Shown: piece after piece, positions 1 through 64,000 of the stretch
How positions within the stretch are numbered: the stretch's first letter is position 1
How the letters are laid out: each line of letters opens with the position of its first letter
DNA from: Bacteroidota bacterium
GTDB lineage: Bacteria > Bacteroidota > Bacteroidia > Flavobacteriales > Weeksellaceae
NCBI GenBank assembly: GCA_018266955.1
Contig: JAFDZI010000021.1
Span: 1-64,000 of the forward strand
DNA length: 64,000 bases
Direction: 5' to 3'
The notes under the pieces: model-generated
Database searches by the model: none
What the model was told of the DNA's origin: nothing
The model's input: only the letters and a program-made list of their open reading frames with translations
Position numbers and translations under genes: made by a program

Positions 1-164
1 GTGAAATTACCGTGCAACGGTCTTGTATTATGATTTTTTTTAAATAATTCAAATTTAACTTATGATTATTATTTAAAATAAGAATAAAAAATGAAATTTT
101 CTCAATGTTAATAGCGTAATTTCTACTGAAAAGAGTAATGAAAAGTATGTTGTAGAGGTGAATG

Positions 165-1868
165 TTAAATTCCAATACTGAAATCCTGAGGTGAAACACC
201 TTCTTCGATGTTTAATTTTTTTCTTAATCGGTGCCAAGTTACTCTGGAAGATTGTGCAGAAATTCCTAAGATGTTGGCAATTTCTTTGTGCGATAGCTCG
301 ATTCTACTCAAAACCATTATTCTAATTTCGGCAGGAGTGACATGTGGAAATTTATCTTTAAGTCTGTCAATATATCCCGGATGTATTTGTTCGAAAGCCA
401 ATCGAAATTTCCCCCAATCTTCATCCGTTAGAATGGCTGTTTTTTTAATTTCTTCGATAATAGCAATGTTTTGAACGGAATGGTCGATGTGCTGAAGGTG
501 TGAAATTAATGTGTTTTTACTTTCAATTTCTTTCAGAAAGCTATCGATTTTTTGTTTTGCATTTTCCAATTGTGCTTCAGAAAATTTTAGTTCAGCATCT
601 TTTGCCCGTTTTCGCTCCGTATAAATCCGATTCATATAGCGATAATACAGTAAAACAAAAATGAGTAGAACAATGACAAATGCAACAAATGACAACATTT
701 TTATCAAATGATTTCTGTTCGATTCCCTTAGTTTCCATTCCGCATTTTCTAATTTTTGTTTAGCAATCTTTTGTTGTACCCGTAGAATCATTAAGCTGCT
801 GAAGGTATTGTTATTTTCTTGAGCGGCAACAGCAGCGGAATCTTTGTATTCTATTGATTTTTTTATGTTTCCTTGTCGATCATACCAACGGCTAATGATA
901 GGGTACAATTTTTCATATCTTTCCGTTTGGTTTGTATTTCTAATATAGGAACTAGCCCGTTGTAAAAGTTCCCAAGCTTCGCTTATTTTTCCTTCTGAAA
1001 TGTAAATATCCGCTATTGGAATCATGGCACCAGCAGCCAAACCATAATCTTTGTTTTTCAAAGCGTTGTTATAATCCTCTTTAAACAGAGGTTTCGCTTT
1101 TTCAAAATTTCCCTTTCTATATAGGTTGTAGGCGATATTACCCATAGAAATAGTATATTGAATGCTGTCTTTGTTAAGAAATTTGGAACTAGCAGTTTTT
1201 TTGAAAATTACATTGGAAGAATCGATTTTATTGAGCTTCATGTAACACAATCCCATGGTATTACCAGCGCTCCAACGAGCCCTCCAATTAAATTCGGTTT
1301 CTGGTGACTTTAGGGTCTCCTTAAAATATTTAATTGCTGTAGGATAATCTCTAAATAAATAATAGCATCCTCCTATAATATAGTAATATTCCGGTAGATC
1401 CGGGAAATCTTTAGCATTGGTTGTCCTAAGAAGCTGATCCAATTTTAATGCATAATCAAATGCAATCTCATAATTTTTTTTATCGTACCAATAATAGTTT
1501 TGCTGTACTTTTACCGCCCTTGCTTCAATATCAAAAATACCAGCTTTCTTTCCTTTCTTTTCTACTTTGATAATATCAGTAAGATACTTTTTTTCGTTTC
1601 CAATTTTATTAGAGATATTATAATATGCCAAATAAAGATCAGCTTCTAATTCCAGAGAAATGTCCTTGTTTTTTTTTCCAAATTCTTTCAATTCTTGAGC
1701 TTTTTGTACAGCTTGTGGCGGCGATAGTTTCATGCTCGTAAGATAGAATTCATTGATGGGAATTATCTTTTCATTATATTTTTTGTGTAATAATTCATTA
1801 AATTGTGCAGTATATTTCAAACTGATTAATATAAACAATGAAATGAGTATTTTTTCTGTATTTTTCAT
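165..1868 (-). CDS. TPR membrane protein with C-terminal LuxR-like helix-turn-helix
   Basis: 567 residues. The N-terminus is hydrophobic and ends in a signal-peptide-like stretch. A long helical region with several TPR-like repeats follows (about residues 60-350). One strong membrane segment lies near residues 389-409 and leads into a charged coiled coil. The last 60 residues carry a LuxR/GerE-type helix-turn-helix (PAEIRIMVLSRIELSHKEIA, about 520-560). This architecture, periplasmic TPRs tied through the membrane to a cytoplasmic DNA-binding domain, is a recurrent Bacteroidota one-component regulator. The signal sensed and the target genes cannot be read from the sequence. The gene is transcribed away from the adjacent epimerase operon, so the shared 479-bp spacer is a candidate target region; that is inference. 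Confidence 0.85.
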   Translation of the reverse strand: MKNTEKILISLFILISLKYTAQFNELLHKKYNEKIIPINEFYLTSMKLSPPQAVQKAQELKEFGKKNKDISLELEADLYLAYYNISNKIGNEKKYLTDIIKVEKKGKKAGIFDIEARAVKVQQNYYWYDKKNYEIAFDYALKLDQLLRTTNAKDFPDLPEYYYIIGGCYYLFRDYPTAIKYFKETLKSPETEFNWRARWSAGNTMGLCYMKLNKIDSSNVIFKKTASSKFLNKDSIQYTISMGNIAYNLYRKGNFEKAKPLFKEDYNNALKNKDYGLAAGAMIPIADIYISEGKISEAWELLQRASSYIRNTNQTERYEKLYPIISRWYDRQGNIKKSIEYKDSAAVAAQENNNTFSSLMILRVQQKIAKQKLENAEWKLRESNRNHLIKMLSFVAFVIVLLIFVLLYYRYMNRIYTERKRAKDAELKFSEAQLENAKQKIDSFLKEIESKNTLISHLQHIDHSVQNIAIIEEIKKTAILTDEDWGKFRLAFEQIHPGYIDRLKDKFPHVTPAEIRIMVLSRIELSHKEIANILGISAQSSRVTWHRLRKKLNIEEGVSPQDFSIGI

Positions 1869-2347
1869 ATATTATTACACTTAAAATTGATTTTTTTTTT
1901 TATTATTTTTAGAAAAATGATAATTCTCTATGATAACTTGCGAAAATCAAAAAAATAATTCGTAAAAATAAGAAAAAGAAAATTGACAGTCTGAGAATTT
2001 TGAAATCTATCAATGGTTTTGTTTTTGGAGTTTCATTGATTTTTGTTAAGAAAATATTAAAGTTTGTAATAAATTTATCTCACAAACTTATCATAAGTTC
2101 TGATATTTATCGGTATTATTATGCGAATTTTCTTATTTTTTTTGCAATTTTTCTTTGAAGTTATGTCCAACGGAAAAGTCTTTCATATCTATGATTGGAG
2201 AGATTTAGAAGCAAAAATTATTCATTCAAGATCATTTTATTTTTACTTTTTATTGCCTCGTTTCATGCATCATGGAGCGAGAATTTTTGTTATATTTGCA
2301 AGTATTTTGCACCTATCAATACCAATGATTAGTATCCCTTTAAAACC
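1869..2347. other. Divergent intergenic region with two inverted repeats and a possible -7 box
   Basis: This 479-bp AT-rich spacer lies between the TPR regulator and the epimerase operon. It holds an 8-bp inverted repeat, AAGTTTGT (2060-2067) with ACAAACTT (2082-2089). An overlapping 15-bp perfect palindrome AACTTATCATAAGTT lies at 2085-2099. A TAnnTTTG box, TATATTTG, is at 2291-2298, but no TTG lies at the usual distance upstream. A 76-codon reading frame here has no coding character. The palindromes could be operator sites. Confidence 0.4.
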
Positions 2348-3358
2348 ATGATTTTAGTAACTGGAGCCACAGGAATTCTCGGTAGTGTTATTGTTTTAGA
2401 CTTACTAAAGCAGGGCAAAACCGTTCGTGCTTCGTATCGTTCGGAAAACCGATTGCAAGAAGTGAAAAAAATATTCTCCTATTATACCGATACTCCAGCT
2501 GATTTTTTTGATCAAATAATTTGGGTTAAAGTTGATTTTGAAGATATTGCATCTCTGGAAAACGCCGTAGATGGAGTAGAAGAAGTCTATCATTGTGCAG
2601 CCAAAGTGAGTTTCCACCCAAAGGATAAATTGGAAATGTATGAAACCAATATCGAAGGAACAAAACAATTGCTCTATGCTTGTCAAAATTCCAGCGTAAA
2701 GAAATTTTGTTTCGTTAGCTCTATTGCGGTTTTGGATGGACTGAATGAAGACGGCATTATGGACGAAAGTTCGGATTATAATCATAAACTGGAACATTCT
2801 GCCTATGCCAAATCCAAACATTTCTCGGAAATGGAAGTATGGAGAGCCTCAGCCGAAGGGTTGAAGGTGGTTATTGTGAATCCAGGAGTAATCATTGGCT
2901 CGGGAAATTGGAAATCCAGTAGCGGAACCTTGTTTGGATCCTTATTGAAGTCGCCTTTCTCCTTTAGTGGTTCCACAGCCTATGTGGATGTTCGGGATGT
3001 GTCGAAAATGGCCATTCTATTAATGGAAAAGGAGGTTTTTGACCAGAGATTTATTCTCATTTCAGAAAATATTAAATTTGAAGAAATGGCGAATTTGGTT
3101 CGATCAAAATTCGGATTAAACAAGGTGAAAATCATCCCCAATTTCATTTTAAAAATAGGAACAATCTTCGCGTATCTTTTGGGCTGGTTATTTCCAATGT
3201 TGAAAATGATTAACAAAAGAAATATAGAAGCGGTAAGTACCAGCAATATTATTTCCAATAAAAAAATTACACACCAACTGAATGAATCGTTTCTACCCAT
3301 TTCGGAAAGCATCGATTTTCATTTGAATCATTATAAAAAAGACTTAAAAAAGGCCTAA
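2348..3358 (+). CDS. NAD(P)-dependent epimerase/dehydratase (extended SDR, 3beta-HSD-like)
   Basis: 336 residues beginning with a Rossmann dinucleotide-binding motif (VTGATGILG, residues 4-12). The catalytic YxxxK appears as YAKSK near residue 153. The family oxidises or reduces sugar nucleotides, flavonoid-like or steroid-like alcohols; the substrate here is not evident. A hydrophobic stretch near residues 265-285 suggests membrane association, as in 3beta-HSD-like members. The stop codon overlaps the start of the acyl-CoA ligase (TAATG at 3356-3360), so the two are co-translated and probably act on related, perhaps lipid, substrates. Confidence 0.85.
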   Translation: MILVTGATGILGSVIVLDLLKQGKTVRASYRSENRLQEVKKIFSYYTDTPADFFDQIIWVKVDFEDIASLENAVDGVEEVYHCAAKVSFHPKDKLEMYETNIEGTKQLLYACQNSSVKKFCFVSSIAVLDGLNEDGIMDESSDYNHKLEHSAYAKSKHFSEMEVWRASAEGLKVVIVNPGVIIGSGNWKSSSGTLFGSLLKSPFSFSGSTAYVDVRDVSKMAILLMEKEVFDQRFILISENIKFEEMANLVRSKFGLNKVKIIPNFILKIGTIFAYLLGWLFPMLKMINKRNIEAVSTSNIISNKKITHQLNESFLPISESIDFHLNHYKKDLKKA

Positions 3359-5118
3359 TGAATTTTACCAACTTTATCCATAAAAACGCAGATACATTTC
3401 TGAAAAAACCGGCTTTAGGCTTCAAAAAAGACAACGAGTGGAAGGAAATTAATTGGTCCATGTTGCGAACCCTTGTGTACAAAACTGCCAATGCGCTTAG
3501 GAATGCCGGGATAAAAGAGAATGACAAAGTAGCCATTTATTCCGAAAACTGCGCCGAATGGATTTGCTTTGACCTCGCCGTAATGGCGTTGGGAGCCATT
3601 ACAGTTCCTATTTATGCCACCAATACTGCCGAACAAGCCTCTTATATTTTGGACGATTCCGAAGCCAAAATTATATTGACCGGTAACCAAGAACAATACG
3701 ATGCGGCATTTGAAATTATTCAGAATTCCCAATATTTAGAGAAAATTATCGTCATCAAAAAATCGGTTTGGATAAAAAAAGAAAATTCTGAATATCTGGA
3801 AAATTTCATAAAACCTGCCCAATCGAATTTTGCCATTGTAGAAAAATCCAGTGATGATGTTGCCACGCTCATTTATACTTCTGGTACAACAGGCGTTCCC
3901 AAAGGAGTGATGCTAACCCATGGTAATTTTCAAAAATGTATAGAGGCTCATTTTGAGTTTTTTCAATTTAAAAATTTTGTCAACGAACATTCCTTAGCTT
4001 TTCTACCCTTAACTCATGTTTTCGAAAGAAGTTGGACATTGCTCTGTTTGTACGGAGGTGCTAAAGTGTCGTTTTTGGAAAATCCAAAACTCATTGCCCA
4101 CGCTTTGGTAGAGGTGAAGCCTTCGTTGATGTGCTCCGTGCCTAGGTTTTACCAAAAAATTTATGGCGGCATTCAGGAAATGGTGGCTACCAGTTCTCCA
4201 GCCAAAAAGAAGATTTTTTCTTGGGCAATTTCTGTGGGTAAAGAAGTGGCTGAAAGAAAGAGAAATCAGCAATCGTTGCCGTTTATTTTAGGATTTAAAA
4301 ATAAAATTGCCGATGCCATGGTTTTCGGTAAAATAAAGAAAAAATTAGGTGGAAATCTTTGGTTTATGCCTTGTGGTGGTGCTTCCATCTCAGAAGAAGT
4401 TACTCGGTTTTTTGATGCGATGGGCATTCACATCACCGTAGGATATGGACTGACAGAAACTACGGCAACGCTTACCGCTTTTCCTTTTACCCAATATGAA
4501 CACGGTTCCGCAGGAAAACCTTTGGGAAATACTCAAATAAAAATAGGCGAGAACGATGAAATTCTTGCCAAAGGCGATGGCATTATGAAGGGATATTATA
4601 AAAAACCTGAAGAAACCGCCAAAGTTTTCACCGAAGAGGGATGGTTCAAAACGGGGGATGCCGGGAAATTTGATGCTGCTGGAAATTTATACATCACTGA
4701 TCGAATCAAAGATCTGATGAAAACATCCAACGGAAAGTATATTGCGCCACAACCGATTGAAAACCTATTGTCCAATAACAATCTGGTACAACAAGTGATG
4801 TTGATAGCCGAAGGAAAACCTTTTGTGACCGCACTTATCGTCCCGAATTTTGAATTTTTACAAGAAAAACTCAAAGAGATGAAAATTCCGTTTACGCACT
4901 GGAACGAGATTGTAGAAATGCCGGAAATAAAAGAATTATACAAAACGACCCTTGATGAAATTCAGCACCAACTTCCTGGGGTGGAAAAAGTAAAGAAATT
5001 TACCTTGATGCCATCGGAATTTGAAATTTCAACGGGTGAGATAACGCCTACTTTAAAAATAAAAAGAAACATTGTTTTGCAAAAATATCAATCGTTGATT
5101 GATGCTATGTATGTTTAA
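3358..5118 (+). CDS. Long-chain acyl-CoA synthetase (AMP-binding)
   Basis: 586 residues of the adenylate-forming superfamily. It activates a fatty acid with ATP to acyl-AMP and then acyl-CoA. Visible motifs are the P-loop TSGTTGVPKG (about 174-183), the YGLTET core, GWFKTGDAGKF, and the hinge/C-terminal ITDRIKDLMKTSNGKYIAP. The length fits bacterial and eukaryotic-type long-chain (FadD/FAA-like) enzymes. It is translationally coupled to the upstream epimerase, and mvaD follows after 21 nt, making a likely three-gene operon around lipid and isoprenoid metabolism. Chain-length preference cannot be read off. Confidence 0.92.
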   Translation: MNFTNFIHKNADTFLKKPALGFKKDNEWKEINWSMLRTLVYKTANALRNAGIKENDKVAIYSENCAEWICFDLAVMALGAITVPIYATNTAEQASYILDDSEAKIILTGNQEQYDAAFEIIQNSQYLEKIIVIKKSVWIKKENSEYLENFIKPAQSNFAIVEKSSDDVATLIYTSGTTGVPKGVMLTHGNFQKCIEAHFEFFQFKNFVNEHSLAFLPLTHVFERSWTLLCLYGGAKVSFLENPKLIAHALVEVKPSLMCSVPRFYQKIYGGIQEMVATSSPAKKKIFSWAISVGKEVAERKRNQQSLPFILGFKNKIADAMVFGKIKKKLGGNLWFMPCGGASISEEVTRFFDAMGIHITVGYGLTETTATLTAFPFTQYEHGSAGKPLGNTQIKIGENDEILAKGDGIMKGYYKKPEETAKVFTEEGWFKTGDAGKFDAAGNLYITDRIKDLMKTSNGKYIAPQPIENLLSNNNLVQQVMLIAEGKPFVTALIVPNFEFLQEKLKEMKIPFTHWNEIVEMPEIKELYKTTLDEIQHQLPGVEKVKKFTLMPSEFEISTGEITPTLKIKRNIVLQKYQSLIDAMYV

Positions 5119-5139
5119 TCTTTAGTTTAATAAAAAATA

Positions 5140-6204
5140 ATGACCCAAGAATTTATTGGAAATACCAATTTTTCCGTTCACAATAAAGTGGTTAAAACCA
5201 CTTGCCCTAGCAATATTGCCCTTATTAAATATTGGGGAAAATATGCCGACCAAATGCCAGCCAATCCTAGTATTTCATATACCTTGAACTATTGTCATAC
5301 CCAAACGGAAATGGAATTTTGGGCGGATGAAAAATTTGAAGTGCAAACTTTTTTATCAGGAAGTGAAGAAAAGGGTTTTGCAGAAAAAATAGAAAAATAC
5401 TTTAGAAATATCGAGGTTTATTTACCATGGATTTTGAAAGGGAAATACATCATAAAAACTGAAAATTCCTTTCCCCACAGTTCGGGTATTGCCAGTTCGG
5501 CATCTGGATTTGGAGCCATTGCCCAAGGTTTGATGGATTTGGATAAAACATTCCGAACCTCTTCCGAGGGTGATTCATTAGACAAAGACATACAAAAAGC
5601 TTCTTTTTTGGCGAGATTGGGAAGTGGTTCGGCTTGTAGAAGTTTGTACAACGGACTGATTGTTTGGGGGAAAACCGATGAGGTAGTGGGAAGTTCGGAT
5701 CTGTTTGCCGTTCCTTACCCAGAAGAAGAAATCCACCCTATTTTTAAAAATTTCAACGATTGGGTTTTGTTGATTCATGAAGGGCAAAAGTCGGTTTCTT
5801 CTAGCGTTGGACATGGATTGATGAAGACCAATCCCTATGCAGAAAGAAGATTTCAGGAAGCCAGAGAAAATTTTGCACCTCTAAAAGAAATTCTAAAATC
5901 TGGTGATATTCAAGGTTTTATCCGTTTGGTGGAACACGAAGCGCTTACCTTACACGCCATGATGATGATGAGCGAACCAGCTTTTATCCTGATGAAAACA
6001 GGGACTTTGGAAGTCATCAATTCCGTTTGGAAATACCGTGAAGAAACCGGAAATCCTTTGTTTTTTACCTTAGATGCTGGAGCCAATGTACATTTGTTGT
6101 TTCCAGAAAACGAACAATCCGCAGCGATACAAGAGTTTATCACCACACAACTGCTGCCATTTACCCAAAAAGGAGGCGTCGTAAAAGATGTGATGCGGTT
6201 TTAG
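5140..6204 (+). CDS. mvaD: Diphosphomevalonate decarboxylase
   Basis: 354 residues of the GHMP kinase superfamily. It performs the ATP-dependent decarboxylation of mevalonate 5-diphosphate to isopentenyl diphosphate. The N-terminus has the typical TCPSNIALIKYWGK segment (about 21-34). The GHMP ATP-binding loop PHSSGIASSASG lies near 112-123, and the substrate-binding LDAGANVHLL is near the C-terminus. Together with the isomerase gene at 50552-51088 this shows that isoprenoids are made through mevalonate, as is usual in Flavobacteriia. It probably belongs to the same transcript as the two genes before it. Confidence 0.95.
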   Translation: MTQEFIGNTNFSVHNKVVKTTCPSNIALIKYWGKYADQMPANPSISYTLNYCHTQTEMEFWADEKFEVQTFLSGSEEKGFAEKIEKYFRNIEVYLPWILKGKYIIKTENSFPHSSGIASSASGFGAIAQGLMDLDKTFRTSSEGDSLDKDIQKASFLARLGSGSACRSLYNGLIVWGKTDEVVGSSDLFAVPYPEEEIHPIFKNFNDWVLLIHEGQKSVSSSVGHGLMKTNPYAERRFQEARENFAPLKEILKSGDIQGFIRLVEHEALTLHAMMMMSEPAFILMKTGTLEVINSVWKYREETGNPLFFTLDAGANVHLLFPENEQSAAIQEFITTQLLPFTQKGGVVKDVMRF

Positions 6205-6288
6205 TTTTAAAAAAATAATATTTTGTTCTCCATTTTTTTTAAATATTATTCTTGAAAAAAGAAGAACCATTTCATTCAAAAACCAAGT

Positions 6289-6669
6289 ATGAACATTCAT
6301 CACATAGCCATTATCGTTTCGGATTATCAGAAATCCAAAAAATTTTATACGGAAATCCTTAATTTAAAAGTGCTAAGAGAAGTCTATAGAGAAGAACGAC
6401 AATCTTGGAAATTGGATTTGGGCATTGGAAACCATTATGTGATAGAATTGTTTTCATTTCCTCATTCGCCTCAAAGATCCTCATTCCCAGAACGCTGTGG
6501 TTTAAGGCATTTGGCTTTTGGAGTGGATAATGTTTTAAAAAAAAGAGAAGAACTCATTGCTAAAGGCATATTATGTGAAGAAATAAAAGTGGATGAATGG
6601 ACAGGAAAACATTTTTTTTTCACTCGAGATCCAGACGATTTACCTTTAGAGTTTTACGAAAATGAATAA
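6289..6669 (+). CDS. VOC-family (glyoxalase I-like) metalloprotein
   Basis: 126 residues with the paired beta-alpha-beta-beta-beta fold of the vicinal oxygen chelate family. The expected metal ligands are present: His near residue 5 (NIHHIAI), Glu in YVIELF, His in LRHLAF and Glu in LPLEFYE. The best match by eye is the small YaeR/GloA2-like group, which may be lactoylglutathione-lyase-like or a related isomerase or dioxygenase. The catalysed reaction is uncertain. It stands alone, 84 nt after mvaD, and ends at a strong hairpin. Confidence 0.85.
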   Translation: MNIHHIAIIVSDYQKSKKFYTEILNLKVLREVYREERQSWKLDLGIGNHYVIELFSFPHSPQRSSFPERCGLRHLAFGVDNVLKKREELIAKGILCEEIKVDEWTGKHFFFTRDPDDLPLEFYENE

Positions 6670-6671
6670 AA

Positions 6672-6709
6672 AAATACCTACACTCAATTTTTGTGTAGGT
6701 ATTTTTTTT
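6672..6709. terminator. Bidirectional terminator between convergent genes
   Basis: A 12-bp perfect stem, AAATACCTACAC (6672-6683) with GTGTAGGTATTT (6693-6704), is followed by a T-run on the plus strand and mirrored by an A-run on the left. It separates the VOC gene from the convergent TonB-dependent receptor. Confidence 0.85.
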
Positions 6710-6718
6710 AGTATAGGT

Positions 6719-8920
6719 TTACTTTATTCTAAATTCCAATTTAACATTAAAGAATCGTCCGGTAAGTCGGGTAGGGACTGGATAAAGATATTGGGTGTTG
6801 ATATCGGTTATCCATTGGTTGGCAACAGTATTATTGATGTTGAAAGCATTGAAAACTTGTACGCCAAGAATCAATTCATCAAAAGCTCCCCAAAATCCCC
6901 ATCTGTCATTTTTCTCTTTAGGATCGATAAATACATAAGACAATCCCATATCTACTCTTTTATAAGAAGGCAAAGTTCTTTGAAATTGGTAAGGATTGCT
7001 GTAGGGTGGAGCTCCTGTAGGAAGTCCCATGGCAAAAACACCTGTTAAGTTTACCCTCATCTTTGGGAACTTAGGCATATAATCCTGGTAAAAAATGGCA
7101 AATCTAAAACGCTGATCCGTGGGTCTTGCAATATCGCCTTTATCCTCAATATTTTCATAAGCTCTGGCATAAGAAGCCGAAATCCAAGAATCTACACCCG
7201 GTACAAATTCCCCATACAAACGGGTGTCAATACCATAAGCGTAGCCAGTAGCATTGTTTTGTCCGGTATATTTTATCCTCACATTGTCCATGTAGTAAGG
7301 AATTAGGTGATCCATTTTTTTATAATACAATTCGGTGGTGAGTTTAAAAGGCCTATCGTACATATTAAATTCATAGTCGTTGGCCAAAATCATTTGTATG
7401 GATCGTTGCGATTTGATGTTTGGGTTAAAAGAGCCGTCCAAATCTTTAATTTCCTTGTAAAAAGGAGCTTGGTAATAAACACCTCCTGAAAGTTTGAAAA
7501 GCATATCGGCTTCCCAATTGGGTTTTATAGCAAACTGTGCTCTTGGCGAGAATATAGTTTCGTTGTTGTAACTCCATTGAGATGCTCTAATACCAGCATT
7601 AAAGAAGATTTTATTTTCGCCCCAAAGCAATTTTTGATTGTATTGAAGGTAGGCAGAAAGTCGGGTTGGACTTATGGAATTGTTTCCGGCAATGTGATGT
7701 TTAAGTTCTAAAGGTGAGTTATCCAAAACACCAGGATTTACGAGAACTTTAGGTACACTATATCCAATGGAATCAATGAGTTGCCATTCGTTGGTGTAGT
7801 CTTTCAGGCTTTCTTTTTCGTATTTAAAGCCCAATTCTATGTCGGTGTTTATGTTGGGCGAATACTTTGTTTTTAGCTGTGCTCCATAGGTTTTTACCAT
7901 CAAATCGTTTCGTGCATGATCTATTTGTCCTCCCACATCATAGGAAGTAACAGGTTCGCCAGTCACCGGATCGAAGGTTTGCAACATATAGGCTGAAGCG
8001 GTAGTATAGTACTCTCTCTCTCTATTTTGATAGGCAAAACCATCGACAGTGATTTTTAATTTTTTTGATGGCTTATAAGTGATGGTTCCCGTTCCCATCA
8101 TATTTTTGTACTGATCATTTTCCTTTCCGTTGTAGTAAACGGTCAATTTTAAGGGGGAAAGCAACGAGCCGAAATCGACTTCCTTTTTCTTTGGAATCAT
8201 CTCGTAATCGTTTTTAGACCAATATCCCACAAAAGAAACCGATAGTTTGGGATTGATATGGTAGTTGATGTACGATTGAAAATCCATGTACTTAGGATTA
8301 AAATCGGTGTCTTCCTTTAAAGTATTCAGAACCAAATTGGTATTTCGGTATCTTGCAGAAATTAGGGCTGTAAGTTTTTTGTCGTTGGTTGCAAAACCGG
8401 TGGAAAGTCTTCCACCGATGAGACTGGCTTCTCCCGAAACTTCAAATTTTTCTGGTTCACGATAGTAGATATTAAGTGCCGAAGACATTTTATCGCCATA
8501 TTTTGCTTCGAAACCACCGGCAGAAAAATTGACTGTTGACACCATATCCGGGTTAATGATGCTCATGCCTTCCTGCATGGAATTGCGAATTAAAAAGGGT
8601 CTGTATATTTCGATATCGTTGATGTAGATAAGGTTTTCGTCATAACTGCCGCCTCTCACCATGTATTGAGAGGAAAGTTCGGTGTTGGAGTTTACGGAAG
8701 GTAGCGTTTTAATCAATCCTTCGATACCTCCAGAAATAGAGGCTATTTGTTGGGCTTCCTTGGCCGAGAGTTTCACCGTAGTAAGGTCGGTATTTTTACG
8801 GGCATTTCTTTTTTGGAAAACCACTTCTTCTATTTCCCTTTCTTTTATTACCGTGTCTTTTTTCTGTGCCCAAATGCAGATGGGTAATGCAAATAATGAG
8901 GTGACGAATATCTTTTTCAA
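6719..8920 (-). CDS. TonB-dependent outer-membrane receptor
   Basis: 733 residues. The start is TTG (8920-8918), because an in-frame stop lies upstream and no ATG precedes the signal peptide (KKIFVTSLFALPICIWAQ). A TonB-box-like segment and a plug domain follow (about 45-150, with YMVRGGSYDENLIYINDIEI). The rest is a beta-barrel ending in the aromatic-rich strand FFNVKLEFRIK. It lacks a long carboxypeptidase-like N-terminal domain and has no SusD partner beside it, so it is not a classical polysaccharide-utilisation receptor. The ligand is unknown. It lies 45 nt downstream of kdsA. Confidence 0.9.
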   Translation of the reverse strand: MKKIFVTSLFALPICIWAQKKDTVIKEREIEEVVFQKRNARKNTDLTTVKLSAKEAQQIASISGGIEGLIKTLPSVNSNTELSSQYMVRGGSYDENLIYINDIEIYRPFLIRNSMQEGMSIINPDMVSTVNFSAGGFEAKYGDKMSSALNIYYREPEKFEVSGEASLIGGRLSTGFATNDKKLTALISARYRNTNLVLNTLKEDTDFNPKYMDFQSYINYHINPKLSVSFVGYWSKNDYEMIPKKKEVDFGSLLSPLKLTVYYNGKENDQYKNMMGTGTITYKPSKKLKITVDGFAYQNREREYYTTASAYMLQTFDPVTGEPVTSYDVGGQIDHARNDLMVKTYGAQLKTKYSPNINTDIELGFKYEKESLKDYTNEWQLIDSIGYSVPKVLVNPGVLDNSPLELKHHIAGNNSISPTRLSAYLQYNQKLLWGENKIFFNAGIRASQWSYNNETIFSPRAQFAIKPNWEADMLFKLSGGVYYQAPFYKEIKDLDGSFNPNIKSQRSIQMILANDYEFNMYDRPFKLTTELYYKKMDHLIPYYMDNVRIKYTGQNNATGYAYGIDTRLYGEFVPGVDSWISASYARAYENIEDKGDIARPTDQRFRFAIFYQDYMPKFPKMRVNLTGVFAMGLPTGAPPYSNPYQFQRTLPSYKRVDMGLSYVFIDPKEKNDRWGFWGAFDELILGVQVFNAFNINNTVANQWITDINTQYLYPVPTRLTGRFFNVKLEFRIK

Positions 8921-8965
8921 GCGAATTGAGTTTTTGGGGTTATCGATATTTTTGTACAGAATGTT

Positions 8966-9775
8966 TTAAAGGATGGCTTGTCTTATTTTGGTTAATTTAC
9001 CCAATAAATCGTCCAATAAATCCAGTCTAAGCATATTGGCACCATCCGATTTTGCACATGCCGGATTGGGGTGTGTTTCTATAAAAAGTCCATCGGCACC
9101 TACGGCAATTCCTGCTTTGGCAATGGTTTCTATTAATTCTGGTTTCCCTCCGGTAACGCCAGATTCTTGGTTGGGCTGTTGTAGTGAATGGGTAATGTCC
9201 AAGATGACAGGTGCATATTGTTGCATGGTAGGAATACCTCGGTAATCTACGATTAAATCGGTGTATCCAAAGGAATTTCCCCTTTCGATGATTCCTACTT
9301 TATCATTCCCTGAATCTTTAACTTTTTGCACTGCAAATTTCATGGATTCCGGCGAAAGAAACTGTCCTTTTTTCAGGGTTACTACCTTTCCGGTTTTAGC
9401 TGCTGCAACCACTAAGTCGGTTTGTCTTACTAGGAATGCTGGGATTTGTAATACATCAACATACTGAGCTGCCAAAGCTGCGTGTTCGTTTTCGTGGATG
9501 TCGGTGGTGGTGGGTATGTTGAAGTGATTTCCTACTTTTTTTATAATTTCCAAAGCTTTTAAATCGCCAATTCCGGTAAAGGAGTCCACTCTAGAACGAT
9601 TGGCTTTCTTAAAACTTCCTTTGAAGATGTAGGGGATTTGGTATTTGTTGGTCATGGCAATTACCTTTTCGGCAATTTCAAAAGTCATTTCTTCACTTTC
9701 TATGGCGCAAGGACCGGCAATAAGGAAGAAGTTTTTGGAATCTTTGTGTTGTATGTTGGCTAGATGTTGTATCAT
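8966..9775 (-). CDS. kdsA: 3-deoxy-8-phosphooctulonate synthase
   Basis: 269 residues. It condenses arabinose 5-phosphate with phosphoenolpyruvate to Kdo 8-phosphate for the lipopolysaccharide inner core. The family signatures GPCAIESEEM (about 21-30), FKGSFKKANR and DITHSLQQPN are visible. Kdo synthesis confirms a Gram-negative envelope. It has its own well-formed promoter just upstream and may read through into the TonB-dependent receptor gene. Confidence 0.96.
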   Translation of the reverse strand: MIQHLANIQHKDSKNFFLIAGPCAIESEEMTFEIAEKVIAMTNKYQIPYIFKGSFKKANRSRVDSFTGIGDLKALEIIKKVGNHFNIPTTTDIHENEHAALAAQYVDVLQIPAFLVRQTDLVVAAAKTGKVVTLKKGQFLSPESMKFAVQKVKDSGNDKVGIIERGNSFGYTDLIVDYRGIPTMQQYAPVILDITHSLQQPNQESGVTGGKPELIETIAKAGIAVGADGLFIETHPNPACAKSDGANMLRLDLLDDLLGKLTKIRQAIL

Positions 9776-9798
9776 TTTTTCAGGTAAATTTTAAGTAT

Positions 9799-9829
9799 CA
9801 AAAATATTCAAATTAAATGAATTCCTCAA
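9799..9829 (-). promoter_or_regulatory. Bacteroidota-type promoter of kdsA
   Basis: Read on the minus strand, TTG (9829-9827) is followed after exactly 20 nt by TATTTTTG (9806-9799). This is a full match to the Bacteroidota primary-sigma consensus (TTG, 19-21 nt, TAnnTTTG). The -7 box lies 23 nt before the kdsA start codon. Confidence 0.7.
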
Positions 9830-9831
9830 GA

Positions 9832-11334
9832 TTATTTTTTACGGTAAAGGTTATAGTCACTTCCTGAAGGTTTCATGTGGTAAATTTTTTGCAATAAAGG
9901 ATTATCGGAATTGAGATGGTCTTTAATTCTGAATTCTTTTTCCAAAATATAATAAGCTTTGTAATAGGCTGCATCTTTGGACTGAAAAAGATCTGTATAA
10001 GATAATATATATTTGGGATGTCGGTTTTTAACGGTGTTAAGTTTATAATGAGCTTTGTCTTTTTTTATTTCTTCTTGAATTTTTTTATCTACCAATCCCA
10101 CTTCATCTATGGTTTTTAAATGCGAAAAATACGGAACATACCCCGCAGGTTCTAGAAAAATCCATTGGTTTTTGTCTTTTTCTATAGAGTCCAGGTACAA
10201 TCCTATCTTTCTGCGGTAATTCCATTCACCATTTCCCGTGGCAATAGAATGTACGGTTTGGAAGGCAACCATAGGAAGAATATAAACGATAATGAATAAG
10301 GAAAGCCAAAGTTTTTTATTTCGTTCTTGTTCCAAAATAAAGATGATAACAGGAACGAATAAAAGAATTTGTGGAACCCAATAATACCAATCGAAATAGC
10401 TTTTCTGAGAAATGAAAATAATTTGTTTGGCCCAAGCGAAAATAAAAATAATCCAAACAAAAAGATTTCTGTTTTCTTTTTTTCGTACGATGGATATAAA
10501 AGCCAATAATTCGAAGATTAAGATAATCCAGGTGACAAAATTGATGTTCCCGGGCGTTTTAAACATTCCCCAGAAGTTGCCAAAATTCATAGCAAAATAC
10601 TGCCAGTTTTCTGTTGGAGTAAAAACCCTATCGTAGGTGAGTTGTTTGGCTGTGATGGTGTTGTTTACTATTTCATGGAAATACAACCAATTGAATGAGA
10701 GTACGGTAAGTACACCCAGAATACCGCCTAATATATAAGCCCATCGGAGTTTTTTAATCCAAATGACATCAACTAAAAATACTATTCCCAAAAAGATAAC
10801 GGTGTCTATTCGGGTGAAAAGAATCAGTATTGGAAAAATAATTTCTACCCATTTTTTGCCTTGAAATAATCCAAAATACAGCAAACCCATTTCTAAAAAG
10901 AAAAGTAGGCCATATTCCATTCCTAAGATAGAAATTTTGATGGAAGGAGGCAGTAAGCCAAACAATAGGATGAACAATGCCTGCTGAGATGGATTTTTAA
11001 GTATAAGTTTTGATAGCCAATAACTTCCTATGGTAAATAAAACTGAATTGAACAGCAATAAGGGATAAATAAAATGTTCTTTTCCAAAAATTAAATTGAA
11101 AAAATAAGAAGTAAACATGTAGAGATGTGTAGTGGAGGACGAAATTTTTTCATCCCCATTGAATCCGATTACGCCATAATCCAATAGATTTTGTGCTACA
11201 CGCCAAGTAATAAGCGCATCTTCTTGTATGTGCTGTGTGAGCAGGAAAAGTAATTTGACGATAATAATGCCAAGTACAGCATAAATAGGGAGCTTGTTCG
11301 TGTTTTTCAAGTCGAGTGTTTTTTTTCTATGCAA
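9832..11334 (-). CDS. Polytopic membrane protein, GT-C glycosyltransferase-like
   Basis: 500 residues with about ten hydrophobic segments and a soluble C-terminal third. The layout (N-terminal membrane helix, first periplasmic loop with acidic residues, many helices, C-terminal domain) resembles lipid-linked sugar transferases of the GT-C fold (GT39/GT83-like). No diagnostic catalytic motif is certain, so the sugar and acceptor are not assigned. It lies downstream of the DUF2723 gene on the same strand, separated by a terminator hairpin. Both may serve envelope or protein glycosylation. Confidence 0.6.
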   Translation of the reverse strand: MHRKKTLDLKNTNKLPIYAVLGIIIVKLLFLLTQHIQEDALITWRVAQNLLDYGVIGFNGDEKISSSTTHLYMFTSYFFNLIFGKEHFIYPLLLFNSVLFTIGSYWLSKLILKNPSQQALFILLFGLLPPSIKISILGMEYGLLFFLEMGLLYFGLFQGKKWVEIIFPILILFTRIDTVIFLGIVFLVDVIWIKKLRWAYILGGILGVLTVLSFNWLYFHEIVNNTITAKQLTYDRVFTPTENWQYFAMNFGNFWGMFKTPGNINFVTWIILIFELLAFISIVRKKENRNLFVWIIFIFAWAKQIIFISQKSYFDWYYWVPQILLFVPVIIFILEQERNKKLWLSLFIIVYILPMVAFQTVHSIATGNGEWNYRRKIGLYLDSIEKDKNQWIFLEPAGYVPYFSHLKTIDEVGLVDKKIQEEIKKDKAHYKLNTVKNRHPKYILSYTDLFQSKDAAYYKAYYILEKEFRIKDHLNSDNPLLQKIYHMKPSGSDYNLYRKK

Positions 11335-11355
11335 ATATAATTTTTAAAAGGATAA

Positions 11356-11380
11356 TAAAAAAACGGACATTGCTGTCCGT
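11356..11380 (-). terminator. Terminator after the DUF2723 gene
   Basis: On the minus strand, ACGGACA (11380-11374) pairs with TGTCCGT (11369-11363) around a 4-nt loop and is followed by seven T residues. It lies 6 nt after the DUF2723 stop codon, so the downstream GT-C-like gene is likely to need its own promoter or read-through. Confidence 0.8.
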
Positions 11381-11385
11381 TCTGA

Positions 11386-14300
11386 TTATTGGGTTACCTT
11401 AATGATGGCATTGGTTATCTGATGTTCCTTTTCTTTAGCATAAGTACTGTCATAAGGTTCTATCACATCAAATAGATATTGATAAAACGGAGTTATGGTC
11501 TGTACTTTATCCGACTCATTAAGTGCTTTTTCTTTGCCTATCATTTCTAGGTCTTTTACAAATTCATTAAATCTTTTATCGATAGGTGTAATGGATTTTA
11601 CAATGTAATCGTAGGCTTTATTTTTTTGTCCTAACTTTTCATAAGCATCAGAAACGGCACTTACGACCAATGAATATTCCATAGGTTTTACGCGCATCTC
11701 TCTTTTAATGAATTTTTGTTCTTCTTTGCTCAGACTTTGATAGTAGTCGTATTCTTTAAAAATATTTTGAATAAGACTCTTGGCCAGTGCCAAGCCTTTG
11801 GCTTCTTGGCCGGACACAATGTATCCTGAAACTAAATAACTTAAAGAACGGATATCATTGTATTTTTTTGCAGGGATTTCTCTAGAAGCAAGATCCAATA
11901 CTTCTGCCGCCTTTGCTTTTTCACCTTTCATTGCCAAAGCTTGGGCAGCTCTGGAGGCAGAACTTCTGTAGGTGATGATGTTGGAAGTACAAGTTTCGTC
12001 AAAATGAACCGATAAGTCTTTGAAATTTCCCCATTTGAAATTCTTTACTACTTGGTAGAGTTGGTCTGCATCTACTCGTCCTACTTCACCATTCGGGTCG
12101 GGTTTGGTATAAATTGGAACTAGCCTAAAGCTGAAGCCATCCATTTGTAAGTAATTTTGCAGAAAAAATACATTTTCGTCTTCATAGATACCACCATTAG
12201 AAAAACTAATAGGTCGTTTCCAATCGAAATTTGCCAAGATGTCCAAAAGCATCATGTTGTTTTTAAACATAGAAGATTTTTTGTAATCAATCACGATTTT
12301 ATCCACCGCAAGAGCGGCATCTTTGGCAGGGATAATTCCGGCTTTTACTGCGTTTTCTTTGTTTACCGGAAGGATAAATTTATGTACTGGTAAAAAGTTG
12401 AATTTTTCATATTTTTCCTCTCCAAAAATCATTTTTAGAATTTCATCCTTTTCAGGTGATTTCATTTTTATAAAATTCACGGCTTCCTTCATGGTCATAG
12501 AATCTTGAGTCATGAATTTTTTAAAGCTTGCAAAAGTATTTTCTGGCGCTCCTTGTTCTTTCATGCTTTCAAAAATACCTTTCCAATCATCTGGTCCCAT
12601 CAGATAGATTTGTTCGTTGTTGCCGTCACGATAGTCGTTGTGGGTAAACAAGCTTGGAGCTGGCATTGCATTGTAGGTTCTTCTTTTCACTTGGTCTATA
12701 TTCCAAGGAGTAGAAAGGAGGGTGAAATTTATTACTTTAACATCATCTCTGAAGTTTTCAGTTTCTTGAATGGCCCATACCGGATAGGTGTCGTTATCGC
12801 CATATACAAAGATAATATCGTTTTTAGGTAAAGATTTCAAAACAGAATATGCATAGTCATGCGCTGCACTTCGCTTACTTCTGTCGTGTGGATTATAGTT
12901 TTGGAAACCCATCATGAAGGGAATACCCAAAAGCAAAATTCCCATTACCATTGTTGTTGCATTGGATTTTATTTTTTGTTGTAACCACCACAATATTGCG
13001 GCTGCACCCAAACCAATCCAAATGGAAAATGCGTAAAATGAGCCTACCATGGCATAGTCTCTTTCCCTTGGTTCGAATGGTTTTACACCGGTATAAAAAA
13101 TAATTCCAACACTGGTGAGTATGAATAAGGATAAAATGGCATAAAATCTACCAAAATCTCTGTTTAATTGAAAGAAAAAACCAATTAAACCTAAAATTAG
13201 AGGTAAGAAAAAGAATTTTACTGTGCTTTCATTGTTGAATTTTGCAGGCATATTGTTCACATTACCTACATTCAATTCATCAATAAACGAAACTCCCGAA
13301 ATCCAGTTTCCTTTGGTGTTTTCCATGTTTCCTTCCAAGTCATTTTGTCGGCCAACAAAATTCCAAAGCAGATAGCGAACAAAGTAATACCCATTTTGGA
13401 AAGTGAAGAAATAATCTAAATTCTGAGCCAGTGTAGGTCTTTGCACTCGGATAAGATCGTACTTTTTCGCTTGCAAATAATCTTCTAGTTTTATGGTTTT
13501 GTCATTGTATTTTGATTTTAAATCATTGAAAAACTGTTTGGCTTCTGGGCTTTCAGCAATGGCTTCATTATAATCATTGAGGGTAAAATCCGGTGCTCCG
13601 TACATGTTGATGTAATTGGACATTACATCCTGGCTTTCGTTAAACATTCTAGGCATAAAGCTCACATGCTCTGGGTTGTACACATAGTCGAATCTTCGCC
13701 CTACTTCTCGGTAAGTTCCTGTTTGTTCGTCTTTTTCGTAAATGGCTTCTTTTTGAATGCTTTTGTAGCTGCCGTCTTCATTTTTTTCTATTCCATTGGC
13801 ATCCAAATAGGCAGTATAGTTTTGTCCATAAATCGTTGGCCAGTCGCCATATTGTACACGATTGTAATAATCCAACATGCCAATGGCGTTATCTGGATCG
13901 TTCAAATTCATAGGAGGATTGGCATTGGCACGGATAGGAATCACCAACCAGCAAGAAAATCCAATCAACATATACACGACGGACAAAGCAATGGTTTGGA
14001 AAATGTTTTTTTTCGATTTTCTAGAATATTGAATAGCAAAATAACATGCAGTGATAAGCATTATAAAAGCAATAATAGTTCCCGAATGAAACGGTAGTCC
14101 TAAGCCATTCACTGCAAAAATTTCAACTTTTCCAAAGAAAGTCATTACAACAGGAAAAATAATTTTGAATACAAAACTCAATACTACGAGTGTAATGAGA
14201 TTTGCCCATGCAAAGGATTTCCAAGTAAAAGAATAATTTCTTGCATAGTAAATCAGGCAAACGGCAGGGATGGCCAACATACACATCATGTGTACTCCAA

Positions 14301-14871
14301 CGGATAATCCAGTAACAAAAAAGATAAGAATAATCCATCTTTCGTTATCCCTATCGTGGTATTCGTTTTCCCATTTGGTTATAAGCCAAACGATTAAAGC
14401 GATAAACATAGAGGCCATAGAATATACTTCGCCTTCCACTGCAGAGTACCAAAAAGTATCCGAAAAAGTAAAAGCCAAAGCACCAATTATTCCCGAAAAT
14501 AAAATGGCTATTTCTTCATTTTTGTTGATTTCTTCAAAATCCTTATTCAATAATCTTCTGACCAAATGGGTGATGGTCCAAAATAAAAATAAAATCGTAA
14601 AAGCACTAAATAACGCAGACATGGCATTAATGACTACCGAGTACAACTCGCCTTTGCCCATTGCAAATATGCCAGCAACAGCGCCAACCAGCTGAAATAA
14701 TGCAGCGCCAGGAGCGTGGGTAACTTGTAACTTAACCGCCGAAGAAATGTATTCGCCACAGTCCCAAAAACTGAAACTCCTCTCCATAGTAGAAAGGTAA
14801 GTGATAAAAGCAATTGCGAAAACTACCCAGCCCAATAGGGTATTCCATTTTTTGAAAGTCCAATTTTTCAT
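11386..14871 (-). CDS. DUF2723 (GT117-type) large membrane protein
   Basis: 1161 residues. The N-terminal half has a dozen or so membrane helices, beginning with the family-typical MERSFSFWDCGEYISSAVKL segment (about 29-48). The C-terminal half is soluble and contains alpha-helical TPR-like repeats. The DUF2723 family is conserved across Bacteroidota and is classed with the GT-C glycosyltransferases (GT117), so a role as an envelope or protein glycosyltransferase is likely. The exact reaction is not established by anything visible here. The DCGE/acidic pair in the first loop is the probable catalytic site, by analogy with other GT-C enzymes. Confidence 0.88.
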   Translation of the reverse strand: MKNWTFKKWNTLLGWVVFAIAFITYLSTMERSFSFWDCGEYISSAVKLQVTHAPGAALFQLVGAVAGIFAMGKGELYSVVINAMSALFSAFTILFLFWTITHLVRRLLNKDFEEINKNEEIAILFSGIIGALAFTFSDTFWYSAVEGEVYSMASMFIALIVWLITKWENEYHDRDNERWIILIFFVTGLSVGVHMMCMLAIPAVCLIYYARNYSFTWKSFAWANLITLVVLSFVFKIIFPVVMTFFGKVEIFAVNGLGLPFHSGTIIAFIMLITACYFAIQYSRKSKKNIFQTIALSVVYMLIGFSCWLVIPIRANANPPMNLNDPDNAIGMLDYYNRVQYGDWPTIYGQNYTAYLDANGIEKNEDGSYKSIQKEAIYEKDEQTGTYREVGRRFDYVYNPEHVSFMPRMFNESQDVMSNYINMYGAPDFTLNDYNEAIAESPEAKQFFNDLKSKYNDKTIKLEDYLQAKKYDLIRVQRPTLAQNLDYFFTFQNGYYFVRYLLWNFVGRQNDLEGNMENTKGNWISGVSFIDELNVGNVNNMPAKFNNESTVKFFFLPLILGLIGFFFQLNRDFGRFYAILSLFILTSVGIIFYTGVKPFEPRERDYAMVGSFYAFSIWIGLGAAAILWWLQQKIKSNATTMVMGILLLGIPFMMGFQNYNPHDRSKRSAAHDYAYSVLKSLPKNDIIFVYGDNDTYPVWAIQETENFRDDVKVINFTLLSTPWNIDQVKRRTYNAMPAPSLFTHNDYRDGNNEQIYLMGPDDWKGIFESMKEQGAPENTFASFKKFMTQDSMTMKEAVNFIKMKSPEKDEILKMIFGEEKYEKFNFLPVHKFILPVNKENAVKAGIIPAKDAALAVDKIVIDYKKSSMFKNNMMLLDILANFDWKRPISFSNGGIYEDENVFFLQNYLQMDGFSFRLVPIYTKPDPNGEVGRVDADQLYQVVKNFKWGNFKDLSVHFDETCTSNIITYRSSASRAAQALAMKGEKAKAAEVLDLASREIPAKKYNDIRSLSYLVSGYIVSGQEAKGLALAKSLIQNIFKEYDYYQSLSKEEQKFIKREMRVKPMEYSLVVSAVSDAYEKLGQKNKAYDYIVKSITPIDKRFNEFVKDLEMIGKEKALNESDKVQTITPFYQYLFDVIEPYDSTYAKEKEHQITNAIIKVTQ

Positions 14872-15047
14872 GTTGAATTTTATACAATTCTGCGAAAATA
14901 GTACTTTTCAGTTATTTTGTTGTAATTTTAACATAAATATAATTTTGGTTTGATTTTTGATGGCTATCGTTGTTTTGTAAAAGTTAAAAATTTTAAGAAA
15001 AATTAAATTTATTGACCGAAATCACAAGTTTGAACTTTTTTTTTTTA

Positions 15048-15055
15048 TACTTTTG
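15048..15055 (+). promoter_or_regulatory. Possible -7 box of the cysteate-synthase-like gene
   Basis: TACTTTTG fits TAnnTTTG and lies 33 nt before the start codon, downstream of a run of eleven or more T residues. No TTG occurs at 19-21 nt upstream (the nearest is 15 nt away), so only the -7 element is supported. Confidence 0.45.
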
Positions 15056-15088
15056 CAAACAGTTTTTTAGAGAAAAAATGACAAAGTA

Positions 15089-16126
15089 ATGACTAATGTT
15101 TACAATAACATTCTTGGATTGATAGGGAATACCCCTTTAGTTAAACTAAATGAAGTAACCCGAAATAGTCCAGCAACCGTTTACGCAAAATTAGAATCTT
15201 TTAACCCAGGACATTCTACCAAAGATAGAATAGCGCTTCATATTATTGAAGCTGCAGAGAAAAAAGGATTATTGAAACCTGGTGCAACCATTGTGGAGAC
15301 AACTTCTGGTAATACTGGATTTTCTATTGCTATGGTGAGCATCATCAAAGGATATAAATGTATATTATCCGTGAGCGATAAAACAAAAGCAGAAAAAATT
15401 GCCTATCTTAAAGCATTGGGTGCAGAAGTTCATATATGCCCAGCATCTGTACCTGCAGAAGATCCTAGATCCTATTACGAGGTAGCCAAAAGAATTGCAG
15501 CTGAAACGCCAAACTCTATCTATATTAATCAGTATTTTAATGAATTGAATATAGAGGCTCATTATCTAACAACCGGGCCAGAATTGTGGGAGCAAACCGA
15601 AGGTAAAATCACTCATATTTTTGCTTGTACAGGAACAGGGGGTACACTTTCTGGATCTGCAAAATTTTTGAAAGAGAAAAATCCAAATATAAAAGTAATT
15701 GGTGTGGATGCAGACGGATCCATCCTGAAAACCTTTCATGAAACCGGCGAAATTAATTTAGATGAAATTCATTCTTATCAAATAGAAGGTTTGGGGAAAA
15801 ATCTTATTCCAGGTGCATTGTTGTTTGATAAAGTGGATGAATTTGTTCGTGTAAACGATGAAATGAGTGCGTATTGTACTCGAGAAATAGCCCTAAAAGA
15901 AGCAATAATGGGCGGCTATACAACAGGAGCTGTATTGCAAGCTTTCAAACAATATGCTGAGACACATCCAATGAAAGAAGAGGATTTGGTGGTTTTGGTA
16001 TTTCCGGACCATGGTTCCAGATACATTACAAAAGTATATAGTGACCAATGGATGGAAGAACAAGGCTTTGTGAACAATGGTGTGCATAACAACGATGAGG
16101 TTTACAAAACTGAAATCGTAAAATAA
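15089..16126 (+). CDS. PLP-dependent cysteine/cysteate synthase-like enzyme
   Basis: 345 residues of the tryptophan-synthase-beta superfamily (CysK/CysM/CBS). The PLP lysine lies in HSTKDR (about 42-47), the phosphate loop is ETTSGNTGF (about 70-78) and the C-terminal PDHGSRY is present. Canonical cysteine synthases read SVKDR and TSGNTGI at these places; the substitutions hint at a sub-family. The next gene is an alpha-oxoamine synthase. In capnine-producing Bacteroidota this gene pair supplies L-cysteate (from phosphoserine and sulfite) and then acylates it. I therefore favour cysteate synthase; ordinary O-acetylserine sulfhydrylase remains possible. The ATG overlaps the stop of a 3-codon frame (15078-15089). 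Confidence 0.75.
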   Translation: MTNVYNNILGLIGNTPLVKLNEVTRNSPATVYAKLESFNPGHSTKDRIALHIIEAAEKKGLLKPGATIVETTSGNTGFSIAMVSIIKGYKCILSVSDKTKAEKIAYLKALGAEVHICPASVPAEDPRSYYEVAKRIAAETPNSIYINQYFNELNIEAHYLTTGPELWEQTEGKITHIFACTGTGGTLSGSAKFLKEKNPNIKVIGVDADGSILKTFHETGEINLDEIHSYQIEGLGKNLIPGALLFDKVDEFVRVNDEMSAYCTREIALKEAIMGGYTTGAVLQAFKQYAETHPMKEEDLVVLVFPDHGSRYITKVYSDQWMEEQGFVNNGVHNNDEVYKTEIVK

Positions 16127-16147
16127 AAATGAATAAAATAATACATC

Positions 16148-16180
16148 AATCAGTCTTTTACAATCCGTGAGAGACTGATT
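16148..16180 (+). terminator. Hairpin between the synthase pair
   Basis: A 9-bp perfect inverted repeat, AATCAGTCT (16148-16156) with AGACTGATT (16172-16180), lies in the 95-nt gap between the two PLP-enzyme genes. The 15-nt loop and weak T-tract (TTGTGTTT) make it a partial terminator or processing site rather than a full stop. Confidence 0.4.
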
Positions 16181-16221
16181 TGTGTTTAAAAATCAATATT
16201 TAACTTATTAAATTCCGTAAA

Positions 16222-17496
16222 ATGATTGATATTTTCGATAGAATTAAACAAAATCCTGGTCCTTTAGGACAATTTGCAGATTATGGCGAAGGGTACTTTA
16301 TTTTTCCAAGATTGGACGGACCCATCGGTCCTAGAATGAAATTTCAGGGTAAAGATGTAGTGTTTTGGAGTGCCAATGATTATTTGGGACTATGCAACCA
16401 TCCAGAAGTATTGGCCACCGACGCACAAGCTGCTGCAGAGTACGGAATGTTTTATCCTATGGGAGCTAGAGCCATGTCCGGAGAAACGGATAAACACTTG
16501 CAACTGGAAAAGGAATTAGCAGAATTTGTACAAAAAGAATCAGCGTATTTACTGAATTTCGGCTACCAAGGAATGGTCTCCATTATCGATGCATTGGTCT
16601 CCAGACATGATGTTATTGTATATGACTCCGATTCTCATGCTTGTATTGTGGATGGAGTGCGTTTGCACATGGGTAAAAGTTTTACCTTCAAACATAATAA
16701 CATAGAAAGTTTAGAGAAAAATTTGGCTAGAGCAACCAAAGTAGCAGAAGAAAATGGAGGTGGCATATTGGTGATTACTGAAGGGGTTTTCGGAATGAGA
16801 GGACTCCAAGGAAAGTTAAAGGAAATATGTGATTTAAAATCCAAATTCAACTTTAGATTGTTGGTAGATGATGCTCATGGCTTCGGTACTCTAGGTACAA
16901 CGGGTGCTGGTGCAGGAGAGGAACAAGGTTGCCAAGATCAAATTGATGTTTACTTTTCTACATTTGCAAAATCCATGGCCGGTTTTGGTGCTTTTGTAGC
17001 CGGAAATCAAGATATAGTTCGTTATTTAAAATTCAATATGCGTTCTCAGATTTTTGCAAAATCACTGACGATGCCAATGGTAATAGGAGGATTGAAAAGA
17101 TTGGAACTATTAAGAACTCGACCAGAAATTAAAGCAAAACTTTGGGAAAATGTAAATAAATTACAAGGTGGTTTGCTGGCAAGAGGTTTTAACTTGGGGA
17201 ATACCAATACTTGCGTAACTCCAGTAATGATGCAGGGATCACCTGTAGAAGCAACTCTATTGGTAAAAGATTTAAGAGAAAACTTCGGAATCTTTACCTC
17301 TGTAGTAGTGTATCCAGTAATACCGAAGGGAATGATATTGCTAAGATTAATACCAACAGCTTCCCATACCGATGCAGAAATAAATGAAACTTTGGCTGCC
17401 TTCGAAGCCATTCATGATAAATTAGTGAATGGGGTGTACAAAGCTGAAGCTGAAAAATATTTAAAAGAAAATAATTTAAGTTTCAAAGAAATTTAA
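16222..17496 (+). CDS. Alpha-oxoamine synthase, probable cysteate (or serine) fatty acyltransferase
   Basis: 424 residues, fold-type I PLP enzyme of the KBL/BioF/serine-palmitoyltransferase group. Visible are the cofactor-stacking histidine (SDSHACIVDG, about 137-146), DDAHGFGTLG (about 216) and the Schiff-base lysine in TFAKSMAGFGAF (about 250). The normal BioF motif TFSKALGG is altered. The enzyme condenses an amino acid with an acyl-CoA or acyl-ACP, with loss of CO2. Serine would give sphingolipid bases and cysteate would give 3-oxocapnine. The adjacent synthase-like gene argues for cysteate and hence sulfonolipid, which in Flavobacterium is linked to gliding. No ketoreductase sits next to it. 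Confidence 0.8.
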   Translation: MIDIFDRIKQNPGPLGQFADYGEGYFIFPRLDGPIGPRMKFQGKDVVFWSANDYLGLCNHPEVLATDAQAAAEYGMFYPMGARAMSGETDKHLQLEKELAEFVQKESAYLLNFGYQGMVSIIDALVSRHDVIVYDSDSHACIVDGVRLHMGKSFTFKHNNIESLEKNLARATKVAEENGGGILVITEGVFGMRGLQGKLKEICDLKSKFNFRLLVDDAHGFGTLGTTGAGAGEEQGCQDQIDVYFSTFAKSMAGFGAFVAGNQDIVRYLKFNMRSQIFAKSLTMPMVIGGLKRLELLRTRPEIKAKLWENVNKLQGGLLARGFNLGNTNTCVTPVMMQGSPVEATLLVKDLRENFGIFTSVVVYPVIPKGMILLRLIPTASHTDAEINETLAAFEAIHDKLVNGVYKAEAEKYLKENNLSFKEI

Positions 17497-17516
17497 TTTT
17501 AAATACGATAGTCTAT

Positions 17517-17562
17517 ACCCGATTAGTTTTTGAGCAATCACAAGAATTAATCGGGTGTTTTT
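17517..17562 (+). terminator. Terminator after the oxoamine synthase
   Basis: ACCCGATTA (17517-17525) pairs perfectly with TAATCGGGT (17548-17556) around a long loop and is followed by GTTTTTT. It separates the lipid gene pair from the glycosyltransferase. Confidence 0.7.
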
Positions 17563-17586
17563 TATCGTTAGACCTCCAAAAACCAA

Positions 17587-18681
17587 ATGAATTTACCCTC
17601 TAAAATATCCATTTTGTTTATTCTTCCCGATTTAGAAACCGGTGGAGCCGAGCGAATTGTGATGACTTTGGCCAACCACTTGCCAAGAACGGTTTTTGAA
17701 CCTCGTATAATGTTGTTGCGCAAAGAAGGTGGCTATCTGGATATGGTGAATAAAGATGTGGAAATCATAGACCTAAAAACCCAACGCATCAGAAATGGTT
17801 TGATACCAATTCTTAAAGGAATTAGAAAAATTAAACCCGATATCGTTTTTTCGGGTTTTGGAGAAGTGAATGCTTATTTGTCTTTATTTATCAAATTTTT
17901 TCCTAAAACAAAATTCATTGCTAGAGAAACCAATGTGGTATCCCGACATATAACTCGGCCAGAAATTAAGTTTTTTTATAAATTCTATAACAATTACCAC
18001 AAAATAATTTGTCAAAGCAATGACATGCAATTGGATTTGCAAGATAATTTCAAAATCAAAGCTCAGAAAATCATTAAAATTAATAACCCTGTAGATTTTG
18101 ATGCAATAGAACAACAATTGCAATTGGCAGAAAATCCTTTTTTTGCACATGCAGAAACCGAAAAGAAAGTGGTTGCCATTGGGAATCTCTCTGCCAGAAA
18201 AGGTTTTGATAACTTATTGCGAGTTTTTTCTTATTTGAAAAATGAAAATATTTCATTACACATCATAGGCGATGGTAGGGACAAAGAAATTTTATTCCAA
18301 ATGAAAAAAGACCTTGGTTTGGATAAAGTATTTTTTCATGGTCAACAGAAAAATCCATACCGTTTTTTAAAGTATTCAGATTTGTTTGTGCTTTCATCTC
18401 GATATGAGGGTTTCCCAAATGTACTGTTGGAGGCGGGTGCTTGTGGTGTTTTTGCATTGGCGAATAACTGCCCTGGAGGGATAGATGAAATCGTGCAAAA
18501 CGGCATTAATGGAGAGGTGGAATCTATAGAAAATCACGAAAAATTTGCTCAAAAAATTTTGACTACCCTACATCAAAGTCATGATAAAGAAAGGATAAAA
18601 AACTCCATTCGGTCTCGGTTTTCAAAAGAAATAATTCTGGATAAATACAAATTAGAATTTCAGAAAATAGTTCAGAAATAG
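17587..18681 (+). CDS. Family 4 glycosyltransferase
   Basis: 364 residues, GT-B fold. The N-terminal domain opens with the glycine-rich ILPDLETGGAERIV (about 12-25). The C-terminal domain has the GT4 signature VLSSRYEGFPNVLLEAGACG (about 272-291), where the paired glutamates bind the nucleotide sugar. Donor and acceptor are unknown. It stands alone between two terminator-bounded units. A role in glycolipid or polysaccharide synthesis is inferred from the family. Confidence 0.9.
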   Translation: MNLPSKISILFILPDLETGGAERIVMTLANHLPRTVFEPRIMLLRKEGGYLDMVNKDVEIIDLKTQRIRNGLIPILKGIRKIKPDIVFSGFGEVNAYLSLFIKFFPKTKFIARETNVVSRHITRPEIKFFYKFYNNYHKIICQSNDMQLDLQDNFKIKAQKIIKINNPVDFDAIEQQLQLAENPFFAHAETEKKVVAIGNLSARKGFDNLLRVFSYLKNENISLHIIGDGRDKEILFQMKKDLGLDKVFFHGQQKNPYRFLKYSDLFVLSSRYEGFPNVLLEAGACGVFALANNCPGGIDEIVQNGINGEVESIENHEKFAQKILTTLHQSHDKERIKNSIRSRFSKEIILDKYKLEFQKIVQK

Positions 18682-18782
18682 AACTGGTTATTTTATGTAA
18701 ACTATCTTGTATGGAAACCATTATATAGTTCAAAAATTTGTAAATTCGCAAAAAATTAATTTTAATTAAAAAATAATAAACA

Positions 18783-20186
18783 ATGTCACAGTTTGATGTT
18801 ACCGTTATCGGTTCTGGTCCTGGTGGATATGTTGCTGCCATTAGAGCGGCTCAATTAGGTTTCAAAACAGCAATAATCGAGAAATACGCTACCATGGGAG
18901 GAACTTGCCTCAATGTAGGATGTATCCCTTCCAAAGCGTTATTGGATAGCTCTGAGCATTTTGAAAAAGCAAAACATGAATTTGCTGATTACGGAATCAT
19001 CATCAACGAGCCATCTGTTGATTTGTCCAAAATGATTGCCAGAAAAGATGCAGTAGTAGAGCAAACAACAAAAGGAATTAGCTTTTTGATGGACAAAAAT
19101 AAAGTTACTGTTTTCCAAGGGGTAGGAAGTTTTGAAACGGCTACTTCTGTAAAAATTACTAAAGAAGACGGTACTTCAGAAATCATCGAATCTAAATATA
19201 CCATTATTGCAACAGGTTCCAAACCTTCCTCTTTACCTTTCATTAATTTAGATAAAGAAAGAGTCATTACTTCTACCGAAGCTTTAAAATTAAAGGAAGT
19301 TCCAAAACATTTATTGGTTATTGGAGGTGGTGTTATTGGTCTTGAATTGGGTTCTGTTTACAAAAGACTTGGAGCTGATGTTACCGTAATCGAATTTATG
19401 GATAAAATTATTCCGGGAATGGATGGTGCTTTGTCTAAAGAACTTCAAAAAGTGTTGAAAAAACAAGGAATGAAGTTCGAACTCTCTACGGCGGTTTCTG
19501 CTGTGGAAAGAAACGGAGATACTGTAAAAGTAACGGCCAAAAATAAAAAAGGCGAAGAAGTAACTTTTGAAGGGGATTATTGTTTGGTGTCAGTAGGAAG
19601 AAAACCTTTTACAGACGGCTTAGGTCTAGAAAAAGTAGGGGTTGAATTAGACGAAAGAGGTAGAGTAAAAACCAACGATCATTTGCAAACCAATATTGCC
19701 AACATCTATGCCATTGGAGATGTAGTGAAAGGTGCCATGCTAGCACACAAAGCCGAAGAAGAAGGAGTATTTGTGGTAGAATCTTTAGCAGGACAAAAAC
19801 CACACATCAACTATAACCTAATTCCTGGTGTAGTATATACTTGGCCTGAAGTTGCAGGTGTAGGTAAAACCGAAGAACAACTGAAAGCGGAAGGAGTAGC
19901 CTACAAAGTGGGGAATTTCCCAATGAGAGCTCTAGGAAGAAGCCGTGCTTCTGGTGATACCGATGGGTTTGTGAAAATATTGGCTGATGAAAAAACGGAT
20001 GAAATTTTAGGATTCCATATCATTGGAGCCAGAGCTGCCGATTTAATCGCCGAAGGTGTAACGGCTATGGAGTTCCGTGCGAGTGCAGAAGACCTTACCC
20101 GTATGTCTCATGCACACCCTACTTATGCAGAAGCCATTAAAGAAGCTTGCTTGGATGCTACTGGCAAAAGAGCAATACATATGTAA
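18783..20186 (+). CDS. lpdA: Dihydrolipoyl dehydrogenase (E3)
   Basis: 467 residues. This flavoprotein reoxidises dihydrolipoamide in 2-oxoacid dehydrogenase and glycine cleavage complexes with NAD+. The FAD loop GSGPGGY (10-16), redox disulfide GGTCLNVGCIPSK (about 38-50), NAD loop GGGVIGLELG and catalytic HAHPTYAEA (His/Glu near the C-terminus) are all intact. There is no E1 or E2 gene beside it, so it probably serves several complexes, including the glycine cleavage system whose T protein is encoded at 49203-50285. Confidence 0.97.
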   Translation: MSQFDVTVIGSGPGGYVAAIRAAQLGFKTAIIEKYATMGGTCLNVGCIPSKALLDSSEHFEKAKHEFADYGIIINEPSVDLSKMIARKDAVVEQTTKGISFLMDKNKVTVFQGVGSFETATSVKITKEDGTSEIIESKYTIIATGSKPSSLPFINLDKERVITSTEALKLKEVPKHLLVIGGGVIGLELGSVYKRLGADVTVIEFMDKIIPGMDGALSKELQKVLKKQGMKFELSTAVSAVERNGDTVKVTAKNKKGEEVTFEGDYCLVSVGRKPFTDGLGLEKVGVELDERGRVKTNDHLQTNIANIYAIGDVVKGAMLAHKAEEEGVFVVESLAGQKPHINYNLIPGVVYTWPEVAGVGKTEEQLKAEGVAYKVGNFPMRALGRSRASGDTDGFVKILADEKTDEILGFHIIGARAADLIAEGVTAMEFRASAEDLTRMSHAHPTYAEAIKEACLDATGKRAIHM

Positions 20187-20210
20187 TATAATTTTTGTAG
20201 TATATATAGT

Positions 20211-20239
20211 AAAGGAGCAATTGTTTGCTCCTTTTTTTT
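20211..20239 (+). terminator. Terminator of lpdA
   Basis: AAAGGAGCAA (20211-20220) pairs with TTGCTCCTTT (20225-20234 approximately) and runs into a T-tract of eight. Confidence 0.85.
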
Positions 20240-20304
20240 GTAAATGTTTGATGAAAAGTTATTTGTGTTGAAAAATTGATTATTTTTGATTAAAATTTTA
20301 AATC

Positions 20305-21297
20305 ATGAAAATAAATTTATTTTTTACGCTAACATTGGGTACATTGGCAATGGCACAAACGACCATTACCAAAGCGTTTAATGATCCCGTTGCAGGAAAT
20401 ACCATCAATAACCAACAAGTAGTAGGAACAGTAAATAATACACCAAGCGGTGCAGGAGTTACTTATGATAATTCCACACTAACCGGTGGGCCTACCGCAG
20501 CAACCACTTATGTTACACCTTCAGCATCAGAAATTGTTTCTTACCCTGGATCTACTTTAAAATCAACCGATGGAGTTAATACAACTTTCTTTAAACAATC
20601 TGCCACCAAATTAGAAATTACAGGCATGGTTACCACTCAAGGAACTTTGAATTTTAATGCAGATAATGCTACGGCTATGTCTTACCCTTTGGCTTTTGGA
20701 AATACAGTGAATGATAATGTGAAAGGAACTTTTACTTCTACAGCTGCTAGTGGCCTTATTAAAGGAACGATAGCAATAAATGCAGATGCAAACGGTACCT
20801 TATTGCTTGGAGGTAATACTTATACCAACATCCTAAGAGTGAAAATTACACAAAATCTTAATCTTTACCAAAGCTCGGATACTTTCTACACTTTCCCGAT
20901 CGGTTCAATTACAGGGACTACCTATCAATATTATAATGGATCTTCAAAATTTCCTTTGTTGAGTTTTGTAACCGGAAATATCAGTGTTCCGTTACTCAGC
21001 ATCAACCAAAGTACTACCGAAGCTGTTGCCCAAAGCTTTACTTTTCTTGGAACGAAAGATATTCAGTTTAAAGAAGAGGTAAAAGTTTATCCAAATCCAG
21101 CATTGGACTTTATCAAAATTCAAGATGTTGAACATATTTATAATAAAGTAAACATTTTTTCTTTGGATGGTAAAATAGTAAGAAGCATGGATATTCGAAA
21201 CAACGAAATTCCTGTTGCCGACTTGCAAACAGGAACTTATCTGATGGAAATGATTGGTAAGAATACAACGAAAAAAATAAAATTTATCAAAAATTAA
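20305..21297 (+). CDS. Secreted protein with type IX secretion sorting domain
   Basis: 330 residues. An N-terminal signal peptide (cleavage near LAMAQ, residue 18) is followed by a Thr/Asn-rich beta-strand region of unknown function. The C-terminal type-A T9SS sorting domain spans about 258-330: it begins VKVYPNPALDFIKI, continues VNIFSLDGKIVRS and ends TGTYLMEMIGKN. The domain marks cargo for secretion across the outer membrane by the Por machinery, one component of which (PorT) is encoded at 58290. The passenger part is not recognised; low sequence complexity suggests an adhesin-like or structural surface protein. Confidence 0.88.
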   Translation: MKINLFFTLTLGTLAMAQTTITKAFNDPVAGNTINNQQVVGTVNNTPSGAGVTYDNSTLTGGPTAATTYVTPSASEIVSYPGSTLKSTDGVNTTFFKQSATKLEITGMVTTQGTLNFNADNATAMSYPLAFGNTVNDNVKGTFTSTAASGLIKGTIAINADANGTLLLGGNTYTNILRVKITQNLNLYQSSDTFYTFPIGSITGTTYQYYNGSSKFPLLSFVTGNISVPLLSINQSTTEAVAQSFTFLGTKDIQFKEEVKVYPNPALDFIKIQDVEHIYNKVNIFSLDGKIVRSMDIRNNEIPVADLQTGTYLMEMIGKNTTKKIKFIKN

Positions 21298-21305
21298 TTC
21301 TATAT

Positions 21306-21332
21306 AAGCGATTGTCCACAATCGCTTTTTGT
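21306..21332 (+). terminator. Terminator of the T9SS cargo gene
   Basis: AAGCGATTGT (21306-21315) pairs with ACAATCGCTT (21318-21327), a perfect 10-bp stem with a 2-nt loop, followed by a T-run. Confidence 0.85.
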
Positions 21333-21363
21333 TTTCTGCAAAGCAACTTTCAATTTATCTCAC

Positions 21364-21371
21364 TATCTTTG
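21364..21371 (+). promoter_or_regulatory. -7 box of the CvfB-like gene
   Basis: TATCTTTG matches TAnnTTTG and lies 60 nt before the start codon. A TTG at the standard distance is lacking, so this is a half-site call. Confidence 0.4.
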
Positions 21372-21431
21372 CCCACTCCAAAACCCAACTTCAGAAAAGT
21401 GTGTATTTGGATTAATATATAAATACCCAAT

Positions 21432-22256
21432 ATGGAACTAGGAAAAATCCAAAATGTAACGATAAAAGAAAAAAATAATTCTGGTTTTATTTTAACAGAT
21501 GACCAACAAGACCAATGTTTTATTCCTAAAATTTTTGCTGAGGACGATTGGGAATTGGGTAAAGAAATAGAAGTTTTTGTATATCAAGATGATGGTGTAC
21601 TAAAAGCAACTACCGAAACGCCCTATGCTCAAGTAGGAGAATTTGCGGTACTTAAATGTATTCAGAACTTACCTTCCGGTGCTTTTATGGATTGGGGCGT
21701 TATCAAAGATTTATTTGTTCCTTACAAAGAACAAAAAGGAAAAATGCAAGAAAGCAAACGATATATGGTTTATGTTTATGTTGATGATAAAACCGGACTC
21801 ATTACAGGAACTACCAAATTCAAAAGAAATCCACAATACGAAAATTTACCCTATAAAAAAGGAGATAAAGTTGATCTGATGATGGTAGGACAAAGCGAAT
21901 TGGGCTGGAATGTAATTATCGATAAAAAATACATCGGCTTGGTATATGAATCGGATGTTTATAAAAAACTTTATCCATTGTCCGAGGAAGTGGGCTATAT
22001 AAAAACCATTCGCGAAGATGGGAAAATAGATGTTTCACTACAACCCGAAGGCTTCGAAAATATTGATGAATTTAGAAAAATGGTACTGGATAAACTTACA
22101 GAAAACTACGGATTACTCTATCTCTCCGATAAATCTACTCCCGAAGAAATTAAAGAGGAACTGGGAATGAGTAAAAAGAATTTTAAGAAGGCCATTGGTG
22201 GTTTGTATAAAGACCAGATGATAGAAATTTTAGAAGATAAAATAAGATTGAAATAA
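21432..22256 (+). CDS. S1-domain RNA-binding protein, CvfB/YitL family
   Basis: 274 residues with successive S1-like OB folds (about 1-60, 65-135 and 145-215; the middle one contains FMDWGVIKDLFVPYKEQ) and a C-terminal winged-helix segment ending IGGLYKDQMIEILEDKIRLK. This is the CvfB/YitL layout; family members bind RNA and influence virulence-factor and stress expression. The specific RNA targets are unknown. It forms a single-gene unit ending at a terminator shared with the convergent zinc-ribbon gene. Confidence 0.88.
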   Translation: MELGKIQNVTIKEKNNSGFILTDDQQDQCFIPKIFAEDDWELGKEIEVFVYQDDGVLKATTETPYAQVGEFAVLKCIQNLPSGAFMDWGVIKDLFVPYKEQKGKMQESKRYMVYVYVDDKTGLITGTTKFKRNPQYENLPYKKGDKVDLMMVGQSELGWNVIIDKKYIGLVYESDVYKKLYPLSEEVGYIKTIREDGKIDVSLQPEGFENIDEFRKMVLDKLTENYGLLYLSDKSTPEEIKEELGMSKKNFKKAIGGLYKDQMIEILEDKIRLK

Positions 22257-22258
22257 GA

Positions 22259-22287
22259 AAATGAGCAGTTTTTACTGCTCATTTTTT
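22259..22287. terminator. Bidirectional terminator overlapping the zinc-ribbon stop codon
   Basis: A 9-bp perfect stem, ATGAGCAGT (22261-22269) with ACTGCTCAT (22274-22282), is flanked by A-rich and T-rich tracts. The stop codon of the minus-strand gene (22274-22272) lies in the loop and arm, so one hairpin ends both convergent genes. Confidence 0.8.
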
Positions 22288-22619
22288 ACGATTAGTACCC
22301 AATCGTTCTCCAATAATTTGTACCCAATATCATATAAAAATCGATACTCGGATCCGTTTTTGTAAGTTTTTAGATGGGTAATGTATTCAAAGTTGAAACC
22401 CAAGGATTTCAGATGGCTTTGCGTGTTTTTATGCTTTCCTTCCACAAAATTTAATGCTGAAAGAATTCGGTAATTATTCCTTAACTTATGGTGTATCATA
22501 CGCATAAGGTTGCTTTGGTCGCTATTGGCTTTATTGTTGTAAGCATTTCTACAACCATCATTACAGAATTTTTTGTCACTTCGCCCTATGATGGGGTCAC
22601 CACATTCCAAGCAATTCAT
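22272..22619 (-). CDS. Small zinc-ribbon protein
   Basis: 115 residues from ATG at 22619; a TTG six codons upstream would only add MNKIQI and is less likely. The N-terminus carries a compact Cys4 knuckle, CLECGDPI...KKFCNDGCRNAYNN (Cys at about 3, 6, 18 and 22), like DUF2116/TRASH-type ribbons. The remaining helical-plus-strand part is unassigned. The ribbon probably binds one zinc ion; DNA, RNA or protein binding cannot be distinguished. It is a single gene convergent with the CvfB-like gene. Confidence 0.75.
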   Translation of the reverse strand: MNCLECGDPIIGRSDKKFCNDGCRNAYNNKANSDQSNLMRMIHHKLRNNYRILSALNFVEGKHKNTQSHLKSLGFNFEYITHLKTYKNGSEYRFLYDIGYKLLENDWVLIVKNEQ

Positions 22620-22714
22620 AATTTGTATTTTATTCAAATTTAGTCATTTAAGCGAAATACAAAAAAAAATACTCCGAAAAAACGAAGTATTAGTAAGTTG
22701 ATCAAAAAAAAACT

Positions 22715-23155
22715 TTAGTTTTTCTTGAGAGCATCTCTGATTTCCATAAGTAATTGATCGGTAGAGGAGGGTTCTGCAGGTGCAGGTGCTTCTTCCACTT
22801 TTTCTTTTTTCATTTTATTAATTCCTTTTACAAGTATAAATACCACCATTGCTAACAATAAGAAATTAATCCCTACGGTAATGAAATTACCATAAGCAAA
22901 AATACTTACACCATCTATTTTTCTTGCATTTTCCAAAGTCATGCCATCGGTAACTTTATTGTTAGGATCTGCCAAAACCATATATAAACTACTGAAATCT
23001 GGCTTACCAACTATAGCACCTACTATTGGCATAATAAGATCATCTACAATACTGGTCACAATTTTACCAAAAGCCCCACCAATAATTACACCAATTGCCA
23101 AGTCCAGTGCATTTCCTTTGATGGCAAACTCTTTAAATTCTTTAATAATACTCAT
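22715..23155 (-). CDS. mscL: Large-conductance mechanosensitive channel
   Basis: 146 residues. Two membrane helices are visible: TM1 includes [20 protein letters not shown] (about 16-35) and TM2 includes [19 protein letters not shown] (about 91-109). A charged amphipathic C-terminal tail follows. The N-terminal [13 protein letters not shown] helix is typical. The homopentameric channel releases solutes on hypo-osmotic shock. The length is usual for the family. Confidence 0.95.
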
Positions 23156-23228
23156 AGTTTAAATTTTTGTGTTTATATTATAGCAAATGTAATTTTTTTT
23201 AAATCAATTCAAAAATATTTAAAATAAA

Positions 23229-23264
23229 AAAGACACTTTTTGAAAATTAACAAAAAGTGTCTTT
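23229..23264 (-). terminator. Terminator of lgt
   Basis: A 14-bp perfect stem, AAAGACACTTTTTG (23229-23242) with CAAAAAGTGTCTTT (23251-23264), lies 21 nt beyond the lgt stop on the minus strand. The flanking A-run at 23221-23230 supplies the U-tract. Confidence 0.8.
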
Positions 23265-23284
23265 AAATTTTCTAAGAAAAATAA

Positions 23285-24157
23285 TTAATCCATTTTCTCG
23301 TTTTCTTCTTCAGAAATTTGTCTGTTTTTTGCGGAAATCAGAATGATAAACCCTGCAATCATGAATGGAATCGAAAGGATTTGTCCAGTGTTCAGTCCTG
23401 CAAATGATATGAACTCATCTCCTTGAGGCTCCTTGAGGAATTCTACAAAAAAACGAATCGCCCAAAGTACAATAAAGAAAAATCCGAACAACCACCCTTG
23501 CTCATATTTTTTGTTGGTTTTTCTGTACAAATACCAAAGAACGATGAAAAGAGCAAAATAACCAAATGCTTCGAATAGTTGGGTAGGATATCGAGGGACA
23601 ATTGCTCCGTATTCTGAACTTTGTTGCGGAAACAATATCGCAAATGCAGACCCTTCAGGCGCTGGTTTGCCTATGATTTCCGAATTGAAAAAATTACCAA
23701 TTCGTACAAATGCTCCGCCTAATGCAACCACAATACCCAAACGATCATAGACCCAAAACGGACTTTTTCTAATGATTTTGTACGAGTAATATAAAGTGGT
23801 AAGTATAATGGCAATGGTAGCCCCATGGCTTGCCAAGCCCGAAAACCCAGTGAATTTGAACTCTGGTTGGGTTTGTATCGGTAAGAAAACCGACCAAAAA
23901 TCTTGTCGGAAAAGCTCCGGTTGATAAAATAAGACATGTCCCATTCGGGCACCCAAAATTGTTCCTAGTAATGTCCAAGTAAATAAAGGTTCTAGGTATT
24001 TTTGGTTCACATGGTCTATTTTGAAAATTTTAGTCATTAATAAATAACCAAAACCGAATGCGAAAATAAACATCAAACTGTAAAAATGCAATGTAAAAGG
24101 TCCTAGCTCTATTCCCTTGCTAGGATCCCAAGTAAAGTATAAAAGTGTTTGTAGCAT
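23285..24157 (-). CDS. lgt: Prolipoprotein diacylglyceryl transferase
   Basis: 290 residues and seven membrane helices. It transfers diacylglycerol from phosphatidylglycerol to the lipobox cysteine of prolipoproteins, the first step of lipoprotein maturation. The signature GARMGHVLFYQPE (about 70-82; conserved Arg and His) and the Lgt-typical RIGNFFNSEIIGKP (about 152-165, in place of RIGNFINGELWGR) are present. A substrate candidate in the window is the lipoprotein at 51275-51904. It probably shares a transcript with yidD, 14 nt upstream. Confidence 0.95.
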   Translation of the reverse strand: MLQTLLYFTWDPSKGIELGPFTLHFYSLMFIFAFGFGYLLMTKIFKIDHVNQKYLEPLFTWTLLGTILGARMGHVLFYQPELFRQDFWSVFLPIQTQPEFKFTGFSGLASHGATIAIILTTLYYSYKIIRKSPFWVYDRLGIVVALGGAFVRIGNFFNSEIIGKPAPEGSAFAILFPQQSSEYGAIVPRYPTQLFEAFGYFALFIVLWYLYRKTNKKYEQGWLFGFFFIVLWAIRFFVEFLKEPQGDEFISFAGLNTGQILSIPFMIAGFIILISAKNRQISEEENEKMD

Positions 24158-24171
24158 ATTTTTTATTGTAA

Positions 24172-24447
24172 TTAATCATTATGATGGCATTTCGGGGGTA
24201 CCGGATCATAGCCACTTCCGCCCCAAGGGTGACAACGCATTATTCTCTTCACGCCCAAATAAAATCCCTTCACTAAACCATGTACTTGCAATGCCTCTAT
24301 CATATAATGAGAACAAGTAGGCTGGTAACGACAATTTTTAGGAAGCAATGGCGAGATAAACCATTGGTAAAATCGTATGAGGACTACCAACGGAAAGGTA
24401 ATTATAATATGAATTGTCTTTTTCAAATCTTTGCAAAAATAGAACAT
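24172..24447 (-). CDS. yidD: Membrane protein insertion efficiency factor YidD
   Basis: 91 residues from the ATG at 24447. An upstream ATG at 24495 would add 16 hydrophobic residues and overlap the repeat module at 24487, so the shorter form is preferred. The family core [20 protein letters not shown], then [11 protein letters not shown] and [13 protein letters not shown], is intact with its conserved cysteines. YidD is a small peripheral inner-membrane protein that assists YidC-dependent insertion. It lies just upstream of lgt on the same strand; usually it neighbours yidC/rnpA, which are not here. Confidence 0.9.
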
Positions 24448-24486
24448 AATGTAGTATATTAGCAATTTAATCTTAAAAAAATATGC

Positions 24487-24643
24487 AATCGCCACTTACA
24501 AGTTTTTGCATTTAATTAATAATCATCGACTCCAATTTAGAAATGAAAAAATGAAGATAAACACCGATGAAAATTGGCAATTGACTTCGTCGAACCACTT
24601 CGTAAGTTTTCCATAGGAACATTAAAAAACAATTAAAAACTGA
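24487..24643 (+). repeat. Dispersed pre-gene module, copy 1
   Basis: The first of four related segments in this window, each ending at a start codon. It shares TCGCCACT, AATAATCATCGACTCC, a TAAACACC-like tract and CGAACCACTTCG with copy 2 and is close to it over the whole length. It ends at the ATG of the 140-residue membrane protein (24644). Inside it CATCG and CGATG (24534-24538, 24564-24568) and CCAATTT/AAATTGG could pair. Confidence 0.8.
24581..24610 (+). promoter_or_regulatory. Putative promoter block in module copy 1
   Basis: TTG (24581-24583), 19 nt, then TAAGTTTT (24603-24610). The spacer contains the conserved dyad CGAA-CCAC-TTCG (24591-24602). The arrangement matches a Bacteroidota promoter with a degenerate -7 box, placed 33 nt before the ATG. 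Confidence 0.5.
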
Positions 24644-25066
24644 ATGAAAGTTAAATATTCAAAAAATCGCGTAATTTTTAATGCATTTATGGGTAGCCTT
24701 TGGGTTGTGCTAAAGACCAACCATTGGCTTTTTGGCGATCCTATGCGCTGGTCAGATTTTGCTTTGCTTGCCGTTGGATTTATGTTTATAACCATAGCAT
24801 TGAAGGAGTGGTTTAGCTTTTATTTCCAATACAACGAAGATTCCGTTACCTTATTTTCTTTCTGGGGACGACAAGACAAAACAATTTTCTTTAAAGACCT
24901 CATAGAAGTAAAATATTTCGGTGGCGACTACCAGTTTCGAACTTTAGACCAAAGAATTGTAATTTCCAAATCCCAAATGGACAAAAAAAGAAGACCCGAG
25001 TTTGAAGATTTTTTCCAAAAAGTAAAAGAACAATTCGACAACAGAGGAAGCCTGCAAGCTTTCTAG
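24644..25066 (+). CDS. Small membrane protein with PH-like C-terminal domain, function unknown
   Basis: 140 residues. Two hydrophobic segments lie near residues 8-25 and 38-57. The rest has alternating strands (SVTLFSFWGRQDKTIFFKDL, EVKYFGGDYQFRTLDQRI) ending in an amphipathic helix (EFEDFFQKVKEQF). This resembles bacterial PH-like membrane proteins, but no family is certain. It stands alone, with the dispersed module as its upstream region and a palindromic repeat just after it. Confidence 0.7.
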   Translation: MKVKYSKNRVIFNAFMGSLWVVLKTNHWLFGDPMRWSDFALLAVGFMFITIALKEWFSFYFQYNEDSVTLFSFWGRQDKTIFFKDLIEVKYFGGDYQFRTLDQRIVISKSQMDKKRRPEFEDFFQKVKEQFDNRGSLQAF

Positions 25067-25069
25067 TTT

Positions 25070-25180
25070 GGTTTTTGGGCGTGCCCCTCGCCATGCTTTT
25101 CCCGAGGCTAGGGTCGTGCTTTCCGTTGCAATCTTTTTGTTCGTTCCTCACAAAAAGGATTTCCACTACAATCACTCACG
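25070..25180. repeat. Flavobacterial palindromic repeat, copy A
   Basis: GC-richer than its surroundings, with CGTGCTTTCCGTTGCAATC, then CTTTTTGT facing ACAAAAAG as a hairpin, then GGATTTCCACTACAATC. The two TTTCC...CAATC blocks are direct repeats flanking the hairpin. A related copy lies at 50355-50450. Such elements are widespread between genes in Flavobacteriia. Confidence 0.65.
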
Positions 25181-25405
25181 CAAGACAATATGCAAATATT
25201 GAACTGACAGAAAAAAAAGACAGAACATTTGCCACCGAACAAATGGCACATTTTTTTTTCCCGACACACAAGCCAACGCTCCAAAAACCAAAAGAGCCAT
25301 TTTTCCCCACCGCTCGAATAGAGAAATTTTCAAACATTTTTTATCACGAAAAACGATATATTGAAAAATATAAATTAAATTTGTGACTTAACATCTTTAA
25401 AAGCA
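25181..25405 (+). promoter_or_regulatory. Upstream region of the restriction-modification island
   Basis: This spacer has an imperfect hairpin, TTTGCC (25229-25234) facing GGCA (25245-25248), followed by nine T residues, and a -7 box TAAATTTG at 25376-25383, 23 nt before the regulator gene. No TTG lies at the standard distance. Low GC and homopolymer runs distinguish it from the flanks. Confidence 0.4.
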
Positions 25406-25615
25406 ATGAACAGAATTAAAGAAGTACTTGAAGAAAAAGGAATTAAACAAACTTGGTTGGCTGAACAATTGGGAAAAAGCTATAATATGGTCAATGGTTA
25501 TGTTCAAAATCGACAGCAACCAAGACTTGAAGTACTGTACGAGATAGCGAATATTCTCCAAATTGACATTAAAGAACTTTTAAAAACGAACGAAGAAGTT
25601 TACAAATGCAAGTAG
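25406..25615 (+). CDS. XRE-family transcriptional regulator of the R-M island
   Basis: 69 residues, almost entirely one HTH_3/XRE domain: IKQTWLAEQLGKSYNMVNGY (about 14-33), then QPRLEVLYEIANILQIDIKE. Size and position fit a controller protein that times restriction-modification expression. Its stop codon (25613-25615) overlaps the next gene by 10 nt, so the two are translationally coupled. Whether it represses or activates cannot be told. Confidence 0.85.
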   Translation: MNRIKEVLEEKGIKQTWLAEQLGKSYNMVNGYVQNRQQPRLEVLYEIANILQIDIKELLKTNEEVYKCK

Positions 25616-26595
25616 TAATCGACATATTAGAAAATGAAATCATCGAGAAATATCCTGATATTCTCGAAATACTACTGCGTGACCAAACTACTCAAAAAAA
25701 CATCTTTTGGGCAACAGACAACTACGAACATTTAGGAGATTCATACAAATTCAATTCTGAAATTTTATTTAGTTCGATTACCGGAGAAAACGGCAATATC
25801 ATAATGCCGAGAGTGTACAAAGACAAAGTTTTACAACTTTCTCGTTCCAAAGAAATGGCAGAAGTTTTCACACCATCTTGGATTTGCAATGCTCAAAACA
25901 ATGCAGTGGACAATTCTTGGTTTGGTAGAGAAAACGTATTCAACAAAGAAATCTTATTAGAAAACGGGACTAAATCTTGGGAAACTACCAAAGAAAAAAT
26001 CTTTTTCCCAAAAGATAAAACTTGGCAAGATTATATTCTTGACACTCGATTAGAAATCACTTGTGGAGAAGCTCCCTATTTGGTTAGCAGATACGACACC
26101 ACAACAGGAGAATCTATTAACATCGAAAACCGAATCGGACTTTTAGACCGAAAACTTAGAGTAATAAATGAAAATGTAAATTCTGAAAAAGAATGGATAA
26201 ATGCCGTTGAAGTTGCCTACAAAAATATTTACGGTTTTGAATGGCAAGGCGACAGTTTGCTTTTGGCTCGTGAGGCGTTATTGATTACTTTTATTGAAAA
26301 CTTTACATACAAGTTTGAAACTGAACCCACTCTTGAAACCATCAAAAATATTGCACATATTATTTCTTGGAATATTTGGCAAATGGACGGATTAAAAGGA
26401 GTTATCCCTAATAGTTGCAAAGATGAAATCATAGAAACGGCAACGATTTTCGAAACCCAAACAGAAATCAGAAAATGTAAAGGTTGCGAAAAACAAGATT
26501 TGAAAAAGATAAAGTTCCACAACGGAATTTATTGCAATATTATGGACTGGGGAATTGAACAGCCTATACGGTTTATTGACCTTTTAGAAAAATAA
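25606..26595 (+). CDS. Methyltransferase-like subunit of the R-M island, no NPPY motif
   Basis: 329 residues. AEVFTPSWICNAQNN (about 84-98) resembles the motif X region of N6-adenine methyltransferases. LEITCGEAPYLVSRYD (about 148-163) looks like a degenerate S-adenosylmethionine motif I, and IYGFEWQGDSLLLAREALL like motifs II-III. No (N/D/S)PP(Y/F/W) catalytic tetrapeptide exists anywhere in the protein. A CxxC pair (RKCKGCEK) lies near residue 287. It probably acts as a partner of the large protein 3 nt downstream, for recognition, allostery or a diverged transferase role. The function is inferred from context. Confidence 0.65.
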   Translation: MQVVIDILENEIIEKYPDILEILLRDQTTQKNIFWATDNYEHLGDSYKFNSEILFSSITGENGNIIMPRVYKDKVLQLSRSKEMAEVFTPSWICNAQNNAVDNSWFGRENVFNKEILLENGTKSWETTKEKIFFPKDKTWQDYILDTRLEITCGEAPYLVSRYDTTTGESINIENRIGLLDRKLRVINENVNSEKEWINAVEVAYKNIYGFEWQGDSLLLAREALLITFIENFTYKFETEPTLETIKNIAHIISWNIWQMDGLKGVIPNSCKDEIIETATIFETQTEIRKCKGCEKQDLKKIKFHNGIYCNIMDWGIEQPIRFIDLLEK

Positions 26596-26598
26596 GGA

Positions 26599-29500
26599 AT
26601 GAGTGAATTGAACAATATAAATGTAGATATACTTGATAATTTAATCATTGGTAGAGTTGATCCACATATCTATGCTTTCACTACCGAAACCATTCCGAAT
26701 TATCTGAAAGTTGGCGATACCTATCGTCCGCTTGAAACGAGATTGAATGAATGGAGGAAACATTTTCCAAACCTTGAAAAGAAGTTTGAAAATATTGCAA
26801 AAGTTGATGACGAAACTTTTTTCAGAGATTTTGCTGTTCACTATTTCTTAGAAAACGATTTAAAAAGAAAGCGTTTAGGTCGTGATGTTTTTAAAAACAT
26901 TCCCTACTACTCCAACGAGTTTTTTGAAAATGCAACTGAACAAGATTTGCAAGAAGCGATAAAAGATATTGAAAACGGACACAAAAACAATGACCCGAAA
27001 TATCAATATTATCGTTTTGATGAAAGTCATATTCCCATTGTACACACCTATCAAAGAACGGAGAACTATAATCCAAGACCTAACCAACAAGAAACGATAA
27101 AAAAATTTCGTGAAGCAATCGACAAAGGAAGAACAAATTTGTTGATGTATGCTGTAATGCGTTTTGGTAAATCGTTTACTTCAATGTGTTGTGCCGTTGA
27201 AATGGGTGCAAAATCGGTGGTGGTGGTTTCCGCAAAAGCCGATGTAAAGGAAGAATGGAAAAAAACGGTTGAAAGCCATATCAAATTTGACGGATATAGT
27301 TTTTTGGATAGCAATTCGCTGTTGCAAAGTGATACGGTAATTACCGAAAAACGACAAGCAGATGAAAAATTTGTGCTTTTTCTGACCTTACAAGATTTGC
27401 AAGGCGATGAAATCAAAACAAAACACAAAGAACTTTTTAAAAATCAGATTGATTTACTTTTAATTGACGAAACGCATTTTGGAGCAAGAGCCGAAGAATA
27501 CGGCAAAGTATTAAAAACAGAAAAGCTCACCAAAAGCCAATTAAGAAATGAGTTAAAACTCAACGATAATACATTAGATGATTTAGAAATAACCAATAAG
27601 GTTTTTAATACAAAAATTCGCATTCATCTTTCGGGAACACCTTACCGAATTTTAATGAACAGCGAGTTTACCGATGATGACATTATTGCGTTTTATCAGT
27701 TTACAAATATTGCAGAAGACCAAGAAAAATGGGATGTAGAAAACCTTAATAAAGACGAAATAAAAGAATGGGATAATCCGTATTACGGCTTTCCGCAAAT
27801 GGTGCGTTTTGCTTTTAACCCTAACGAATCTTCCCGAAAAAAAATGGAAGAACTGAAAAAGAATGGCATTACCTACGCTTTTTCAGAACTTTTCAAACCG
27901 CAATCTATCACGAAAGACAACCAAAATGGACTTCACAAAAAGTTCATTCACGAAACCGAAATTTTAGATTTACTGAAAGTCATTGACGGTTCGGAAATGG
28001 ACGAAAATTTATTAAGTTTCTTGGATTACGACAAAATCAAAGAGGGCAAAATGTGCCGACATATCGTTTGCGTTTTGCCTTACCGGGCTTCTTGTGATGC
28101 TTTGGAAGAACTCATCAAAAATCACGACTTCAAACATCTTTCGGGTTACGAAATCATCAATATTTCGGGTGTTGAGAACGAAAGAAATTTTAAAGATACA
28201 CAAGCTGTACAAGCTAAAATCAAAAATTGCGAAAGTGAGAATATAAAAACTATCACTTTAACGGTAAACAGAATGCTGACAGGTAGCACCGTTCCAGACT
28301 GGGACACAATGCTTTACTTGAAAGACACATCTTCTCCGCAAGAATACGACCAAGCGATTTTCCGTTTGCAAAATCAATACATCAGAGTTAATAAAGAATC
28401 CAATGGTGATGTGGTTAAATTCAATATGAAACCACAAACCTTGTTGGTCGATTTTAACCCGAACAGAATGTTCCAAATGCAGGAACAAAAAGCACAGATT
28501 TACAACGTAAACACAGACAAAAACGGAAATGGTTTACTGGCAGAAAGAATCAAACGAGAACTTGAAATCTCCCCTATCATTGTGTTGAACAACAACAAAA
28601 TGGTAGAAATTCAACCAACCGACATTTTGGACGCTGTTCGTCAATATTCTAATAGTAGAAGTGTAATAGATGAAGCTACAACCATTTCCATAGACATGAA
28701 TCTGTTGGATATTGAAGCCATAAAAGCTGAAATTGAAAGACAAAATGCAATTAATTCTCGAAACGGAATAGAATTAAAACCGGGAAAAGGAAAAGGCGAT
28801 GATATTAACCCTCCTACACCACCAGGAACTAATGGAACAGAAGAAGATGAACCACCTAAGCCTATACCACCAAATACAATCAAAGAGCCTGAACCAGATT
28901 ACAAAGGTCAGTTTGCCATGTATTACGCTCGGATTTTGTTCTTTGCATTCTTGACAGATTCAAGAGTAAAATCTTTGCAAGAAATCATCAATGAAATTGA
29001 AAACAATGCTGATAATCAAAGAATTTCAAACAACTTAAACCTTGACAAGCAAATACTTTCGTTGTTTCAAAAACACATCAATCCGTTTATATTAAGCGAA
29101 TTAGATTATAAAATCCAGAACATCAATTCATTGGCAAACGACACCTCTATTTCTCCGATAGAAAGAGCGAGTAATGCAATGAAAAAATTCAGTCGTTTGT
29201 CGGATTCGGAAGTGGTAACACCCGAAACGGTTACGGATATGATGATAAACGCATTACCCGAAAACGCAATAAATAAAAACACAAAGATATTGGATATAGC
29301 TTCTAAACAAGGTGAATTTGTGTATGCTGTTTACAAGAAATTCGGGAAAGAAATTGCCAATAATTTTTACGCTATTCCAACCTCAAAAATTGCGTACGAA
29401 TTTACCCTAAAAGTTTATAAATTATTAGAATTAGATATGGAACTCATCGAAAAAGATTACACCGCTTATGATTTAATCAAAGACAAATCTTTGGTTGAAA

Positions 29501-30561
29501 ACGGAATGCTCCAAGTCAATGGAAAGAAACTAAAGTTTGATGTGATTGTGGGAAACCCGCCATATCAGGACAGAAGAGAAGGAACAAGCGATAATCCTAT
29601 TTATCATCTGTTTATGAATGTTTCTTATGGTTTGGCTGGAAAAGTTATTTTAATTACACCTGGAAGATTTTTGTTTAATGCAGGAAAAACTCCAAATCAA
29701 TGGAATGAAAAAATGTTAAATGACAAACATTTAAAAGTCAAGTCATATTTTAATAAAAGTAGTGATGCGTTTCCAGAAGTGCAATTGCCAGGAGGAATGG
29801 TAATTACATTAAGAGATAACAAACAAAATTTTGATAAAATTGGTGTCTTTTCAAAATTTAAAGAACTTAATACCATTTTACAAAAAGTAACTAATGCTAA
29901 AGATTTTGAACCAATTGATAGTAAAGTGTTTACACAAAATAAATTTGAATTAGAAACTTTATATAAAGATTACCCTGATTATAAAAACATTATTGGTAGT
30001 AATGGCAGAGAGAAACGATTAACAACTTCGATATTTGACCAATTATCAATTTTTACCGAAAATCCTAAAAACGAAAACGATGTATGTGTAATTGGCTTAA
30101 TTAAAAACAAAAGAACTTATCGTTTTATTCCTGCCAATTATATTGAACAACACATAAATACGAAAAAATTTAAAATTATTCTTCCTAAAAGTAATGGTTC
30201 AGGTGCATTGGGAGAAGTTGTTCCTACTCCTTTAATTGGAGAGCCTTTAATTGGAGAAATTGGAACTGGTTATACACAATCATTTATAAGTATTGGCGCT
30301 TTCGATTCAAATAAAGAAGCTGAAGCTTGCTTAAAATACATAAAAACAAAATTCTCAAGAGCAATGCTCGGCACATTAAAAGTTACACAAGACAATAATA
30401 AAGATGTTTGGAAGTATGTTCCAATGCAAGATTTTACTTCCAATTCAGTTATAAACTGGTCAAAATCAATTGCTGAAATTGACCAACAATTATATGAAAA
30501 ATACAAATTAACCAACGATGAAATCGAATTTATTGAAAAAACAATAAAACCAATGGACTAA
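26599..30561 (+). CDS. Single-chain restriction-modification enzyme: GIY-YIG nuclease, SF2 helicase, N6-adenine methyltransferase, specificity region
   Basis: 1320 residues. A GIY-YIG-like nuclease is at the N-terminus (IYAF 24-27, YLKVGDT 35-41, Arg48, Glu107). An SF2 helicase/translocase follows (RPNQQETIKKF, Walker A-like MRFGKS 187-192, DETH 290-293, SGTPYR 345-350). A Pro-rich linker lies near 735-765. Then comes an Eco57I-like methyltransferase (motif I region ILDIASKQGEF near 895, motif IV VGNPPYQD near 985) and a C-terminal part, likely target recognition. The order is that of translocating type ISP/IIG enzymes, but with GIY-YIG in place of the usual Mrr-type nuclease. It would cut unmethylated foreign DNA and methylate self DNA. 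The last 330 residues are visibly more AT-rich in codon use. Confidence 0.82.
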   Translation: MSELNNINVDILDNLIIGRVDPHIYAFTTETIPNYLKVGDTYRPLETRLNEWRKHFPNLEKKFENIAKVDDETFFRDFAVHYFLENDLKRKRLGRDVFKNIPYYSNEFFENATEQDLQEAIKDIENGHKNNDPKYQYYRFDESHIPIVHTYQRTENYNPRPNQQETIKKFREAIDKGRTNLLMYAVMRFGKSFTSMCCAVEMGAKSVVVVSAKADVKEEWKKTVESHIKFDGYSFLDSNSLLQSDTVITEKRQADEKFVLFLTLQDLQGDEIKTKHKELFKNQIDLLLIDETHFGARAEEYGKVLKTEKLTKSQLRNELKLNDNTLDDLEITNKVFNTKIRIHLSGTPYRILMNSEFTDDDIIAFYQFTNIAEDQEKWDVENLNKDEIKEWDNPYYGFPQMVRFAFNPNESSRKKMEELKKNGITYAFSELFKPQSITKDNQNGLHKKFIHETEILDLLKVIDGSEMDENLLSFLDYDKIKEGKMCRHIVCVLPYRASCDALEELIKNHDFKHLSGYEIINISGVENERNFKDTQAVQAKIKNCESENIKTITLTVNRMLTGSTVPDWDTMLYLKDTSSPQEYDQAIFRLQNQYIRVNKESNGDVVKFNMKPQTLLVDFNPNRMFQMQEQKAQIYNVNTDKNGNGLLAERIKRELEISPIIVLNNNKMVEIQPTDILDAVRQYSNSRSVIDEATTISIDMNLLDIEAIKAEIERQNAINSRNGIELKPGKGKGDDINPPTPPGTNGTEEDEPPKPIPPNTIKEPEPDYKGQFAMYYARILFFAFLTDSRVKSLQEIINEIENNADNQRISNNLNLDKQILSLFQKHINPFILSELDYKIQNINSLANDTSISPIERASNAMKKFSRLSDSEVVTPETVTDMMINALPENAINKNTKILDIASKQGEFVYAVYKKFGKEIANNFYAIPTSKIAYEFTLKVYKLLELDMELIEKDYTAYDLIKDKSLVENGMLQVNGKKLKFDVIVGNPPYQDRREGTSDNPIYHLFMNVSYGLAGKVILITPGRFLFNAGKTPNQWNEKMLNDKHLKVKSYFNKSSDAFPEVQLPGGMVITLRDNKQNFDKIGVFSKFKELNTILQKVTNAKDFEPIDSKVFTQNKFELETLYKDYPDYKNIIGSNGREKRLTTSIFDQLSIFTENPKNENDVCVIGLIKNKRTYRFIPANYIEQHINTKKFKIILPKSNGSGALGEVVPTPLIGEPLIGEIGTGYTQSFISIGAFDSNKEAEACLKYIKTKFSRAMLGTLKVTQDNNKDVWKYVPMQDFTSNSVINWSKSIAEIDQQLYEKYKLTNDEIEFIEKTIKPMD

Positions 30562-30869
30562 TGATGAAGGCAATTCGATATGAAAAAGATTCAGTTTTAA
30601 TCCAAGATAGTAAAATAAAGGCTTGGGTTGATATATGGATTGAAGATGAAGATGTGATTTGCGATTGGAATCAAAACATCTTCATTATGACAGACCCAAA
30701 AGATGTTGCTCTAAAAAAATGGCAGGATAATTTAGAGCATTTTGAGGACGCTACAAGTTTAGCTTTAGAAACATTAGAAAATGCTGGTATCATTTATCAA
30801 GACGAAAATGCAAAATGGCATCAATCAGAGAAATATCATACCACAATAGGTTCTATACCAATAAATTAA
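30561..30869 (+). CDS. Small protein of the R-M island, unknown
   Basis: 102 residues starting at the TAATG overlap with the large enzyme, so it is co-translated. The product is acidic and Trp-rich (AWVDIWIEDEDVICDWNQN) and has no family I recognise. A second, broken version of its first 25 codons lies just downstream (30923-31091), which shows this small gene is a recurring companion of the large gene's 3' end. It could be an inhibitor, chaperone or nuclease-modulating subunit; this is only inferred from position. Confidence 0.6.
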   Translation: MMKAIRYEKDSVLIQDSKIKAWVDIWIEDEDVICDWNQNIFIMTDPKDVALKKWQDNLEHFEDATSLALETLENAGIIYQDENAKWHQSEKYHTTIGSIPIN

Positions 30870-31091
30870 CTGACCAACGATGAAATTGAGTTTATTGAAA
30901 AAATGATCAAACCAATAGACTAATGATGAAGGCAATTCGATTTGAAAAAGATTCAGTTTTAATCCAAATCAGAAAAATCAATGCTTGGGTTGATATAAAT
31001 AGAAATCAAAGAAAATTTAATTGAACCTAAAGAATTACCTTTGCTTATCGAAAAAATCGAAAGTTTTAAAGAAAAAATAACAAAATACTAA
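30870..31091 (+). pseudogene. Degenerate second copy of the big-gene/small-gene junction
   Basis: From 30870 the sequence repeats the last 17 codons of the large enzyme in frame (TNDEIEFIEKMIKPID, then stop) and the TAATGATG overlap. It then repeats the start of the small gene (MMKAIRFEKDSVLIQ..INAWVDI). A one-base shift near 30992-31000 moves it into another frame, which continues as IEIKENLIEPKELPLLIEKI to a stop at 31089-31091. As it stands the frame ends early at 31021. The tail differs from the intact gene, so this is the remnant of an alternative allele, not a simple recent duplication. Confidence 0.8.
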
Positions 31092-31114
31092 AGAATAATC
31101 TCAGTTATATTATC

Positions 31115-32395
31115 ATGAATATCCCACTTGCCGAGCGATTGAGACCTCAGGATTTAGATGCAGTATTAGGACAGGAACACCTAACTGGTGCACAAGGACC
31201 AATCCGTAGGATGCTGGAAAATGATAGCCTGAATTCTCTCATTTTTTGGGGACCACCAGGAACAGGGAAAACGACACTGGCAGAAATAATTTCCCAACAT
31301 TCGGGTCGCAAATTTTTTAAATTATCAGCGGTTTCCTCGGGGGTTAAGGAAGTTAGGGAGGTGATAGAAGAAGCCAAAAAACAAAATCTCTTCTCCGGGA
31401 AATCTCCAATTCTGTTTATTGATGAAATTCATCGTTTCAACAAATCACAGCAGGACTCTCTTTTGCATGCTGTTGAAAAAGGTTGGGTGGTACTTATCGG
31501 TGCTACAACAGAAAATCCAAGCTTCGAAGTGGTTTCAGCTTTGCTTTCTAGGAGCCAAGTTTTTGTGCTGAAGTCTCTTTCTTTTGAGAAATTGGAAGAG
31601 CTTATCTCCATCGCACTAGCGCATTATAATAAAGAAGAAAATACCGATTTCGAAATTATTAATAATGAAGTTTTTATACAATATTCTGGTGGCGATGCCC
31701 GGAAATTAATTAATTCTATAGAGTTGGTACTCAATCAGTTTAAAAATACAGTTCAAAGAAAAATCGATAAAGATGCCGTTTTATCGGTTTTGCAAGAAAC
31801 CATGGCGGTGTATGATAAAAATGGCGAACAACATTATGATATTATTTCGGCCTTCATTAAATCCATTCGTGGGAGCGACCCCAATGCCGCAGTCTATTGG
31901 TTGGCAAGGATGATTGATGGTGGTGAAGATGTGAAATTTATTGCAAGACGAATGCTGATTTTATCGGCAGAAGACATTGGTTTGGCCAATCCTACTGCGT
32001 TGTCCATGGCACAAGCTTGTTTTCAAGCGGTACAAGTAATTGGCAATCCTGAATCGCGAATTATTCTTAGCGAAACAGCCGTTTATCTTGCGGTTTCACC
32101 TAAATCCAATGCAACTTATTTAGCAATAGATGCTGCTTTGGAATTGGTGAAAAAAACTGGGAATTTACCCGTTCCTCTTCACTTGCGCAATGCACCAACC
32201 CGATTGATGAAAGATTTGGACTATGGTAAAAATTACCAATATGCACATGCACATGAAGGTAATTTTGTGAATATGGAGTTCTTGCCCGATGCACTTTCCG
32301 GAACAACTTTCTATATTCCAGGGAAAAACTCAACTGAAAATAAGATAAAAGAAAGTCTGGACAAAAAATGGAAAGGTAAATATTCCACAGATTGA
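31115..32395 (+). CDS. rarA: Replication-associated recombination protein A (AAA+ ATPase)
   Basis: 426 residues. Walker A is GPPGTGKTTLAE (about 46-57) and Walker B is LFIDEIHRFNKSQQD (about 100-114). The C-terminal tetramerisation part contains IRGSDPNAAVYWLARMIDGGED and ends with LPDALSGTTFY. RarA/MgsA acts at stalled forks with single-strand binding protein. It is the first core gene to the right of the restriction-modification island, so the island lies between the 140-residue membrane-protein gene (24644) and rarA. Confidence 0.95.
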   Translation: MNIPLAERLRPQDLDAVLGQEHLTGAQGPIRRMLENDSLNSLIFWGPPGTGKTTLAEIISQHSGRKFFKLSAVSSGVKEVREVIEEAKKQNLFSGKSPILFIDEIHRFNKSQQDSLLHAVEKGWVVLIGATTENPSFEVVSALLSRSQVFVLKSLSFEKLEELISIALAHYNKEENTDFEIINNEVFIQYSGGDARKLINSIELVLNQFKNTVQRKIDKDAVLSVLQETMAVYDKNGEQHYDIISAFIKSIRGSDPNAAVYWLARMIDGGEDVKFIARRMLILSAEDIGLANPTALSMAQACFQAVQVIGNPESRIILSETAVYLAVSPKSNATYLAIDAALELVKKTGNLPVPLHLRNAPTRLMKDLDYGKNYQYAHAHEGNFVNMEFLPDALSGTTFYIPGKNSTENKIKESLDKKWKGKYSTD

Positions 32396-32406
32396 ATGTA
32401 AAATAA

Positions 32407-32431
32407 AAACCGATGAGTAATTCATCGGTTT
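32407..32431. terminator. Bidirectional terminator between rarA and the secreted-protein gene
   Basis: AAACCGATGA (32407-32416) pairs with TCATCGGTTT (32422-32431). The stem is perfect and T-rich on both outer sides. Confidence 0.8.
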
Positions 32432-32458
32432 GGTTTTATGTAGTTGTAATTTAGGTGT

Positions 32459-32887
32459 TTATAATGCGGTGGAGATGCTTAGGACTTTTTTTCCTTCGTG
32501 CAGAATTACACTGGTTTGTCTTATAGCATTATGGATTACTTTCAGCTTGGTATTGGTTAGTAATCGTCCATCAAATAATACCGGATTGTCTGCTGCAAGT
32601 TCGTTTTGTTCATTTAAGCTAGCCAAAGTTATTTTATCATAAAAATTATCCTTCACTTGTACATTTATGATCGGCGATTGTGCATTTACCGTAAATGAAT
32701 TTAAAGTGGAAGGTAATTGATTATTATTGGTAATAATGGTTGTCGATTGTACATTTTTCTTGTTTTTATTGATGAAATTTTGACTTGCCAAAGCGCCATC
32801 TACAAAAACTAGTTTTTGATTTGCTGTGGTCTGACTTAGTGCCAACCCGGAAACAGCTAAAAATAAAGTGAAGAGAATCTTTTTCAT
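32459..32887 (-). CDS. Secreted protein of unknown function
   Basis: 142 residues from ATG at 32887; an in-frame ATG twelve codons upstream lies inside the repeat module and is not preceded by a better context. A clear signal peptide MKKILFTLFLAVSGLALSQ is followed by a beta-rich Asn/Gln-rich domain (LVFVDGALASQNFINKNKKN...). The phrase FVDGAL..NFINKN faintly recalls TonB-receptor plug segments, but it is too weak for a call. Its promoter region is module copy 2. Confidence 0.7.
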   Translation of the reverse strand: MKKILFTLFLAVSGLALSQTTANQKLVFVDGALASQNFINKNKKNVQSTTIITNNNQLPSTLNSFTVNAQSPIINVQVKDNFYDKITLASLNEQNELAADNPVLFDGRLLTNTKLKVIHNAIRQTSVILHEGKKVLSISTAL

Positions 32888-33051
32888 AAATAAATATTTT
32901 TTGTTTTTTATGGTCTTATGCAAACCTAACGAAGTGGTTCGATGAAGTCAATCGCCTTACTTCATTAGTGTTTACACCATTTTTTTATTTCTATATTGGA
33001 GTCGATGATTATTAATTATTTGTATAAACTTATTAGTGGCGACTTCATACC
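32888..33051 (-). repeat. Dispersed pre-gene module, copy 2
   Basis: The reverse-strand copy ends at the ATG of the secreted-protein gene. Read on the minus strand it holds TATGAAGTCGCCACT, AATAATCATCGACTCC, TAAACACTAATGAAG, ATTGACTTCATCGAACCAC and TTAGGTTTG in the same order and spacing as copy 1. It is the best preserved copy of the promoter-like block. Confidence 0.82.
32921..32951 (-). promoter_or_regulatory. Promoter block in module copy 2
   Basis: On the minus strand TTG (32951-32949) is followed after 20 nt by TAGGTTTG (32928-32921), a full consensus match. The spacer carries CGAACCACTTCG (32941-32930), a 4-bp dyad around CCAC. The box lies 33 nt before the start codon. Confidence 0.65.
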
Positions 33052-33094
33052 AATAGTTCTTTTGGTAAAATTTCATCAAATATAAATAAAATCC

Positions 33095-33102
33095 TAAATT
33101 TG
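33095..33102 (+). promoter_or_regulatory. -7 box of the hydroxyacyl-CoA dehydrogenase gene
   Basis: TAAATTTG fits TAnnTTTG and lies 84 nt before the ATG. The upstream TTG is misplaced (30 nt), so this is weak support. Confidence 0.35.
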
Positions 33103-33186
33103 GGCAAAATTATTTCAGCAATGTCAACTGAAATTAATTGAGATCGGAAATTTAATTTTTAACAAAATATAATAATCAAGAATAGA

Positions 33187-34077
33187 ATGAAAAACATTAC
33201 GGTAATCGGAGCAGGAACCATGGGCAATGGTATTGCACACACTTTTGCACAAGCTGGATTTTTAGTGAATTTAGCAGATATTTCTCAAGTTGCTTTGGAT
33301 AAGGGGATAAAAACCATCACCACCAATTTGGATAGAATAATTGCAAAAGGAAACCTAACCGAAGAACAAAAACAAGCTACACTAGGGAATATTACAACCC
33401 ACACTTCTATTGTAGAAGCGGTAAAAAATGCCGACCTCATTGTGGAAGCAGCTACTGAAAACCAAGATTTGAAGCTGAAAATATTTAAGGACATGGACGA
33501 AAATGCACCAGCTCATTGTATTTTGGCAACCAATACTTCTTCTATTTCCATTACTAAAATAGCGGCTGCAACACAAAGACCAGAAAAGTTGATCGGTATG
33601 CATTTTATGAATCCTGTGCCCATTATGAAGTTGGTGGAAATTATTAAAGGTTATTCTACTTCAAAAGAAACATTTGATGCTATCTTCGAAATGTCTAAAA
33701 CTTTGGGCAAAGTTCCAGTAGAGGTAAATGATTATCCTGGTTTCGTAGCCAATAGAATTTTGATGCCAATGATTAACGAAGCAATTGAAACTTTGTACAA
33801 TGGTGTTGCTGGAGTAGAGGAAATTGATACGGTGATGAAACTGGGAATGGCACATCCTATGGGACCGTTGCAATTGGCTGATTTCATCGGGTTGGATGTT
33901 TGCTTGGCAATATTAAATGTAATGTACGACGGTTTCAAAAATCCTAAGTATGCACCAAATCCATTATTGGTGAATATGGTAATGGCGGGTAAACTGGGTG
34001 TGAAATCTGGAGAAGGTTTCTATGACTACTCAGAATCCAAAAAAGCTGAGAAAGTAGCCAAAATGTTTGCAAAATAA
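33187..34077 (+). CDS. 3-hydroxybutyryl-CoA (3-hydroxyacyl-CoA) dehydrogenase
   Basis: 296 residues. The NAD Rossmann loop is GAGTMGNGIAHTFAQAGF (about 7-24). The family signature GMHFMNPVPIMKLVEII (about 137-153) contains the catalytic His. The C-terminal dimerisation part has MAHPMGPLQLADFIGLD. It interconverts 3-hydroxyacyl-CoA and 3-oxoacyl-CoA with NAD+. It is a stand-alone short-chain type, not a fused FadB, so it may act in butyrate-type or beta-oxidation or aromatic degradation (PaaH-like). It ends at a strong terminator. Confidence 0.93.
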   Translation: MKNITVIGAGTMGNGIAHTFAQAGFLVNLADISQVALDKGIKTITTNLDRIIAKGNLTEEQKQATLGNITTHTSIVEAVKNADLIVEAATENQDLKLKIFKDMDENAPAHCILATNTSSISITKIAAATQRPEKLIGMHFMNPVPIMKLVEIIKGYSTSKETFDAIFEMSKTLGKVPVEVNDYPGFVANRILMPMINEAIETLYNGVAGVEEIDTVMKLGMAHPMGPLQLADFIGLDVCLAILNVMYDGFKNPKYAPNPLLVNMVMAGKLGVKSGEGFYDYSESKKAEKVAKMFAK

Positions 34078-34101
34078 TTGAATAAAAAATATGTATTTTA
34101 G

Positions 34102-34128
34102 AGCCTTCTAACTTAGAAGGCTTTTTTT
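34102..34128 (+). terminator. Terminator abutting the next start codon
   Basis: AGCCTTCTAA and TTAGAAGGCT (34102-34122) form a near-perfect stem followed by seven T residues. The annotated ATG of the next gene (34129) begins directly after the T-run. Confidence 0.85.
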
Positions 34129-35451
34129 ATGAACAGAATGATAGAAAAGCGATGGCAATTTTTTCTGATGATCTCTTCCTTGGTTATAATTGTTATTCGA
34201 TTTCTCCTCAACGAAAAGGGTAGGGTAAGCCCAGATTCTATTCGGTATATGCGTACGGCTCATGTTTTCCCTGAAATTGACAATACCACCACTCCTTTAG
34301 GCTATCCTTTGGCAATAAAATTCTTTACATTTTTCGGTATTCAAGAGTTTTGGTCAAGCAAACTAATTGGGATTTTGGCGTTTCTTTTTCTTTTATATTT
34401 TGCATGGTATAAAAAGTTTTATTTTAAAGAAATGATTCTTACTTTAGGGCTTATTTCCTTTGTATCAATATTTTCTTTCACCCTGAGTGAAACGCTTATT
34501 ATCCCATTCGTTTTTATTTTTTTGTATGTTGGCCGTAATAGCATCATTGGAGTTTATACCACCAAACAAAGTTTTATCTGGTTGTCCATCTGTCTTTTAA
34601 TGCTCTACAATATTCGGTATAGTGCATTGTTTTTTATGGTAGCAACGCTATTGTATGGATTGTGGCATTGGAAAAAGTATTTTGGTAAATCTTTTGTGGG
34701 AGCCGCATTGGTAGGGTTTTTATATGTGATTTTGTATAAAATTCTTTTCATTGATGCTTTTAATTCTCAATACATTCAGCAGTTTTTAGAAACGGGCTTG
34801 CATCCTTTTTCTAGTCTTTTGAAAGAATTGTTTTATGGACTTACAACCAGTTTCAATCCGTTGATTCACATGGCAAATCCATCGGGAGGACCGATTAATA
34901 TGTTCATTTATGGAATAGGATTTTTTACTATCGTTGTCATGCTATTCTTGTTTTTGAAATTTCCAATTTCGCCTACTGAGAATTTTCTTTTATTTGTTGG
35001 AGGTATAGGGATTGTTTGCTCTTTTTTTATTCAGTTGGTATATTCTGTAGATGCACTCGATTACCGATTGCTTTCTCCTTTTATATTTTCGATTTGGTTG
35101 GTTTTCTTTAAAAAAATATATGCTATTTTGGGTAGAAAAACCTACGCAATTACAGCAATGAGTCTTTTGTCTTGTTTTGTTTTCACATGGCTTTCCAGAG
35201 GAAATTATTTAGAAAACAGAAAAGAAATGACAGACTTTCTTAAAAAAGAAAATCTTTTGAATGGTAAAATTTATTTTTATACAGAAGCCAATGAGACAGT
35301 GCCCGAACAAATTCAAATGGCTGAAATCATCAGTACCATCAATCCATGGGTGTATATAACCCATCTGCCTAAAGATACCCTTGATGCAAAAGTATTAACT
35401 ATGAGTAAAGTGAAAAAGAGAACAAAAATCATCAAGAACAAATACCAATAA
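34129..35451 (+). CDS. Polytopic membrane protein, possible GT-C-type transferase
   Basis: 440 residues with about ten membrane helices and a soluble C-terminal 80 residues. The early loop contains VSPDSIRYM..AHVFPEIDNTTTPLGYPLAIKF, which resembles the acidic first loop of Bacteroidota GT-C-like sugar transferases. No firm family was recognised. ATG at 34129 touches the previous gene's terminator; ATG at 34138 is an alternative. Expression must come from read-through or from a promoter inside the upstream gene. Confidence 0.6.
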   Translation: MNRMIEKRWQFFLMISSLVIIVIRFLLNEKGRVSPDSIRYMRTAHVFPEIDNTTTPLGYPLAIKFFTFFGIQEFWSSKLIGILAFLFLLYFAWYKKFYFKEMILTLGLISFVSIFSFTLSETLIIPFVFIFLYVGRNSIIGVYTTKQSFIWLSICLLMLYNIRYSALFFMVATLLYGLWHWKKYFGKSFVGAALVGFLYVILYKILFIDAFNSQYIQQFLETGLHPFSSLLKELFYGLTTSFNPLIHMANPSGGPINMFIYGIGFFTIVVMLFLFLKFPISPTENFLLFVGGIGIVCSFFIQLVYSVDALDYRLLSPFIFSIWLVFFKKIYAILGRKTYAITAMSLLSCFVFTWLSRGNYLENRKEMTDFLKKENLLNGKIYFYTEANETVPEQIQMAEIISTINPWVYITHLPKDTLDAKVLTMSKVKKRTKIIKNKYQ

Positions 35452-35457
35452 ATTTAT

Positions 35458-35465
35458 TATCTTTG
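35458..35465 (+). promoter_or_regulatory. -7 box of the acidic protein gene
   Basis: TATCTTTG lies 20 nt before the ATG at 35485, the usual distance for this phylum. No clear TTG partner is present. Confidence 0.5.
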
Positions 35466-35484
35466 ACACATAAAATTTTATAAA

Positions 35485-35727
35485 ATGAAACTACCTAAAT
35501 TTTTATTGGCAGACAATTCAGAATTTCCTGAAGATTTATTCGTTGTTCATACCGAATATCCAAGATTTATCTTAAATGTAGAAGAAGAAGAAGTAGAATG
35601 GTTGGATGACTTGGAAGGGGATGATGAAGAAACCATGGCAGACGAAGCTACAAAAGTTGTAGAAAAGGCTTTCCTATGGTGTGAAGAGGAATTAGCAAAA
35701 TACGACGAAGAAGAAGACGAAGCGTAA
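35485..35727 (+). CDS. Small acidic protein, unknown
   Basis: 80 residues, strongly acidic. The N-terminal third is ordered-looking (LPKFLLADNSEFPEDLFVVH, YPRFILNV). Asp/Glu clusters, a helix (ATKVVEKAFLWCEEELAKY) and an acidic tail follow. No function is recognised. It has its own promoter box and terminator, which supports a real, separately expressed gene. Confidence 0.75.
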   Translation: MKLPKFLLADNSEFPEDLFVVHTEYPRFILNVEEEEVEWLDDLEGDDEETMADEATKVVEKAFLWCEEELAKYDEEEDEA

Positions 35728-35734
35728 TATAAGT

Positions 35735-35766
35735 AAAGGAACTCAAAAATGAGTTCCTTTTTTATT
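35735..35766. terminator. Terminator between convergent genes
   Basis: AAAGGAACTC (35735-35744) pairs with GAGTTCCTTT (35751-35760) and runs into T residues. It serves the acidic-protein gene and probably the convergent DUF4920 gene. Confidence 0.85.
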
Positions 35767-35777
35767 GAATAGGATTT

Positions 35778-36263
35778 TTAGTTAATTACTTTAATTCCTT
35801 TTGCCAATACTCTAATTTCAGTTTTAGGTTCAGTAATTTTTGCAATTTCTTCAGCAGTTTTTTTAGCATCTTCAGCATAGTGTTTTAATTCTTCCACAGA
35901 AGTTGTTTTCTTGGAAGCATCAGCGTGCAAAAGAATGGTTTTGCCCAATGCCGACATTGGTAAGAAGAAAGCATAATCTTCCATTTTTACAAAAACAGTC
36001 ATGTTTTTATCATTTTCTAAAGTTAGCCAGCATCCTTTTTTTTCGCAAACGCCACTTACTTTTGCTTGTATCACAATGTCTTTCAGTTCTTTTTGTTTGT
36101 TAAGTTCTTCAATAACTTTATTGGTTGTGTACACATTAAAGGTTTTGTCTTCCGAAACTCCTCTTCCGTATTCCATACCAGGAGTTGCTTCTGGTATTTC
36201 GCTTTTTTGTGCAAAAGAGAATTGAGCGATAACAAATGCAAGTAGTAAAATTGCTTTTTTCAT
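35778..36263 (-). CDS. DUF4920 periplasmic protein
   Basis: 161 residues. The signal peptide MKKAILLLAFVIAQFSFAQ is followed by an OB-like domain with VIQAKVSGVCEKKGCWLTLEND (two cysteines spaced CEKKGC) and a Lys/Glu-rich helix. This pattern fits the DUF4920 family of exported Bacteroidota proteins. Its role is unknown; the Cys pair suggests metal or redox binding. A run of alternating charged residues near 120-140 may form a coiled coil. Confidence 0.8.
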   Translation of the reverse strand: MKKAILLLAFVIAQFSFAQKSEIPEATPGMEYGRGVSEDKTFNVYTTNKVIEELNKQKELKDIVIQAKVSGVCEKKGCWLTLENDKNMTVFVKMEDYAFFLPMSALGKTILLHADASKKTTSVEELKHYAEDAKKTAEEIAKITEPKTEIRVLAKGIKVIN

Positions 36264-36371
36264 AAGTAGTTTTTTATTATATTATTTGAGAGTCTATCTA
36301 TGTTGGATGGTATTAACTTTATGTTATTTAAACATAATGTTATTTAGAATGGGTAAAAATAACAAATAATT

Positions 36372-37223
36372 TTAACCGACAAAAATAATTCTATCATTTC
36401 CTGAGATGTCTTTTATCAGTTGCTTTTCCGGAAATGAACTGAAGAGTTCAAGGGTTTCTGGACCTAGTTTTTGGTTGATTTCTAAGAAAATCATTCCATC
36501 TGGATTCAAACATTGTTTGGCATCTTTAGCAATCTTTCTATAGAAAATTAAAGTATCTGAATTTGGAGAAAACAATGCAATATTGGGTTCGAAGGATTTT
36601 ACTCCATAGTCTATTTCATCTTTTTCATGGATGCCAATATAAGGTGGGTTAGACAAAATGATGTCCCAATGCCCATCTAAATCATTATTTAAATAGTCTA
36701 GCTGTACGAAATTTATTTCTGCCATGTGTTGTTGTGCATTTTGTGTAGCAACCAACAATGCTTCTTCCGAAATATCAATTGCTGTTACCTCAGATTTTGG
36801 GAAGTGCAACTTCATCATGATTGGGATAATTCCGGAACCGGTACCAATGTCCAGAATTTTTAATTTCTTGTCGTTCCCATGCTTCGATTTTATTTTTTTT
36901 ATGGCTAATTCCAGTACTTCTTCGGTTTCAGGTCTTGGGATGAGTACATGCTCATTTACATGAAATTTTAAACCATAAAAATCTGCGTACCCTAATATTT
37001 GCTGGTAGGGTTTTCCTTTTTTTAATTCTTTAATGATTGTGTTAAAGTACACATCCTCATCGTTGTTTAAATAAATTGTACTTGCCTGAATTCTTTGCTC
37101 CACAGCTGTAAGTCCTGTTTTTTCTTCCATGAAAATTTGGAATAATCCCTGGATTTCCGATGGCGTGTATAAGGTGTTTAATTCTTGTTCAAAGATATTC
37201 TTGGCTTCGCTTAGGCTTTTCAT
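36372..37223 (-). CDS. prmC: Release factor glutamine methyltransferase
   Basis: 283 residues. It methylates the GGQ glutamine of RF1 and RF2. The N-terminal helical domain is followed by VLIPRPETEEVLEL (about 90-103), SAM motif I LDIGTGSGIIPI and the catalytic NPPYIG (about 192-197). The start ATG overlaps the yaaA stop (ATGA at 37220-37223), so the two are co-translated. Confidence 0.95.
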   Translation of the reverse strand: MKSLSEAKNIFEQELNTLYTPSEIQGLFQIFMEEKTGLTAVEQRIQASTIYLNNDEDVYFNTIIKELKKGKPYQQILGYADFYGLKFHVNEHVLIPRPETEEVLELAIKKIKSKHGNDKKLKILDIGTGSGIIPIMMKLHFPKSEVTAIDISEEALLVATQNAQQHMAEINFVQLDYLNNDLDGHWDIILSNPPYIGIHEKDEIDYGVKSFEPNIALFSPNSDTLIFYRKIAKDAKQCLNPDGMIFLEINQKLGPETLELFSSFPEKQLIKDISGNDRIIFVG

Positions 37224-37978
37224 CGTACAAAAATTAAATGATCTTCGGTTGATCGTTCTTCGTCTATTCTGTAGCCTTCCAAATTAAAAGCTTTTACATC
37301 GTTGATGGTTTTTGCTTGTGTTTCGGCACAAAATCTAGCGACCAAACCACGAGCGTGTTTGGTGTACACGACTATGTTTTTAGGTTTTCCGGATTTTAAT
37401 TCATAAAATTCAAAGTTGACAATTTTGGCATTGATGTTCTTCTTATCAATGGCTTTAAAATACTCGTTGCTGGCTAAATTGAGCAATATATCGTTTTGCT
37501 TCAATTCAGAATTAAGTTGATGGGTAATTTTATCTTTCCAGAAAGAATATAGATTTTTGTATTGGTCGAATTCGAAATTTCTTCCCATTTCCAATCGGTA
37601 CAGCATAACTTTGTCTGAAGGTTTTAATAAACCATACAAGCCAGAAAGTATCCTATGATTTTTTTGTAGGTACTTCATTGCCTCTGGACTAAGTGAATTT
37701 GCGTTTAAACCTCGATATACTTCTCCCGTAAAAGCAAAAAGGGCAGGACAGGACTCCTCGGACTTGGGTTTGGGATTCCAATGTTGATTTCTATGCCAGT
37801 TTTCGTCGGCTAATTTGGGAGAAATCTCCATTAATTCTTGTAGATAATCTGGGGATTTTTCTTTTAAAAAAGATTGGATAAATTCTGCTTCTTGTATGAA
37901 GTGGGGTTGGGTGGGCTTTAATACAGTTGTGCTATGTTTTACCTGCATCAGCTTCGCAGGTGATGTAACCAATTTCAT
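37220..37978 (-). CDS. yaaA: Peroxide-stress protein YaaA (DUF328)
   Basis: 252 residues. The family hallmarks SPAKLM at the N-terminus, FTGEVYRGL (about 89-97), YGLLKPSDKVMLYRLEMG and KHARGLVARF are present. YaaA lowers free iron and protects DNA in peroxide stress in Escherichia coli. It is coupled to prmC, and the tsaC-like gene lies 23 nt upstream, making a three-gene translation and stress operon. Confidence 0.93.
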   Translation of the reverse strand: MKLVTSPAKLMQVKHSTTVLKPTQPHFIQEAEFIQSFLKEKSPDYLQELMEISPKLADENWHRNQHWNPKPKSEESCPALFAFTGEVYRGLNANSLSPEAMKYLQKNHRILSGLYGLLKPSDKVMLYRLEMGRNFEFDQYKNLYSFWKDKITHQLNSELKQNDILLNLASNEYFKAIDKKNINAKIVNFEFYELKSGKPKNIVVYTKHARGLVARFCAETQAKTINDVKAFNLEGYRIDEERSTEDHLIFVR

Positions 37979-38001
37979 GAGTTTACTATTCTGATATAAA
38001 T

Positions 38002-38613
38002 TTAAATGATTCCTTTTCCTTCACGAATAATCTCGGGACTTCCACTACACAAGTCTATAATGGTAGATGCTTGGTTGTCGCCATATCCAGAGTCGATAAC
38101 AATATCCACCAAATGATCGTATTTTTCAGCGATTAGTTCGGGGTCAGTGGAGTATTCTAAGATTTCATCTTCGTCTTTTATGGAAGTGGAGGCAATGGGA
38201 TGCCCCAATTGTTTTACAATTAATTGTGGAATGCTATGATCCGGAACTCGAATGCCTACAGTTTTATTGCCTTTGTAGGCGAGAGGTAAGTTTTTGTTGG
38301 CTTCCAAAATAAATGTAAAAGGACCAGGGAGGTGGTTTTTCAGAAACCTAAATACCGAAGTATCTATCGGTTTTGTAAAGTCGGATAAATGGCTTAAGTC
38401 ATTGCAAATTATTGAAAAATGTGCTTTTTCAAGCTTTGTTTTTTTCAGTTTTGCCAATTTTTCCATTGCGCGAATGTCGAATATATTGCAGCCTAAAGCA
38501 TATACAGTGTCTGATGGATAAATAATTAAACCACCATTTTTAAGACAGTCAACCACTTCTTTGATAAGGTTTTCCTGTGGGTTTTCTGGATATATTTTTA
38601 AAATTTTTGCCAT
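38002..38613 (-). CDS. YrdC/Sua5-family threonylcarbamoyl-AMP synthase-like protein
   Basis: 203 residues forming a single YrdC domain: GGLIIYPSDTVYALGCNI (about 29-46), a KKTK RNA/nucleotide-binding cluster, LPGPFTFIL and GIRVPDHSIPQ. It is expected to make threonylcarbamoyl-AMP for tRNA t6A37, or to be the YciO-type paralogue, which shares the domain. There is no C-terminal Sua5 domain. It is first in the operon with yaaA and prmC. Confidence 0.85.
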   Translation of the reverse strand: MAKILKIYPENPQENLIKEVVDCLKNGGLIIYPSDTVYALGCNIFDIRAMEKLAKLKKTKLEKAHFSIICNDLSHLSDFTKPIDTSVFRFLKNHLPGPFTFILEANKNLPLAYKGNKTVGIRVPDHSIPQLIVKQLGHPIASTSIKDEDEILEYSTDPELIAEKYDHLVDIVIDSGYGDNQASTIIDLCSGSPEIIREGKGII

Positions 38614-38654
38614 GCTCTAAAGGTACAAAAATAAAATAGTTAATTATATTGAAA

Positions 38655-39299
38655 TCATGATAGTCCATTTTTTATGGCAAAAAGCACGATTCCTACTCGG
38701 CTTTTAACATCTAATTTAGAGAAAACAGAATCCCTGTATCCATCAATGGTTTTGGGGCTTAGGAACATTTTTTCTGCAATTTCTTTATAAGTCATTTCAC
38801 TACAAGCAAGCTTAATGAATTCTTTTTCAGTGTTTTTTAAACTGGCAATAAGCTCATTGGCAAACTTTTCTTCGCTTTTTATTTTTAATAAATTTTGAGT
38901 GATGTTATCGGTATAAAATACTCCTTTTTTATAAACTGTTTCTATGGCGTCAAAAAGGATGTCTGGTTGCATATCTTTCAGTAAATAACCTTTGGCACCA
39001 GCTTTTAGCATTCGTATAATGCAATCTTCATTGTCTTCCATGGTTAGGGCAATTACCTTTAAATCCGGATGGTTTTCTGTAAGATATTGGGTGGTTTCTA
39101 TACCGTCTTTTATAGGCATTCGAATATCCATCAGTACAATTTGTGGAGGTACTTTTGTTTCTTGTAATTTCGTAATAAAATCTTCGCCATTATTTCCAAT
39201 AATATTTACATGAAATAATTTATTGGCAGAAATCATATTTTCTAATGCAGTTGAAAATATTTTGTGATCGTCCACAATAGCAATTTGTATAGGATTCAT
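38655..39299 (-). CDS. NarL/FixJ-type response regulator
   Basis: 214 residues. The receiver domain has the acidic pocket VDDHK (9-13) and the phospho-acceptor Asp in VLMDIRMP (about 58). The C-terminal LuxR-type helix-turn-helix contains LACSEMTYKEIAEKMFLSPK (about 167-186). It is paired with the kinase 27 nt upstream on the same strand. Targets are unknown. Confidence 0.93.
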   Translation of the reverse strand: MNPIQIAIVDDHKIFSTALENMISANKLFHVNIIGNNGEDFITKLQETKVPPQIVLMDIRMPIKDGIETTQYLTENHPDLKVIALTMEDNEDCIIRMLKAGAKGYLLKDMQPDILFDAIETVYKKGVFYTDNITQNLLKIKSEEKFANELIASLKNTEKEFIKLACSEMTYKEIAEKMFLSPKTIDGYRDSVFSKLDVKSRVGIVLFAIKNGLS

Positions 39300-39326
39300 A
39301 ATGTGTGTTTTTAGTTTTTTGTAAAT

Positions 39327-40106
39327 TTAGTTCTTTTGTTTGATGTAGGTAATATGGGTTGCGGTACCTTTATCTTTCTCTGAAACCAGATTGAAGTACC
39401 CATTGATCATTTTTATCCTATTCTTCATACTCCTTATTCCGCTTCCGTGGTAAGCTTTTTCTACTTCCATGCCTTTTCCGTTATCCAAAATGATGATTTT
39501 TAAATGCCCATATTGATCAATTACTTTAATTTGCATTTTCTGTGCTTTGGAATGTTTTAAAATATTGGTAATGCATTCTTGAGTAATTCTAAATAGGATA
39601 AGAGAGTGCTTGGAATGTATGTCTATATCATGATTATTGAAATTGAATTCAACTTCAATTAAATTGAGCTTATTGATTCGGTTGATCTCTCGCTGCAAAG
39701 AATCGATAAATCCAAAATGTTCAACCTGTTCTGTAATGTAGGTTTTGGAGAGGCTTCTGATGCCTTTGATGGATTCTCCTAGAATCAGGTTTACTTCATC
39801 AATTTTATCTTTGCATTGCTGGTTTTCTATGGCATTGATTTGATTGATAAGTAACTTGGCAACCGATAGTTTTTGTCCCAAGTCATCGTGTAATTCCTGA
39901 CCTATGTAACTGAGGGTTTGTTCTCGAATTTCAATTTGTGAAAGTGCTAATACTTCCTGAAACTCTAAGTCTTTTTCTTTTTGTTTTAATATAAAAATGG
40001 ATTTTTGTTTCAAAAAATAGGTGTATATGAAGAACATCATCGATGTAACCAAAAGTATCACAATGGTTGAATATAAAATGAGTAAATCGGAATTTGAGAG
40101 CTTCAT
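39327..40106 (-). CDS. HisKA_3-type sensor histidine kinase
   Basis: 259 residues. One N-terminal membrane helix (about 8-29) and a short linker helix lead to the dimerisation/phospho-acceptor helix YIGQELHDDLGQKLSVAKLL (His near 73). The HATPase_c domain has DNGKGMEVEKAYHGSGIRSM. There is no extracytoplasmic sensor loop, so it probably senses membrane state or a partner such as a TPR protein. It forms a two-component system with the adjacent NarL-type regulator. Confidence 0.9.
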   Translation of the reverse strand: MKLSNSDLLILYSTIVILLVTSMMFFIYTYFLKQKSIFILKQKEKDLEFQEVLALSQIEIREQTLSYIGQELHDDLGQKLSVAKLLINQINAIENQQCKDKIDEVNLILGESIKGIRSLSKTYITEQVEHFGFIDSLQREINRINKLNLIEVEFNFNNHDIDIHSKHSLILFRITQECITNILKHSKAQKMQIKVIDQYGHLKIIILDNGKGMEVEKAYHGSGIRSMKNRIKMINGYFNLVSEKDKGTATHITYIKQKN

Positions 40107-40310
40107 ATCTCAAAGTTAATTATTTTTTAAAACAATTTTAAAATTTACTCGAATTATTTTAGATTATTTTGTGAAAAAAAATAACGATTTCTAGGATAAT
40201 ATAGGATATTATTAACTTTTAATATCTAATAAAATAATTAAAAAGCTTTTTTTAAGTAGGTAATAAAGTAATCGATATTTCGGGGTGATTCCTAGGTATT
40301 GTATGTGAAA

Positions 40311-40955
40311 TTATCTTTTGCTGGAAAATATCCCTTTGATGATAATACTGTACCCAATGAAATTAATGAACAGCATGATGGAGAAAAATAAAGTAACATT
40401 CATTCCCAAATGGGGTTGAGTTCCGATGATAAGAATGGGCATTAAACCACAATACAAAATGATGAGACCCAAACTTGCCCAAAACGGAAAATACTGAGTA
40501 ATGTTAAGAACCAATTCAGATTTGAATGTTTGAAAGAGAAAAACTAAAATGGAAATGGTAAGCAAAATGGTTTCTATGAAATAAAAATAAATAGGAAAAG
40601 TATCCATGAACTCGGTGTCGAATATCAAAAATAATCCATACGATAATAGGAAAATACAAATGATACCAAATTGTATTCTTTTGAGTTTTAGTCTCGTGGT
40701 TTTCCTATAAAAATAAAGAAAAAACAAGAAAAAAGTTATCAGTAAAATGCCAATATTAAAGATTAAATGATTGGATTTTAATAAAAATAAATTGATGAGT
40801 ATTTTGCCTAATAGGTTGCTCAATAAAGTGGTGAAAATAGCCAATATAAAGTAAATGATATTTCTCCCTAGATTTTCCCTTTTGAGTATTAATAATATTA
40901 GACAAAAGAATATCAATAGATTGATAGCCAACCTTGAAATTTCTATATAGTTCAT
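40311..40955 (-). CDS. Seven-helix membrane protein, unknown
   Basis: 214 residues with about seven evenly spaced hydrophobic helices and almost no loops. The N-terminus is out-facing and the C-terminus basic (KGIFSSKR). It resembles the small 7TM membrane proteins often found near signalling genes in Flavobacteriia; no catalytic motif was seen. It is translated 11 nt after the 130-residue protein, and the kinase/regulator pair lies 204 nt downstream on the same strand, so a link to signalling is possible. Confidence 0.65.
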   Translation of the reverse strand: MNYIEISRLAINLLIFFCLILLILKRENLGRNIIYFILAIFTTLLSNLLGKILINLFLLKSNHLIFNIGILLITFFLFFLYFYRKTTRLKLKRIQFGIICIFLLSYGLFLIFDTEFMDTFPIYFYFIETILLTISILVFLFQTFKSELVLNITQYFPFWASLGLIILYCGLMPILIIGTQPHLGMNVTLFFSIMLFINFIGYSIIIKGIFSSKR

Positions 40956-40966
40956 AGAGAAGCGTT

Positions 40967-41359
40967 TTATCTACATCTAGGAGGGCAAAGTTCTGCAAAA
41001 TCCATGGCGTCAATCTCCGTTATGATTTCTTCCCTTTGATTTTCCTCGTTTACAGCATTCAGAAAAATAGTTTGATGATTCAAAAAGTCTGGATTTAATC
41101 TTGAATCAAAATTATTTTCAGGATATTTACCCATATTTATTCTAATTTTAACCTTATCTTTTCCTAATCTCTGACTTTCTCTTTGTACATAATTCAGATA
41201 TTGAAGTAGGATGTCCAAGTCATAAGTATAAGTTAAAGAGTCTGGATCGTCTATGCGTCTATGAGCATTGATGTATGCATAATTCGTTTGTCTATATTGC
41301 TCGGATAAAATTTCCTGTTGTTCTATCGTGATGCGGTAATCTTCAAATGTTTTCATCAT
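40967..41359 (-). CDS. Small protein with Cys-Pro-Pro-Arg-Cys tail, unknown
   Basis: 130 residues, charged and helical (IEQQEILSEQYRQTNYAYIN, LLQYLNYVQRESQRLGKDKV), with no signal peptide. It ends abruptly in AELCPPRCR, which puts two cysteines within the last five residues. No family was recognised. It is the first gene of a likely unit with the seven-helix membrane protein. The C-terminal CPPRC could bind metal or be a modification or processing site. Confidence 0.65.
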   Translation of the reverse strand: MMKTFEDYRITIEQQEILSEQYRQTNYAYINAHRRIDDPDSLTYTYDLDILLQYLNYVQRESQRLGKDKVKIRINMGKYPENNFDSRLNPDFLNHQTIFLNAVNEENQREEIITEIDAMDFAELCPPRCR

Positions 41360-41511
41360 TGTTTTGTGTTTTTTTGTTAAAATTAAGAAAAATAATAATC
41401 TATAGTTGTCTTTTAATAGATGATGTTCAAAATTTCAAAACCTTAGATATGCAAAAATATTTCTATTTTTGATATTTGATAAAGGAAAAACCCCCTAAAT
41501 TTATTTTATTC

Positions 41512-42168
41512 ATGTTATTAACCAACTTTCACTCCATAAAAAATCAATTACCCAATCATGTGCAATTGGTCGCTGTATCCAAAACTCACCCCGTAGAACG
41601 AATAAAATCTATTTATGATGCTGGACAAAGGGTTTTTGGTGAAAATAAAGTGCAAGAATTGATGGAAAAACAACCTCAATTGCCAAGTGATATCCAATGG
41701 CATTTGATCGGTCATTTGCAAACGAATAAAGTGAAATATATTGCAGGTTTTATCGATACTATACAGAGTGTAGATTCAGAGAAACTGTTAGAAGAAATCA
41801 ATAAACAAGCAGAGAAACACAACAGGAAAATTAAAGTGCTTCTCCAAGTAAAAATAGCTACAGAAGACACCAAATATGGGCTAGAGATTTCAGAAACCAA
41901 AGAGTTGTTTTTGAAATTTATACAAGGATGTTTTCCCAATATAGCAATCGTTGGATTGATGGGGATGGCTACTTTTACCAATGATCAACAACAGGTGAAA
42001 AACGAATTCATGTTCTTGAAAAGACTCTATGATCAGCTTTCGTTACAGTACCCTTTACAAACCCTTTCCATGGGAATGAGCGATGATTTTCCTTTGGCAA
42101 TAGAATGTGGTGCCAACTCGGTTCGTATTGGTTCCGCTATTTTTGGTGATAGAGATTATTCCAAATAG
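41512..42168 (+). CDS. Pyridoxal-phosphate homeostasis protein, YggS/PROSC family
   Basis: 218 residues from the ATG at 41512; a TTG at 41476 would add 12 unconserved residues. The PLP lysine is in LVAVSKTHP (near 23), followed by FGENKVQE, WHLIGHLQTNK and the C-terminal SMGMSDDFPLAIECGANSVRIG. It is a single-domain alanine-racemase-like barrel without racemase activity that buffers PLP. A -7 box TATTTTTG lies at 41464-41471. Confidence 0.93.
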   Translation: MLLTNFHSIKNQLPNHVQLVAVSKTHPVERIKSIYDAGQRVFGENKVQELMEKQPQLPSDIQWHLIGHLQTNKVKYIAGFIDTIQSVDSEKLLEEINKQAEKHNRKIKVLLQVKIATEDTKYGLEISETKELFLKFIQGCFPNIAIVGLMGMATFTNDQQQVKNEFMFLKRLYDQLSLQYPLQTLSMGMSDDFPLAIECGANSVRIGSAIFGDRDYSK

Positions 42169-42213
42169 ACTGAAAATGAGTTTAAAGTATATATTTTTTT
42201 CTAATTAAATTCA

Positions 42214-42221
42214 TAACTTTG
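42214..42221 (+). promoter_or_regulatory. -7 box of the sigma-54-type regulator gene
   Basis: TAACTTTG fits TAnnTTTG, only 6 nt before the ATG at 42227. This would give a leaderless or nearly leaderless mRNA. Confidence 0.45.
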
Positions 42222-42226
42222 CCGTT

Positions 42227-43411
42227 ATGCAAAAAATATTAATTGTAGAGGACGAAAAACCAATTTCTGACGCCCTTATTAGTGTGCTTTCCGATGAATT
42301 AAAGGAATATGAATTTGAAGTAGCCAACGATGGTGCTGATGGGCTGAAAAGAATTGAAAAAGAGGATTATGCCCTTGTAATTTCTGATATTAAAATGCCC
42401 AAAATGTCTGGTGATGAATTGTTGAAAAATGCAATTCAAATGAAACCGGATACTACATTCTTAATGATTTCTGGACATGCTGATATAGAATCGGCAGTTT
42501 CTTGTCTAAAAATAGGTGCCTTTGATTTTATTGAAAAACCAATTGATTTGAATCGTCTATTTCAAAGTGTAAAGAATGCTTTGGATAAAAATTTGCTTCA
42601 AAAAAACAATCAACAACTTCATAAAGAAAATTCAACCCTGAAAAAGAAAGTCAATAAAAAACACCAAATGATAGGTGAAAGTGTTGCACTTCAAAAAATT
42701 CAGGAAATGATAGAGAAGGTGGCGGTATCTGACGCCAGGGTGCTAATCACTGGTCCCAATGGAGCTGGTAAGGAATTGGTGGCTCATGCCATTCATGCAC
42801 AAAGCGAAAGATGCAAAGGACCAATGGTGGAAGTAAACTGTGCTGCAATACCTTCGGAACTGATAGAATCTGAATTGTTTGGCCATGTGAAAGGATCTTT
42901 TACCGGTGCCATAAAAGACAAACAAGGAAAATTTGAATTGGCCAATAATGGCACTATATTCTTAGATGAAATTGGAGATATGAGCCTGATTGCACAAGCC
43001 AAAGTACTCCGAGCGCTGCAAGAAAATAAGGTCTCACCAGTGGGAAGCGACAAGGAAATAAAAGTAGATGTGCGTGTTTTGGCTGCAACCAATAAAGACA
43101 TGAAAAAAGAAATAGCAGAAGGTAGGTTTAGAGAAGATCTATACCATCGTTTGTCAGTTATCGAAATTCATGTACCTGCTTTGGATGACAGAAAAGAAGA
43201 TATCCCTCTGTTGGTTCATCATTTTGCTAAAACCATTGCCGAAGAGCAAAAAACCATACAAAAGGAATTTGCATCGGAAGCCATAGAATCATTACAACAT
43301 TATTCTTGGACAGGAAATATCCGAGAATTGAGAAATGTAGTAGAAAGGCTTATTATTTTGGGTGGAAATCCAGTTACAGCTGAAGATGTGCACAGTTTTG
43401 TTAGAAAATAG
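42227..43411 (+). CDS. Response regulator with sigma-54 AAA+ domain and no DNA-binding domain
   Basis: 394 residues. The receiver domain (1-120) has VEDEKP and the phospho-acceptor Asp in VISDIKMPK (near 55). An AAA+ sigma-54 activator domain follows (about 150-380) with Walker A TGPNGAGKELVAHA, the loop ESELFGHVKGSFTGAI (GSFTGA in place of GAFTGA), and Walker B FLDEIGDM. The protein stops 15 residues after the AAA+ lid, where NtrC relatives carry a Fis-type helix-turn-helix. It may act from solution on sigma-54, as FlgR/CtcC-like proteins do. No kinase is adjacent. Confidence 0.88.
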   Translation: MQKILIVEDEKPISDALISVLSDELKEYEFEVANDGADGLKRIEKEDYALVISDIKMPKMSGDELLKNAIQMKPDTTFLMISGHADIESAVSCLKIGAFDFIEKPIDLNRLFQSVKNALDKNLLQKNNQQLHKENSTLKKKVNKKHQMIGESVALQKIQEMIEKVAVSDARVLITGPNGAGKELVAHAIHAQSERCKGPMVEVNCAAIPSELIESELFGHVKGSFTGAIKDKQGKFELANNGTIFLDEIGDMSLIAQAKVLRALQENKVSPVGSDKEIKVDVRVLAATNKDMKKEIAEGRFREDLYHRLSVIEIHVPALDDRKEDIPLLVHHFAKTIAEEQKTIQKEFASEAIESLQHYSWTGNIRELRNVVERLIILGGNPVTAEDVHSFVRK

Positions 43412-43463
43412 ATATTAATAGAATAGATAAATTAATATTTTTTTTACAATAAACATTCATCAT

Positions 43464-43490
43464 TTGCGGTAATTTTGCCGCAATTTTTTT
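43464..43490 (+). terminator. Terminator of the sigma-54-type regulator gene
   Basis: TTGCGG (43464-43469) pairs with CCGCAA (43478-43483) and is followed by seven T residues. The hairpin lies only 20 nt before the MATE gene start, so that gene's promoter must overlap it or be absent. Confidence 0.7.
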
Positions 43491-43509
43491 ATCTCTATAC
43501 AATTATACT

Positions 43510-44850
43510 ATGTTTTTAAATAAAAAATATACCAAAGCAAGTCTTACCCTAGCTTTACCCGTAATGCTTACCCAAGTTGGACAAGTATCTGTTAATCTTT
43601 TTGATAATATTATCGTAGGAAAACTATTAGGAGCAGATGCGTTAGCGTCGGTTTCCTTAGGAAATGCTATTTTTTTCTCGGTATTTGTTTTTGCATTGGG
43701 TTTTTCATTTGCCATTCCTCCTTTGGTATCCGAAGCTAAATCTCAGGGAGATCACGAAAAAATAAATTCTGTCTTCAGACATGGTTTTGTCATCAATTTA
43801 GGAATAGGAATTCTTTTGATGGGATTGTTGTTCGCTTTAATGCCAATGCTGTACCACATGGATCAGCCGGCAAAGATTATCCCAGATACCGTTAGTTTTT
43901 TGTCCATCATGATTGTGAGTATTGTCCCATTCATGGTGTTTCAGACTTATCGTGAAGTTTCCGAAGGCCTCTCTTATACCATTGGGGTAACCAAAGCCAC
44001 CATTTTGGCAAATATCATCAATGTCATTCTTAACTATGTCTTCATCAAAGGGATGTTTGGAATTAGTCCTATGGGGGTGCAAGGATCTGCTTTGGCAACT
44101 TTAATAGCTCGAGTATTTATGATGATTTTCTTGTATTTCGTTATGCTAAAAGAAGAAAAAACAAAAAGATACATCAAAGAATTTTCTCTTAAAATAGCCT
44201 TGTTTTCAAAAAAAATGTTTAGAACCATGCTGAAGTTAGGGTTACCCACGGCATTACAAATGTTGTTTGAAGTAACTGCTTTTGCGGCGGCTGCTTTTAT
44301 ATGTGGGTTAATTTCTGCTACCGATATTGCTGCTCACCAAATAGCCCTCAGTATGGCGAGTTTTACATTTAATTTATGTATTGGTTTCTCGGTTGCTTCT
44401 ACCGTAATGATTGGAGGTAAATTGGGGGAAAGAAAATTTGATGAAATTAAAAAAATTGGAATCAATAATTTTAAATTGGCATTTTTATTCATGCTTTGTA
44501 GTGGAACATTTTTTATTGTAGCACGCGATGTTTTGCCAACATTTTTTACCAAAAAAGAAGATGTGGAAGTTATTGCATTGGCTTCTAAGTTACTAATCAT
44601 TGCGGCTCTTTTTCAATTGTCCGATGGCATTCAGGTGACGGCATTAGGAAGTATGCGTGGCTTACAAGATGTGAAAATCCCTTCTATTATTACCTTTATT
44701 GCTTATTGGGTGATTACCATCCCGCTGGGGTATTATCTTTGTGTAGTAAGAGAAATGGGAGCATGGGGAATGTGGATAGCCTTAGGCTTAGGTTTAACTA
44801 TTTCGGCTGTATTGTTGGTGAGAAGGTTTTTGAATCATCGATTTGCTTAA
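43510..44850 (+). CDS. MATE-family efflux transporter
   Basis: 446 residues with twelve membrane helices in two six-helix halves. Typical MatE segments are LALPVMLTQVGQVSVNLFDN and LLGADALASVSLGNAIFF in the first half and LGLPTALQMLFEVTAFA and DIAAHQIALSMASFTFN in the second. It is a Na+- or H+-driven exporter of cationic drugs or metabolites (NorM-like). The substrate cannot be predicted. Confidence 0.93.
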   Translation: MFLNKKYTKASLTLALPVMLTQVGQVSVNLFDNIIVGKLLGADALASVSLGNAIFFSVFVFALGFSFAIPPLVSEAKSQGDHEKINSVFRHGFVINLGIGILLMGLLFALMPMLYHMDQPAKIIPDTVSFLSIMIVSIVPFMVFQTYREVSEGLSYTIGVTKATILANIINVILNYVFIKGMFGISPMGVQGSALATLIARVFMMIFLYFVMLKEEKTKRYIKEFSLKIALFSKKMFRTMLKLGLPTALQMLFEVTAFAAAAFICGLISATDIAAHQIALSMASFTFNLCIGFSVASTVMIGGKLGERKFDEIKKIGINNFKLAFLFMLCSGTFFIVARDVLPTFFTKKEDVEVIALASKLLIIAALFQLSDGIQVTALGSMRGLQDVKIPSIITFIAYWVITIPLGYYLCVVREMGAWGMWIALGLGLTISAVLLVRRFLNHRFA

Positions 44851-44885
44851 TGTATTTTTAGCAATAAAATTGTAATAAATTCTAA

Positions 44886-45032
44886 AATGAAATCACGATA
44901 CTACATTTCTTCACGCAATTAATAATTATCGATTCCAACTTAAAAAGAAGGGATAGAAATACAGGAGATAATAAACGATTGACTCCATCGAACCACTTCG
45001 TTAGGTTCATTAAATACAATAAAAATATACAA
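44886..45032 (+). repeat. Dispersed pre-gene module, copy 3
   Basis: It begins ATGAAATC and carries AATAATTATCGATTCC. It ends with TTG (44979-44981), 20 nt containing CGAACCACTTCG (44989-45000), then TAGGTTCA (45002-45009), 24 nt before the ATG at 45033. The central part is the most diverged of the four copies. Confidence 0.78.
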
Positions 45033-45656
45033 ATGAAATCAAAGATTAATATTGATCAATGGAATAGAAAAGAACATTTTCTTTTCTTTTCAAAATTTAC
45101 TGAACCATTTTTTGGTGTTACTGTAAAAATAGATGTTACGAATGCTTACTATAAGGCTAAAGAAAATGGAATTTCCTTTTTTCTACATTATTTGTATTGT
45201 GCATTAAAAGCTGCTAATCAGATTGAAAATTTCCGTTATAGAATTATCGACCAACAAGTGTATAATTTTGATAAGGTGCATGCTTCGCCTACCATCAATC
45301 GGCCCAACGGAACTTTTGGTTTTGCCTATATGAATTATGATGAGGACGAAAATGTTTTTTATAAAAATGCTTTGGCAGAAATAGAACAAGTACAACAAAC
45401 CAATCTGCTTTTACCTGCTAATTCTGGAGAAAATGTTATTCATTTTTCAGCTCTTCCATGGCTCGATTTTACGAGCATTTCTCATGCACGAAGCTTCGAT
45501 TTTCCGGATAGTTGCCCAAAAATTTCTTTTGGAAAAATGACAGACAATAATGGAGTAAAAGAAATGCCAGTTTCGGTACATGTTCACCACGCACTCATGG
45601 ATGGATACCATGTAGGTATGTTTATTGAAAATTTTCAAAATCTTTTGAACTTATAA
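45033..45656 (+). CDS. Chloramphenicol acetyltransferase-like protein
   Basis: 207 residues from ATG 45033; a longer frame from TTG 44979 starts inside the repeat module and is rejected. The CAT family opening (INIDQWNRKEHFLFFSKFTE), the substrate-side FRYRI and the catalytic HHxxxDG (VHVHHALMDGYHVG, about 184-197) are intact. The family acetylates chloramphenicol O3 with acetyl-CoA, but many chromosomal members have other or unknown acceptors. It stands alone under module copy 3. Confidence 0.85.
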   Translation: MKSKINIDQWNRKEHFLFFSKFTEPFFGVTVKIDVTNAYYKAKENGISFFLHYLYCALKAANQIENFRYRIIDQQVYNFDKVHASPTINRPNGTFGFAYMNYDEDENVFYKNALAEIEQVQQTNLLLPANSGENVIHFSALPWLDFTSISHARSFDFPDSCPKISFGKMTDNNGVKEMPVSVHVHHALMDGYHVGMFIENFQNLLNL

Positions 45657-45800
45657 AAATCTTTTTTTAATTCATAACCTTTGATTTGCTTCAAAGCTAA
45701 TGATAATAATAGGTACGGAAGTTTTGAGCCTAAAAAATGTCTATTAAGCCTAATCCTTAAAATGGAATTTTTAAAACTAATTTTTAACTATTTAAACCAA

Positions 45801-45830
45801 AAATCCGCCTTCAATAGAAGACGGATTTTA
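45801..45830. terminator. Bidirectional terminator between the CAT-like gene and pruA
   Basis: AAATCCGCCTTC (45801-45812) pairs with GAAGACGGATTT (45817-45828) with one mismatch and is flanked by A- and T-rich tracts. Confidence 0.75.
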
Positions 45831-45849
45831 TATTTATAAGGGTTATATT

Positions 45850-47475
45850 TTATCCTAAGAAAGGGTATTTATAGCTTCTTGGTGCTACAAATGTCTCCTT
45901 AACAGAACGAACAGAAACCCAACGCATTAAGTTCATTTTAGAACCGGCTTTGTCATTAGTTCCGGAAGCTCTGGAGCCACCGAAAGGCTGTTGACCTACC
46001 ACGGCACCGGTTGGCTTGTCGTTAATGTAAAAGTTTCCAGCAGCGTTTTCTAAAGCGTGGTATGCCTCCTCAATAGCGTAACGATCTTTAGAGAAAATAG
46101 ATCCGGTTAGAGAATATGGAGAGGTTTCATCTACCAATTTTAAAGTTTCTTCCCACTTACTGTCTTCATACACAAAAATGGTAAGTACAGGACCGAAAAT
46201 TTCTTCACAAATAGAAGAATACTGAGGGTTAGAAGTTAAAATAACGGTAGGAGCTACAAACCATCCCTTGGAATCGTCATAAGTTCCTCCGAAAACGATT
46301 TCTGCATCGCTGTCATTTTTAGCATTGTCGATGTATTTTTTGCATTTTTCGAAAGAACCTTTGTGGATAACTGCATTCACGAAATTGCTGGTGTCTTCTG
46401 GGCTACCTACTTTGATGGTGCTTAACTGGCTTCCCATTTCAGTTTTTACCGCTTCCCAAAGGGATTGTGGAATATAGGCTCTGGAAGCAGCAGAACATTT
46501 TTGTCCTTGGTATTCGAAAGCGCCTCTTACCAAAGCAGTTGCTACTTCAACAGAATCCGATGATGGGTGAACCATGACGAAGTCTTTACCTCCAGTTTCT
46601 CCAACAATTCTTGGGTAAGATTTGTATTTGTGGATGTTGTCGCCAATCATTTTCCACATGTTTTGGAAAACGGAAGTGGATCCGGTGAAATGCAATCCGG
46701 CGAAATCTTTATGAGACAATATTTTTTCGGCAGTTTCGGCTCCATCGGTAATCACCATGTTGATGACACCATCCGGAAGTCCGGCTTCTTTGAATATTTT
46801 CATCAGAACATGGGCAGAATATACTTGGGAAAGCGATGGTTTCCAAACCACTACATTGCCTAGCATCGCCATACATGTAGGTAAGTTAGCAGCAATTGCA
46901 GTGAAGTTGAAAGGAGTCACGGCAAAGCAGAATCCTTCAAGAGGTCTGTACTCGGAACGGTTCCACATACCTTCGCTGGAAACCGGTTGCTCAGAATACA
47001 TTTCGGTCATAAATTCTACATTGAATCTCAAGAAATCAATCAGTTCGCAAGCGGCATCAATTTCGGTTTGGTGTACATTTTTTCCTTGACCAATCATGGT
47101 GGCAGCATTCAGCTCATCTCTGTAAGGACCTGCGATAAGGTCGGCCATTTTCAGGAAGATGGAAGCTCTTTGCTCCCAACCTAGGGCACTCCATTTTTTC
47201 TTGGCTGCTAAAGCAGTTTCAATGGCCATATCTACATGGCTCATATTACCGTAATGATAGAAACCTAAATCGTGCTGATGGTCTTGTGGAGACTCTAATC
47301 GGTTATGGATAGAGGTTTTAATTTCTTTACCTCCGATAACCATAGGAACTTCGATTTTTTGGTTCCACATTTCTTTATACTTAGCAATCAATGATGCTAC
47401 TTCTGGGCTTCCCGGAGCATAAGTTCTTACTGGCTCATTGGTAGCAAAGGGTACTTGAGAAAGTGCTTTTGACAT
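45850..47475 (-). CDS. pruA: L-glutamate gamma-semialdehyde dehydrogenase
   Basis: 541 residues. It oxidises glutamate semialdehyde, which is in equilibrium with pyrroline-5-carboxylate, to glutamate: the second step of proline degradation. The NAD-site loop LHFTGSTSVFQ, catalytic Glu in VGETGGKDFV and catalytic Cys in EYQGQKCSAASRAY (about 322-335) are visible. It is monofunctional, without the PutA proline dehydrogenase domain. Length and the C-terminal PFGGSRASGTNDKAGSKMNL match the single-domain P5CDH group. Confidence 0.95.
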   Translation of the reverse strand: MSKALSQVPFATNEPVRTYAPGSPEVASLIAKYKEMWNQKIEVPMVIGGKEIKTSIHNRLESPQDHQHDLGFYHYGNMSHVDMAIETALAAKKKWSALGWEQRASIFLKMADLIAGPYRDELNAATMIGQGKNVHQTEIDAACELIDFLRFNVEFMTEMYSEQPVSSEGMWNRSEYRPLEGFCFAVTPFNFTAIAANLPTCMAMLGNVVVWKPSLSQVYSAHVLMKIFKEAGLPDGVINMVITDGAETAEKILSHKDFAGLHFTGSTSVFQNMWKMIGDNIHKYKSYPRIVGETGGKDFVMVHPSSDSVEVATALVRGAFEYQGQKCSAASRAYIPQSLWEAVKTEMGSQLSTIKVGSPEDTSNFVNAVIHKGSFEKCKKYIDNAKNDSDAEIVFGGTYDDSKGWFVAPTVILTSNPQYSSICEEIFGPVLTIFVYEDSKWEETLKLVDETSPYSLTGSIFSKDRYAIEEAYHALENAAGNFYINDKPTGAVVGQQPFGGSRASGTNDKAGSKMNLMRWVSVRSVKETFVAPRSYKYPFLG

Positions 47476-47672
47476 ATTATTTTTATTAAATTATAAAATT
47501 ATTCTCCATCTTTTTCAATGATAATCTTGATGAAGATTTTATTAAACATTCCTACAAAGTTAAGGGTTTTCATTTGCAATACAAAGCCAATCAGAAGTGA
47601 TTTTTCACAGACTGATGACAAACTATAGTTGGATTTAAATTATTTATCCAAAGTTTCTATTGAACGACTAAA

Positions 47673-48221
47673 TCATTGTTCATTAGTTGATTTTTCACCC
47701 GTACTGGATAATTTTATTTTCCTAACATTAGCTGGTTGTATTGTATAATTAGGTCTTCTGGCTACATATAATCTGGATTTGTCCAGCCTAGTGATACACA
47801 CCTTGTCGGATTGGTTGCCTCCCAAAACATGATAACATTCCTGATCTTCGCCTATGTAAAGTCCAACATGGCCTGCGGTTTTCCCGTTATTGGTTTTTCT
47901 TGTGAAAACCAAAACATCTCCTAACATAGGTTCTGGAGATAGTTTGCCAAAGTTTCCCCAATTAAGTGCCCAAAGTGGATCTTTTACCATTTGTTTGGCA
48001 CTTCGTTTGGCAACTACAGCTATAAATAACCCACACCAGGGAATTTTATCAGCCAAATAAACATTGGCAACACTACCACCAATTTCCTTGGCCCAAGCAA
48101 TGATGGTAGGATTGTTTTTGTGACCTAAAGTTTCGGAAATATCATATAAATCCAAGGCTTTTTTTATCATAATTGGTCCATTTTCTTTTAGCAACCAATT
48201 GTATTTTAAAGGTAATGACAT
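47673..48221 (-). CDS. CHAP/NlpC-like cysteine peptidase, TIGR02594 type
   Basis: 182 residues. An N-terminal helical part (IMIKKALDLYDISETLGHKN) is followed by the catalytic triad region: Cys in KIPWCGLFIAVVA (about 63), His in AGHVGLYIGED (about 117) and an Asn/Asp in GGNQSD. TIGR02594/NlpC-P60-like enzymes cleave peptidoglycan stem peptides and often occur as phage or toxin cargo. No signal peptide is visible, so it may be released by lysis or need a dedicated exporter. Confidence 0.8.
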   Translation of the reverse strand: MSLPLKYNWLLKENGPIMIKKALDLYDISETLGHKNNPTIIAWAKEIGGSVANVYLADKIPWCGLFIAVVAKRSAKQMVKDPLWALNWGNFGKLSPEPMLGDVLVFTRKTNNGKTAGHVGLYIGEDQECYHVLGGNQSDKVCITRLDKSRLYVARRPNYTIQPANVRKIKLSSTGEKSTNEQ

Positions 48222-48611
48222 GAGGAATGGTTTTTAGTAGTTAGTACTACAAATTTATTGGAAAAACGATAGATTATTTCAGGGTTTTATCCCTATTTTT
48301 TGTTGGCTATTTTACAAAATATCTTTTTTTAATTTTCCTAAAATTTATCTCTATGTACTTCTAAACTATGTTGTTAAGCGTTTTTAGGTTTTTTATTTTG
48401 CAATGCAGGTATATTGGATCGTTTAATTTTAATTAATGCTAATTTTTGCATCAAGTCTTCGTGAACAATTACCATCATTTTTTATTTTCATGATAAATCC
48501 CGTTCTTTGTTTTTCGTTTATGGATTGCTCTGGGTTTGGGTATTTTATTTAAATTCAAATTATTTCTAATCATGATTCTTCCTCCTATCAATTTCCATTC
48601 AAAACTGTCAG
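48222..48611. other. AT-rich intergenic region without recognised genes
   Basis: About 390 bp between the peptidase gene and module copy 4. It is rich in T-runs and contains no credible reading frame, strong hairpin or RNA gene that I can see. Promoters for the minus-strand peptidase gene may lie at its left edge. Confidence 0.4.
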
Positions 48612-48768
48612 TATGAAATCGGTTTTAACAAGTTTTTACAAACAATTGATCTTCATCGACTTCTATTAAAAAAAATGAAGAAAAATACCAATGAAGATGG
48701 CGATTGACTTGGTCGGACCACTTCGTTAGGTTGCCAAATGACTATTAAAAAACAATAAATATCTATAA
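48612..48768 (+). repeat. Dispersed pre-gene module, copy 4
   Basis: It shares ATGAAATCG, ACAAGTTTTTACAAA, TTCATCGACTTC and TACCAATGAAGATGG. It ends with TTG (48704-48706), 20 nt, then TAGGTTGC (48727-48734). The spacer has CGGACCACTTCG (one change from the others). An internal inverted repeat ATCTTCAT/ATGAAGAT could form a stem. The ATG of the ArsC-like gene is at 48769. Confidence 0.8.
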
Positions 48769-49122
48769 ATGAATAAAGTATTTTACCTAAAAACTTGTGG
48801 AACCAACAAGAAAATAATGTCCGAATTGGACCTAACCGGCTGGGAATTAAGAGAAATAAAATCCCAAGCGATACAAGAAGAAGAACTTGATGAAATGTAC
48901 CGTTTGTCCCAATCTTATGAGGCCTTGTTTAGTCGTAAATCCACCCAGATAAAAGAGAGAAACATCGATGTGAAGTCATTAACAGAAGAGGATTTTAAGC
49001 ATTTAATTTTGGAACATTATTCCTTTTTAAAACGACCTGTTTTCCTTACCGACAAACAAATCTTCATAGGGAATGATAGAGAGAATTTAAACCGTCTCCA
49101 TGAATTCTTTTCAATTAAGTAA
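48769..49122 (+). CDS. ArsC/Spx-family thioredoxin-fold protein
   Basis: 117 residues. The single N-terminal cysteine is in FYLKTCGTNKKI (residue 10), the position of the catalytic Cys of ArsC. Family-typical spacing follows to SYEALFSRKSTQ (about 48-59) and LKRPVFLTDKQIFIG (about 87-101, with the conserved RP). No CxxC is present, so it is not Spx-like in redox sensing. Arsenate reduction is possible, but no arsenic genes are near. It is controlled by module copy 4. Confidence 0.85.
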   Translation: MNKVFYLKTCGTNKKIMSELDLTGWELREIKSQAIQEEELDEMYRLSQSYEALFSRKSTQIKERNIDVKSLTEEDFKHLILEHYSFLKRPVFLTDKQIFIGNDRENLNRLHEFFSIK

Positions 49123-49154
49123 TTTTTTGGGCAAGCATTTTTCACCATAAAAAA

Positions 49155-49186
49155 AGCCGTTGAATTTTATCTTCAACGGCTGATTT
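49155..49186. terminator. Bidirectional terminator between the ArsC-like gene and gcvT
   Basis: AGCCGTTGAA (49155-49164) pairs perfectly with TTCAACGGCT (49172-49181), flanked by an A-run and a T-rich stretch. Confidence 0.85.
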
Positions 49187-49202
49187 ATTTTCCAATTTGG
49201 AA

Positions 49203-50285
49203 TTATACAAATGGTAATTTAACCACTTTTGCAGGTATATTTTTGTTTCGAATTTGGATGAAGATTTCAGATCCCAATTTGTTGTGAGGGTTATCGGCAT
49301 AAGCCAATCCAACACCTACTTTTTTCATAGGGCTCATCGTTCCAGAGGTAACTTTGCCTATCACCTTTCCTTCTGCATCTACCACAGGGTAGTCGTGTCT
49401 TGGGATGGCTTTCTCCAACATTTCAAAACCAATTAACTTACGGTTCACCCCTTCTGCTTTTTGTTTTTCCAAAATTTCTTTGGCTACAAAATCCTTATCA
49501 AATTTCGTGATCCATCCCAAACCTCCTTCCAAAGGTGAAGTGGTATCGTCAATGTCGTTTCCATACAAGCAGAATCCTTTTTCTAATCTCAAAGTATCTC
49601 TGGCAGCCAATCCACAAGGAATTAAACCAAACTCTTCACCAGCTTCAGTGATGGCATCCCAAAGTTGTACAGCAGCATCATTCGGGAAATAAATCTCGAA
49701 ACCTCCACTTCCGGTATATCCTGTATTAGAGATAATTACCCCAGGTACACCTGCTACATCCCCCGTAGTGAAGTGGTAGTAAGGGATTTCCGATAGGTTT
49801 ACGGAAGTTAGTTTTTGTAAAGTTTCCGTAGCTTTCGGACCTTGTATGGCAATTAGCGACATGTCATCAGAAGCATTGGTCATTTTTGCGCCAAATTTCT
49901 CGTTGTATTTAGACATGTGTGCCCAGTCTTTATCAATATTTGAAGCATTAACCACTACAAAATATTTTTCATCCTCCATTTTGTAAATAATCAAATCATC
50001 CACAATACCTCCGTTTTCATTTGGTAAACAAGAATATTGTGCCTTTCCATTGCTTAGGGAATCTACATTATTGCTGCCTACAAACTGTAAAAGAGCTTTT
50101 GCTTGAGGCCCTTCAATAAAAAACTGACCCATGTGGGATACATCGAAAATACCTACTTTTTCTCGTACAGCAAAATGTTCTTCTGTAACACCAGAGTACT
50201 GAACCGGCATTTCAAACCCAGCAAAAGGAACAATCTTAGCTCCCAAAGCCACATGCTTATCAAATAGAGCGGTTTTCTTTTCCAT
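49203..50285 (-). CDS. gcvT: Glycine cleavage system aminomethyltransferase (T protein)
   Basis: 360 residues. It transfers the aminomethyl carbon from the H protein to tetrahydrofolate, releasing ammonia. The family motifs FDVSHMGQF (about 48-56), AIQGPKA, SNTGYTGSGGFEIY and the C-terminal VTSGTMSPMKKVGVGLAY are intact. The E3 component may be the lpdA gene at 18783-20186. No other gcv gene is adjacent. Confidence 0.96.
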   Translation of the reverse strand: MEKKTALFDKHVALGAKIVPFAGFEMPVQYSGVTEEHFAVREKVGIFDVSHMGQFFIEGPQAKALLQFVGSNNVDSLSNGKAQYSCLPNENGGIVDDLIIYKMEDEKYFVVVNASNIDKDWAHMSKYNEKFGAKMTNASDDMSLIAIQGPKATETLQKLTSVNLSEIPYYHFTTGDVAGVPGVIISNTGYTGSGGFEIYFPNDAAVQLWDAITEAGEEFGLIPCGLAARDTLRLEKGFCLYGNDIDDTTSPLEGGLGWITKFDKDFVAKEILEKQKAEGVNRKLIGFEMLEKAIPRHDYPVVDAEGKVIGKVTSGTMSPMKKVGVGLAYADNPHNKLGSEIFIQIRNKNIPAKVVKLPFV

Positions 50286-50354
50286 AACTTTTTACGCGTA
50301 TTTATTTTATTTAAAATTTTATTTTTTTAGGAGCAACACAAGGATTGCTTCTTA

Positions 50355-50450
50355 TACAATTCGTACCCGCTTTCCATTACAATCTTTGCCATTTCCATTG
50401 CTTTACCCTCACTATGGCAAAGGATTTCCATTACAATCGGGGCTATTTAC
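50355..50450. repeat. Flavobacterial palindromic repeat, copy B
   Basis: GCTTTCCATTACAATC, a hairpin CTTTGCCAT facing ATGGCAAAG, then GGATTTCCATTACAATC: the same plan as copy A at 25070-25180 but with a different loop. It lies between gcvT and idi. Confidence 0.65.
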
Positions 50451-50488
50451 CTCAGTTTAACTATGATTTCATATTTTTAAATCCTCTT

Positions 50489-50577
50489 CATCACCTCATC
50501 ACCTCATCACTACATCACTACATCACTACATCACTACATCCCTTCGTCCCTTCATCCCTTCAATCCCTTCAATCCCT
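50489..50577. repeat. 8-bp minisatellite running into the 3' end of idi
   Basis: Six 8-bp units (CATCACCT twice, then CATCACTA four times, 50489-50536) are followed by degenerate units (CATCCCTT, CGTCCCTT, CATCCCTT, CAATCCCTT, CAATCCCT). The stop and last codons of idi lie in the degenerate part, encoding the repetitive tail EGLKGLKG. Confidence 0.85.
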
Positions 50578-51088
50578 CAATCACTTTATTCAAGTATTCC
50601 TTCAAAATTATTTTGAACCAAGCGGTAAAGTCATCAGGATTTTGTTCTATTTCTATGAGTAATTCTTCCATTTTTATATATCGAACAGATTCCACTTCAT
50701 CGGCATTCAATAGAAAGCCGCCATCGTATTTCCCATAAAATACATAGTCCAATTCGTGTTCCCATAGTCCTTGTCCAACATCTGCTTTGTAGATAAAGTG
50801 GAATTTTTCTTCCAAATCAACGGAAATGCCCAGTTCTTCTTTCAATCTTCTTTGGGCGGCCTGCGAATAAGTTTCCTCATTTCTTGGGTGGCTGCATACG
50901 GCATTGGTCCAGCAACTAGGTGAGTGGTACTTGCCTTTAGCTCTTTTTTGTAAAAGCATTTCTCCTTTTGCATTGAATAAAAATACCGAAAAAGCACGAT
51001 GCAGAACACCTTTTTCATGAGCTTCTTGCTTATTCATTAAACCCAAAAAATCATCTTTTTCGCTTACCAGCACTACTTGTTCTTCCAT
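50552..51088 (-). CDS. idi: Isopentenyl-diphosphate delta-isomerase (type I, Nudix)
   Basis: 178 residues. It interconverts isopentenyl and dimethylallyl diphosphate. The Nudix-type region has SPSCWTNAVCSHPRNEETY (active-site Cys in NAVCSHP, about 67) and AAQRRLKEELGI, then the catalytic Glu in WEHELDYVFYGKYDG. It completes the mevalonate-route evidence with mvaD. The C-terminal eight or so residues come from a tandem repeat and are unlikely to be conserved. Confidence 0.95.
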   Translation of the reverse strand: MEEQVVLVSEKDDFLGLMNKQEAHEKGVLHRAFSVFLFNAKGEMLLQKRAKGKYHSPSCWTNAVCSHPRNEETYSQAAQRRLKEELGISVDLEEKFHFIYKADVGQGLWEHELDYVFYGKYDGGFLLNADEVESVRYIKMEELLIEIEQNPDDFTAWFKIILKEYLNKVIEGLKGLKG

Positions 51089-51274
51089 TGTTTTTAAAAG
51101 TTACCAAAGGTAGTAATATTTGAAGATGTAATGCAACCTTTTTTATCAATCCACTTTTCTTTTGTCGAAATATATCTACAATAGAAAATAGTTTTTATAT
51201 CTTGTAAAATTGTATTATTGCGCTGTTATAATTGCTTGTACCATAGTGGGTTATTGTTTCTAAAAATTAACTTG

Positions 51275-51904
51275 ATGAAAATTATTTTATTAATCGCCAT
51301 GTCATTAACATTGTTGTCTTGCACTTCAAATAATGATGCAGTACACTCAAAAAATATCCTAGAAAGCAAAAATATTTTGGAAATCGAAAATTATTTACAA
51401 AAAGCACATCCAGACGATCCTAAAAGAAAATTTCTGCAATCGAAAATTATCGCTTTAAAAAATGCAGAATGGACAAAAGGAGCAAAATTTGCAAAACCTA
51501 TGGCAGCAAGACCTGTACTTCTCGAAATTCCAATATCCGAGTATGAGAGTGCCCGTAACCTAGAAAATGAAACATTTAAAAATCTTTTGGCAGAAAGTAA
51601 CCAGCAACACAAAGGCAAAACTGTTGCACTTCTCAATACTATGTTTAATAATGACATAAGCAGTAAAGAGATTATTTTACTTTTTAAAAATAAGTCTGAT
51701 TGCAATATGGTATTGAAAATTCAAGGGAATACATTTTACCAATTGGCAGTACCAGCCAAGGGTGAAAATTTTTTAGTCCTTCCAAAAGGGAATTATCAAT
51801 TAAATGGCTCTGTGTGCGATGCATTGTATAACTCACAAAAAGAATTTCAAAAAAGTATGGTCATCCAAATTGGCAATCCGGTGTTTTTGAAAACCAAATC
51901 TTAA
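51275..51904 (+). CDS. Lipoprotein of unknown function
   Basis: 209 residues from ATG 51275; the longer TTG-initiated frame is unlikely. The signal peptide MKIILLIAMSLTLLSC ends in a lipobox LLSC (Cys 16). The N-terminal mature part is helical (ENYLQKAHPDDPKRKFLQSK). The C-terminal half has strands reminiscent of small beta-sandwich domains (IILLFKNKSDCNMVLKIQGN, GNYQLNGSVCDALYN, two Cys). I do not recognise a family with confidence. It is probably anchored in the outer membrane after Lgt processing. Confidence 0.75.
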   Translation: MKIILLIAMSLTLLSCTSNNDAVHSKNILESKNILEIENYLQKAHPDDPKRKFLQSKIIALKNAEWTKGAKFAKPMAARPVLLEIPISEYESARNLENETFKNLLAESNQQHKGKTVALLNTMFNNDISSKEIILLFKNKSDCNMVLKIQGNTFYQLAVPAKGENFLVLPKGNYQLNGSVCDALYNSQKEFQKSMVIQIGNPVFLKTKS

Positions 51905-51961
51905 TCAAAGGATATTGATTTGGTCTATAAACAGGACTTTGTATAAGTATTTTTATAAAAA

Positions 51962-51984
51962 AAACCACTCCAAAAGAGTGGTTT
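51962..51984. terminator. Bidirectional terminator between the lipoprotein and Cys-rich peptide genes
   Basis: AAACCACTC (51962-51970) pairs with GAGTGGTTT (51976-51984) around a 5-nt loop, with an A-run on the left. Confidence 0.8.
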
Positions 51985-51991
51985 GCTTGTA

Positions 51992-52189
51992 TTAAGCTGC
52001 TTTTTCTTTTTTATCTTTAGATGCGCAGCATGATTTTTTCTCTTTAGAATCACAAGATTTTTTGTCTTTGTCTTTGCAGTTCTTTTTGTCTTTGCATTCT
52101 TTCTTGTCTTTATCACAAGCTACAGAGGTATTGGCTGCATAACCGAATGTGAAAGCCGTAATGGCAACAATTGCTAATAATTTTTTCAT
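51992..52189 (-). CDS. Small exported Lys/Cys/Asp-rich protein
   Basis: 65 residues. A signal peptide (MKKLLAIVAITAFTFGYA) is followed by a mature part of about 45 residues made almost only of Lys, Asp, Glu, Ser and Cys: CDKDKKECKDKKNCKDKDKK and then CDSKEKKSCCASKDKK. There are six cysteines, including one CC pair. No globular fold is apparent. Metal binding in the periplasm is the simplest idea; it is inferred, not shown. The coding sequence is repetitive at DNA level (tttgtctttg units). Confidence 0.7.
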   Translation of the reverse strand: MKKLLAIVAITAFTFGYAANTSVACDKDKKECKDKKNCKDKDKKSCDSKEKKSCCASKDKKEKAA

Positions 52190-52275
52190 TTCTTTATAAA
52201 TTAATTGTTTTTAATTATTCATCAAAGATATAGTTTTTTTCTGATTTCAAAATCAATTTTTTAAATTTATTAAAA

Positions 52276-53226
52276 TGAACTTGTTTAAAGTTTTCTAATC
52301 AAAATACAACAAAAGGCAATGTTATGTAAATTCCTCCAATGCTGTGTTTTTGTTTCATAGCGTATCAATAGTGCTTTAAAGCCATCTATCCAAGCATTCA
52401 TTCGCTCTATCACAAATCTTCTTTTATATAATTTTTTATCCAAAATTTCTTCTCTATCCGAGATGTTTCCGTTTCTTTTATTGAAGTCAATATTGGCGAA
52501 AATCTCGTTTGCCACACAATAATTTCTCAAATTTTCGGCATCAAATCCTGCATCAGCATTTAGAAACAGACCATCTGTCCTAATGTTGGATTTTTTTATT
52601 TCTTCGAACATTTTGTCTAACTGATTTTCTATATCGTAAACATCATGATGATTTCCAGGAATCACATCTGAACAACTCAAAGGAATCCCTTGGTTATCGC
52701 AAAAGAACAACATATTGCTTGTGGCGCCTTTTTTGCGAGATTGGTAGCCAACACCTTCCCCGCCACGCTTGGCAAGAGATTGTGAGCCATCTAACTGGAT
52801 ACTGCTTAAATCTAAATACTTTTTATATTTTTCAAAAATCTCCACCTTAATCTTGTCCCAAATTTTTTCTTTACTCCATCTTGCAAAATGCTGATAAACA
52901 CTATTCCAACTATATTCTACATCAAAAAACTGTTTGGTAGGGAGTTCCCTCCACTGACATCCTGTTTTCAATCTGTAAAGGATGGCCTCCACAATTTGTT
53001 CCACCCGAACTTTCGCGTTATTTTTCTTGACTCCTAAAGTCAAATTGGAAGAAAATTCTTTTATTATTTCAGATAAATCATTATTTTTACTGTATTGACT
53101 GGTATTCTTATTCATAGAGAAATTTGTAGTTATATTCCTCTAATATACTGAATATCAGTCATTTGTGCAAATAATTTACATCTTTTTTCAGTCCTTTTTA
53201 TGAATAATTTACTTTAAACAAGTTCA
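52276..53226 (-). mobile_element. IS5-family insertion sequence, apparently complete
   Basis: 951 bp bounded by 16-bp perfect terminal inverted repeats TGAACTTGTTTAAAGT (52276-52291) and its complement (53211-53226), with one intact transposase gene inside. The stop codon lies within the left repeat. Flanking bases are A/T-rich (TTAAAA on the left, ATTTTAA on the right), so the target duplication could not be set with certainty. Confidence 0.88.
52285..53115 (-). CDS. IS5-family DDE transposase
   Basis: 276 residues, full length with no frameshift. The N-terminal DUF4096-like domain contains RVEQIVEAILYRLKTGCQWRELP. DDE-type catalytic residues are Asp in SSIQLDGSQS, Asp in NADAGFDAENL and Glu in RFVIERMNAWIDGFKALLIRYE (the IS5 signature Y-R-E type element). 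It is the only transposase in the window and is probably still functional. Confidence 0.92.
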   Translation of the reverse strand: MNKNTSQYSKNNDLSEIIKEFSSNLTLGVKKNNAKVRVEQIVEAILYRLKTGCQWRELPTKQFFDVEYSWNSVYQHFARWSKEKIWDKIKVEIFEKYKKYLDLSSIQLDGSQSLAKRGGEGVGYQSRKKGATSNMLFFCDNQGIPLSCSDVIPGNHHDVYDIENQLDKMFEEIKKSNIRTDGLFLNADAGFDAENLRNYCVANEIFANIDFNKRNGNISDREEILDKKLYKRRFVIERMNAWIDGFKALLIRYETKTQHWRNLHNIAFCCILIRKL

Positions 53227-53324
53227 ATTTTAACAAATGAATTTTTCTATTGATACCAACAATTTTGATTCGGTATTTAAATTGAAACTCATGTTTTATT
53301 GTTACATTATGTATTGCATTTTTT

Positions 53325-53332
53325 TACCTTTG
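53325..53332 (+). promoter_or_regulatory. -7 box of fabH
   Basis: TACCTTTG fits TAnnTTTG, 22 nt before the ATG. The nearest TTG (53299-53301) is 23 nt upstream, slightly long. The IS element ends about 100 bp upstream and does not disrupt it. Confidence 0.5.
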
Positions 53333-53354
53333 TGTTTTTCAAATTTATTAAGAT

Positions 53355-54377
53355 ATGCTTAAAAGTTATATTAAAGGAATAGGGCACTTCGTTCCTGAAA
53401 ATATCGTAACCAATGATGATTTGGCTCAAGTAATGAATACCAATGATGAATGGATTACCGAGAGAACGGGAATAAAAGAAAGACGACACAGAAGAGACCG
53501 TGTTCATTCGGATGAAACCACTGCTACCTATGCATTTCATGCTGCCAAAAAAGCTTTAAGTATGGCCAAAATGTCTGCTCAAGATTTGGATTATATAGTG
53601 TTTGCAACGCTTTCCCCAGATTATTTTTTTCCAGGAAGTGGAGTGGTGTTGCAAGATTTGTTGGGTTGCAAAACCATAGGTGCATTGGATGTTAGAAACC
53701 AATGCTCTGGCTTTATTTACGCCATGAGTGTGGCAAATGCATTCATTAAATCTGGAACTTATAAAAATATTCTGGTAGTAGGTGCTGAAATACATTCCTT
53801 TGGATTGGATTTTTCCGATGAAGGTAGAGGGGTTTCTGTCATTTTTGGCGATGGTGCTGGTGCCGTTATTTTGTCAGCAACAGAAATGGAGGATCATGGC
53901 GATATTTTGGCGGTTAATATGCACTCCGAAGGGAAATATGCCGAAGAATTGGTGGTGAAATTCCCGGGGACCAAATATGGCTGGAGCGACAGACTGCTTA
54001 CGGAAAATCATGGTCTGACTTCCAAAGAAATCTATCCTTATATGAACGGAAATTTCGTCTTCAAACATGCCGTAACTCGTTTCCCCGAAACCATGATGGA
54101 AGCACTAGACAAAGCGGGTAAAAAAGTGGAAGACCTCGATATGTTTATCCCACACCAAGCCAACTTGAGAATTGCCCAATTTGTACAGCAAAAATTCAGT
54201 TTGCCCGATGAAAAAATCTTCAACAACATCCAAAAATACGGAAATACAACCGCTGCTTCTATAGTTATCGCACTAAGTGAAGCCATAGAACAGGATAAAA
54301 TAAAACGAGGCGACTTGGTTCTCCTATCCGCCTTTGGTAGTGGGTTTACTTGGGGGTCGGTGCTTTTTCATTATTAA
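53355..54377 (+). CDS. fabH: 3-oxoacyl-[ACP] synthase III
   Basis: 340 residues. It condenses an acyl-CoA primer with malonyl-ACP to start fatty-acid synthesis. The triad is intact: Cys in VRNQCSGFIYA (about 117), His in IPHQANLRI and Asn in YGNTTAAS. In this phylum the primer is often branched (iso). A second synthase III gene lies at 55733-56806, so primer choice or pathway may be divided between them. Confidence 0.93.
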   Translation: MLKSYIKGIGHFVPENIVTNDDLAQVMNTNDEWITERTGIKERRHRRDRVHSDETTATYAFHAAKKALSMAKMSAQDLDYIVFATLSPDYFFPGSGVVLQDLLGCKTIGALDVRNQCSGFIYAMSVANAFIKSGTYKNILVVGAEIHSFGLDFSDEGRGVSVIFGDGAGAVILSATEMEDHGDILAVNMHSEGKYAEELVVKFPGTKYGWSDRLLTENHGLTSKEIYPYMNGNFVFKHAVTRFPETMMEALDKAGKKVEDLDMFIPHQANLRIAQFVQQKFSLPDEKIFNNIQKYGNTTAASIVIALSEAIEQDKIKRGDLVLLSAFGSGFTWGSVLFHY

Positions 54378-54389
54378 ATGTAGGATAAA

Positions 54390-54453
54390 GAATAAAGAGG
54401 AAAGAATAAAGAGAAAAGAGAAAAGAATAAAGAGAAAAGAATAAAGAGAAAAG
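54390..54453 (+). repeat. 14-bp polypurine tandem repeat
   Basis: Units GAATAAAGAGGAAA, GAATAAAGAGAAAA, a half-unit GAGAAAA, then two more GAATAAAGAGAAAA, all purines on the plus strand except the T. It lies between convergent fabH and the kinase gene. A related GAATAAAGA tract occurs at 63790-63820. Confidence 0.85.
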
Positions 54454-54485
54454 AATAGATTGGTTTTGTGCCAATCTATTTTGTT
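54454..54485. terminator. Bidirectional terminator after fabH and the kinase gene
   Basis: A 10-bp perfect stem, AATAGATTGG (54454-54463) with CCAATCTATT (54471-54480), is followed by T residues. It overlaps the kinase stop codon (54476-54478). Confidence 0.75.
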
Positions 54486-55666
54486 TTGAAGATAATTCTG
54501 AAGATACTGCCTTTGCCTACTTCCGATTGGGCGATTTTTATTTCTCCCTTGTGATATTCGTTAATTACTCTTTTGGCCAGACTCAAACCCAAACCCCAAC
54601 CTCTTTTTTTTGTGGAAAATCCTGGTTTAAAAACATTTCTAGTCTGCTTGGAAGTCATGCCGCATCCGGAGTCCTTACAGTCGATTATTATGTTTTTGGA
54701 TTTCTCGTAGAGTGAAATTTCCAATTGACCATTTCCCTTCATGGCATCTACGGCATTTTTCACGAGATTTTCAATGACCCAACTCATCAAGATTTTATTA
54801 TGATTGATCCAAATTTCTTCTTTGGGCATTGATATTTGGAAATTGACTTTTGTAGAAATTCTTTTCTTTAAATATTCATAATTCTGCAGTACCGTGTCAG
54901 AAAGGTTGGTGTCATTCAGTTCTGGGACCGATCCAATTTTGGAGAATCTTTCAGAAATAGTCTTCAAACGATTGATGTCTTTTTCAACTTCAGTAATCGC
55001 TTCGGACTGTGGGTTGTCTAATTTCATCACTTCCATCCATCCAATCATAGAAGACAAAGGAGTGCCAATCTGATGGGCTGTTTCCTTGGCCAATCCAGCC
55101 CAAAGAAAACCCTCATCTGTCTTTTTTAGCGTTTTCATAAACCAAAATGAAAAAAGAAAATACCCTAGAATGATAAGTCCAAGTAAATAAGGGGTATATC
55201 GTAGATTGTTAAGTAAAGCCGAATTGTCGTAATACACAAATTGGTTGTTGCCATCTGGAAATTCAATCTCGAAAGGGCGATAGGAATTTTCCATTTTTTG
55301 CATCAATGCCTTTAATTTTTGTGGATTTTTCCAAATGTTATCGGGAATGTTTCTGTGGTAACCTTCATCCGGGATTGGAATTTTGTTTTTGTCGGTTACA
55401 ATAACAGGGATGGTAGAGTTGATGTTGAGAATTTCCGGTAAAAGATCCAAAATTGCTGGGTCTGGAGAGGTAAGTTCTTTTTGTATTTTTATGGATTTGG
55501 AAAGAAGATTAATCCTCTTAATTTCTTCTTTTCGTAAATAATTAACGACTTGTGTGGTAGCGAGTACGATGCCTACCACCAATAAGGTCATTACAAAAAA
55601 AACAAACCATCGGTTGATTTTGGAAAGGATTTTACTAGGATTCAATAGTTGTATTTTATAGTTCAA
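54476..55666 (-). CDS. Orphan sensor histidine kinase
   Basis: 396 residues with a TTG start (55666-55664); no ATG occurs before the first membrane helix. TM1 is near 20-42, then comes a periplasmic sensor of about 110 residues, and TM2 is near 158-174. The phospho-acceptor helix reads LAKETAHQIGTPLSSMIGWM (His near 197). The HATPase domain has N-box VIENLVKNAVDAM, DSGCGM and GWGLGLSLAKRVI. There is no response regulator beside it. Its position between two ketoacyl synthase III genes may be chance or may link it to lipid state. Confidence 0.9.
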   Translation of the reverse strand: MNYKIQLLNPSKILSKINRWFVFFVMTLLVVGIVLATTQVVNYLRKEEIKRINLLSKSIKIQKELTSPDPAILDLLPEILNINSTIPVIVTDKNKIPIPDEGYHRNIPDNIWKNPQKLKALMQKMENSYRPFEIEFPDGNNQFVYYDNSALLNNLRYTPYLLGLIILGYFLFSFWFMKTLKKTDEGFLWAGLAKETAHQIGTPLSSMIGWMEVMKLDNPQSEAITEVEKDINRLKTISERFSKIGSVPELNDTNLSDTVLQNYEYLKKRISTKVNFQISMPKEEIWINHNKILMSWVIENLVKNAVDAMKGNGQLEISLYEKSKNIIIDCKDSGCGMTSKQTRNVFKPGFSTKKRGWGLGLSLAKRVINEYHKGEIKIAQSEVGKGSIFRIIFKTK

Positions 55667-55732
55667 AAATACTAAAATTTAGTCAAAGAAATCTCAATGT
55701 CAAAATCAACCGATGGTATAGGTTTACTTTTT

Positions 55733-56806
55733 TTAAGAATTTGGAAATTTGTAAATAATACAATTAATGTTCATACCGGCTCCTACGGAAGCCATTACGA
55801 TATTTCCGTTTTTTTCGAAACGATGTTCACCCAATTGGTGGGTGGAGATTAGGTGAAACATTGTAGGGATGGTTGCTACCGAGGAGTTTCCAAACTCTTG
55901 TATGGTCATTGGCGAAATGCTGTGGTCGTAGTCTTTGATGCCGTAAAGTCTGAAGAGTCTGTCAATCATTGCGTAATCCATTTTGGCATTCGCTTGGTGA
56001 ATTAAAACCTTATTGATATCCGTAATTGAAAGTCCAGCCATATCGATGGTATCTTTTATGGCAGCGGGTACATTTTTTAGGGCGTACTCATAAATTTTTC
56101 TACCTTGCATTCGTATAAAGAGAGCGTCTTTGGTATTGTCCTTGTTCAAGGAGCAAGAGTTGGTAAGGTAGTCCAATTCTTGGGCATTGTCGCAAATAGT
56201 ACTATGGGCAATAATTCCTACATTTTCTTGTTCAGAAGCTTGTACCACAACGGCACCTGCACCATCGGAGAAAATCATTTTATTTCTGTCATAAGGATCG
56301 GTTACCCTACTAAGAGAATCGCCACCTGCAACTAAAATTGTTTTTGCTTTTCCGGATTTTATTAGGATGTCGGCCAAAATCATGGCTTCTACCCAACCTG
56401 GGCAACCGAAAACCATATCGTAAGTAATGCATTTTCTGTTTTTAATGCCGAGTTTGTTTTTAACCCTCGCAGCCATATTAGGCATAAAGTTGGCATGTCC
56501 ATTTTGACTTACTTCTCCAAAATTAGTTCCGTATAATATATAATCAATTTCTTCTGGATCTATACCGGCGTTTTCTATGGCCATTTTAGAGGCTTCATAT
56601 CCCATGTCGGAATTGTATAGGTGATCTTCCAAATATCGTCTGTTTTCTATTTCAGTGATTTCTACAAACTTACCGACGATTTCTTCATTAGGTTTATCGA
56701 TTTTTTCTCCTTCTTCTGTATAGAATTCTGTATCCATAAAATGAGATCTTCCGATAACTCTTGTAGGTAGGTAACACCCCGATCCTGTAATGATTGTACT
56801 TGGCAT
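55733..56806 (-). CDS. Beta-ketoacyl-ACP synthase III family protein
   Basis: 357 residues. The thiolase-fold triad is complete: Cys in MVFGCPGWVEA (about 128), His in LIHQANAKM and Asn in EFGNSSVATIPT. It has insertions near residues 20-60 relative to FabH and belongs to the wider synthase III group (DarB/BioZ-like), whose members start specialised acyl chains or transfer acyl groups. The role here is not determined. Confidence 0.85.
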   Translation of the reverse strand: MPSTIITGSGCYLPTRVIGRSHFMDTEFYTEEGEKIDKPNEEIVGKFVEITEIENRRYLEDHLYNSDMGYEASKMAIENAGIDPEEIDYILYGTNFGEVSQNGHANFMPNMAARVKNKLGIKNRKCITYDMVFGCPGWVEAMILADILIKSGKAKTILVAGGDSLSRVTDPYDRNKMIFSDGAGAVVVQASEQENVGIIAHSTICDNAQELDYLTNSCSLNKDNTKDALFIRMQGRKIYEYALKNVPAAIKDTIDMAGLSITDINKVLIHQANAKMDYAMIDRLFRLYGIKDYDHSISPMTIQEFGNSSVATIPTMFHLISTHQLGEHRFEKNGNIVMASVGAGMNINCIIYKFPNS

Positions 56807-56961
56807 ATAAAAATATTGATTGAGTCAGCAAAGTTAATAATTAATAAATTAAGAAGTATTTAAAAATATTATTAAATTTGCAAAAATTGACCCTTTGCAT
56901 AGGAATTCGCCATAGTCAAATCTTTTTGTGTACAAACACTCATGAAGATAGGCGATTGTTT

Positions 56962-57558
56962 ATGAACATTGAAAAAAAATATCTAAATATGAAAAATAAT
57001 CCAGCTCTTAAAGGTTTTATAATTGCATTGTTGGCAGCTATATTATCTTTTGGGATTTATTTTATATTTTTAGCTAAAAAAGATAGCTTTATAATTGATA
57101 ATCCAACCACAAATACCTATTACTTTAAAGTAAACGATGGGGAAGAGAAGGTTATTACTTCCGGACAATTTGTTCCGGTGAATCTTAATAAAGGGAAAAA
57201 TGAGATTAAGGTATTCGATGGACACAAGAAGTTATTGTACGATTCGTCGTTTCAAGTAAGCAAGCAAAGAGGCATGGTGAATATTGCCCATCAGGATTAT
57301 TACATCAACAATCAATATTATGGGTATAATCTTAATAAAGATTCCTTATTGGTGGCTCTAGGTCATACAACCATCGATGGGAATAATTATTTAGGAGCAC
57401 CCAAAAAGTTCAATCGTTTGTACACTGAAGATTTTTATTATAATGTGAATGAAGATTATGATAAAATTATAAAAAATATACAAAAAGTAGAATCGAGATC
57501 TAAGATTTTCAGAAAGCAGGATTTTTTAAATTATTATAAAGAATATTATAAATTTTGA
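56962..57558 (+). CDS. Single-pass membrane protein, unknown
   Basis: 198 residues from ATG 56962; ATG 56989 is an alternative and the longer TTG frame is not credible. One N-terminal membrane helix (ALKGFIIALLAAILSFGIYF) is followed by an exported domain of strands (TYYFKVNDGEEKVITSGQFV, KNEIKVFDGHKKLLYDSSFQ) that resembles a small Ig-like or immunity-type fold. Its stop TGA overlaps the TTG start of menG, so the two are coupled. Function unknown. Confidence 0.65.
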   Translation: MNIEKKYLNMKNNPALKGFIIALLAAILSFGIYFIFLAKKDSFIIDNPTTNTYYFKVNDGEEKVITSGQFVPVNLNKGKNEIKVFDGHKKLLYDSSFQVSKQRGMVNIAHQDYYINNQYYGYNLNKDSLLVALGHTTIDGNNYLGAPKKFNRLYTEDFYYNVNEDYDKIIKNIQKVESRSKIFRKQDFLNYYKEYYKF

Positions 57559-58286
57559 CAAAAGATATAAATAAAGTAACGCCCTACAACTCCGATGCCA
57601 GCAAAAAAAGTCAGGTAGAGGATATGTTTGATAATATTGCACCAAAGTATGACATGTTGAACCATGTATTGTCTATGAAAATAGATGTACTATGGCGTAA
57701 TACTTTAGTGAAAATGCTGAAAAAAGACCAACCCCAAGAGGTTTTGGATGTAGCCACCGGTACCGGTGACTTGGCCATTGCTGTACAAAAAGGGACTCAT
57801 GCCAAAGTGGTGGGATTAGATTTATCGCAACAAATGTTAAATGTTGGTGTTATTAAAATAAAAAAACTTAATTTAGACGGCGAAATTTCTATGCAAAAAG
57901 GCGATGCTGAGAATTTACCATTTTCCGACAATAGGTTTGATGCGGTAACGGTAGCTTTTGGGGTGAGAAATTTCGAAAATTTAACAAAAGGATTGTCTGA
58001 ACTAAGAAGAGTTGTAAAAGACGGGAAAAGTATTTTTATTTTAGAATTTTCTAAAGTGGAAGGTTTTTTAGGTCCTTTATATATGTTTTATTTTAAAAAT
58101 ATTTTACCAATGATTGGGAAATTGGTTTCAAAGGACAACAGAGCATATACCTATCTTCCAGACTCGGTAAATGCCTTTCCTTTTGGAGAGAAAATGAAGA
58201 ATATCCTTTTGGAAACAGGATTTAAAAAAGTTGAATATAAAAAACTAAGTTTTGGCATAGCCACCATCTATAAAGCAACAAAATAA
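57555..58286 (+). CDS. menG: Demethylmenaquinone methyltransferase
   Basis: 243 residues, starting with TTG (57555-57557), which overlaps the previous stop (TTGA). The N-terminus TKDINKVTPYNSDASKKSQV is typical, and the next ATG is 23 codons in. UbiE signatures: FDNIAPKYDMLNHVLSM (about 25-41), SAM motif VLDVATGTGDLAI and the C-terminal YTYLPDSVNAFPFGEKM. It performs the last step of menaquinone synthesis with S-adenosylmethionine. porT follows 3 nt after it. Confidence 0.93.
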   Translation: MTKDINKVTPYNSDASKKSQVEDMFDNIAPKYDMLNHVLSMKIDVLWRNTLVKMLKKDQPQEVLDVATGTGDLAIAVQKGTHAKVVGLDLSQQMLNVGVIKIKKLNLDGEISMQKGDAENLPFSDNRFDAVTVAFGVRNFENLTKGLSELRRVVKDGKSIFILEFSKVEGFLGPLYMFYFKNILPMIGKLVSKDNRAYTYLPDSVNAFPFGEKMKNILLETGFKKVEYKKLSFGIATIYKATK

Positions 58287-58289
58287 ACT

Positions 58290-59075
58290 ATGAATAAAAT
58301 TTTATCCAAAGCATTAATACTGGCGACTTTCGGTGCTACATTTTTTGCACAAGCCCAGTTGTTTTCCACCAATAACCGTATGGACAAGTTAGAAGGTTTT
58401 GATCAACAAAAGTTTTCATGGGGTTTTTACCTTAATGGAAATATGTATGACTATAAAATCGTATTACACCCTAGATATGGGATGGATGTAAACCATAATT
58501 TGGTAACTTCTAAACCGAGTTATAGTTTCGGTGCCGGTTTAATTGGAAAAATGAGAATTTCCGATGATGTGGATTTAAGATTGGAACCGGGATTGCAATT
58601 CGCCGAAAGAGAACTTACCTTCAATACCCAGTCCAATGACCAATATCAATTCGGGACTTTAACCAACCCTGCCTTTACACCTATAACTTTAAAAGACGAA
58701 GACAAAACAAGAGTAATTAAATCTACTTTATTGGATATTCCGGTACTTGTAGAATATCATGGATTAAGATGGTATAACTCCAGACCTTATGTAGCGGGAG
58801 GTTTTAATTATATCGTGAATTTGCAATCGAACTCAGGAAGCCCAGAAGATAATATGCAAAGCACTTACAGAAGTACAACGCATAATTTTGCTTGGTCAGC
58901 AGAAATGGGTATTCAGTTTTATTTCAATCGTTTTAAATTGACTCCAGGTATTCGAGGAACATTTTTCTTAAACAACGAGAAAGTTGCTGACAATCCAACT
59001 ACACCGCCTTATTGGGCATCGGCAATGTCCACCATACAGTCTAGAGCGATAATGTTTGTGTTGAAATTTGAATAA
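58290..59075 (+). CDS. porT: Type IX secretion system protein PorT
   Basis: 261 residues. The signal peptide (cleaved near FFAQAQ) is followed by an eight-stranded outer-membrane-barrel pattern (LVTSKPSYSFGAGLIGKM, VDLRLEPGLQFAERELTFN, LLDIPVLVEYHGLRWYNSRP, ending RAIMFVLKFE). PorT is needed for type IX secretion and gliding in Flavobacteriia. The menG-porT order is common in the class. The T9SS cargo at 20305-21297 is a likely client. Confidence 0.88.
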   Translation: MNKILSKALILATFGATFFAQAQLFSTNNRMDKLEGFDQQKFSWGFYLNGNMYDYKIVLHPRYGMDVNHNLVTSKPSYSFGAGLIGKMRISDDVDLRLEPGLQFAERELTFNTQSNDQYQFGTLTNPAFTPITLKDEDKTRVIKSTLLDIPVLVEYHGLRWYNSRPYVAGGFNYIVNLQSNSGSPEDNMQSTYRSTTHNFAWSAEMGIQFYFNRFKLTPGIRGTFFLNNEKVADNPTTPPYWASAMSTIQSRAIMFVLKFE

Positions 59076-59102
59076 TATTTTTATCGATAAAATAATGATA
59101 AG

Positions 59103-59128
59103 AAGAAGTCCCCAAGGGCTTCTTTTTT
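59103..59128 (+). terminator. Terminator after menG-porT
   Basis: AGAAGTCCC and GGGCTTCT (59103-59122) form a stem with one bulge, followed by six T residues. Confidence 0.75.
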
Positions 59129-59164
59129 ATTTATCTTTTTTTGTGAAAAAACTTCCCGAGATTT

Positions 59165-59195
59165 TTGCATTCTTTAGTCATTTTTTCTACTTTTG
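59165..59195 (+). promoter_or_regulatory. Promoter of the zapA operon
   Basis: TTG (59165-59167), exactly 20 nt, then TACTTTTG (59188-59195): a full Bacteroidota consensus promoter 29 nt before the first start codon. Confidence 0.75.
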
Positions 59196-59224
59196 TTTAT
59201 TGTTAGAAAATAAAAACACTTGAG

Positions 59225-59527
59225 ATGCTCAAAGAATTAGATAATCACTTTACAGAGCTCGAAAGAAAAATTTCGATTTTGCAAAAAGATTATCTAAAAT
59301 TGAAAGATAGTTTGTTTGAACTTCATCAAGAACATGAAGAACTGAAGTTGAAATATGATGAAGAAAAGGCGAAAAACCAGGAATTGACGGAAGATTATAA
59401 AAAAATAAAACTTCATTCGGCTCTGTCAGGTAATCCAGAACATAACCGATTAATGAAAAACCACATTAACCGATTGATAAAGGAAGTAGATACCTGCATA
59501 GCTCAATTGCAAAATAGCGGATTATAA
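59225..59527 (+). CDS. Small coiled-coil protein preceding zapA
   Basis: 100 residues, nearly all heptad-patterned helix (LERKISILQKDYLKLKDSLF, ELHQEHEELKLKYDEEKAKN) with a short C-terminal helix (IKEVDTCIAQLQNSG). It resembles ZapB-like division coiled coils. It is coupled to zapA by TAATG at 59525-59529, so a shared role in Z-ring assembly is probable but unproven. Confidence 0.75.
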   Translation: MLKELDNHFTELERKISILQKDYLKLKDSLFELHQEHEELKLKYDEEKAKNQELTEDYKKIKLHSALSGNPEHNRLMKNHINRLIKEVDTCIAQLQNSGL

Positions 59528-59814
59528 TGGATGTACGAAGAATAACCATCAATATAGCCGGAAGGATATATCCGTTAAATGTCCCTTCAGCAGAAGAGGA
59601 AACCCTAAGAAAAGTAGGGAAACAGATTGAAACAATGATTAAAGAATTTGAGTCCAATTTCGATGTGAGAGATAAGCAAGATGCACTAGCCATGTGTTGC
59701 TTAAAACTAGGTACAAACGCCGAAATGATAACTCAAGTAAATGAGAAAAATATAAAAGCTTCCACTGAACGATTAAGGAATATCAATCAGCTTTTGGAAA
59801 ATTTAGAAAAATAA
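59527..59814 (+). CDS. zapA: Cell division protein ZapA
   Basis: 95 residues. The FtsZ-binding N-terminal domain (RRITINIAGRIYPLNVPSAE, EEETLRKVGKQIETMIKEFE) is followed by a C-terminal dimerisation coiled coil. It bundles FtsZ filaments. It is coupled to the preceding coiled-coil gene and followed directly by the 6S RNA. Confidence 0.9.
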   Translation: MDVRRITINIAGRIYPLNVPSAEEETLRKVGKQIETMIKEFESNFDVRDKQDALAMCCLKLGTNAEMITQVNEKNIKASTERLRNINQLLENLEK

Positions 59815-59828
59815 TCATCTAAAGATTG

Positions 59829-59994
59829 CCTGCAATAATTCTAACACATTAAGGTAAACTCAACGCTATACTATTACCGGATGAATGTTTACACAATGGC
59901 GTGCCGATTAACTCGGATTACAGCGTGTGAAAATCAGTCCAAATCGTGTTGATAAGGAGTTTACTCTAAATCACTGAATTGTTGCAGGTTTTTT
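59829..59994 (+). ncRNA. ssrS: 6S RNA, 6S-Flavo class
   Basis: A noncoding stretch of about 165 nt between zapA and rny. The closing stem is CCTGCAA..ATTC (59829-59841) with GAAT..TTGCAGG (59976-59988), followed by a T-run of seven. Further in, GTAAACTC and GAGTTTAC pair over 8 bp (59854-59861 with 59957-59964). The centre is a large weakly paired loop with a small CCGA/TCGG hairpin. A long rod with a central bubble is the 6S design that mimics an open promoter and binds RNA polymerase. In Escherichia coli ssrS also follows zapA. The call rests on structure and position, not on a covariance search. Confidence 0.75.
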
Positions 59995-60099
59995 TGTGAA
60001 AAAATCTTAAGTGATGATTTAAGAATTAAAAATAGAAGGGAATAAATGTCCTTTAAAGTAAATAAAAATAGTAATTAACATAAAAACAAAACAAACTAT

Positions 60100-61671
60100 A
60101 TGACACCTACTGTAATTATTATCGGTATTGTATGTCTGGTAATCGGAGCCATAATTGGAATGATGTTTTCCAAAAGCTCACTTAATTCCAAAGCAAAATT
60201 TATTTTGGATGATGCCCAGAAAAATGCCGAGAATATAATAGAAAAAGCGAATGTACAAGCAGAAGCTACCAGAAAAGAAAAACACTTGCAAGCCAAAGAA
60301 AAATTCTTGGAATTAAAGTCGCAACATGATGCAGACATCCAAGCAAGAGAAAGAAAAATGCAAGAAGCCGAAAAAAGAATCAAAGACAAAGAAAACAAGT
60401 TAAATGATGATTTGAATAAAACGGCTAAACTGGAAAAAGACCTAGACAAACAAATCGCAGATTATTCCAGGAAAAATGAAATCATAGAGAAGAAACAGCA
60501 AGAACTCGATGTAGCCAATGCACAAAAAGTGGAAATGCTAGAGAAGATTTCTAATTACACTGCCGAAGAAGCTAAAAATGATTTGGTAGAATTAATGAAA
60601 TCCGAAGCCAAGTCCAGAGCTCAATCTCATGTACAAAGCATCATGGAAGAAGCTCAAATGAATGCTAAAAACGAGGCTAGAAAAATCGTTATACAAACCA
60701 TTCAAAGAATTGGAACCGAGCAAGCAGTGGAAAATTCAGTTTCTGTATTTAATATAGAATCTGACGAAGTTAAAGGTAGAATTATCGGAAGAGAAGGTAG
60801 AAATATTAGGGCTCTGGAAGCGGCAACTGGTGTAGAAATTATTGTAGATGACACACCAGAAGCTATTTTACTCTCTTGTTTTGATCCGGTTAGAAGAGAA
60901 ATTGCAAGACTATCTTTGCACCGTTTGGTAACCGATGGAAGAATTCACCCAGCCAGAATTGAAGAAGTGGTGGAGAAAACCAGAAAACAAATTGAAGAAG
61001 AAATTATTGAAGTTGGTAAAAGAACCATCATCGACTTAGGAATTCATGGTTTGCATCCTGAATTGGTGAAAATCGTTGGTCGAATGAAATACCGTTCTTC
61101 TTACGGTCAAAATTTATTACAACACTCCAGAGAAGTTGCCAATATTGCTGCTACAATGGCGGCAGAATTGGGCTTGAATGTTAAACTAGCCAAAAGAGCA
61201 GGTCTTTTACACGACATAGGAAAAGTTCCAGAACAAGAATCTGAATTACCACACGCACTATTAGGAATGCAATGGGCTGAAAAATATGGAGAAAATCCTG
61301 AGGTAATCAATGCAATAGGTGCACACCACGACGAAATTGAAATGACATCTCTATTGTCTCCTATCATACAAGTGGCCGATGGAATTTCTGGAGCTAGACC
61401 AGGAGCTAGAAGACAAGTGCTAGAATCCTATATTCAACGATTAAAAGATTTAGAAGCTACAGCACTTGGTTTTGATGGAGTTTCTAGCGCATATGCAATT
61501 CAAGCCGGTAGAGAACTGAGAGTAATGGTTGAAAGTGCGAAGGTAAACGACGAACAATCGGCTCAGTTGTCTTATGATATATCAGAAAAAATTCAAAATG
61601 AATTGACTTATCCTGGACAAGTAAAAATTACCGTTATTCGAGAAACAAGATCCGTAAATATCGCAAGATAA
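60100..61671 (+). CDS. rny: Ribonuclease Y
   Basis: 523 residues. An N-terminal membrane helix ([19 protein letters not shown]) is followed by a long coiled coil (about 30-200), a KH domain ([20 protein letters not shown], about 228-247) and an HD domain with [11 protein letters not shown] and the HHDE motif [11 protein letters not shown]. It is a membrane-anchored endonuclease that starts mRNA decay. Length and domain order are standard. A 285-nt leader region before it holds the 6S RNA gene. Confidence 0.96.
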
Positions 61672-61693
61672 TTACTCTTTATATTGAATTTTA

Positions 61694-61726
61694 AAAGCTA
61701 TCCTGATTTTTTAGGATGGCTTTTTT
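61694..61726 (+). terminator. Terminator of rny
   Basis: AAAGCTATCCT (61694-61704) pairs with AGGATGGCTTT (61713-61723) with one G-T pair and runs into six T residues. Confidence 0.8.
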
Positions 61727-61984
61727 GCTTAAATTTTGATGTTTAACGATATAAATAAATGGAATTGTTATGGTTTAGAGCATTATTTATATAAAATTGT
61801 TCACAAACTTTTTGTAAATAATTAATAATGATCGATGTCATTGTTTTAAACAAAGAATTAGATTAACAATATAGAAAATAGATAATTACAAATGATTATT
61901 ATTGATGAATGATTTTTAGATATAACAAAATTTCGGCGGGCCGCAGGCCCGCCGAAACTAAAATTATTCGATAAACATTACCTC
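61727..61984. other. AT-rich gap with one GC-rich hairpin
   Basis: Most of this spacer is A/T-rich and has no reading frame. It contains a perfect 12-bp GC-rich stem, TTTCGGCGGGCC (61931-61942) with GGCCCGCCGAAA (61946-61957), around GCA. On the minus strand the stem is followed by TTTTG, so it can terminate the acyl-CoA dehydrogenase transcript. Confidence 0.6.
61931..61957 (-). terminator. Strong GC-rich terminator hairpin after the acyl-CoA dehydrogenase gene
   Basis: The stem described for this gap lies 27 nt beyond the dehydrogenase stop on the minus strand and is followed there by a TTTTGTTAT tract. Its GC content is far above the surrounding DNA. Confidence 0.65.
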
Positions 61985-63760
61985 CTAGTAATGCCCTTTT
62001 TCAACAAAATGAGCCGCTACTTTTTCGGTTAATGCCACTACATTCGGGTGATTGGTATATTTGGTAAATCGTCTTAGACCAGAAAGCATCATTCTTTGCT
62101 CATCTCCTTCAGCAAAAGAAATAATCCCTTCTTTGGCCGCTACAATCGTTTTTTCTACCGCTTTGTACAAGTTCAATTGTGCCATGGAAGCTTCTACAGA
62201 ATCTGATGCAAAATGCTTTTCAGCTCTCAACACTGCCGATTCTGCCATATAGATTTGGTTTAATATTTCGGAAGCATTTAATAATAGATGTTGTTGTTTT
62301 TCAATATCCATCATATACTTTTGAAGTGCCGCTCCGGAAACCATCAAAAATACTTTTTTCAAGTTGGCCAAAATGGCTTTTTCTTCACTCATATAAGCCG
62401 AATAATCCGGAACTTCAAAAGATGGTATTCCCATTAATTCTTTAGAAATGGCCATGGCAGGAGATAATAAATCCAACTGACCTTTCATCGCTCTCTTAAT
62501 TAACATTCCTACCGCTAATAGTCGGTTAATTTCATTGGTTCCTTCGTAGATTCTACCAATACGGGCATCTCTCCAAGCAGCTTCGATAGGCGTATCTTCA
62601 GAGAATCCCATTCCACCAAAAACTTGGATGCCTTCATCTGCCGTATTTTGGGTAAGATCTGAAACAAAAACTTTTAAAATAGAGCATTCAACGGCAAATT
62701 CTTCCACCCCTTTTAGTTCGGCTTCTTGGTGGTTCATCCCTGCGGCAACCAACTCATTTATTTTATTTTGAATATCATTTGCTGCTCTATACACCCCAGC
62801 TTCGGACACAAAAATACCGGTGGCCATTTCTGCAATTTTCTTTCTAATCGCTCCAAAAGTTGAAATAGAAACACCAAATTGCTTTCTCTCGTTAGCATAC
62901 TTTACAGAATGTTCAAGAATTCTTCTTTGGCCATCTAAGTTGGCAGCGGCTAATTTTATTCTACCTACATTCAGTGCATTCAACGCGATTTTGAAACCGT
63001 TATTTCTTTCCCCCAACATATTTTCTACGGGAACCTTCATATTATTGAAGAACACCTGACGGGTAGAAGAGGAACGAATACCTAATTTATGTTCTTCTTC
63101 GCCCATTGTTAGGGAATTAGGGTCTTCCAATTCGGAACGGTTAATCACAAAACCAGTGATATTTTTGTCGTCATCAATTTTGGCAAAAAGAGTAAATGTA
63201 TCGGCAAAACCAGCATTGGAAATCCACATTTTCTGGCCATTGATGATGTAATGTTTCCCATCTTCAGAAAGTACCGCTTTGGTTTTTCCGGAATTGGCAT
63301 CAGAACCTGCATCAGGCTCCGTCAAACAATAAGAACCGAATTTTAGTCCGGCAGCTAAGTCCGGTAAGTATTTTTTCTTCAATTCTTCTGTACCGTAGAA
63401 AAGGGTAGGAAGGGTACCAATTCCGGTGTGTGCACCAAAAGCCGTAGCCAAAGAGCCATTACCTCCAGAAAGTACATCGCAGGCTAAAGTAGTAGATATG
63501 AAATCCATGCCCATTCCGCCATATTCTTCCGGAACGGTAATGCCTAACATCCCCATTTCTCCCAATTTTTTCATGCATTCTTCGGTTAATGCATAATCTT
63601 TCTTTTCAAAACGATCGTGTTGAGGAATTACTTCACGATCAATAAATTCTTTTGCCGAATCTCTGAGCATTTTTTGCTCTTCTGTCAGTTCTTCTAAACT
63701 AAAAATTGCTGTTGCTGGAGTTTCCTTTATTAGGAAAGATCCCCCGATTAAATTTGACAT
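61985..63760 (-). CDS. Acyl-CoA dehydrogenase, long form
   Basis: 591 residues. The flavoenzyme core (about 1-410) has YCLTEPDAGSDANSGKTKAV (about 143-162), WISNAGFADTFTLFAKID and QVFGGMGFSEDTPIEAAWRD. The usual enzymes stop near 380-400 residues; here a further 180-residue helical domain follows (AISKELMGIPSFEVPDYSAY onwards), as in very-long-chain-type (ACAD9/VLCAD-like) enzymes. The first step of beta-oxidation is the likely role. The catalytic Glu is probably in the IYEGTNEINR region (GTNEI). Confidence 0.93.
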   Translation of the reverse strand: MSNLIGGSFLIKETPATAIFSLEELTEEQKMLRDSAKEFIDREVIPQHDRFEKKDYALTEECMKKLGEMGMLGITVPEEYGGMGMDFISTTLACDVLSGGNGSLATAFGAHTGIGTLPTLFYGTEELKKKYLPDLAAGLKFGSYCLTEPDAGSDANSGKTKAVLSEDGKHYIINGQKMWISNAGFADTFTLFAKIDDDKNITGFVINRSELEDPNSLTMGEEEHKLGIRSSSTRQVFFNNMKVPVENMLGERNNGFKIALNALNVGRIKLAAANLDGQRRILEHSVKYANERKQFGVSISTFGAIRKKIAEMATGIFVSEAGVYRAANDIQNKINELVAAGMNHQEAELKGVEEFAVECSILKVFVSDLTQNTADEGIQVFGGMGFSEDTPIEAAWRDARIGRIYEGTNEINRLLAVGMLIKRAMKGQLDLLSPAMAISKELMGIPSFEVPDYSAYMSEEKAILANLKKVFLMVSGAALQKYMMDIEKQQHLLLNASEILNQIYMAESAVLRAEKHFASDSVEASMAQLNLYKAVEKTIVAAKEGIISFAEGDEQRMMLSGLRRFTKYTNHPNVVALTEKVAAHFVEKGHY

Positions 63761-63789
63761 ATTTTTTGTAATTAATTTTGTTTTTAATT

Positions 63790-63820
63790 GAATAAAGAAG
63801 ATAGAATAAAGAATAAAGAC
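63790..63820. repeat. Short GAATAAAGA tandem tract
   Basis: GAATAAAGAAGATA, GAATAAA, GAATAAAGAC in series. It shares its core with the repeat at 54390-54453. It lies between the four-helix-bundle stop and the dehydrogenase start. Confidence 0.6.
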
Positions 63821-63821
63821 T

Positions 63822-64000
63822 TTACGATTGTAGATTTTTTTGAAATCCAGAAATCATTTTTTGTAATTCAGTTATTTTGTTCTCAATATTTTCGAGTCGT
63901 GGTGAATCAAAATATTTTCTATTAGCCGAAATAATTATCTGTGTATGTAATTCATAAAGTGAACCCAGACTTATTTCCAAAAACCGATTGAAATCTTTTG
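63822..64000 (-). CDS. Four-helix-bundle protein (23S rRNA intervening-sequence type), partial
   Basis: The stop is at 63824-63822 and the start lies beyond the right edge, so only the last 58 residues are visible. Translation of the minus strand gives DFNRFLEISLGSLYELHTQI, then IISANRKYF..PRLENIENKI and a final helix. The RFLEISLGSLYEL segment is the hallmark of the small four-helix-bundle (IVS, S23-like) family. In this phylum such genes are single and of unknown role. The family name comes from intervening sequences in 23S rRNA; no rRNA is here. Confidence 0.85.
   Translation of the reverse strand, partial: KDFNRFLEISLGSLYELHTQIIISANRKYFDSPRLENIENKITELQKMISGFQKNLQS

Follow-up and report, generated by a model that had tools for sequence, protein, structure and literature searches.

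Four segments of about 150 bp in the window (the whole 64,000-nt stretch of DNA analysed) lie directly upstream of the start codons of unrelated genes and always face the gene. The preliminary description regarded the segments as copies of one portable promoter or regulatory region. All four were found to be present and to align as homologous copies of a single module. Copy 1 (24483..24646, + strand) ends with the ATG at 24644 that opens the gene for a 140-aa membrane protein (24644..25066, +), copy 2 (32885..33048, − strand) with the ATG at 32887 of the gene for a 142-aa secreted protein (32459..32887, −), copy 3 (44887..45035, +) with the ATG at 45033 of a CAT-like acetyltransferase gene (45033..45656, +), and copy 4 (48613..48771, +) with the ATG at 48769 of the gene for an ArsC-family protein (48769..49122, +). 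These are all long forms that carry a 28-bp insert. A short, diverged form without the insert, copy 5 (56901..56991, +), ends with the ATG at 56989 of a gene for a 189-aa protein (56989..57558, +). The copies had been described as stopping 24–36 nt before the ATG; instead, the shared sequence reaches the start codon and includes the terminal ATG. The CAT (PF00302) and ArsC (PF03960) assignments were confirmed, whereas the membrane and secreted proteins had no Pfam match at E ≤ 0.001; the 189-aa protein also had none.

The module is dispersed through the genome from which the window comes (G000; 2.45 Mb, 59 contigs). A BLAST search with one copy returned at least 51 matching pieces at E ≤ 10, with a best non-self E value of 4.1e-42; some copies give two pieces, and the best 40 of 89 candidates were scored. 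A sequence-only model, R1, built from 38 copies and run with the best 150 candidates scored, gave at least 70 matches at E ≤ 0.05. Dispersed copies share up to 96% identity and range in length from about 90 to 170 nt. A typical copy opens with ATGAAATCGCC and closes at the ATG of the next gene, and the core form of about 92 nt consists, in order, of ATGAAATCGCCAT, a loop, ATGAAGATTGGCGATT, CATATGACCTTTAAAAAACAATAAATATCTAC and ATATG. A longer loop is present in 25 of the 70 matches listed and the 28-bp insert, GACTTCGTCGAACCACTTCGTTAGGTTT, in 35 of the 70, with all four combinations occurring.

The stem ATCGCC...GGCGAT within the core covaries. In 59 core copies (48 of 74 references, after near-duplicates were dropped by hand, and 11 others), seven cells were changed on both sides, compared with a mean of 1.4 after shuffling; none of 500 shuffles was as high, and controls in which the stem was slid gave at most four. 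Measures that count pairs or types were weaker, with 28 and 31 of 500 shuffles as high. In the alignment restricted to G000 the cell count was weak (four cells, 65 of 500 shuffles as high), whereas the other measures stood out (4, 11, 13 and 11 of 500 shuffles). Single-strand folding energies of five copies were mostly unremarkable (z = −0.31, +1.08, −1.68, −0.93 and −3.17). No Rfam family reached its gathering score between 23000 and 50000 of the window, the interval that holds copies 1–4. A sub-threshold overlap with Pseudomonadales-1 (20.5 bits, where the cut-off is 68) was seen in the same interval.

The position and orientation of the copies were observed directly. The gene-forward placement held when G000 was scanned with the profile, in that 53 of the 70 matches listed run directly into a forward ORF of at least 80 codons, which is opened by the terminal ATG. 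The remaining 17 comprise five first members of tandem modules (L016, L022, L025, L038 and L340), two matches at contig ends (L015 and L341), one match mainly to the 28-bp block (L043) and nine orphans with no long ORF or with a partial match (L016 second, L019, L021, L024, L028, L036 second, L337, L354 and L355). The orphan matches end in ATGAAA in four cases and in ATGAAT in one, and in neither in four. The host genes of the 53 placed copies begin with ATGAAA in 49 cases and ATGAAT in three, the start of the other (L349) being cut off. As a background, ATGAAA opens 118 of 360 ORFs of at least 150 codons in the sequences of the genus that were analysed; the window contains 138 ATGAAA words, of which 36 begin an ORF of 80 or more codons and 12 are the earliest ATG of one that long. 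No reverse-oriented copy was found at a gene start among the loci read. Tandem modules join at ATGAAA or GTGAAA, and at L360 three modules stand in a row.

A similar placement was found beyond the source genome with a 93-nt core model, R2, for which scoring was limited to a small number of candidates in each genome (21 and 14 in the rows listed), so that copy numbers are lower bounds. R2 matched 103 of 197 genomes of the same family, in 11 of 33 genera (E ≤ 1e-3), and 53 of 296 genomes of the order (E ≤ 1e-4), in two families (f1 and f3). Outside G000, the module leads without interruption into an ORF of 80 codons or more at 65 of 75 distinct places; the 75 are what remains of 82 hits after removal of G000 hits and repeats (L385 = L360, L386 = L366, L431 = L427), and they are not all independent, some being inherited insertions shared by species (L371, L374, L378 and L384; L367, L368, L373 and L428). 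The insertions L367, L368 and L373 are common to different genera. By the set of loci read, the ORF-leading hits number 27 of 31, 20 of 26 and 22 of 25. Six of the 10 places that do not lead into such an ORF are upstream members of tandems, and four are not (L359, L398, L436 and L449).

Genes that carry the module in G000 have module-free orthologues in G001 and G002, two genomes of the same genus; G002 had no model match, compared with at least 70 in its congener G000. Such orthologues were observed for copies 2 and 4 in G002 (L258 and L257) and for copy 5 in G001 (L290), and the G002 orthologue of the ArsC gene opens directly with its own ATG. The TAnnTTTG box can be compared on both sides for six genes, and in three of these the distance from the native −7 box to the module equals the distance from the box to the ATG in the module-free orthologue: 20 nt in both for the gene at 56901, 6 nt for L031 (6 and 6 nt in L286 and L287) and 28 nt, counted by hand, for the gene at 32885. 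The distances at the other three disagree, being 27 nt compared with 25 nt for L030 (hand count), 21 nt compared with 23 nt in G001 and 71 nt in G002 for L013, and 12 nt compared with 55 and 57 nt for L032, where the 5′ end of the module is poorly defined. An orthologue could be aligned near the start for 16 genes, most of which are uninformative for distance because a usable box is missing from one side or from both. Because the box distances are equal with and without the module at three of the six comparable genes, the sequences point to insertion at start codons as the most likely origin of this arrangement, and the direction of change would be insertion rather than loss. Upstream of the module's first ATG, A occurs at −10 and −11 at frequencies of 0.63 and 0.63 (n = 35), compared with 0.50 and 0.56 in controls (n = 287), as is expected if that ATG was formerly the start codon. 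The reading frame upstream of L367, L368 and L373 stops at the TGA of the module's first ATGA (read by eye), an overlap that is typical of a former start.

The 3′ part of the module appears to carry an A-rich translation start of the Bacteroidota type. In the leader, A is found at −10 to −12 in 92–94% of 52 modules, compared with 50–56% of 287 controls, and A at −3 and −6 is mostly absent (0.13 and 0.08). The accessible portion of a study of F. johnsoniae describes an A-rich initiation region in which A at −3 and −6 helps initiation (PMC6847099); judged against that portion, the module leader is similar in being A-rich and differs in mostly having no A at −3 and −6. A short ORF starts at the module's first ATG and, in all 35 copies that keep this ATG, terminates ahead of the gene. 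It often begins with MKSP, and its length and frame vary between copies. The spacing between the two ATGs of the module falls into the three phases 21, 21 and 11 times, so that no frame is kept, and an in-frame insertion or bypassing by the ribosome was rejected because the ATG-to-ATG distances occur in all three phases.

Several of the host genes look essential. The Pfam families among the host genes include an amino-acid kinase (PyrH-like), LpxB, LpxK, signal peptidase II and an acyl transferase (FabD-like), together with a FabG-like reductase, a MenD-like enzyme, PurK and apolipoprotein N-acyltransferase, the specific names being read from Pfam family hits and N-termini. Since essential genes must stay translated, the module's own start is very likely used for the downstream gene. 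Ribosomes would then use the module's ATG and leader, and copies at essential genes would for this reason be tolerated.

The 28-bp insert is a separate matter. It lies at 24583..24610 (+) in copy 1, where it reads GACTTCG...TTTT and follows AATT, at 32922..32949 (−) in copy 2, at 44981..45008 (+) in copy 3, where it is diverged, and at 48706..48733 (+) in copy 4, the coordinates in copies 3 and 4 being read from the alignment. With up to three mismatches it was found in 79 of 197 genomes of the family, and the reversed control pattern gave 0 in every genome listed. TT precedes the insert at 147 of 153 distinct places among the loci analysed, and GATT at 117. A REP-like palindrome occurs eight times without the insert and 10 times with exactly 28 nt added, and at L052 the insert interrupts the reading frame of an IS3-like transposase. 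In other genomes the block takes varied positions and orientations; of 81 intergenic occurrences, 24 point toward a gene start, a count that leaves out 17 blocks near locus ends and nine inside ORF calls. Because the block occurs alone in palindromes and in the transposase frame, its distribution identifies it as a second, independent unit that rides in the module.

The same block is the only promoter-like part of the module, and the suggestion of a portable promoter depends on it. On that reading, the conserved block, which offers TTG-N20-TAGGTTT, would be a −33/−7 promoter for the downstream gene. The boxes of F. psychrophilum are given as TAnnTTTG at −12 to −5 in the excerpt available of PMC9723704, and TAnnTTTG is enriched upstream of genes here as well (50 of 157 within 60 nt, compared with 27 of 785 shuffled). 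A spacing of 20 between TTG and the −7 element is the commonest at TAnnTTTG boxes of the genus (8 of 101), and in the 17 copies with an exact TAGGTTT and an ORF of at least 80 codons this word lies 40–43 nt before the gene's ATG, in the usual promoter zone. Homologous copies before unrelated genes, a feature of mobile promoters, were also found, 53 of the 70 matches listed preceding different ORFs. However, TAGG has G where promoters rarely do: G at both free box positions was found in 3 of 101 upstream boxes of the genus, compared with 54 of 218 inside genes, and the F. johnsoniae promoters treated in the available part of PMC6847099 likewise have G nearly absent at the two free positions. 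In addition, 35 of the 70 copies listed are without the block, which in other genomes is directed at a gene start in only 24 of the 81 intergenic occurrences and is also found as an independent insert. Of 53 copies, 14 have a native TAnnTTTG box in the 60 nt that precede the module, a share close to that of ordinary genes (50 of 157). The promoter reading of the module is weak on these sequences, and we regard it as improbable. Of the portable promoter or regulatory region first proposed, a portable gene-forward 5′ region is strongly supported, and the promoter is not.

Our data indicate that the module is probably a miniature non-autonomous mobile element that inserts in a single orientation at ATGAA start codons and rebuilds the translation start. 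The element would consist of a core of about 92 nt, extended to as much as about 170 nt by the long loop and the separate 28-bp insert. Insertion would not displace the promoter and 5′ UTR that lie upstream, and the old start codon would become the module's first ATG, opening a short ORF that stops within the module. Translation of the gene would then begin from the A-rich initiation region that the module supplies (...AAAAAACAATAAATATCTACATATG). The likeliest route, which we put forward tentatively, would be single-strand, hairpin-dependent transposition of the IS200/IS605 (HUH) type, directed at ATG or ATGA and carried out by an enzyme supplied in trans; the small size, single orientation, short target word, internal stem and tandem growth all fit such a process, although no mobilising gene was found.

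Non-autonomous elements derived from IS200/IS605 have a hairpin near one end, insert directionally by a short target word and leave no clear target duplication. The module is similar in each of these respects; it differs in that no cognate TnpA was found and in that it would be aimed at start codons. Rickettsia palindromic elements and mitochondrial byp elements are short repeats that insert into genes and do not destroy them, but they lie within the coding sequence and are translated through or bypassed, whereas the module precedes the coding sequence at a distance that keeps no frame. The attC site of an integron cassette made up of module and gene was considered and dropped because modules precede genes that keep their place in relatives (the ArsC gene and the gene at 32885). 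The CAT gene (45033) and the region 24450–31114 are absent from that place in G002. One copy used as query against each of the plasmid and phage collections gave no match, and the viral contigs had no exact match to the 31-nt 3′ end of the module. No description of a start-codon-targeted element was found in the open-licence literature that was searched. The closest published relatives, as far as the portion of PMC4596501 at hand covers them, are mobile promoters and MITEs such as BrickBuilt of Porphyromonas gingivalis, which that portion places 49–591 nt from genes and describes as having terminal inverted repeats and bidirectional promoter activity. Like BrickBuilt and putative mobile promoters, the module is dispersed, intergenic, non-autonomous, found in Bacteroidota and of a kind thought to supply new 5′ signals; unlike BrickBuilt as presented there, it sits at the start codon in a single orientation and carries a translation start (PMC4596501).

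Two other explanations of the whole module have to be weighed against a mobile element aimed at start codons. An ordinary MITE or REP-like repeat would have no start-codon target, and its position would reflect selection against insertions elsewhere. The module is indeed small, palindrome-bearing, present in many copies and prone to tandems; it is short, non-coding and dispersed, and is present or absent at orthologous sites as MITEs are. Four of the nine orphan matches do not end at ATGAA, REP-like palindromes occur, and PF01797 was matched in 11 of 12 genomes tested. In the accessible parts of the literature on REP and REPIN sequences with RAYT, these are likewise small palindromic multi-copy repeats that are probably moved in trans (PMC3733652, PMC2817692, PMC8266576). 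The module differs from the REP/REPIN class as represented in those parts, since it measures 90–170 nt rather than 20–40 nt and stands at the start codon, and no RAYT gene was found adjoining it in G000; REPs bear a GTAG or CGTC tag, and in most copies of the module CTAC (GTAG on the other strand) occurs near the 3′ end, away from the base of the stem. G000 has two PF01797 genes (L226 and L234), which have other palindromes adjoining and carry neither the 28-mer nor the module head in their flanks, the nearest module (C13:68585) being about 2.5 kb away. PF01797 also has four matches in G002, which is free of the module. A RAYT as the mobiliser was rejected because neither module head nor 28-mer lies beside these two RAYT-like genes. 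The module begins with ATGAAATCGCC and closes with CTACATATG, which do not form an inverted repeat; the one that was seen, ATCGCC/GGCGAT, is internal, and ATGAA is present at both ends in most copies but may be the element's own ATGAAA rather than a target duplication. Against an ordinary repeat, no reverse copy was seen at a gene start among the loci read, tandems join at ATGAAA or GTGAAA, and the 28-bp block, which is an ordinary intergenic insert in these genomes, is found in various positions and orientations. We consider this explanation very unlikely.

The second explanation, a cis-regulatory RNA leader, is compatible with mobility. The module would then be a regulon element, made up of the stem and the short ORF, through which one signal controls translation of many genes, and it would have spread because it is useful. 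The covarying stem, the conserved leader, the short ORF often opening with MKSP and the insertions common to different genera (L367, L368 and L373) are what such a leader could show. However, the host genes look unrelated, the presence of the module varies between relatives, the length and frame of the short ORF differ between copies, and no Rfam family reached cut-off for window copies 1–4. A regulatory leader is the more credible of these two explanations, but still an unlikely one. The preliminary description had set a regulatory region against a MITE, and each was partly right: the portable part would be a translation start, probably moved by a MITE-like insertion.

Mobile elements are normally excluded from the start regions of genes because they break them. 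An element that rebuilds the start would explain the reach of the module to pyrH-, lspA-, lpxB-, lpxK- and fabD-like genes and to gltX, and, in a phylum largely without Shine-Dalgarno sites such as the Bacteroidota, it would be a natural source of re-wired translation. It is conceivable, although we would not yet favor so broad a reading, that mobile start-codon modules in at least two families of one order are aimed by dedicated machinery, overwrite initiation at many genes, including essential ones, and create shared translational control (stem, short ORF and leader) over unrelated genes. For annotation, the 5′ UTRs, promoters and small ORFs at module-bearing genes are easily misread.

The gltX gene of one genus provides a series of leaders for comparison, with a match in 22 of 23 genomes. 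The full module is present in 3 of the 22 leaders (L405, L408 and L419), two are compact and module-free (L412 and L417), and 17 are of intermediate length. Several of the intermediate leaders resemble decayed modules by eye. A TAATTTTG box is found in all 22 leaders; 15–16 nt separate it from the modules, and 18 nt from the ATG of the compact leaders, so that the two distances are 2–3 nt apart.

The 28-bp sequence GACTTCGTCGAACCACTTCGTTAGGTTT, which lies inside the four module copies of the window (at 24583-24610, 32922-32949 on the minus strand, 44981-45008 and 48706-48733), behaves as an independent insert that is received, after GATT/TT, by several unrelated repeat families of the Weeksellaceae. 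When loci were compared, palindromes with and without GACTTCGTCGAACCACTTCGTTAGGTTT differed in length by exactly 28 nt. The sequence was also observed at L048, L064, L065, L151, L194 and other loci. At L052 (genome G033), an IS3-like transposase reading frame on the minus strand, at approximately position 1500, is broken and frame-shifted by the 28-bp sequence. A 36-bp variant, GACTCCCGCTGGTCGTCGAACCACTTCGTTAGGTTT, forms head-to-tail arrays at L148 and L210 (Chryseobacterium salipaludis). Genome G005 has, at loci L046, L062 and L073, another repeated sequence that resembles a leader, ATTAAAAAAATAAAAATGCAGGAGGCAAATC; it carries an AGGAGG similar to a Shine-Dalgarno site and likewise adjoins 28-bp inserts.

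The surroundings of the module were compared with two genomes of the same genus, G001 and G002. From module copy 1 (24483-24646, plus strand) onward, approximately 6.7 kb of the window (24450-31114) is missing from the syntenic place in G002, where the gap is approximately 1.1 kb. The CAT-like acetyltransferase gene downstream of module copy 3 (45033-45656, plus strand) is found at a different location in G002. Immediately past this gene is a repeat (45663-45754) with 84% identity to sites on contigs C6 and C181 of G001. Directly past the gene downstream of copy 1 is a Flavo-1 RNA (Rfam RF01705; 25108-25191, minus strand; 60.7 bits), and G001 and G002 contain pieces similar to this stretch at a number of sites.

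Other repeats in the window are a 130-nt direct repeat (30506-30635 and 30868-30997; 88% identical) and an inverted repeat at 55606-55717, the 52-nt arms of which are 73% complementary and separated by an 8-nt spacer. The window's own genome also carries two RAYT-like Y1_Tnp genes, one shortly past the window end (C13:65708-66052, L226) and one on another contig (C8:10886-11233, L234), and both are adjoined by TCCTACGGA-type palindromes.

What the first reader, a model, noticed from the sequence alone, without database searches (positions are those of the whole stretch)
25406..30869. Restriction-modification island with a GIY-YIG / helicase / adenine-methyltransferase single-chain enzyme
The 1320-residue protein seems to place a GIY-YIG nuclease (IYAF, KVGDT, Arg48, Glu107) in front of an SF2 translocase and an Eco57I-like methyltransferase. 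Known translocating single-chain enzymes (type ISP) normally carry an Mrr-type PD-(D/E)XK nuclease. With its XRE regulator, methyltransferase-like partner and a small Trp-rich protein, it could be an uncommon R-M or DNA-modification-based defence layout.
Basis: partly seen in the sequence, partly recalled or inferred. Interest (0 to 1): 0.62.

Follow-up and report, generated by a model that had tools for sequence, protein, structure and literature searches.

The report
Restriction enzyme with a two-piece methylase
This is a bacterial anti-phage restriction-modification system in which a DNA-cutting motor enzyme carries only the target-recognising half of its methylating machine and appears to borrow the other half, which holds the methyl donor, from a small partner protein; the arrangement belongs to a catalogued family, but how the two halves share the work is new here and easy to test.

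Summary
Four intact genes lie at 25406-30869: XRE regulator, 329-aa partner, 1320-aa enzyme, 102-aa Trp-rich protein. The enzyme is GIY-YIG (T5orf172, E=4.5e-7), SF2 motor, adenine methyltransferase and variable target-recognition domain, in the order of type ISP LlaBIII but with a different nuclease. It is probably not self-contained. The partner is half a methyltransferase: it keeps the SAM-binding motifs, lacks NPPY and ends just before it. The enzyme has NPPY but a degenerate SAM site (Lys903, no motif-II acid). This reciprocal pattern holds in every complete locus examined, and 32 of 32 Bacteroidota genomes with the NPPY protein also have a half-partner. A Fusobacterium phage fuses the partner half directly to the NPPY half; other phages and plasmids break the genes at the same junction. 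A three-gene relative is DrdVI, of the 'split methylase' family cloned by others (m6A, GCAGCC). Best reading: a DrdVI-type split-methylase R-M system with M2 and R fused. The family is catalogued (PADLOC; DrdVI), so this is a new variant of a known kind. Open: why the large protein keeps a pseudo SAM-half, possibly as a restriction/modification switch.

The parts
25342..25383 (+). Putative operator (TATC...GATA inverted repeat, 25342-25360) and -7-like element TAAATTTG (25376-25383) upstream of the regulator
   Evidence: An element of the form TATCT-N9-AGATA, or CTCATT..AATGAG in distant relatives, recurs at this spot in most of the aligned upstream regions; regulatory role inferred
25406..25615 (+). 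XRE/Cro-type regulator, 69 aa (C-protein-like)
   Evidence: HTH_26 and HTH_3 above cut-off; conserved gene before the partner in at least 18 related loci, 66-97% identity
25606..26595 (+). 329-aa partner (M1): SAM-binding half of a gamma-class m6A methyltransferase, no NPPY
   Evidence: PADLOC PDLC03390 413 bits; no NPP[YFW] in 29 homologues; AF2 pTM 0.80; best fold matches MmeI, CamA, BrxX
26047..26082 (+). Partner motif I, RLEITCGEAPYL
   Evidence: C153, G154, E155, A156, P157, Y158 invariant in 25 sequences
26230..26253 (+). Partner motif II, YGFEWQGD, acidic residue kept
   Evidence: E or D at this position in 29 of 29
26599..30561 (+). 1320-aa restriction enzyme/M2 fusion
   Evidence: PADLOC PDLC03626 1201 bits; about 30 full-length homologues
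26665..26970 (+). GIY-YIG (T5orf172) nuclease domain, residues 23-124
   Evidence: Pfam PF10544 E=4.5e-7, 30.7 bits; invariant Y25, R48, D77, H81, E107
27046..28668 (+). SF2 translocase, about residues 150-690 (RFGKS, DETH, SGTP, QAIFR)
   Evidence: ResIII; LlaBIII and other SF2 motors by Foldseek; motif residues invariant or nearly so
29155..29550 (+). Pseudo SAM-half, about residues 853-984 (DIASKQGEF, YAIPTS)
   Evidence: K903 invariant; motif-II acid absent; folds as a normal MTase half in the model
29554..29568 (+). Catalytic motif IV, NPPYQ (residues 986-990)
   Evidence: 31 of 31 homologues
29571..30318 (+). Target-recognition domain, hypervariable, about residues 991-1240
   Evidence: Residues 1040-1240 are 10-91% identical to relatives, against 61-90% for the helicase in full-length relatives other than L052; homology to L024 stops at nt 2972 of the gene, just after NPPYQ
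30561..30869 (+). 102-aa Trp-rich protein, stop/start overlap with the large gene, optional
   Evidence: Found in the window and 6 other distinct related loci directly after the large gene; no family match above cut-off
30868..30997 (+). Decayed second copy of the large gene's 3' end plus the start of the small gene
   Evidence: 130-nt direct repeat, 88% identity, spacing 362; reads LTNDEIEFIEKMIKPID and MMKAIRFEKDSVLIQ

Best explanation
A DrdVI/MaeIV-type 'split methylase' restriction-modification system, in the variant where the M2 methyltransferase subunit and the GIY-YIG-helicase restriction subunit are fused. The 329-aa partner (M1) supplies the SAM-binding half of an m6A methyltransferase; the C-terminal third of the 1320-aa protein supplies the catalytic NPPY and the target-recognition domain. 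Together they methylate an adenine of their recognition site, probably on one strand of an asymmetric site. When the site is unmodified, the SF2 motor of the large protein acts on the DNA and its GIY-YIG domain cuts. The XRE protein probably times expression. Shown by sequence: domain content, complementary motif loss, co-occurrence, natural fusions and splits at the strand-4/NPPY junction, TRD swapping, chromosomal insertion. Reported by others for cloned relatives: m6A by M1-2.DrdVI and M1-2.MaeIV. Inferred: physical M1/M2 assembly, ATP-driven cutting, the recognition site and the regulator's role.
For: T5orf172 in residues 1-130. NPPY in 31/31 large proteins, with a Lys in motif I and without the motif-II acid; the partner has motif I and the motif-II acid in 29/29 and NPPY in 0/29. 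In the three-gene relatives 29/29 half-partners lack NPPY and carry the motif-II acid, 28 of 29 show an intact motif I (one is truncated), and the NPPY methyltransferases read LDPxxK[ST]G[VI]FL. 32 of 32 Bacteroidota genomes with the NPPY protein have a half-partner. Fusobacterium phage FNU4 joins a partner-like half (45% to the window partner) directly to a C-half (37% to residues 976-1317) with no pseudo-half. Treponema pTS1, phage MT835780 and a Lactiplantibacillus plasmid encode the C-half alone, starting at MKFD..GNPPYQ, with the pseudo-half left on the helicase side and a separate SAM-half. Phage PTm1 keeps C-half, XRE and partner while the pseudo-half is frameshifted and the helicase absent. 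Plasmid pDrdVI, source of M1-2.DrdVI (GCAGCC, m6A, cloned in E. coli; PMC6430315), carries half-partner, K-motif NPPY MTase and T5orf172-helicase. 'Split methylase/RM genes' is the term used for MaeIV/DrdVI (PMC10113651).
Against: No complex could be modelled, so assembly of the two halves is inferred. The large protein's own MTase domain is predicted to fold completely (residues 872-1090 against M.TaqI, Z 16.5, rmsd 2.5, 173 aligned), so Lys903 may still allow SAM binding and the partner could be merely accessory. The papers read do not say whether M1 or M2 alone was tested. The GIY-YIG domain was not resolved in the model. No methylome of this strain was available.
Confidence: 0.8

Rival explanations
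1. Type ISP-like self-sufficient enzyme: the large protein methylates and restricts on its own and the partner is an accessory or regulatory pseudo-methyltransferase.
For: The domain order matches LlaBIII; the MTase domain is modelled as complete and confident.
Against: The SAM-site residues are lost in the large protein and kept in the partner in every complete locus; 32/32 co-occurrence; FNU4 dispenses with the pseudo-half but not with the partner half; PTm1 kept the partner after losing helicase and pseudo-half.
Confidence: 0.15
2. The pseudo-half and the partner compete for the same C-half: with the SAM-loaded partner docked the complex methylates, with the pseudo-half docked it scans and cuts. 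The pseudo-half is a built-in restriction/modification switch. (A refinement of the best explanation, not an alternative to it.)
For: The pseudo-half stays on the helicase side when the genes are split at the junction (pTS1, MT835780, Lactiplantibacillus) and is absent or broken where the helicase is absent (FNU4, PTm1); Lys at motif I is conserved in the large-protein family.
Against: No structural or biochemical evidence; an ordinary heterodimer of a pseudo-MTase and a half-MTase would leave the same sequence pattern; in most three-gene loci the pseudo-half sits on the MTase polypeptide, not on the helicase.
Confidence: 0.22
3. Conventional type IIG cleavage at a fixed distance from the site, the helicase region serving conformational change and not long-range translocation. 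(An alternative for the cutting step only.)
For: DrdVI is classed IIG in PMC6430315 and PADLOC files the family as IIG. My unchecked recollection is that REBASE gives DrdVI a fixed cut position.
Against: The SF2 motor motifs are conserved and the motor-MTase layout matches the translocating LlaBIII.
Confidence: 0.35

Closest known systems
M1-2.DrdVI / DrdVI (Deinococcus wulumuqiensis plasmid pDrdVI; PMC6430315)
   Same: Half-partner without NPPY, NPPY methyltransferase with Lys in motif I, T5orf172 nuclease plus SF2 helicase; m6A reported for the cloned genes
   Different: Three separate genes; here M2 and R are one polypeptide and the partner is longer (329 against about 212 aa), with a conserved Cys/His cluster
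M1-M2.MaeIV (Methanococcus aeolicus; PMC10113651)
   Same: Described as a split methylase/RM gene family similar to DrdVI, one-strand m6A (GCACY)
   Different: Archaeal; its sequence was not examined here
Type ISP enzymes LlaBIII / LlaGI
   Same: Nuclease-SF2-MTase-TRD order in one chain; best structural match to the model
   Different: Mrr-type nuclease in ISP enzymes (general knowledge) against GIY-YIG here; ISP enzymes need no half-methyltransferase partner
PADLOC REase_MTase_IIG PDLC03626 and MTase_II PDLC03390 / PDLC03375
   Same: Strong profile matches for the large protein, the partner and the stand-alone C-half
   Different: Named as separate enzymes; the half-and-half relation is not expressed in the model names
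MmeI, CamA, BrxX, M.TaqI (gamma-class N6A methyltransferases)
   Same: Fold of partner and MTase domain
   Different: Complete methyltransferase domains with SAM motifs and NPPY in one chain

Membership tests
DrdVI-type split methylase R-M | Small M1 gene with SAM motifs and no NPPY next to the NPPY protein | tested here: met
   same layout in pDrdVI
DrdVI-type split methylase R-M | T5orf172 + SF2 restriction component | tested here: met
   Window; DrdVI locus, 30.7 bits
DrdVI-type split methylase R-M | m6A on one strand of an asymmetric site | not testable with these tools
   Reported for DrdVI/MaeIV (PMC6430315, PMC10113651); no methylome of this strain
GIY-YIG nuclease, T5orf172 (PF10544) | Profile match above the curated cut-off | tested here: met
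   30.7 bits against 20
GIY-YIG nuclease, T5orf172 (PF10544) | GIY-YIG fold of residues 1-130 | tested here: inconclusive
Type ISP | Nuclease, SF2 motor, MTase and TRD in one chain, in that order | tested here: met
Type ISP | Mrr-type PD-(D/E)XK nuclease | tested here: not met
   T5orf172 in its place
Type ISP | ATP-driven translocation and collision-dependent cutting | not testable with these tools
   Motor motifs conserved only
Type IIG | Restriction and modification domains in one polypeptide | tested here: met
   but modification probably needs the partner
Type IIG | Fixed-distance cleavage without an ATP motor | not tested
   A complete SF2 motor is present, which classical IIG enzymes lack (general knowledge)

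The most novel reading that the evidence does not exclude
The restriction enzyme carries a catalytically dead copy of the SAM-binding half of its own methyltransferase, and this dummy half and the SAM-bearing partner take turns on the same NPPY/target-recognition half, so that which half is docked decides whether a site is methylated or the motor-nuclease is fired.
Probability: 0.22. Interest if true: 0.8.

Novelty: new variant of a known kind. Interest (0 to 1): 0.55.

Why it matters
It explains why a whole family of R-M loci keeps a 'methylase' without a catalytic motif: it is half an enzyme. That corrects annotation (PADLOC and GenBank list the halves as separate methylases or restriction enzymes) and predicts that neither gene alone methylates. 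It also shows an ISP-like motor restriction enzyme built on a GIY-YIG nuclease, and a system whose specificity is swapped by exchanging the segment just after NPPY. Phages that carry half-methylases may use them against restriction.

Tried and rejected
Full-length Pfam scan missed the nuclease; scanning residues 1-130 alone found it. A single 1154-residue AlphaFold job was chosen to cover all domains; it resolved the MTase and part of the motor but not the nuclease. I first took the stand-alone C-half ORF of L033/L059 as direct proof of trans-complementation. It is instead a partial tandem copy, 81% identical to the large gene from nt 2713 on, with no usual start codon until a TTG shortly before NPPY, so I treat it as a possible TRD cassette. 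The idea that huge phages carry orphan SAM-halves was weakened: several have C-half matches elsewhere in the same record. Foldseek with the partner gave no match better than E 0.6; VIA-align placed gamma-class methyltransferases at the top, with only MmeI at Z 8 or more (8.5, 134 residues, 3.3 A). Sequence searches of the PDB gave nothing for the large protein. A viral scan with the FNU4 fusion found no further fusions. Paper searches with obvious terms missed the family until the DrdVI plasmid was met by homology.
Full report
Checking the observation. The four ORFs are present and intact. PADLOC assigns the 1320-aa protein to REase_MTase_IIG (1201 bits) and the 329-aa protein to MTase_II (413 bits). 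Pfam finds ResIII and Eco57I in the large protein, and T5orf172, a GIY-YIG family, in residues 23-124 when the N-terminus is scanned alone (E=4.5e-7, 30.7 bits, cut-off 20; 23 of 23 relatives match). I24-Y25, K37, G39, T41, R48, D77, H81 and E107 are invariant from the window to relatives at 27% identity. SF2 motifs (RFGKS, DETH, SGTP, QAIFR) and NPPY are invariant or nearly so. The AlphaFold model of residues 1-1154 is good for the methyltransferase (pLDDT about 84-93 over residues 870-990) and poor for the nuclease. Its best PDB match is the type ISP enzyme LlaBIII, aligned over residues 155-1078.

The island. In same-genus G002 and in two other family members, lgt and rarA lie about 1.4, 0.35 and 0.5 kb apart; in the window they are about 7 kb apart, and flank homology stops at about 24437 and resumes at 31111 in G002. 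Composition does not stand out, except that the TRD part of the gene is poorer in GC (0.30 against 0.34-0.37).

The partner is half a methyltransferase. None of 29 homologues of the 329-aa protein contains NPP[YFW]. All keep motif I ([LM]E[IM][STA]CGEAPY) and an acidic motif II residue. The protein ends in IRFIDLLEK, which I read as the counterpart of the KFDVIVG strand that precedes NPPY in the large protein. Its model (pTM 0.80) aligns best with MmeI, CamA and BrxX methyltransferases; Z values are modest, so the sequence motifs carry the argument. The large protein shows the reverse: NPPYQ in 31 of 31, motif I with lysine (DIASKQGEF and variants) and no acid in motif II. Solved relatives have glycine there (MmeI DPACGCG, 3ufb DPACGTG in the alignments).

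A deeper family with the same division. Diverged relatives have three genes: a half-partner of about 210-280 aa, a roughly 500-aa NPPY methyltransferase and a roughly 840-aa T5orf172-SF2 protein. Of 29 such half-partners none has NPPY, all carry an acid in motif II and 28 show an intact motif I (the other is truncated); the methyltransferases carry LDPxxK[ST]G[VI]FL and NPPY. Profiles of the half-partner also hit the N-terminus of the neighbouring methyltransferase weakly (E about 1e-4 to 1e-7), which suggests duplication. In 395 Bacteroidota genomes, 32 carry the NPPY protein at E<=1e-40 and all 32 carry a half-partner. Conversely, 26 of the 28 genomes with strong three-gene half-partner matches have the NPPY protein; the two others hold only fragments of the half-partner.

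Natural rearrangements put the joint in the same place. Fusobacterium phage FNU4 encodes one protein whose N-terminal part is 45% identical to the window partner and whose remainder is 37% identical to residues 976-1317, with no pseudo-half, nuclease or motor. On Treponema pTS1, phage MT835780 and a Lactiplantibacillus plasmid the C-half is its own gene beginning MKFD..GNPPYQ; the SAM-half is another gene; and the pseudo-half lies on the helicase side, at the end of the T5orf172-helicase protein or in the next ORF. Tenacibaculum phage PTm1 lacks the helicase and its pseudo-half is frameshifted, yet C-half, XRE and partner are intact. Together these say that the working methyltransferase is partner half plus C-half. 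The pseudo-half is extra, yet it is kept in the helicase-bearing systems examined.

Experimental anchor. Plasmid pDrdVI carries exactly the three-gene layout with T5orf172 at 30.7 bits. [quoted passage not shown] coli. That these three genes are DrdVI is my identification from the plasmid's content; the paper text gives no gene coordinates. [quoted passage not shown] No text found describes which half does what, or the pseudo-half; the library is partial, so this absence is weak evidence.

Specificity. Outside the TRD the large protein is 61-90% identical across full-length relatives other than L052 (helicase part); residues 1040-1240 range from 10 to 91%. Against L024 the nucleotide homology breaks at nt 2972, just after NPPYQ, and resumes at 3831. 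L033 carries a second, partial 3' copy directly downstream. In the window a decayed copy of the gene's 3' end plus the start of the small gene lies at 30868-30997. I read this as exchange of the target-recognition segment by recombination.

Regulation and small protein. The 69-aa XRE gene overlaps the partner start. Upstream lies an inverted repeat (TATC...GATA here; TATCT-N9-AGATA in many relatives), consistent with a self-regulating controller protein (inference). The 102-aa protein overlaps the stop codon of the large gene, is optional and has no known relatives in the libraries scanned.

Judgement. It is a fused variant of the DrdVI-type split-methylase systems. What is new is the clear division of the methyltransferase into complementary halves, supported by natural fusions, and the puzzle of the conserved pseudo-half.

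Noticed in passing
window 30868-30997: A 130-nt direct repeat (88%) of 30506-30635: decayed remnant of a second 3' end of the large gene followed by the start of the small gene, suggesting past recombination at the recognition segment.
   Followed up: yes
L033 10479-11717; L121 1866-2891; L129 211-693; L156 11924-14127: Extra partial copies of the NPPY/TRD segment beside the main gene in several loci: candidate TRD cassettes for switching specificity.
   Followed up: partly
L160 676-1521, L175 5932-6528, L176 5932-6534 (gut phage fragments); L162-L168 (large phages): Phage genes encoding only the SAM-half partner. In the gut phage fragments no NPPY half was found in the record; some large phages have a distant NPPY-half match elsewhere, mostly in an ORF of 1800-1930 residues. 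Possible anti-restriction use.
   Followed up: partly
window 25606-26595, partner residues C271, C291, C294, H305, C310: An invariant Cys/His cluster near the C-terminus of the partner, apparently absent from the three-gene half-partners and from FNU4: possible zinc site.
   Followed up: no
L148 5704-10047 (Prevotella phage Lak-A2): With TAG read as Gln, the Lak megaphage carries a 1447-aa relative of the whole enzyme plus a half-partner-like ORF nearby.
   Followed up: partly
window 30561-30869: Trp-rich 102-aa protein of unknown function directly overlapping the large gene's stop, kept with very different recognition domains (L024), so not tied to specificity.
   Followed up: no
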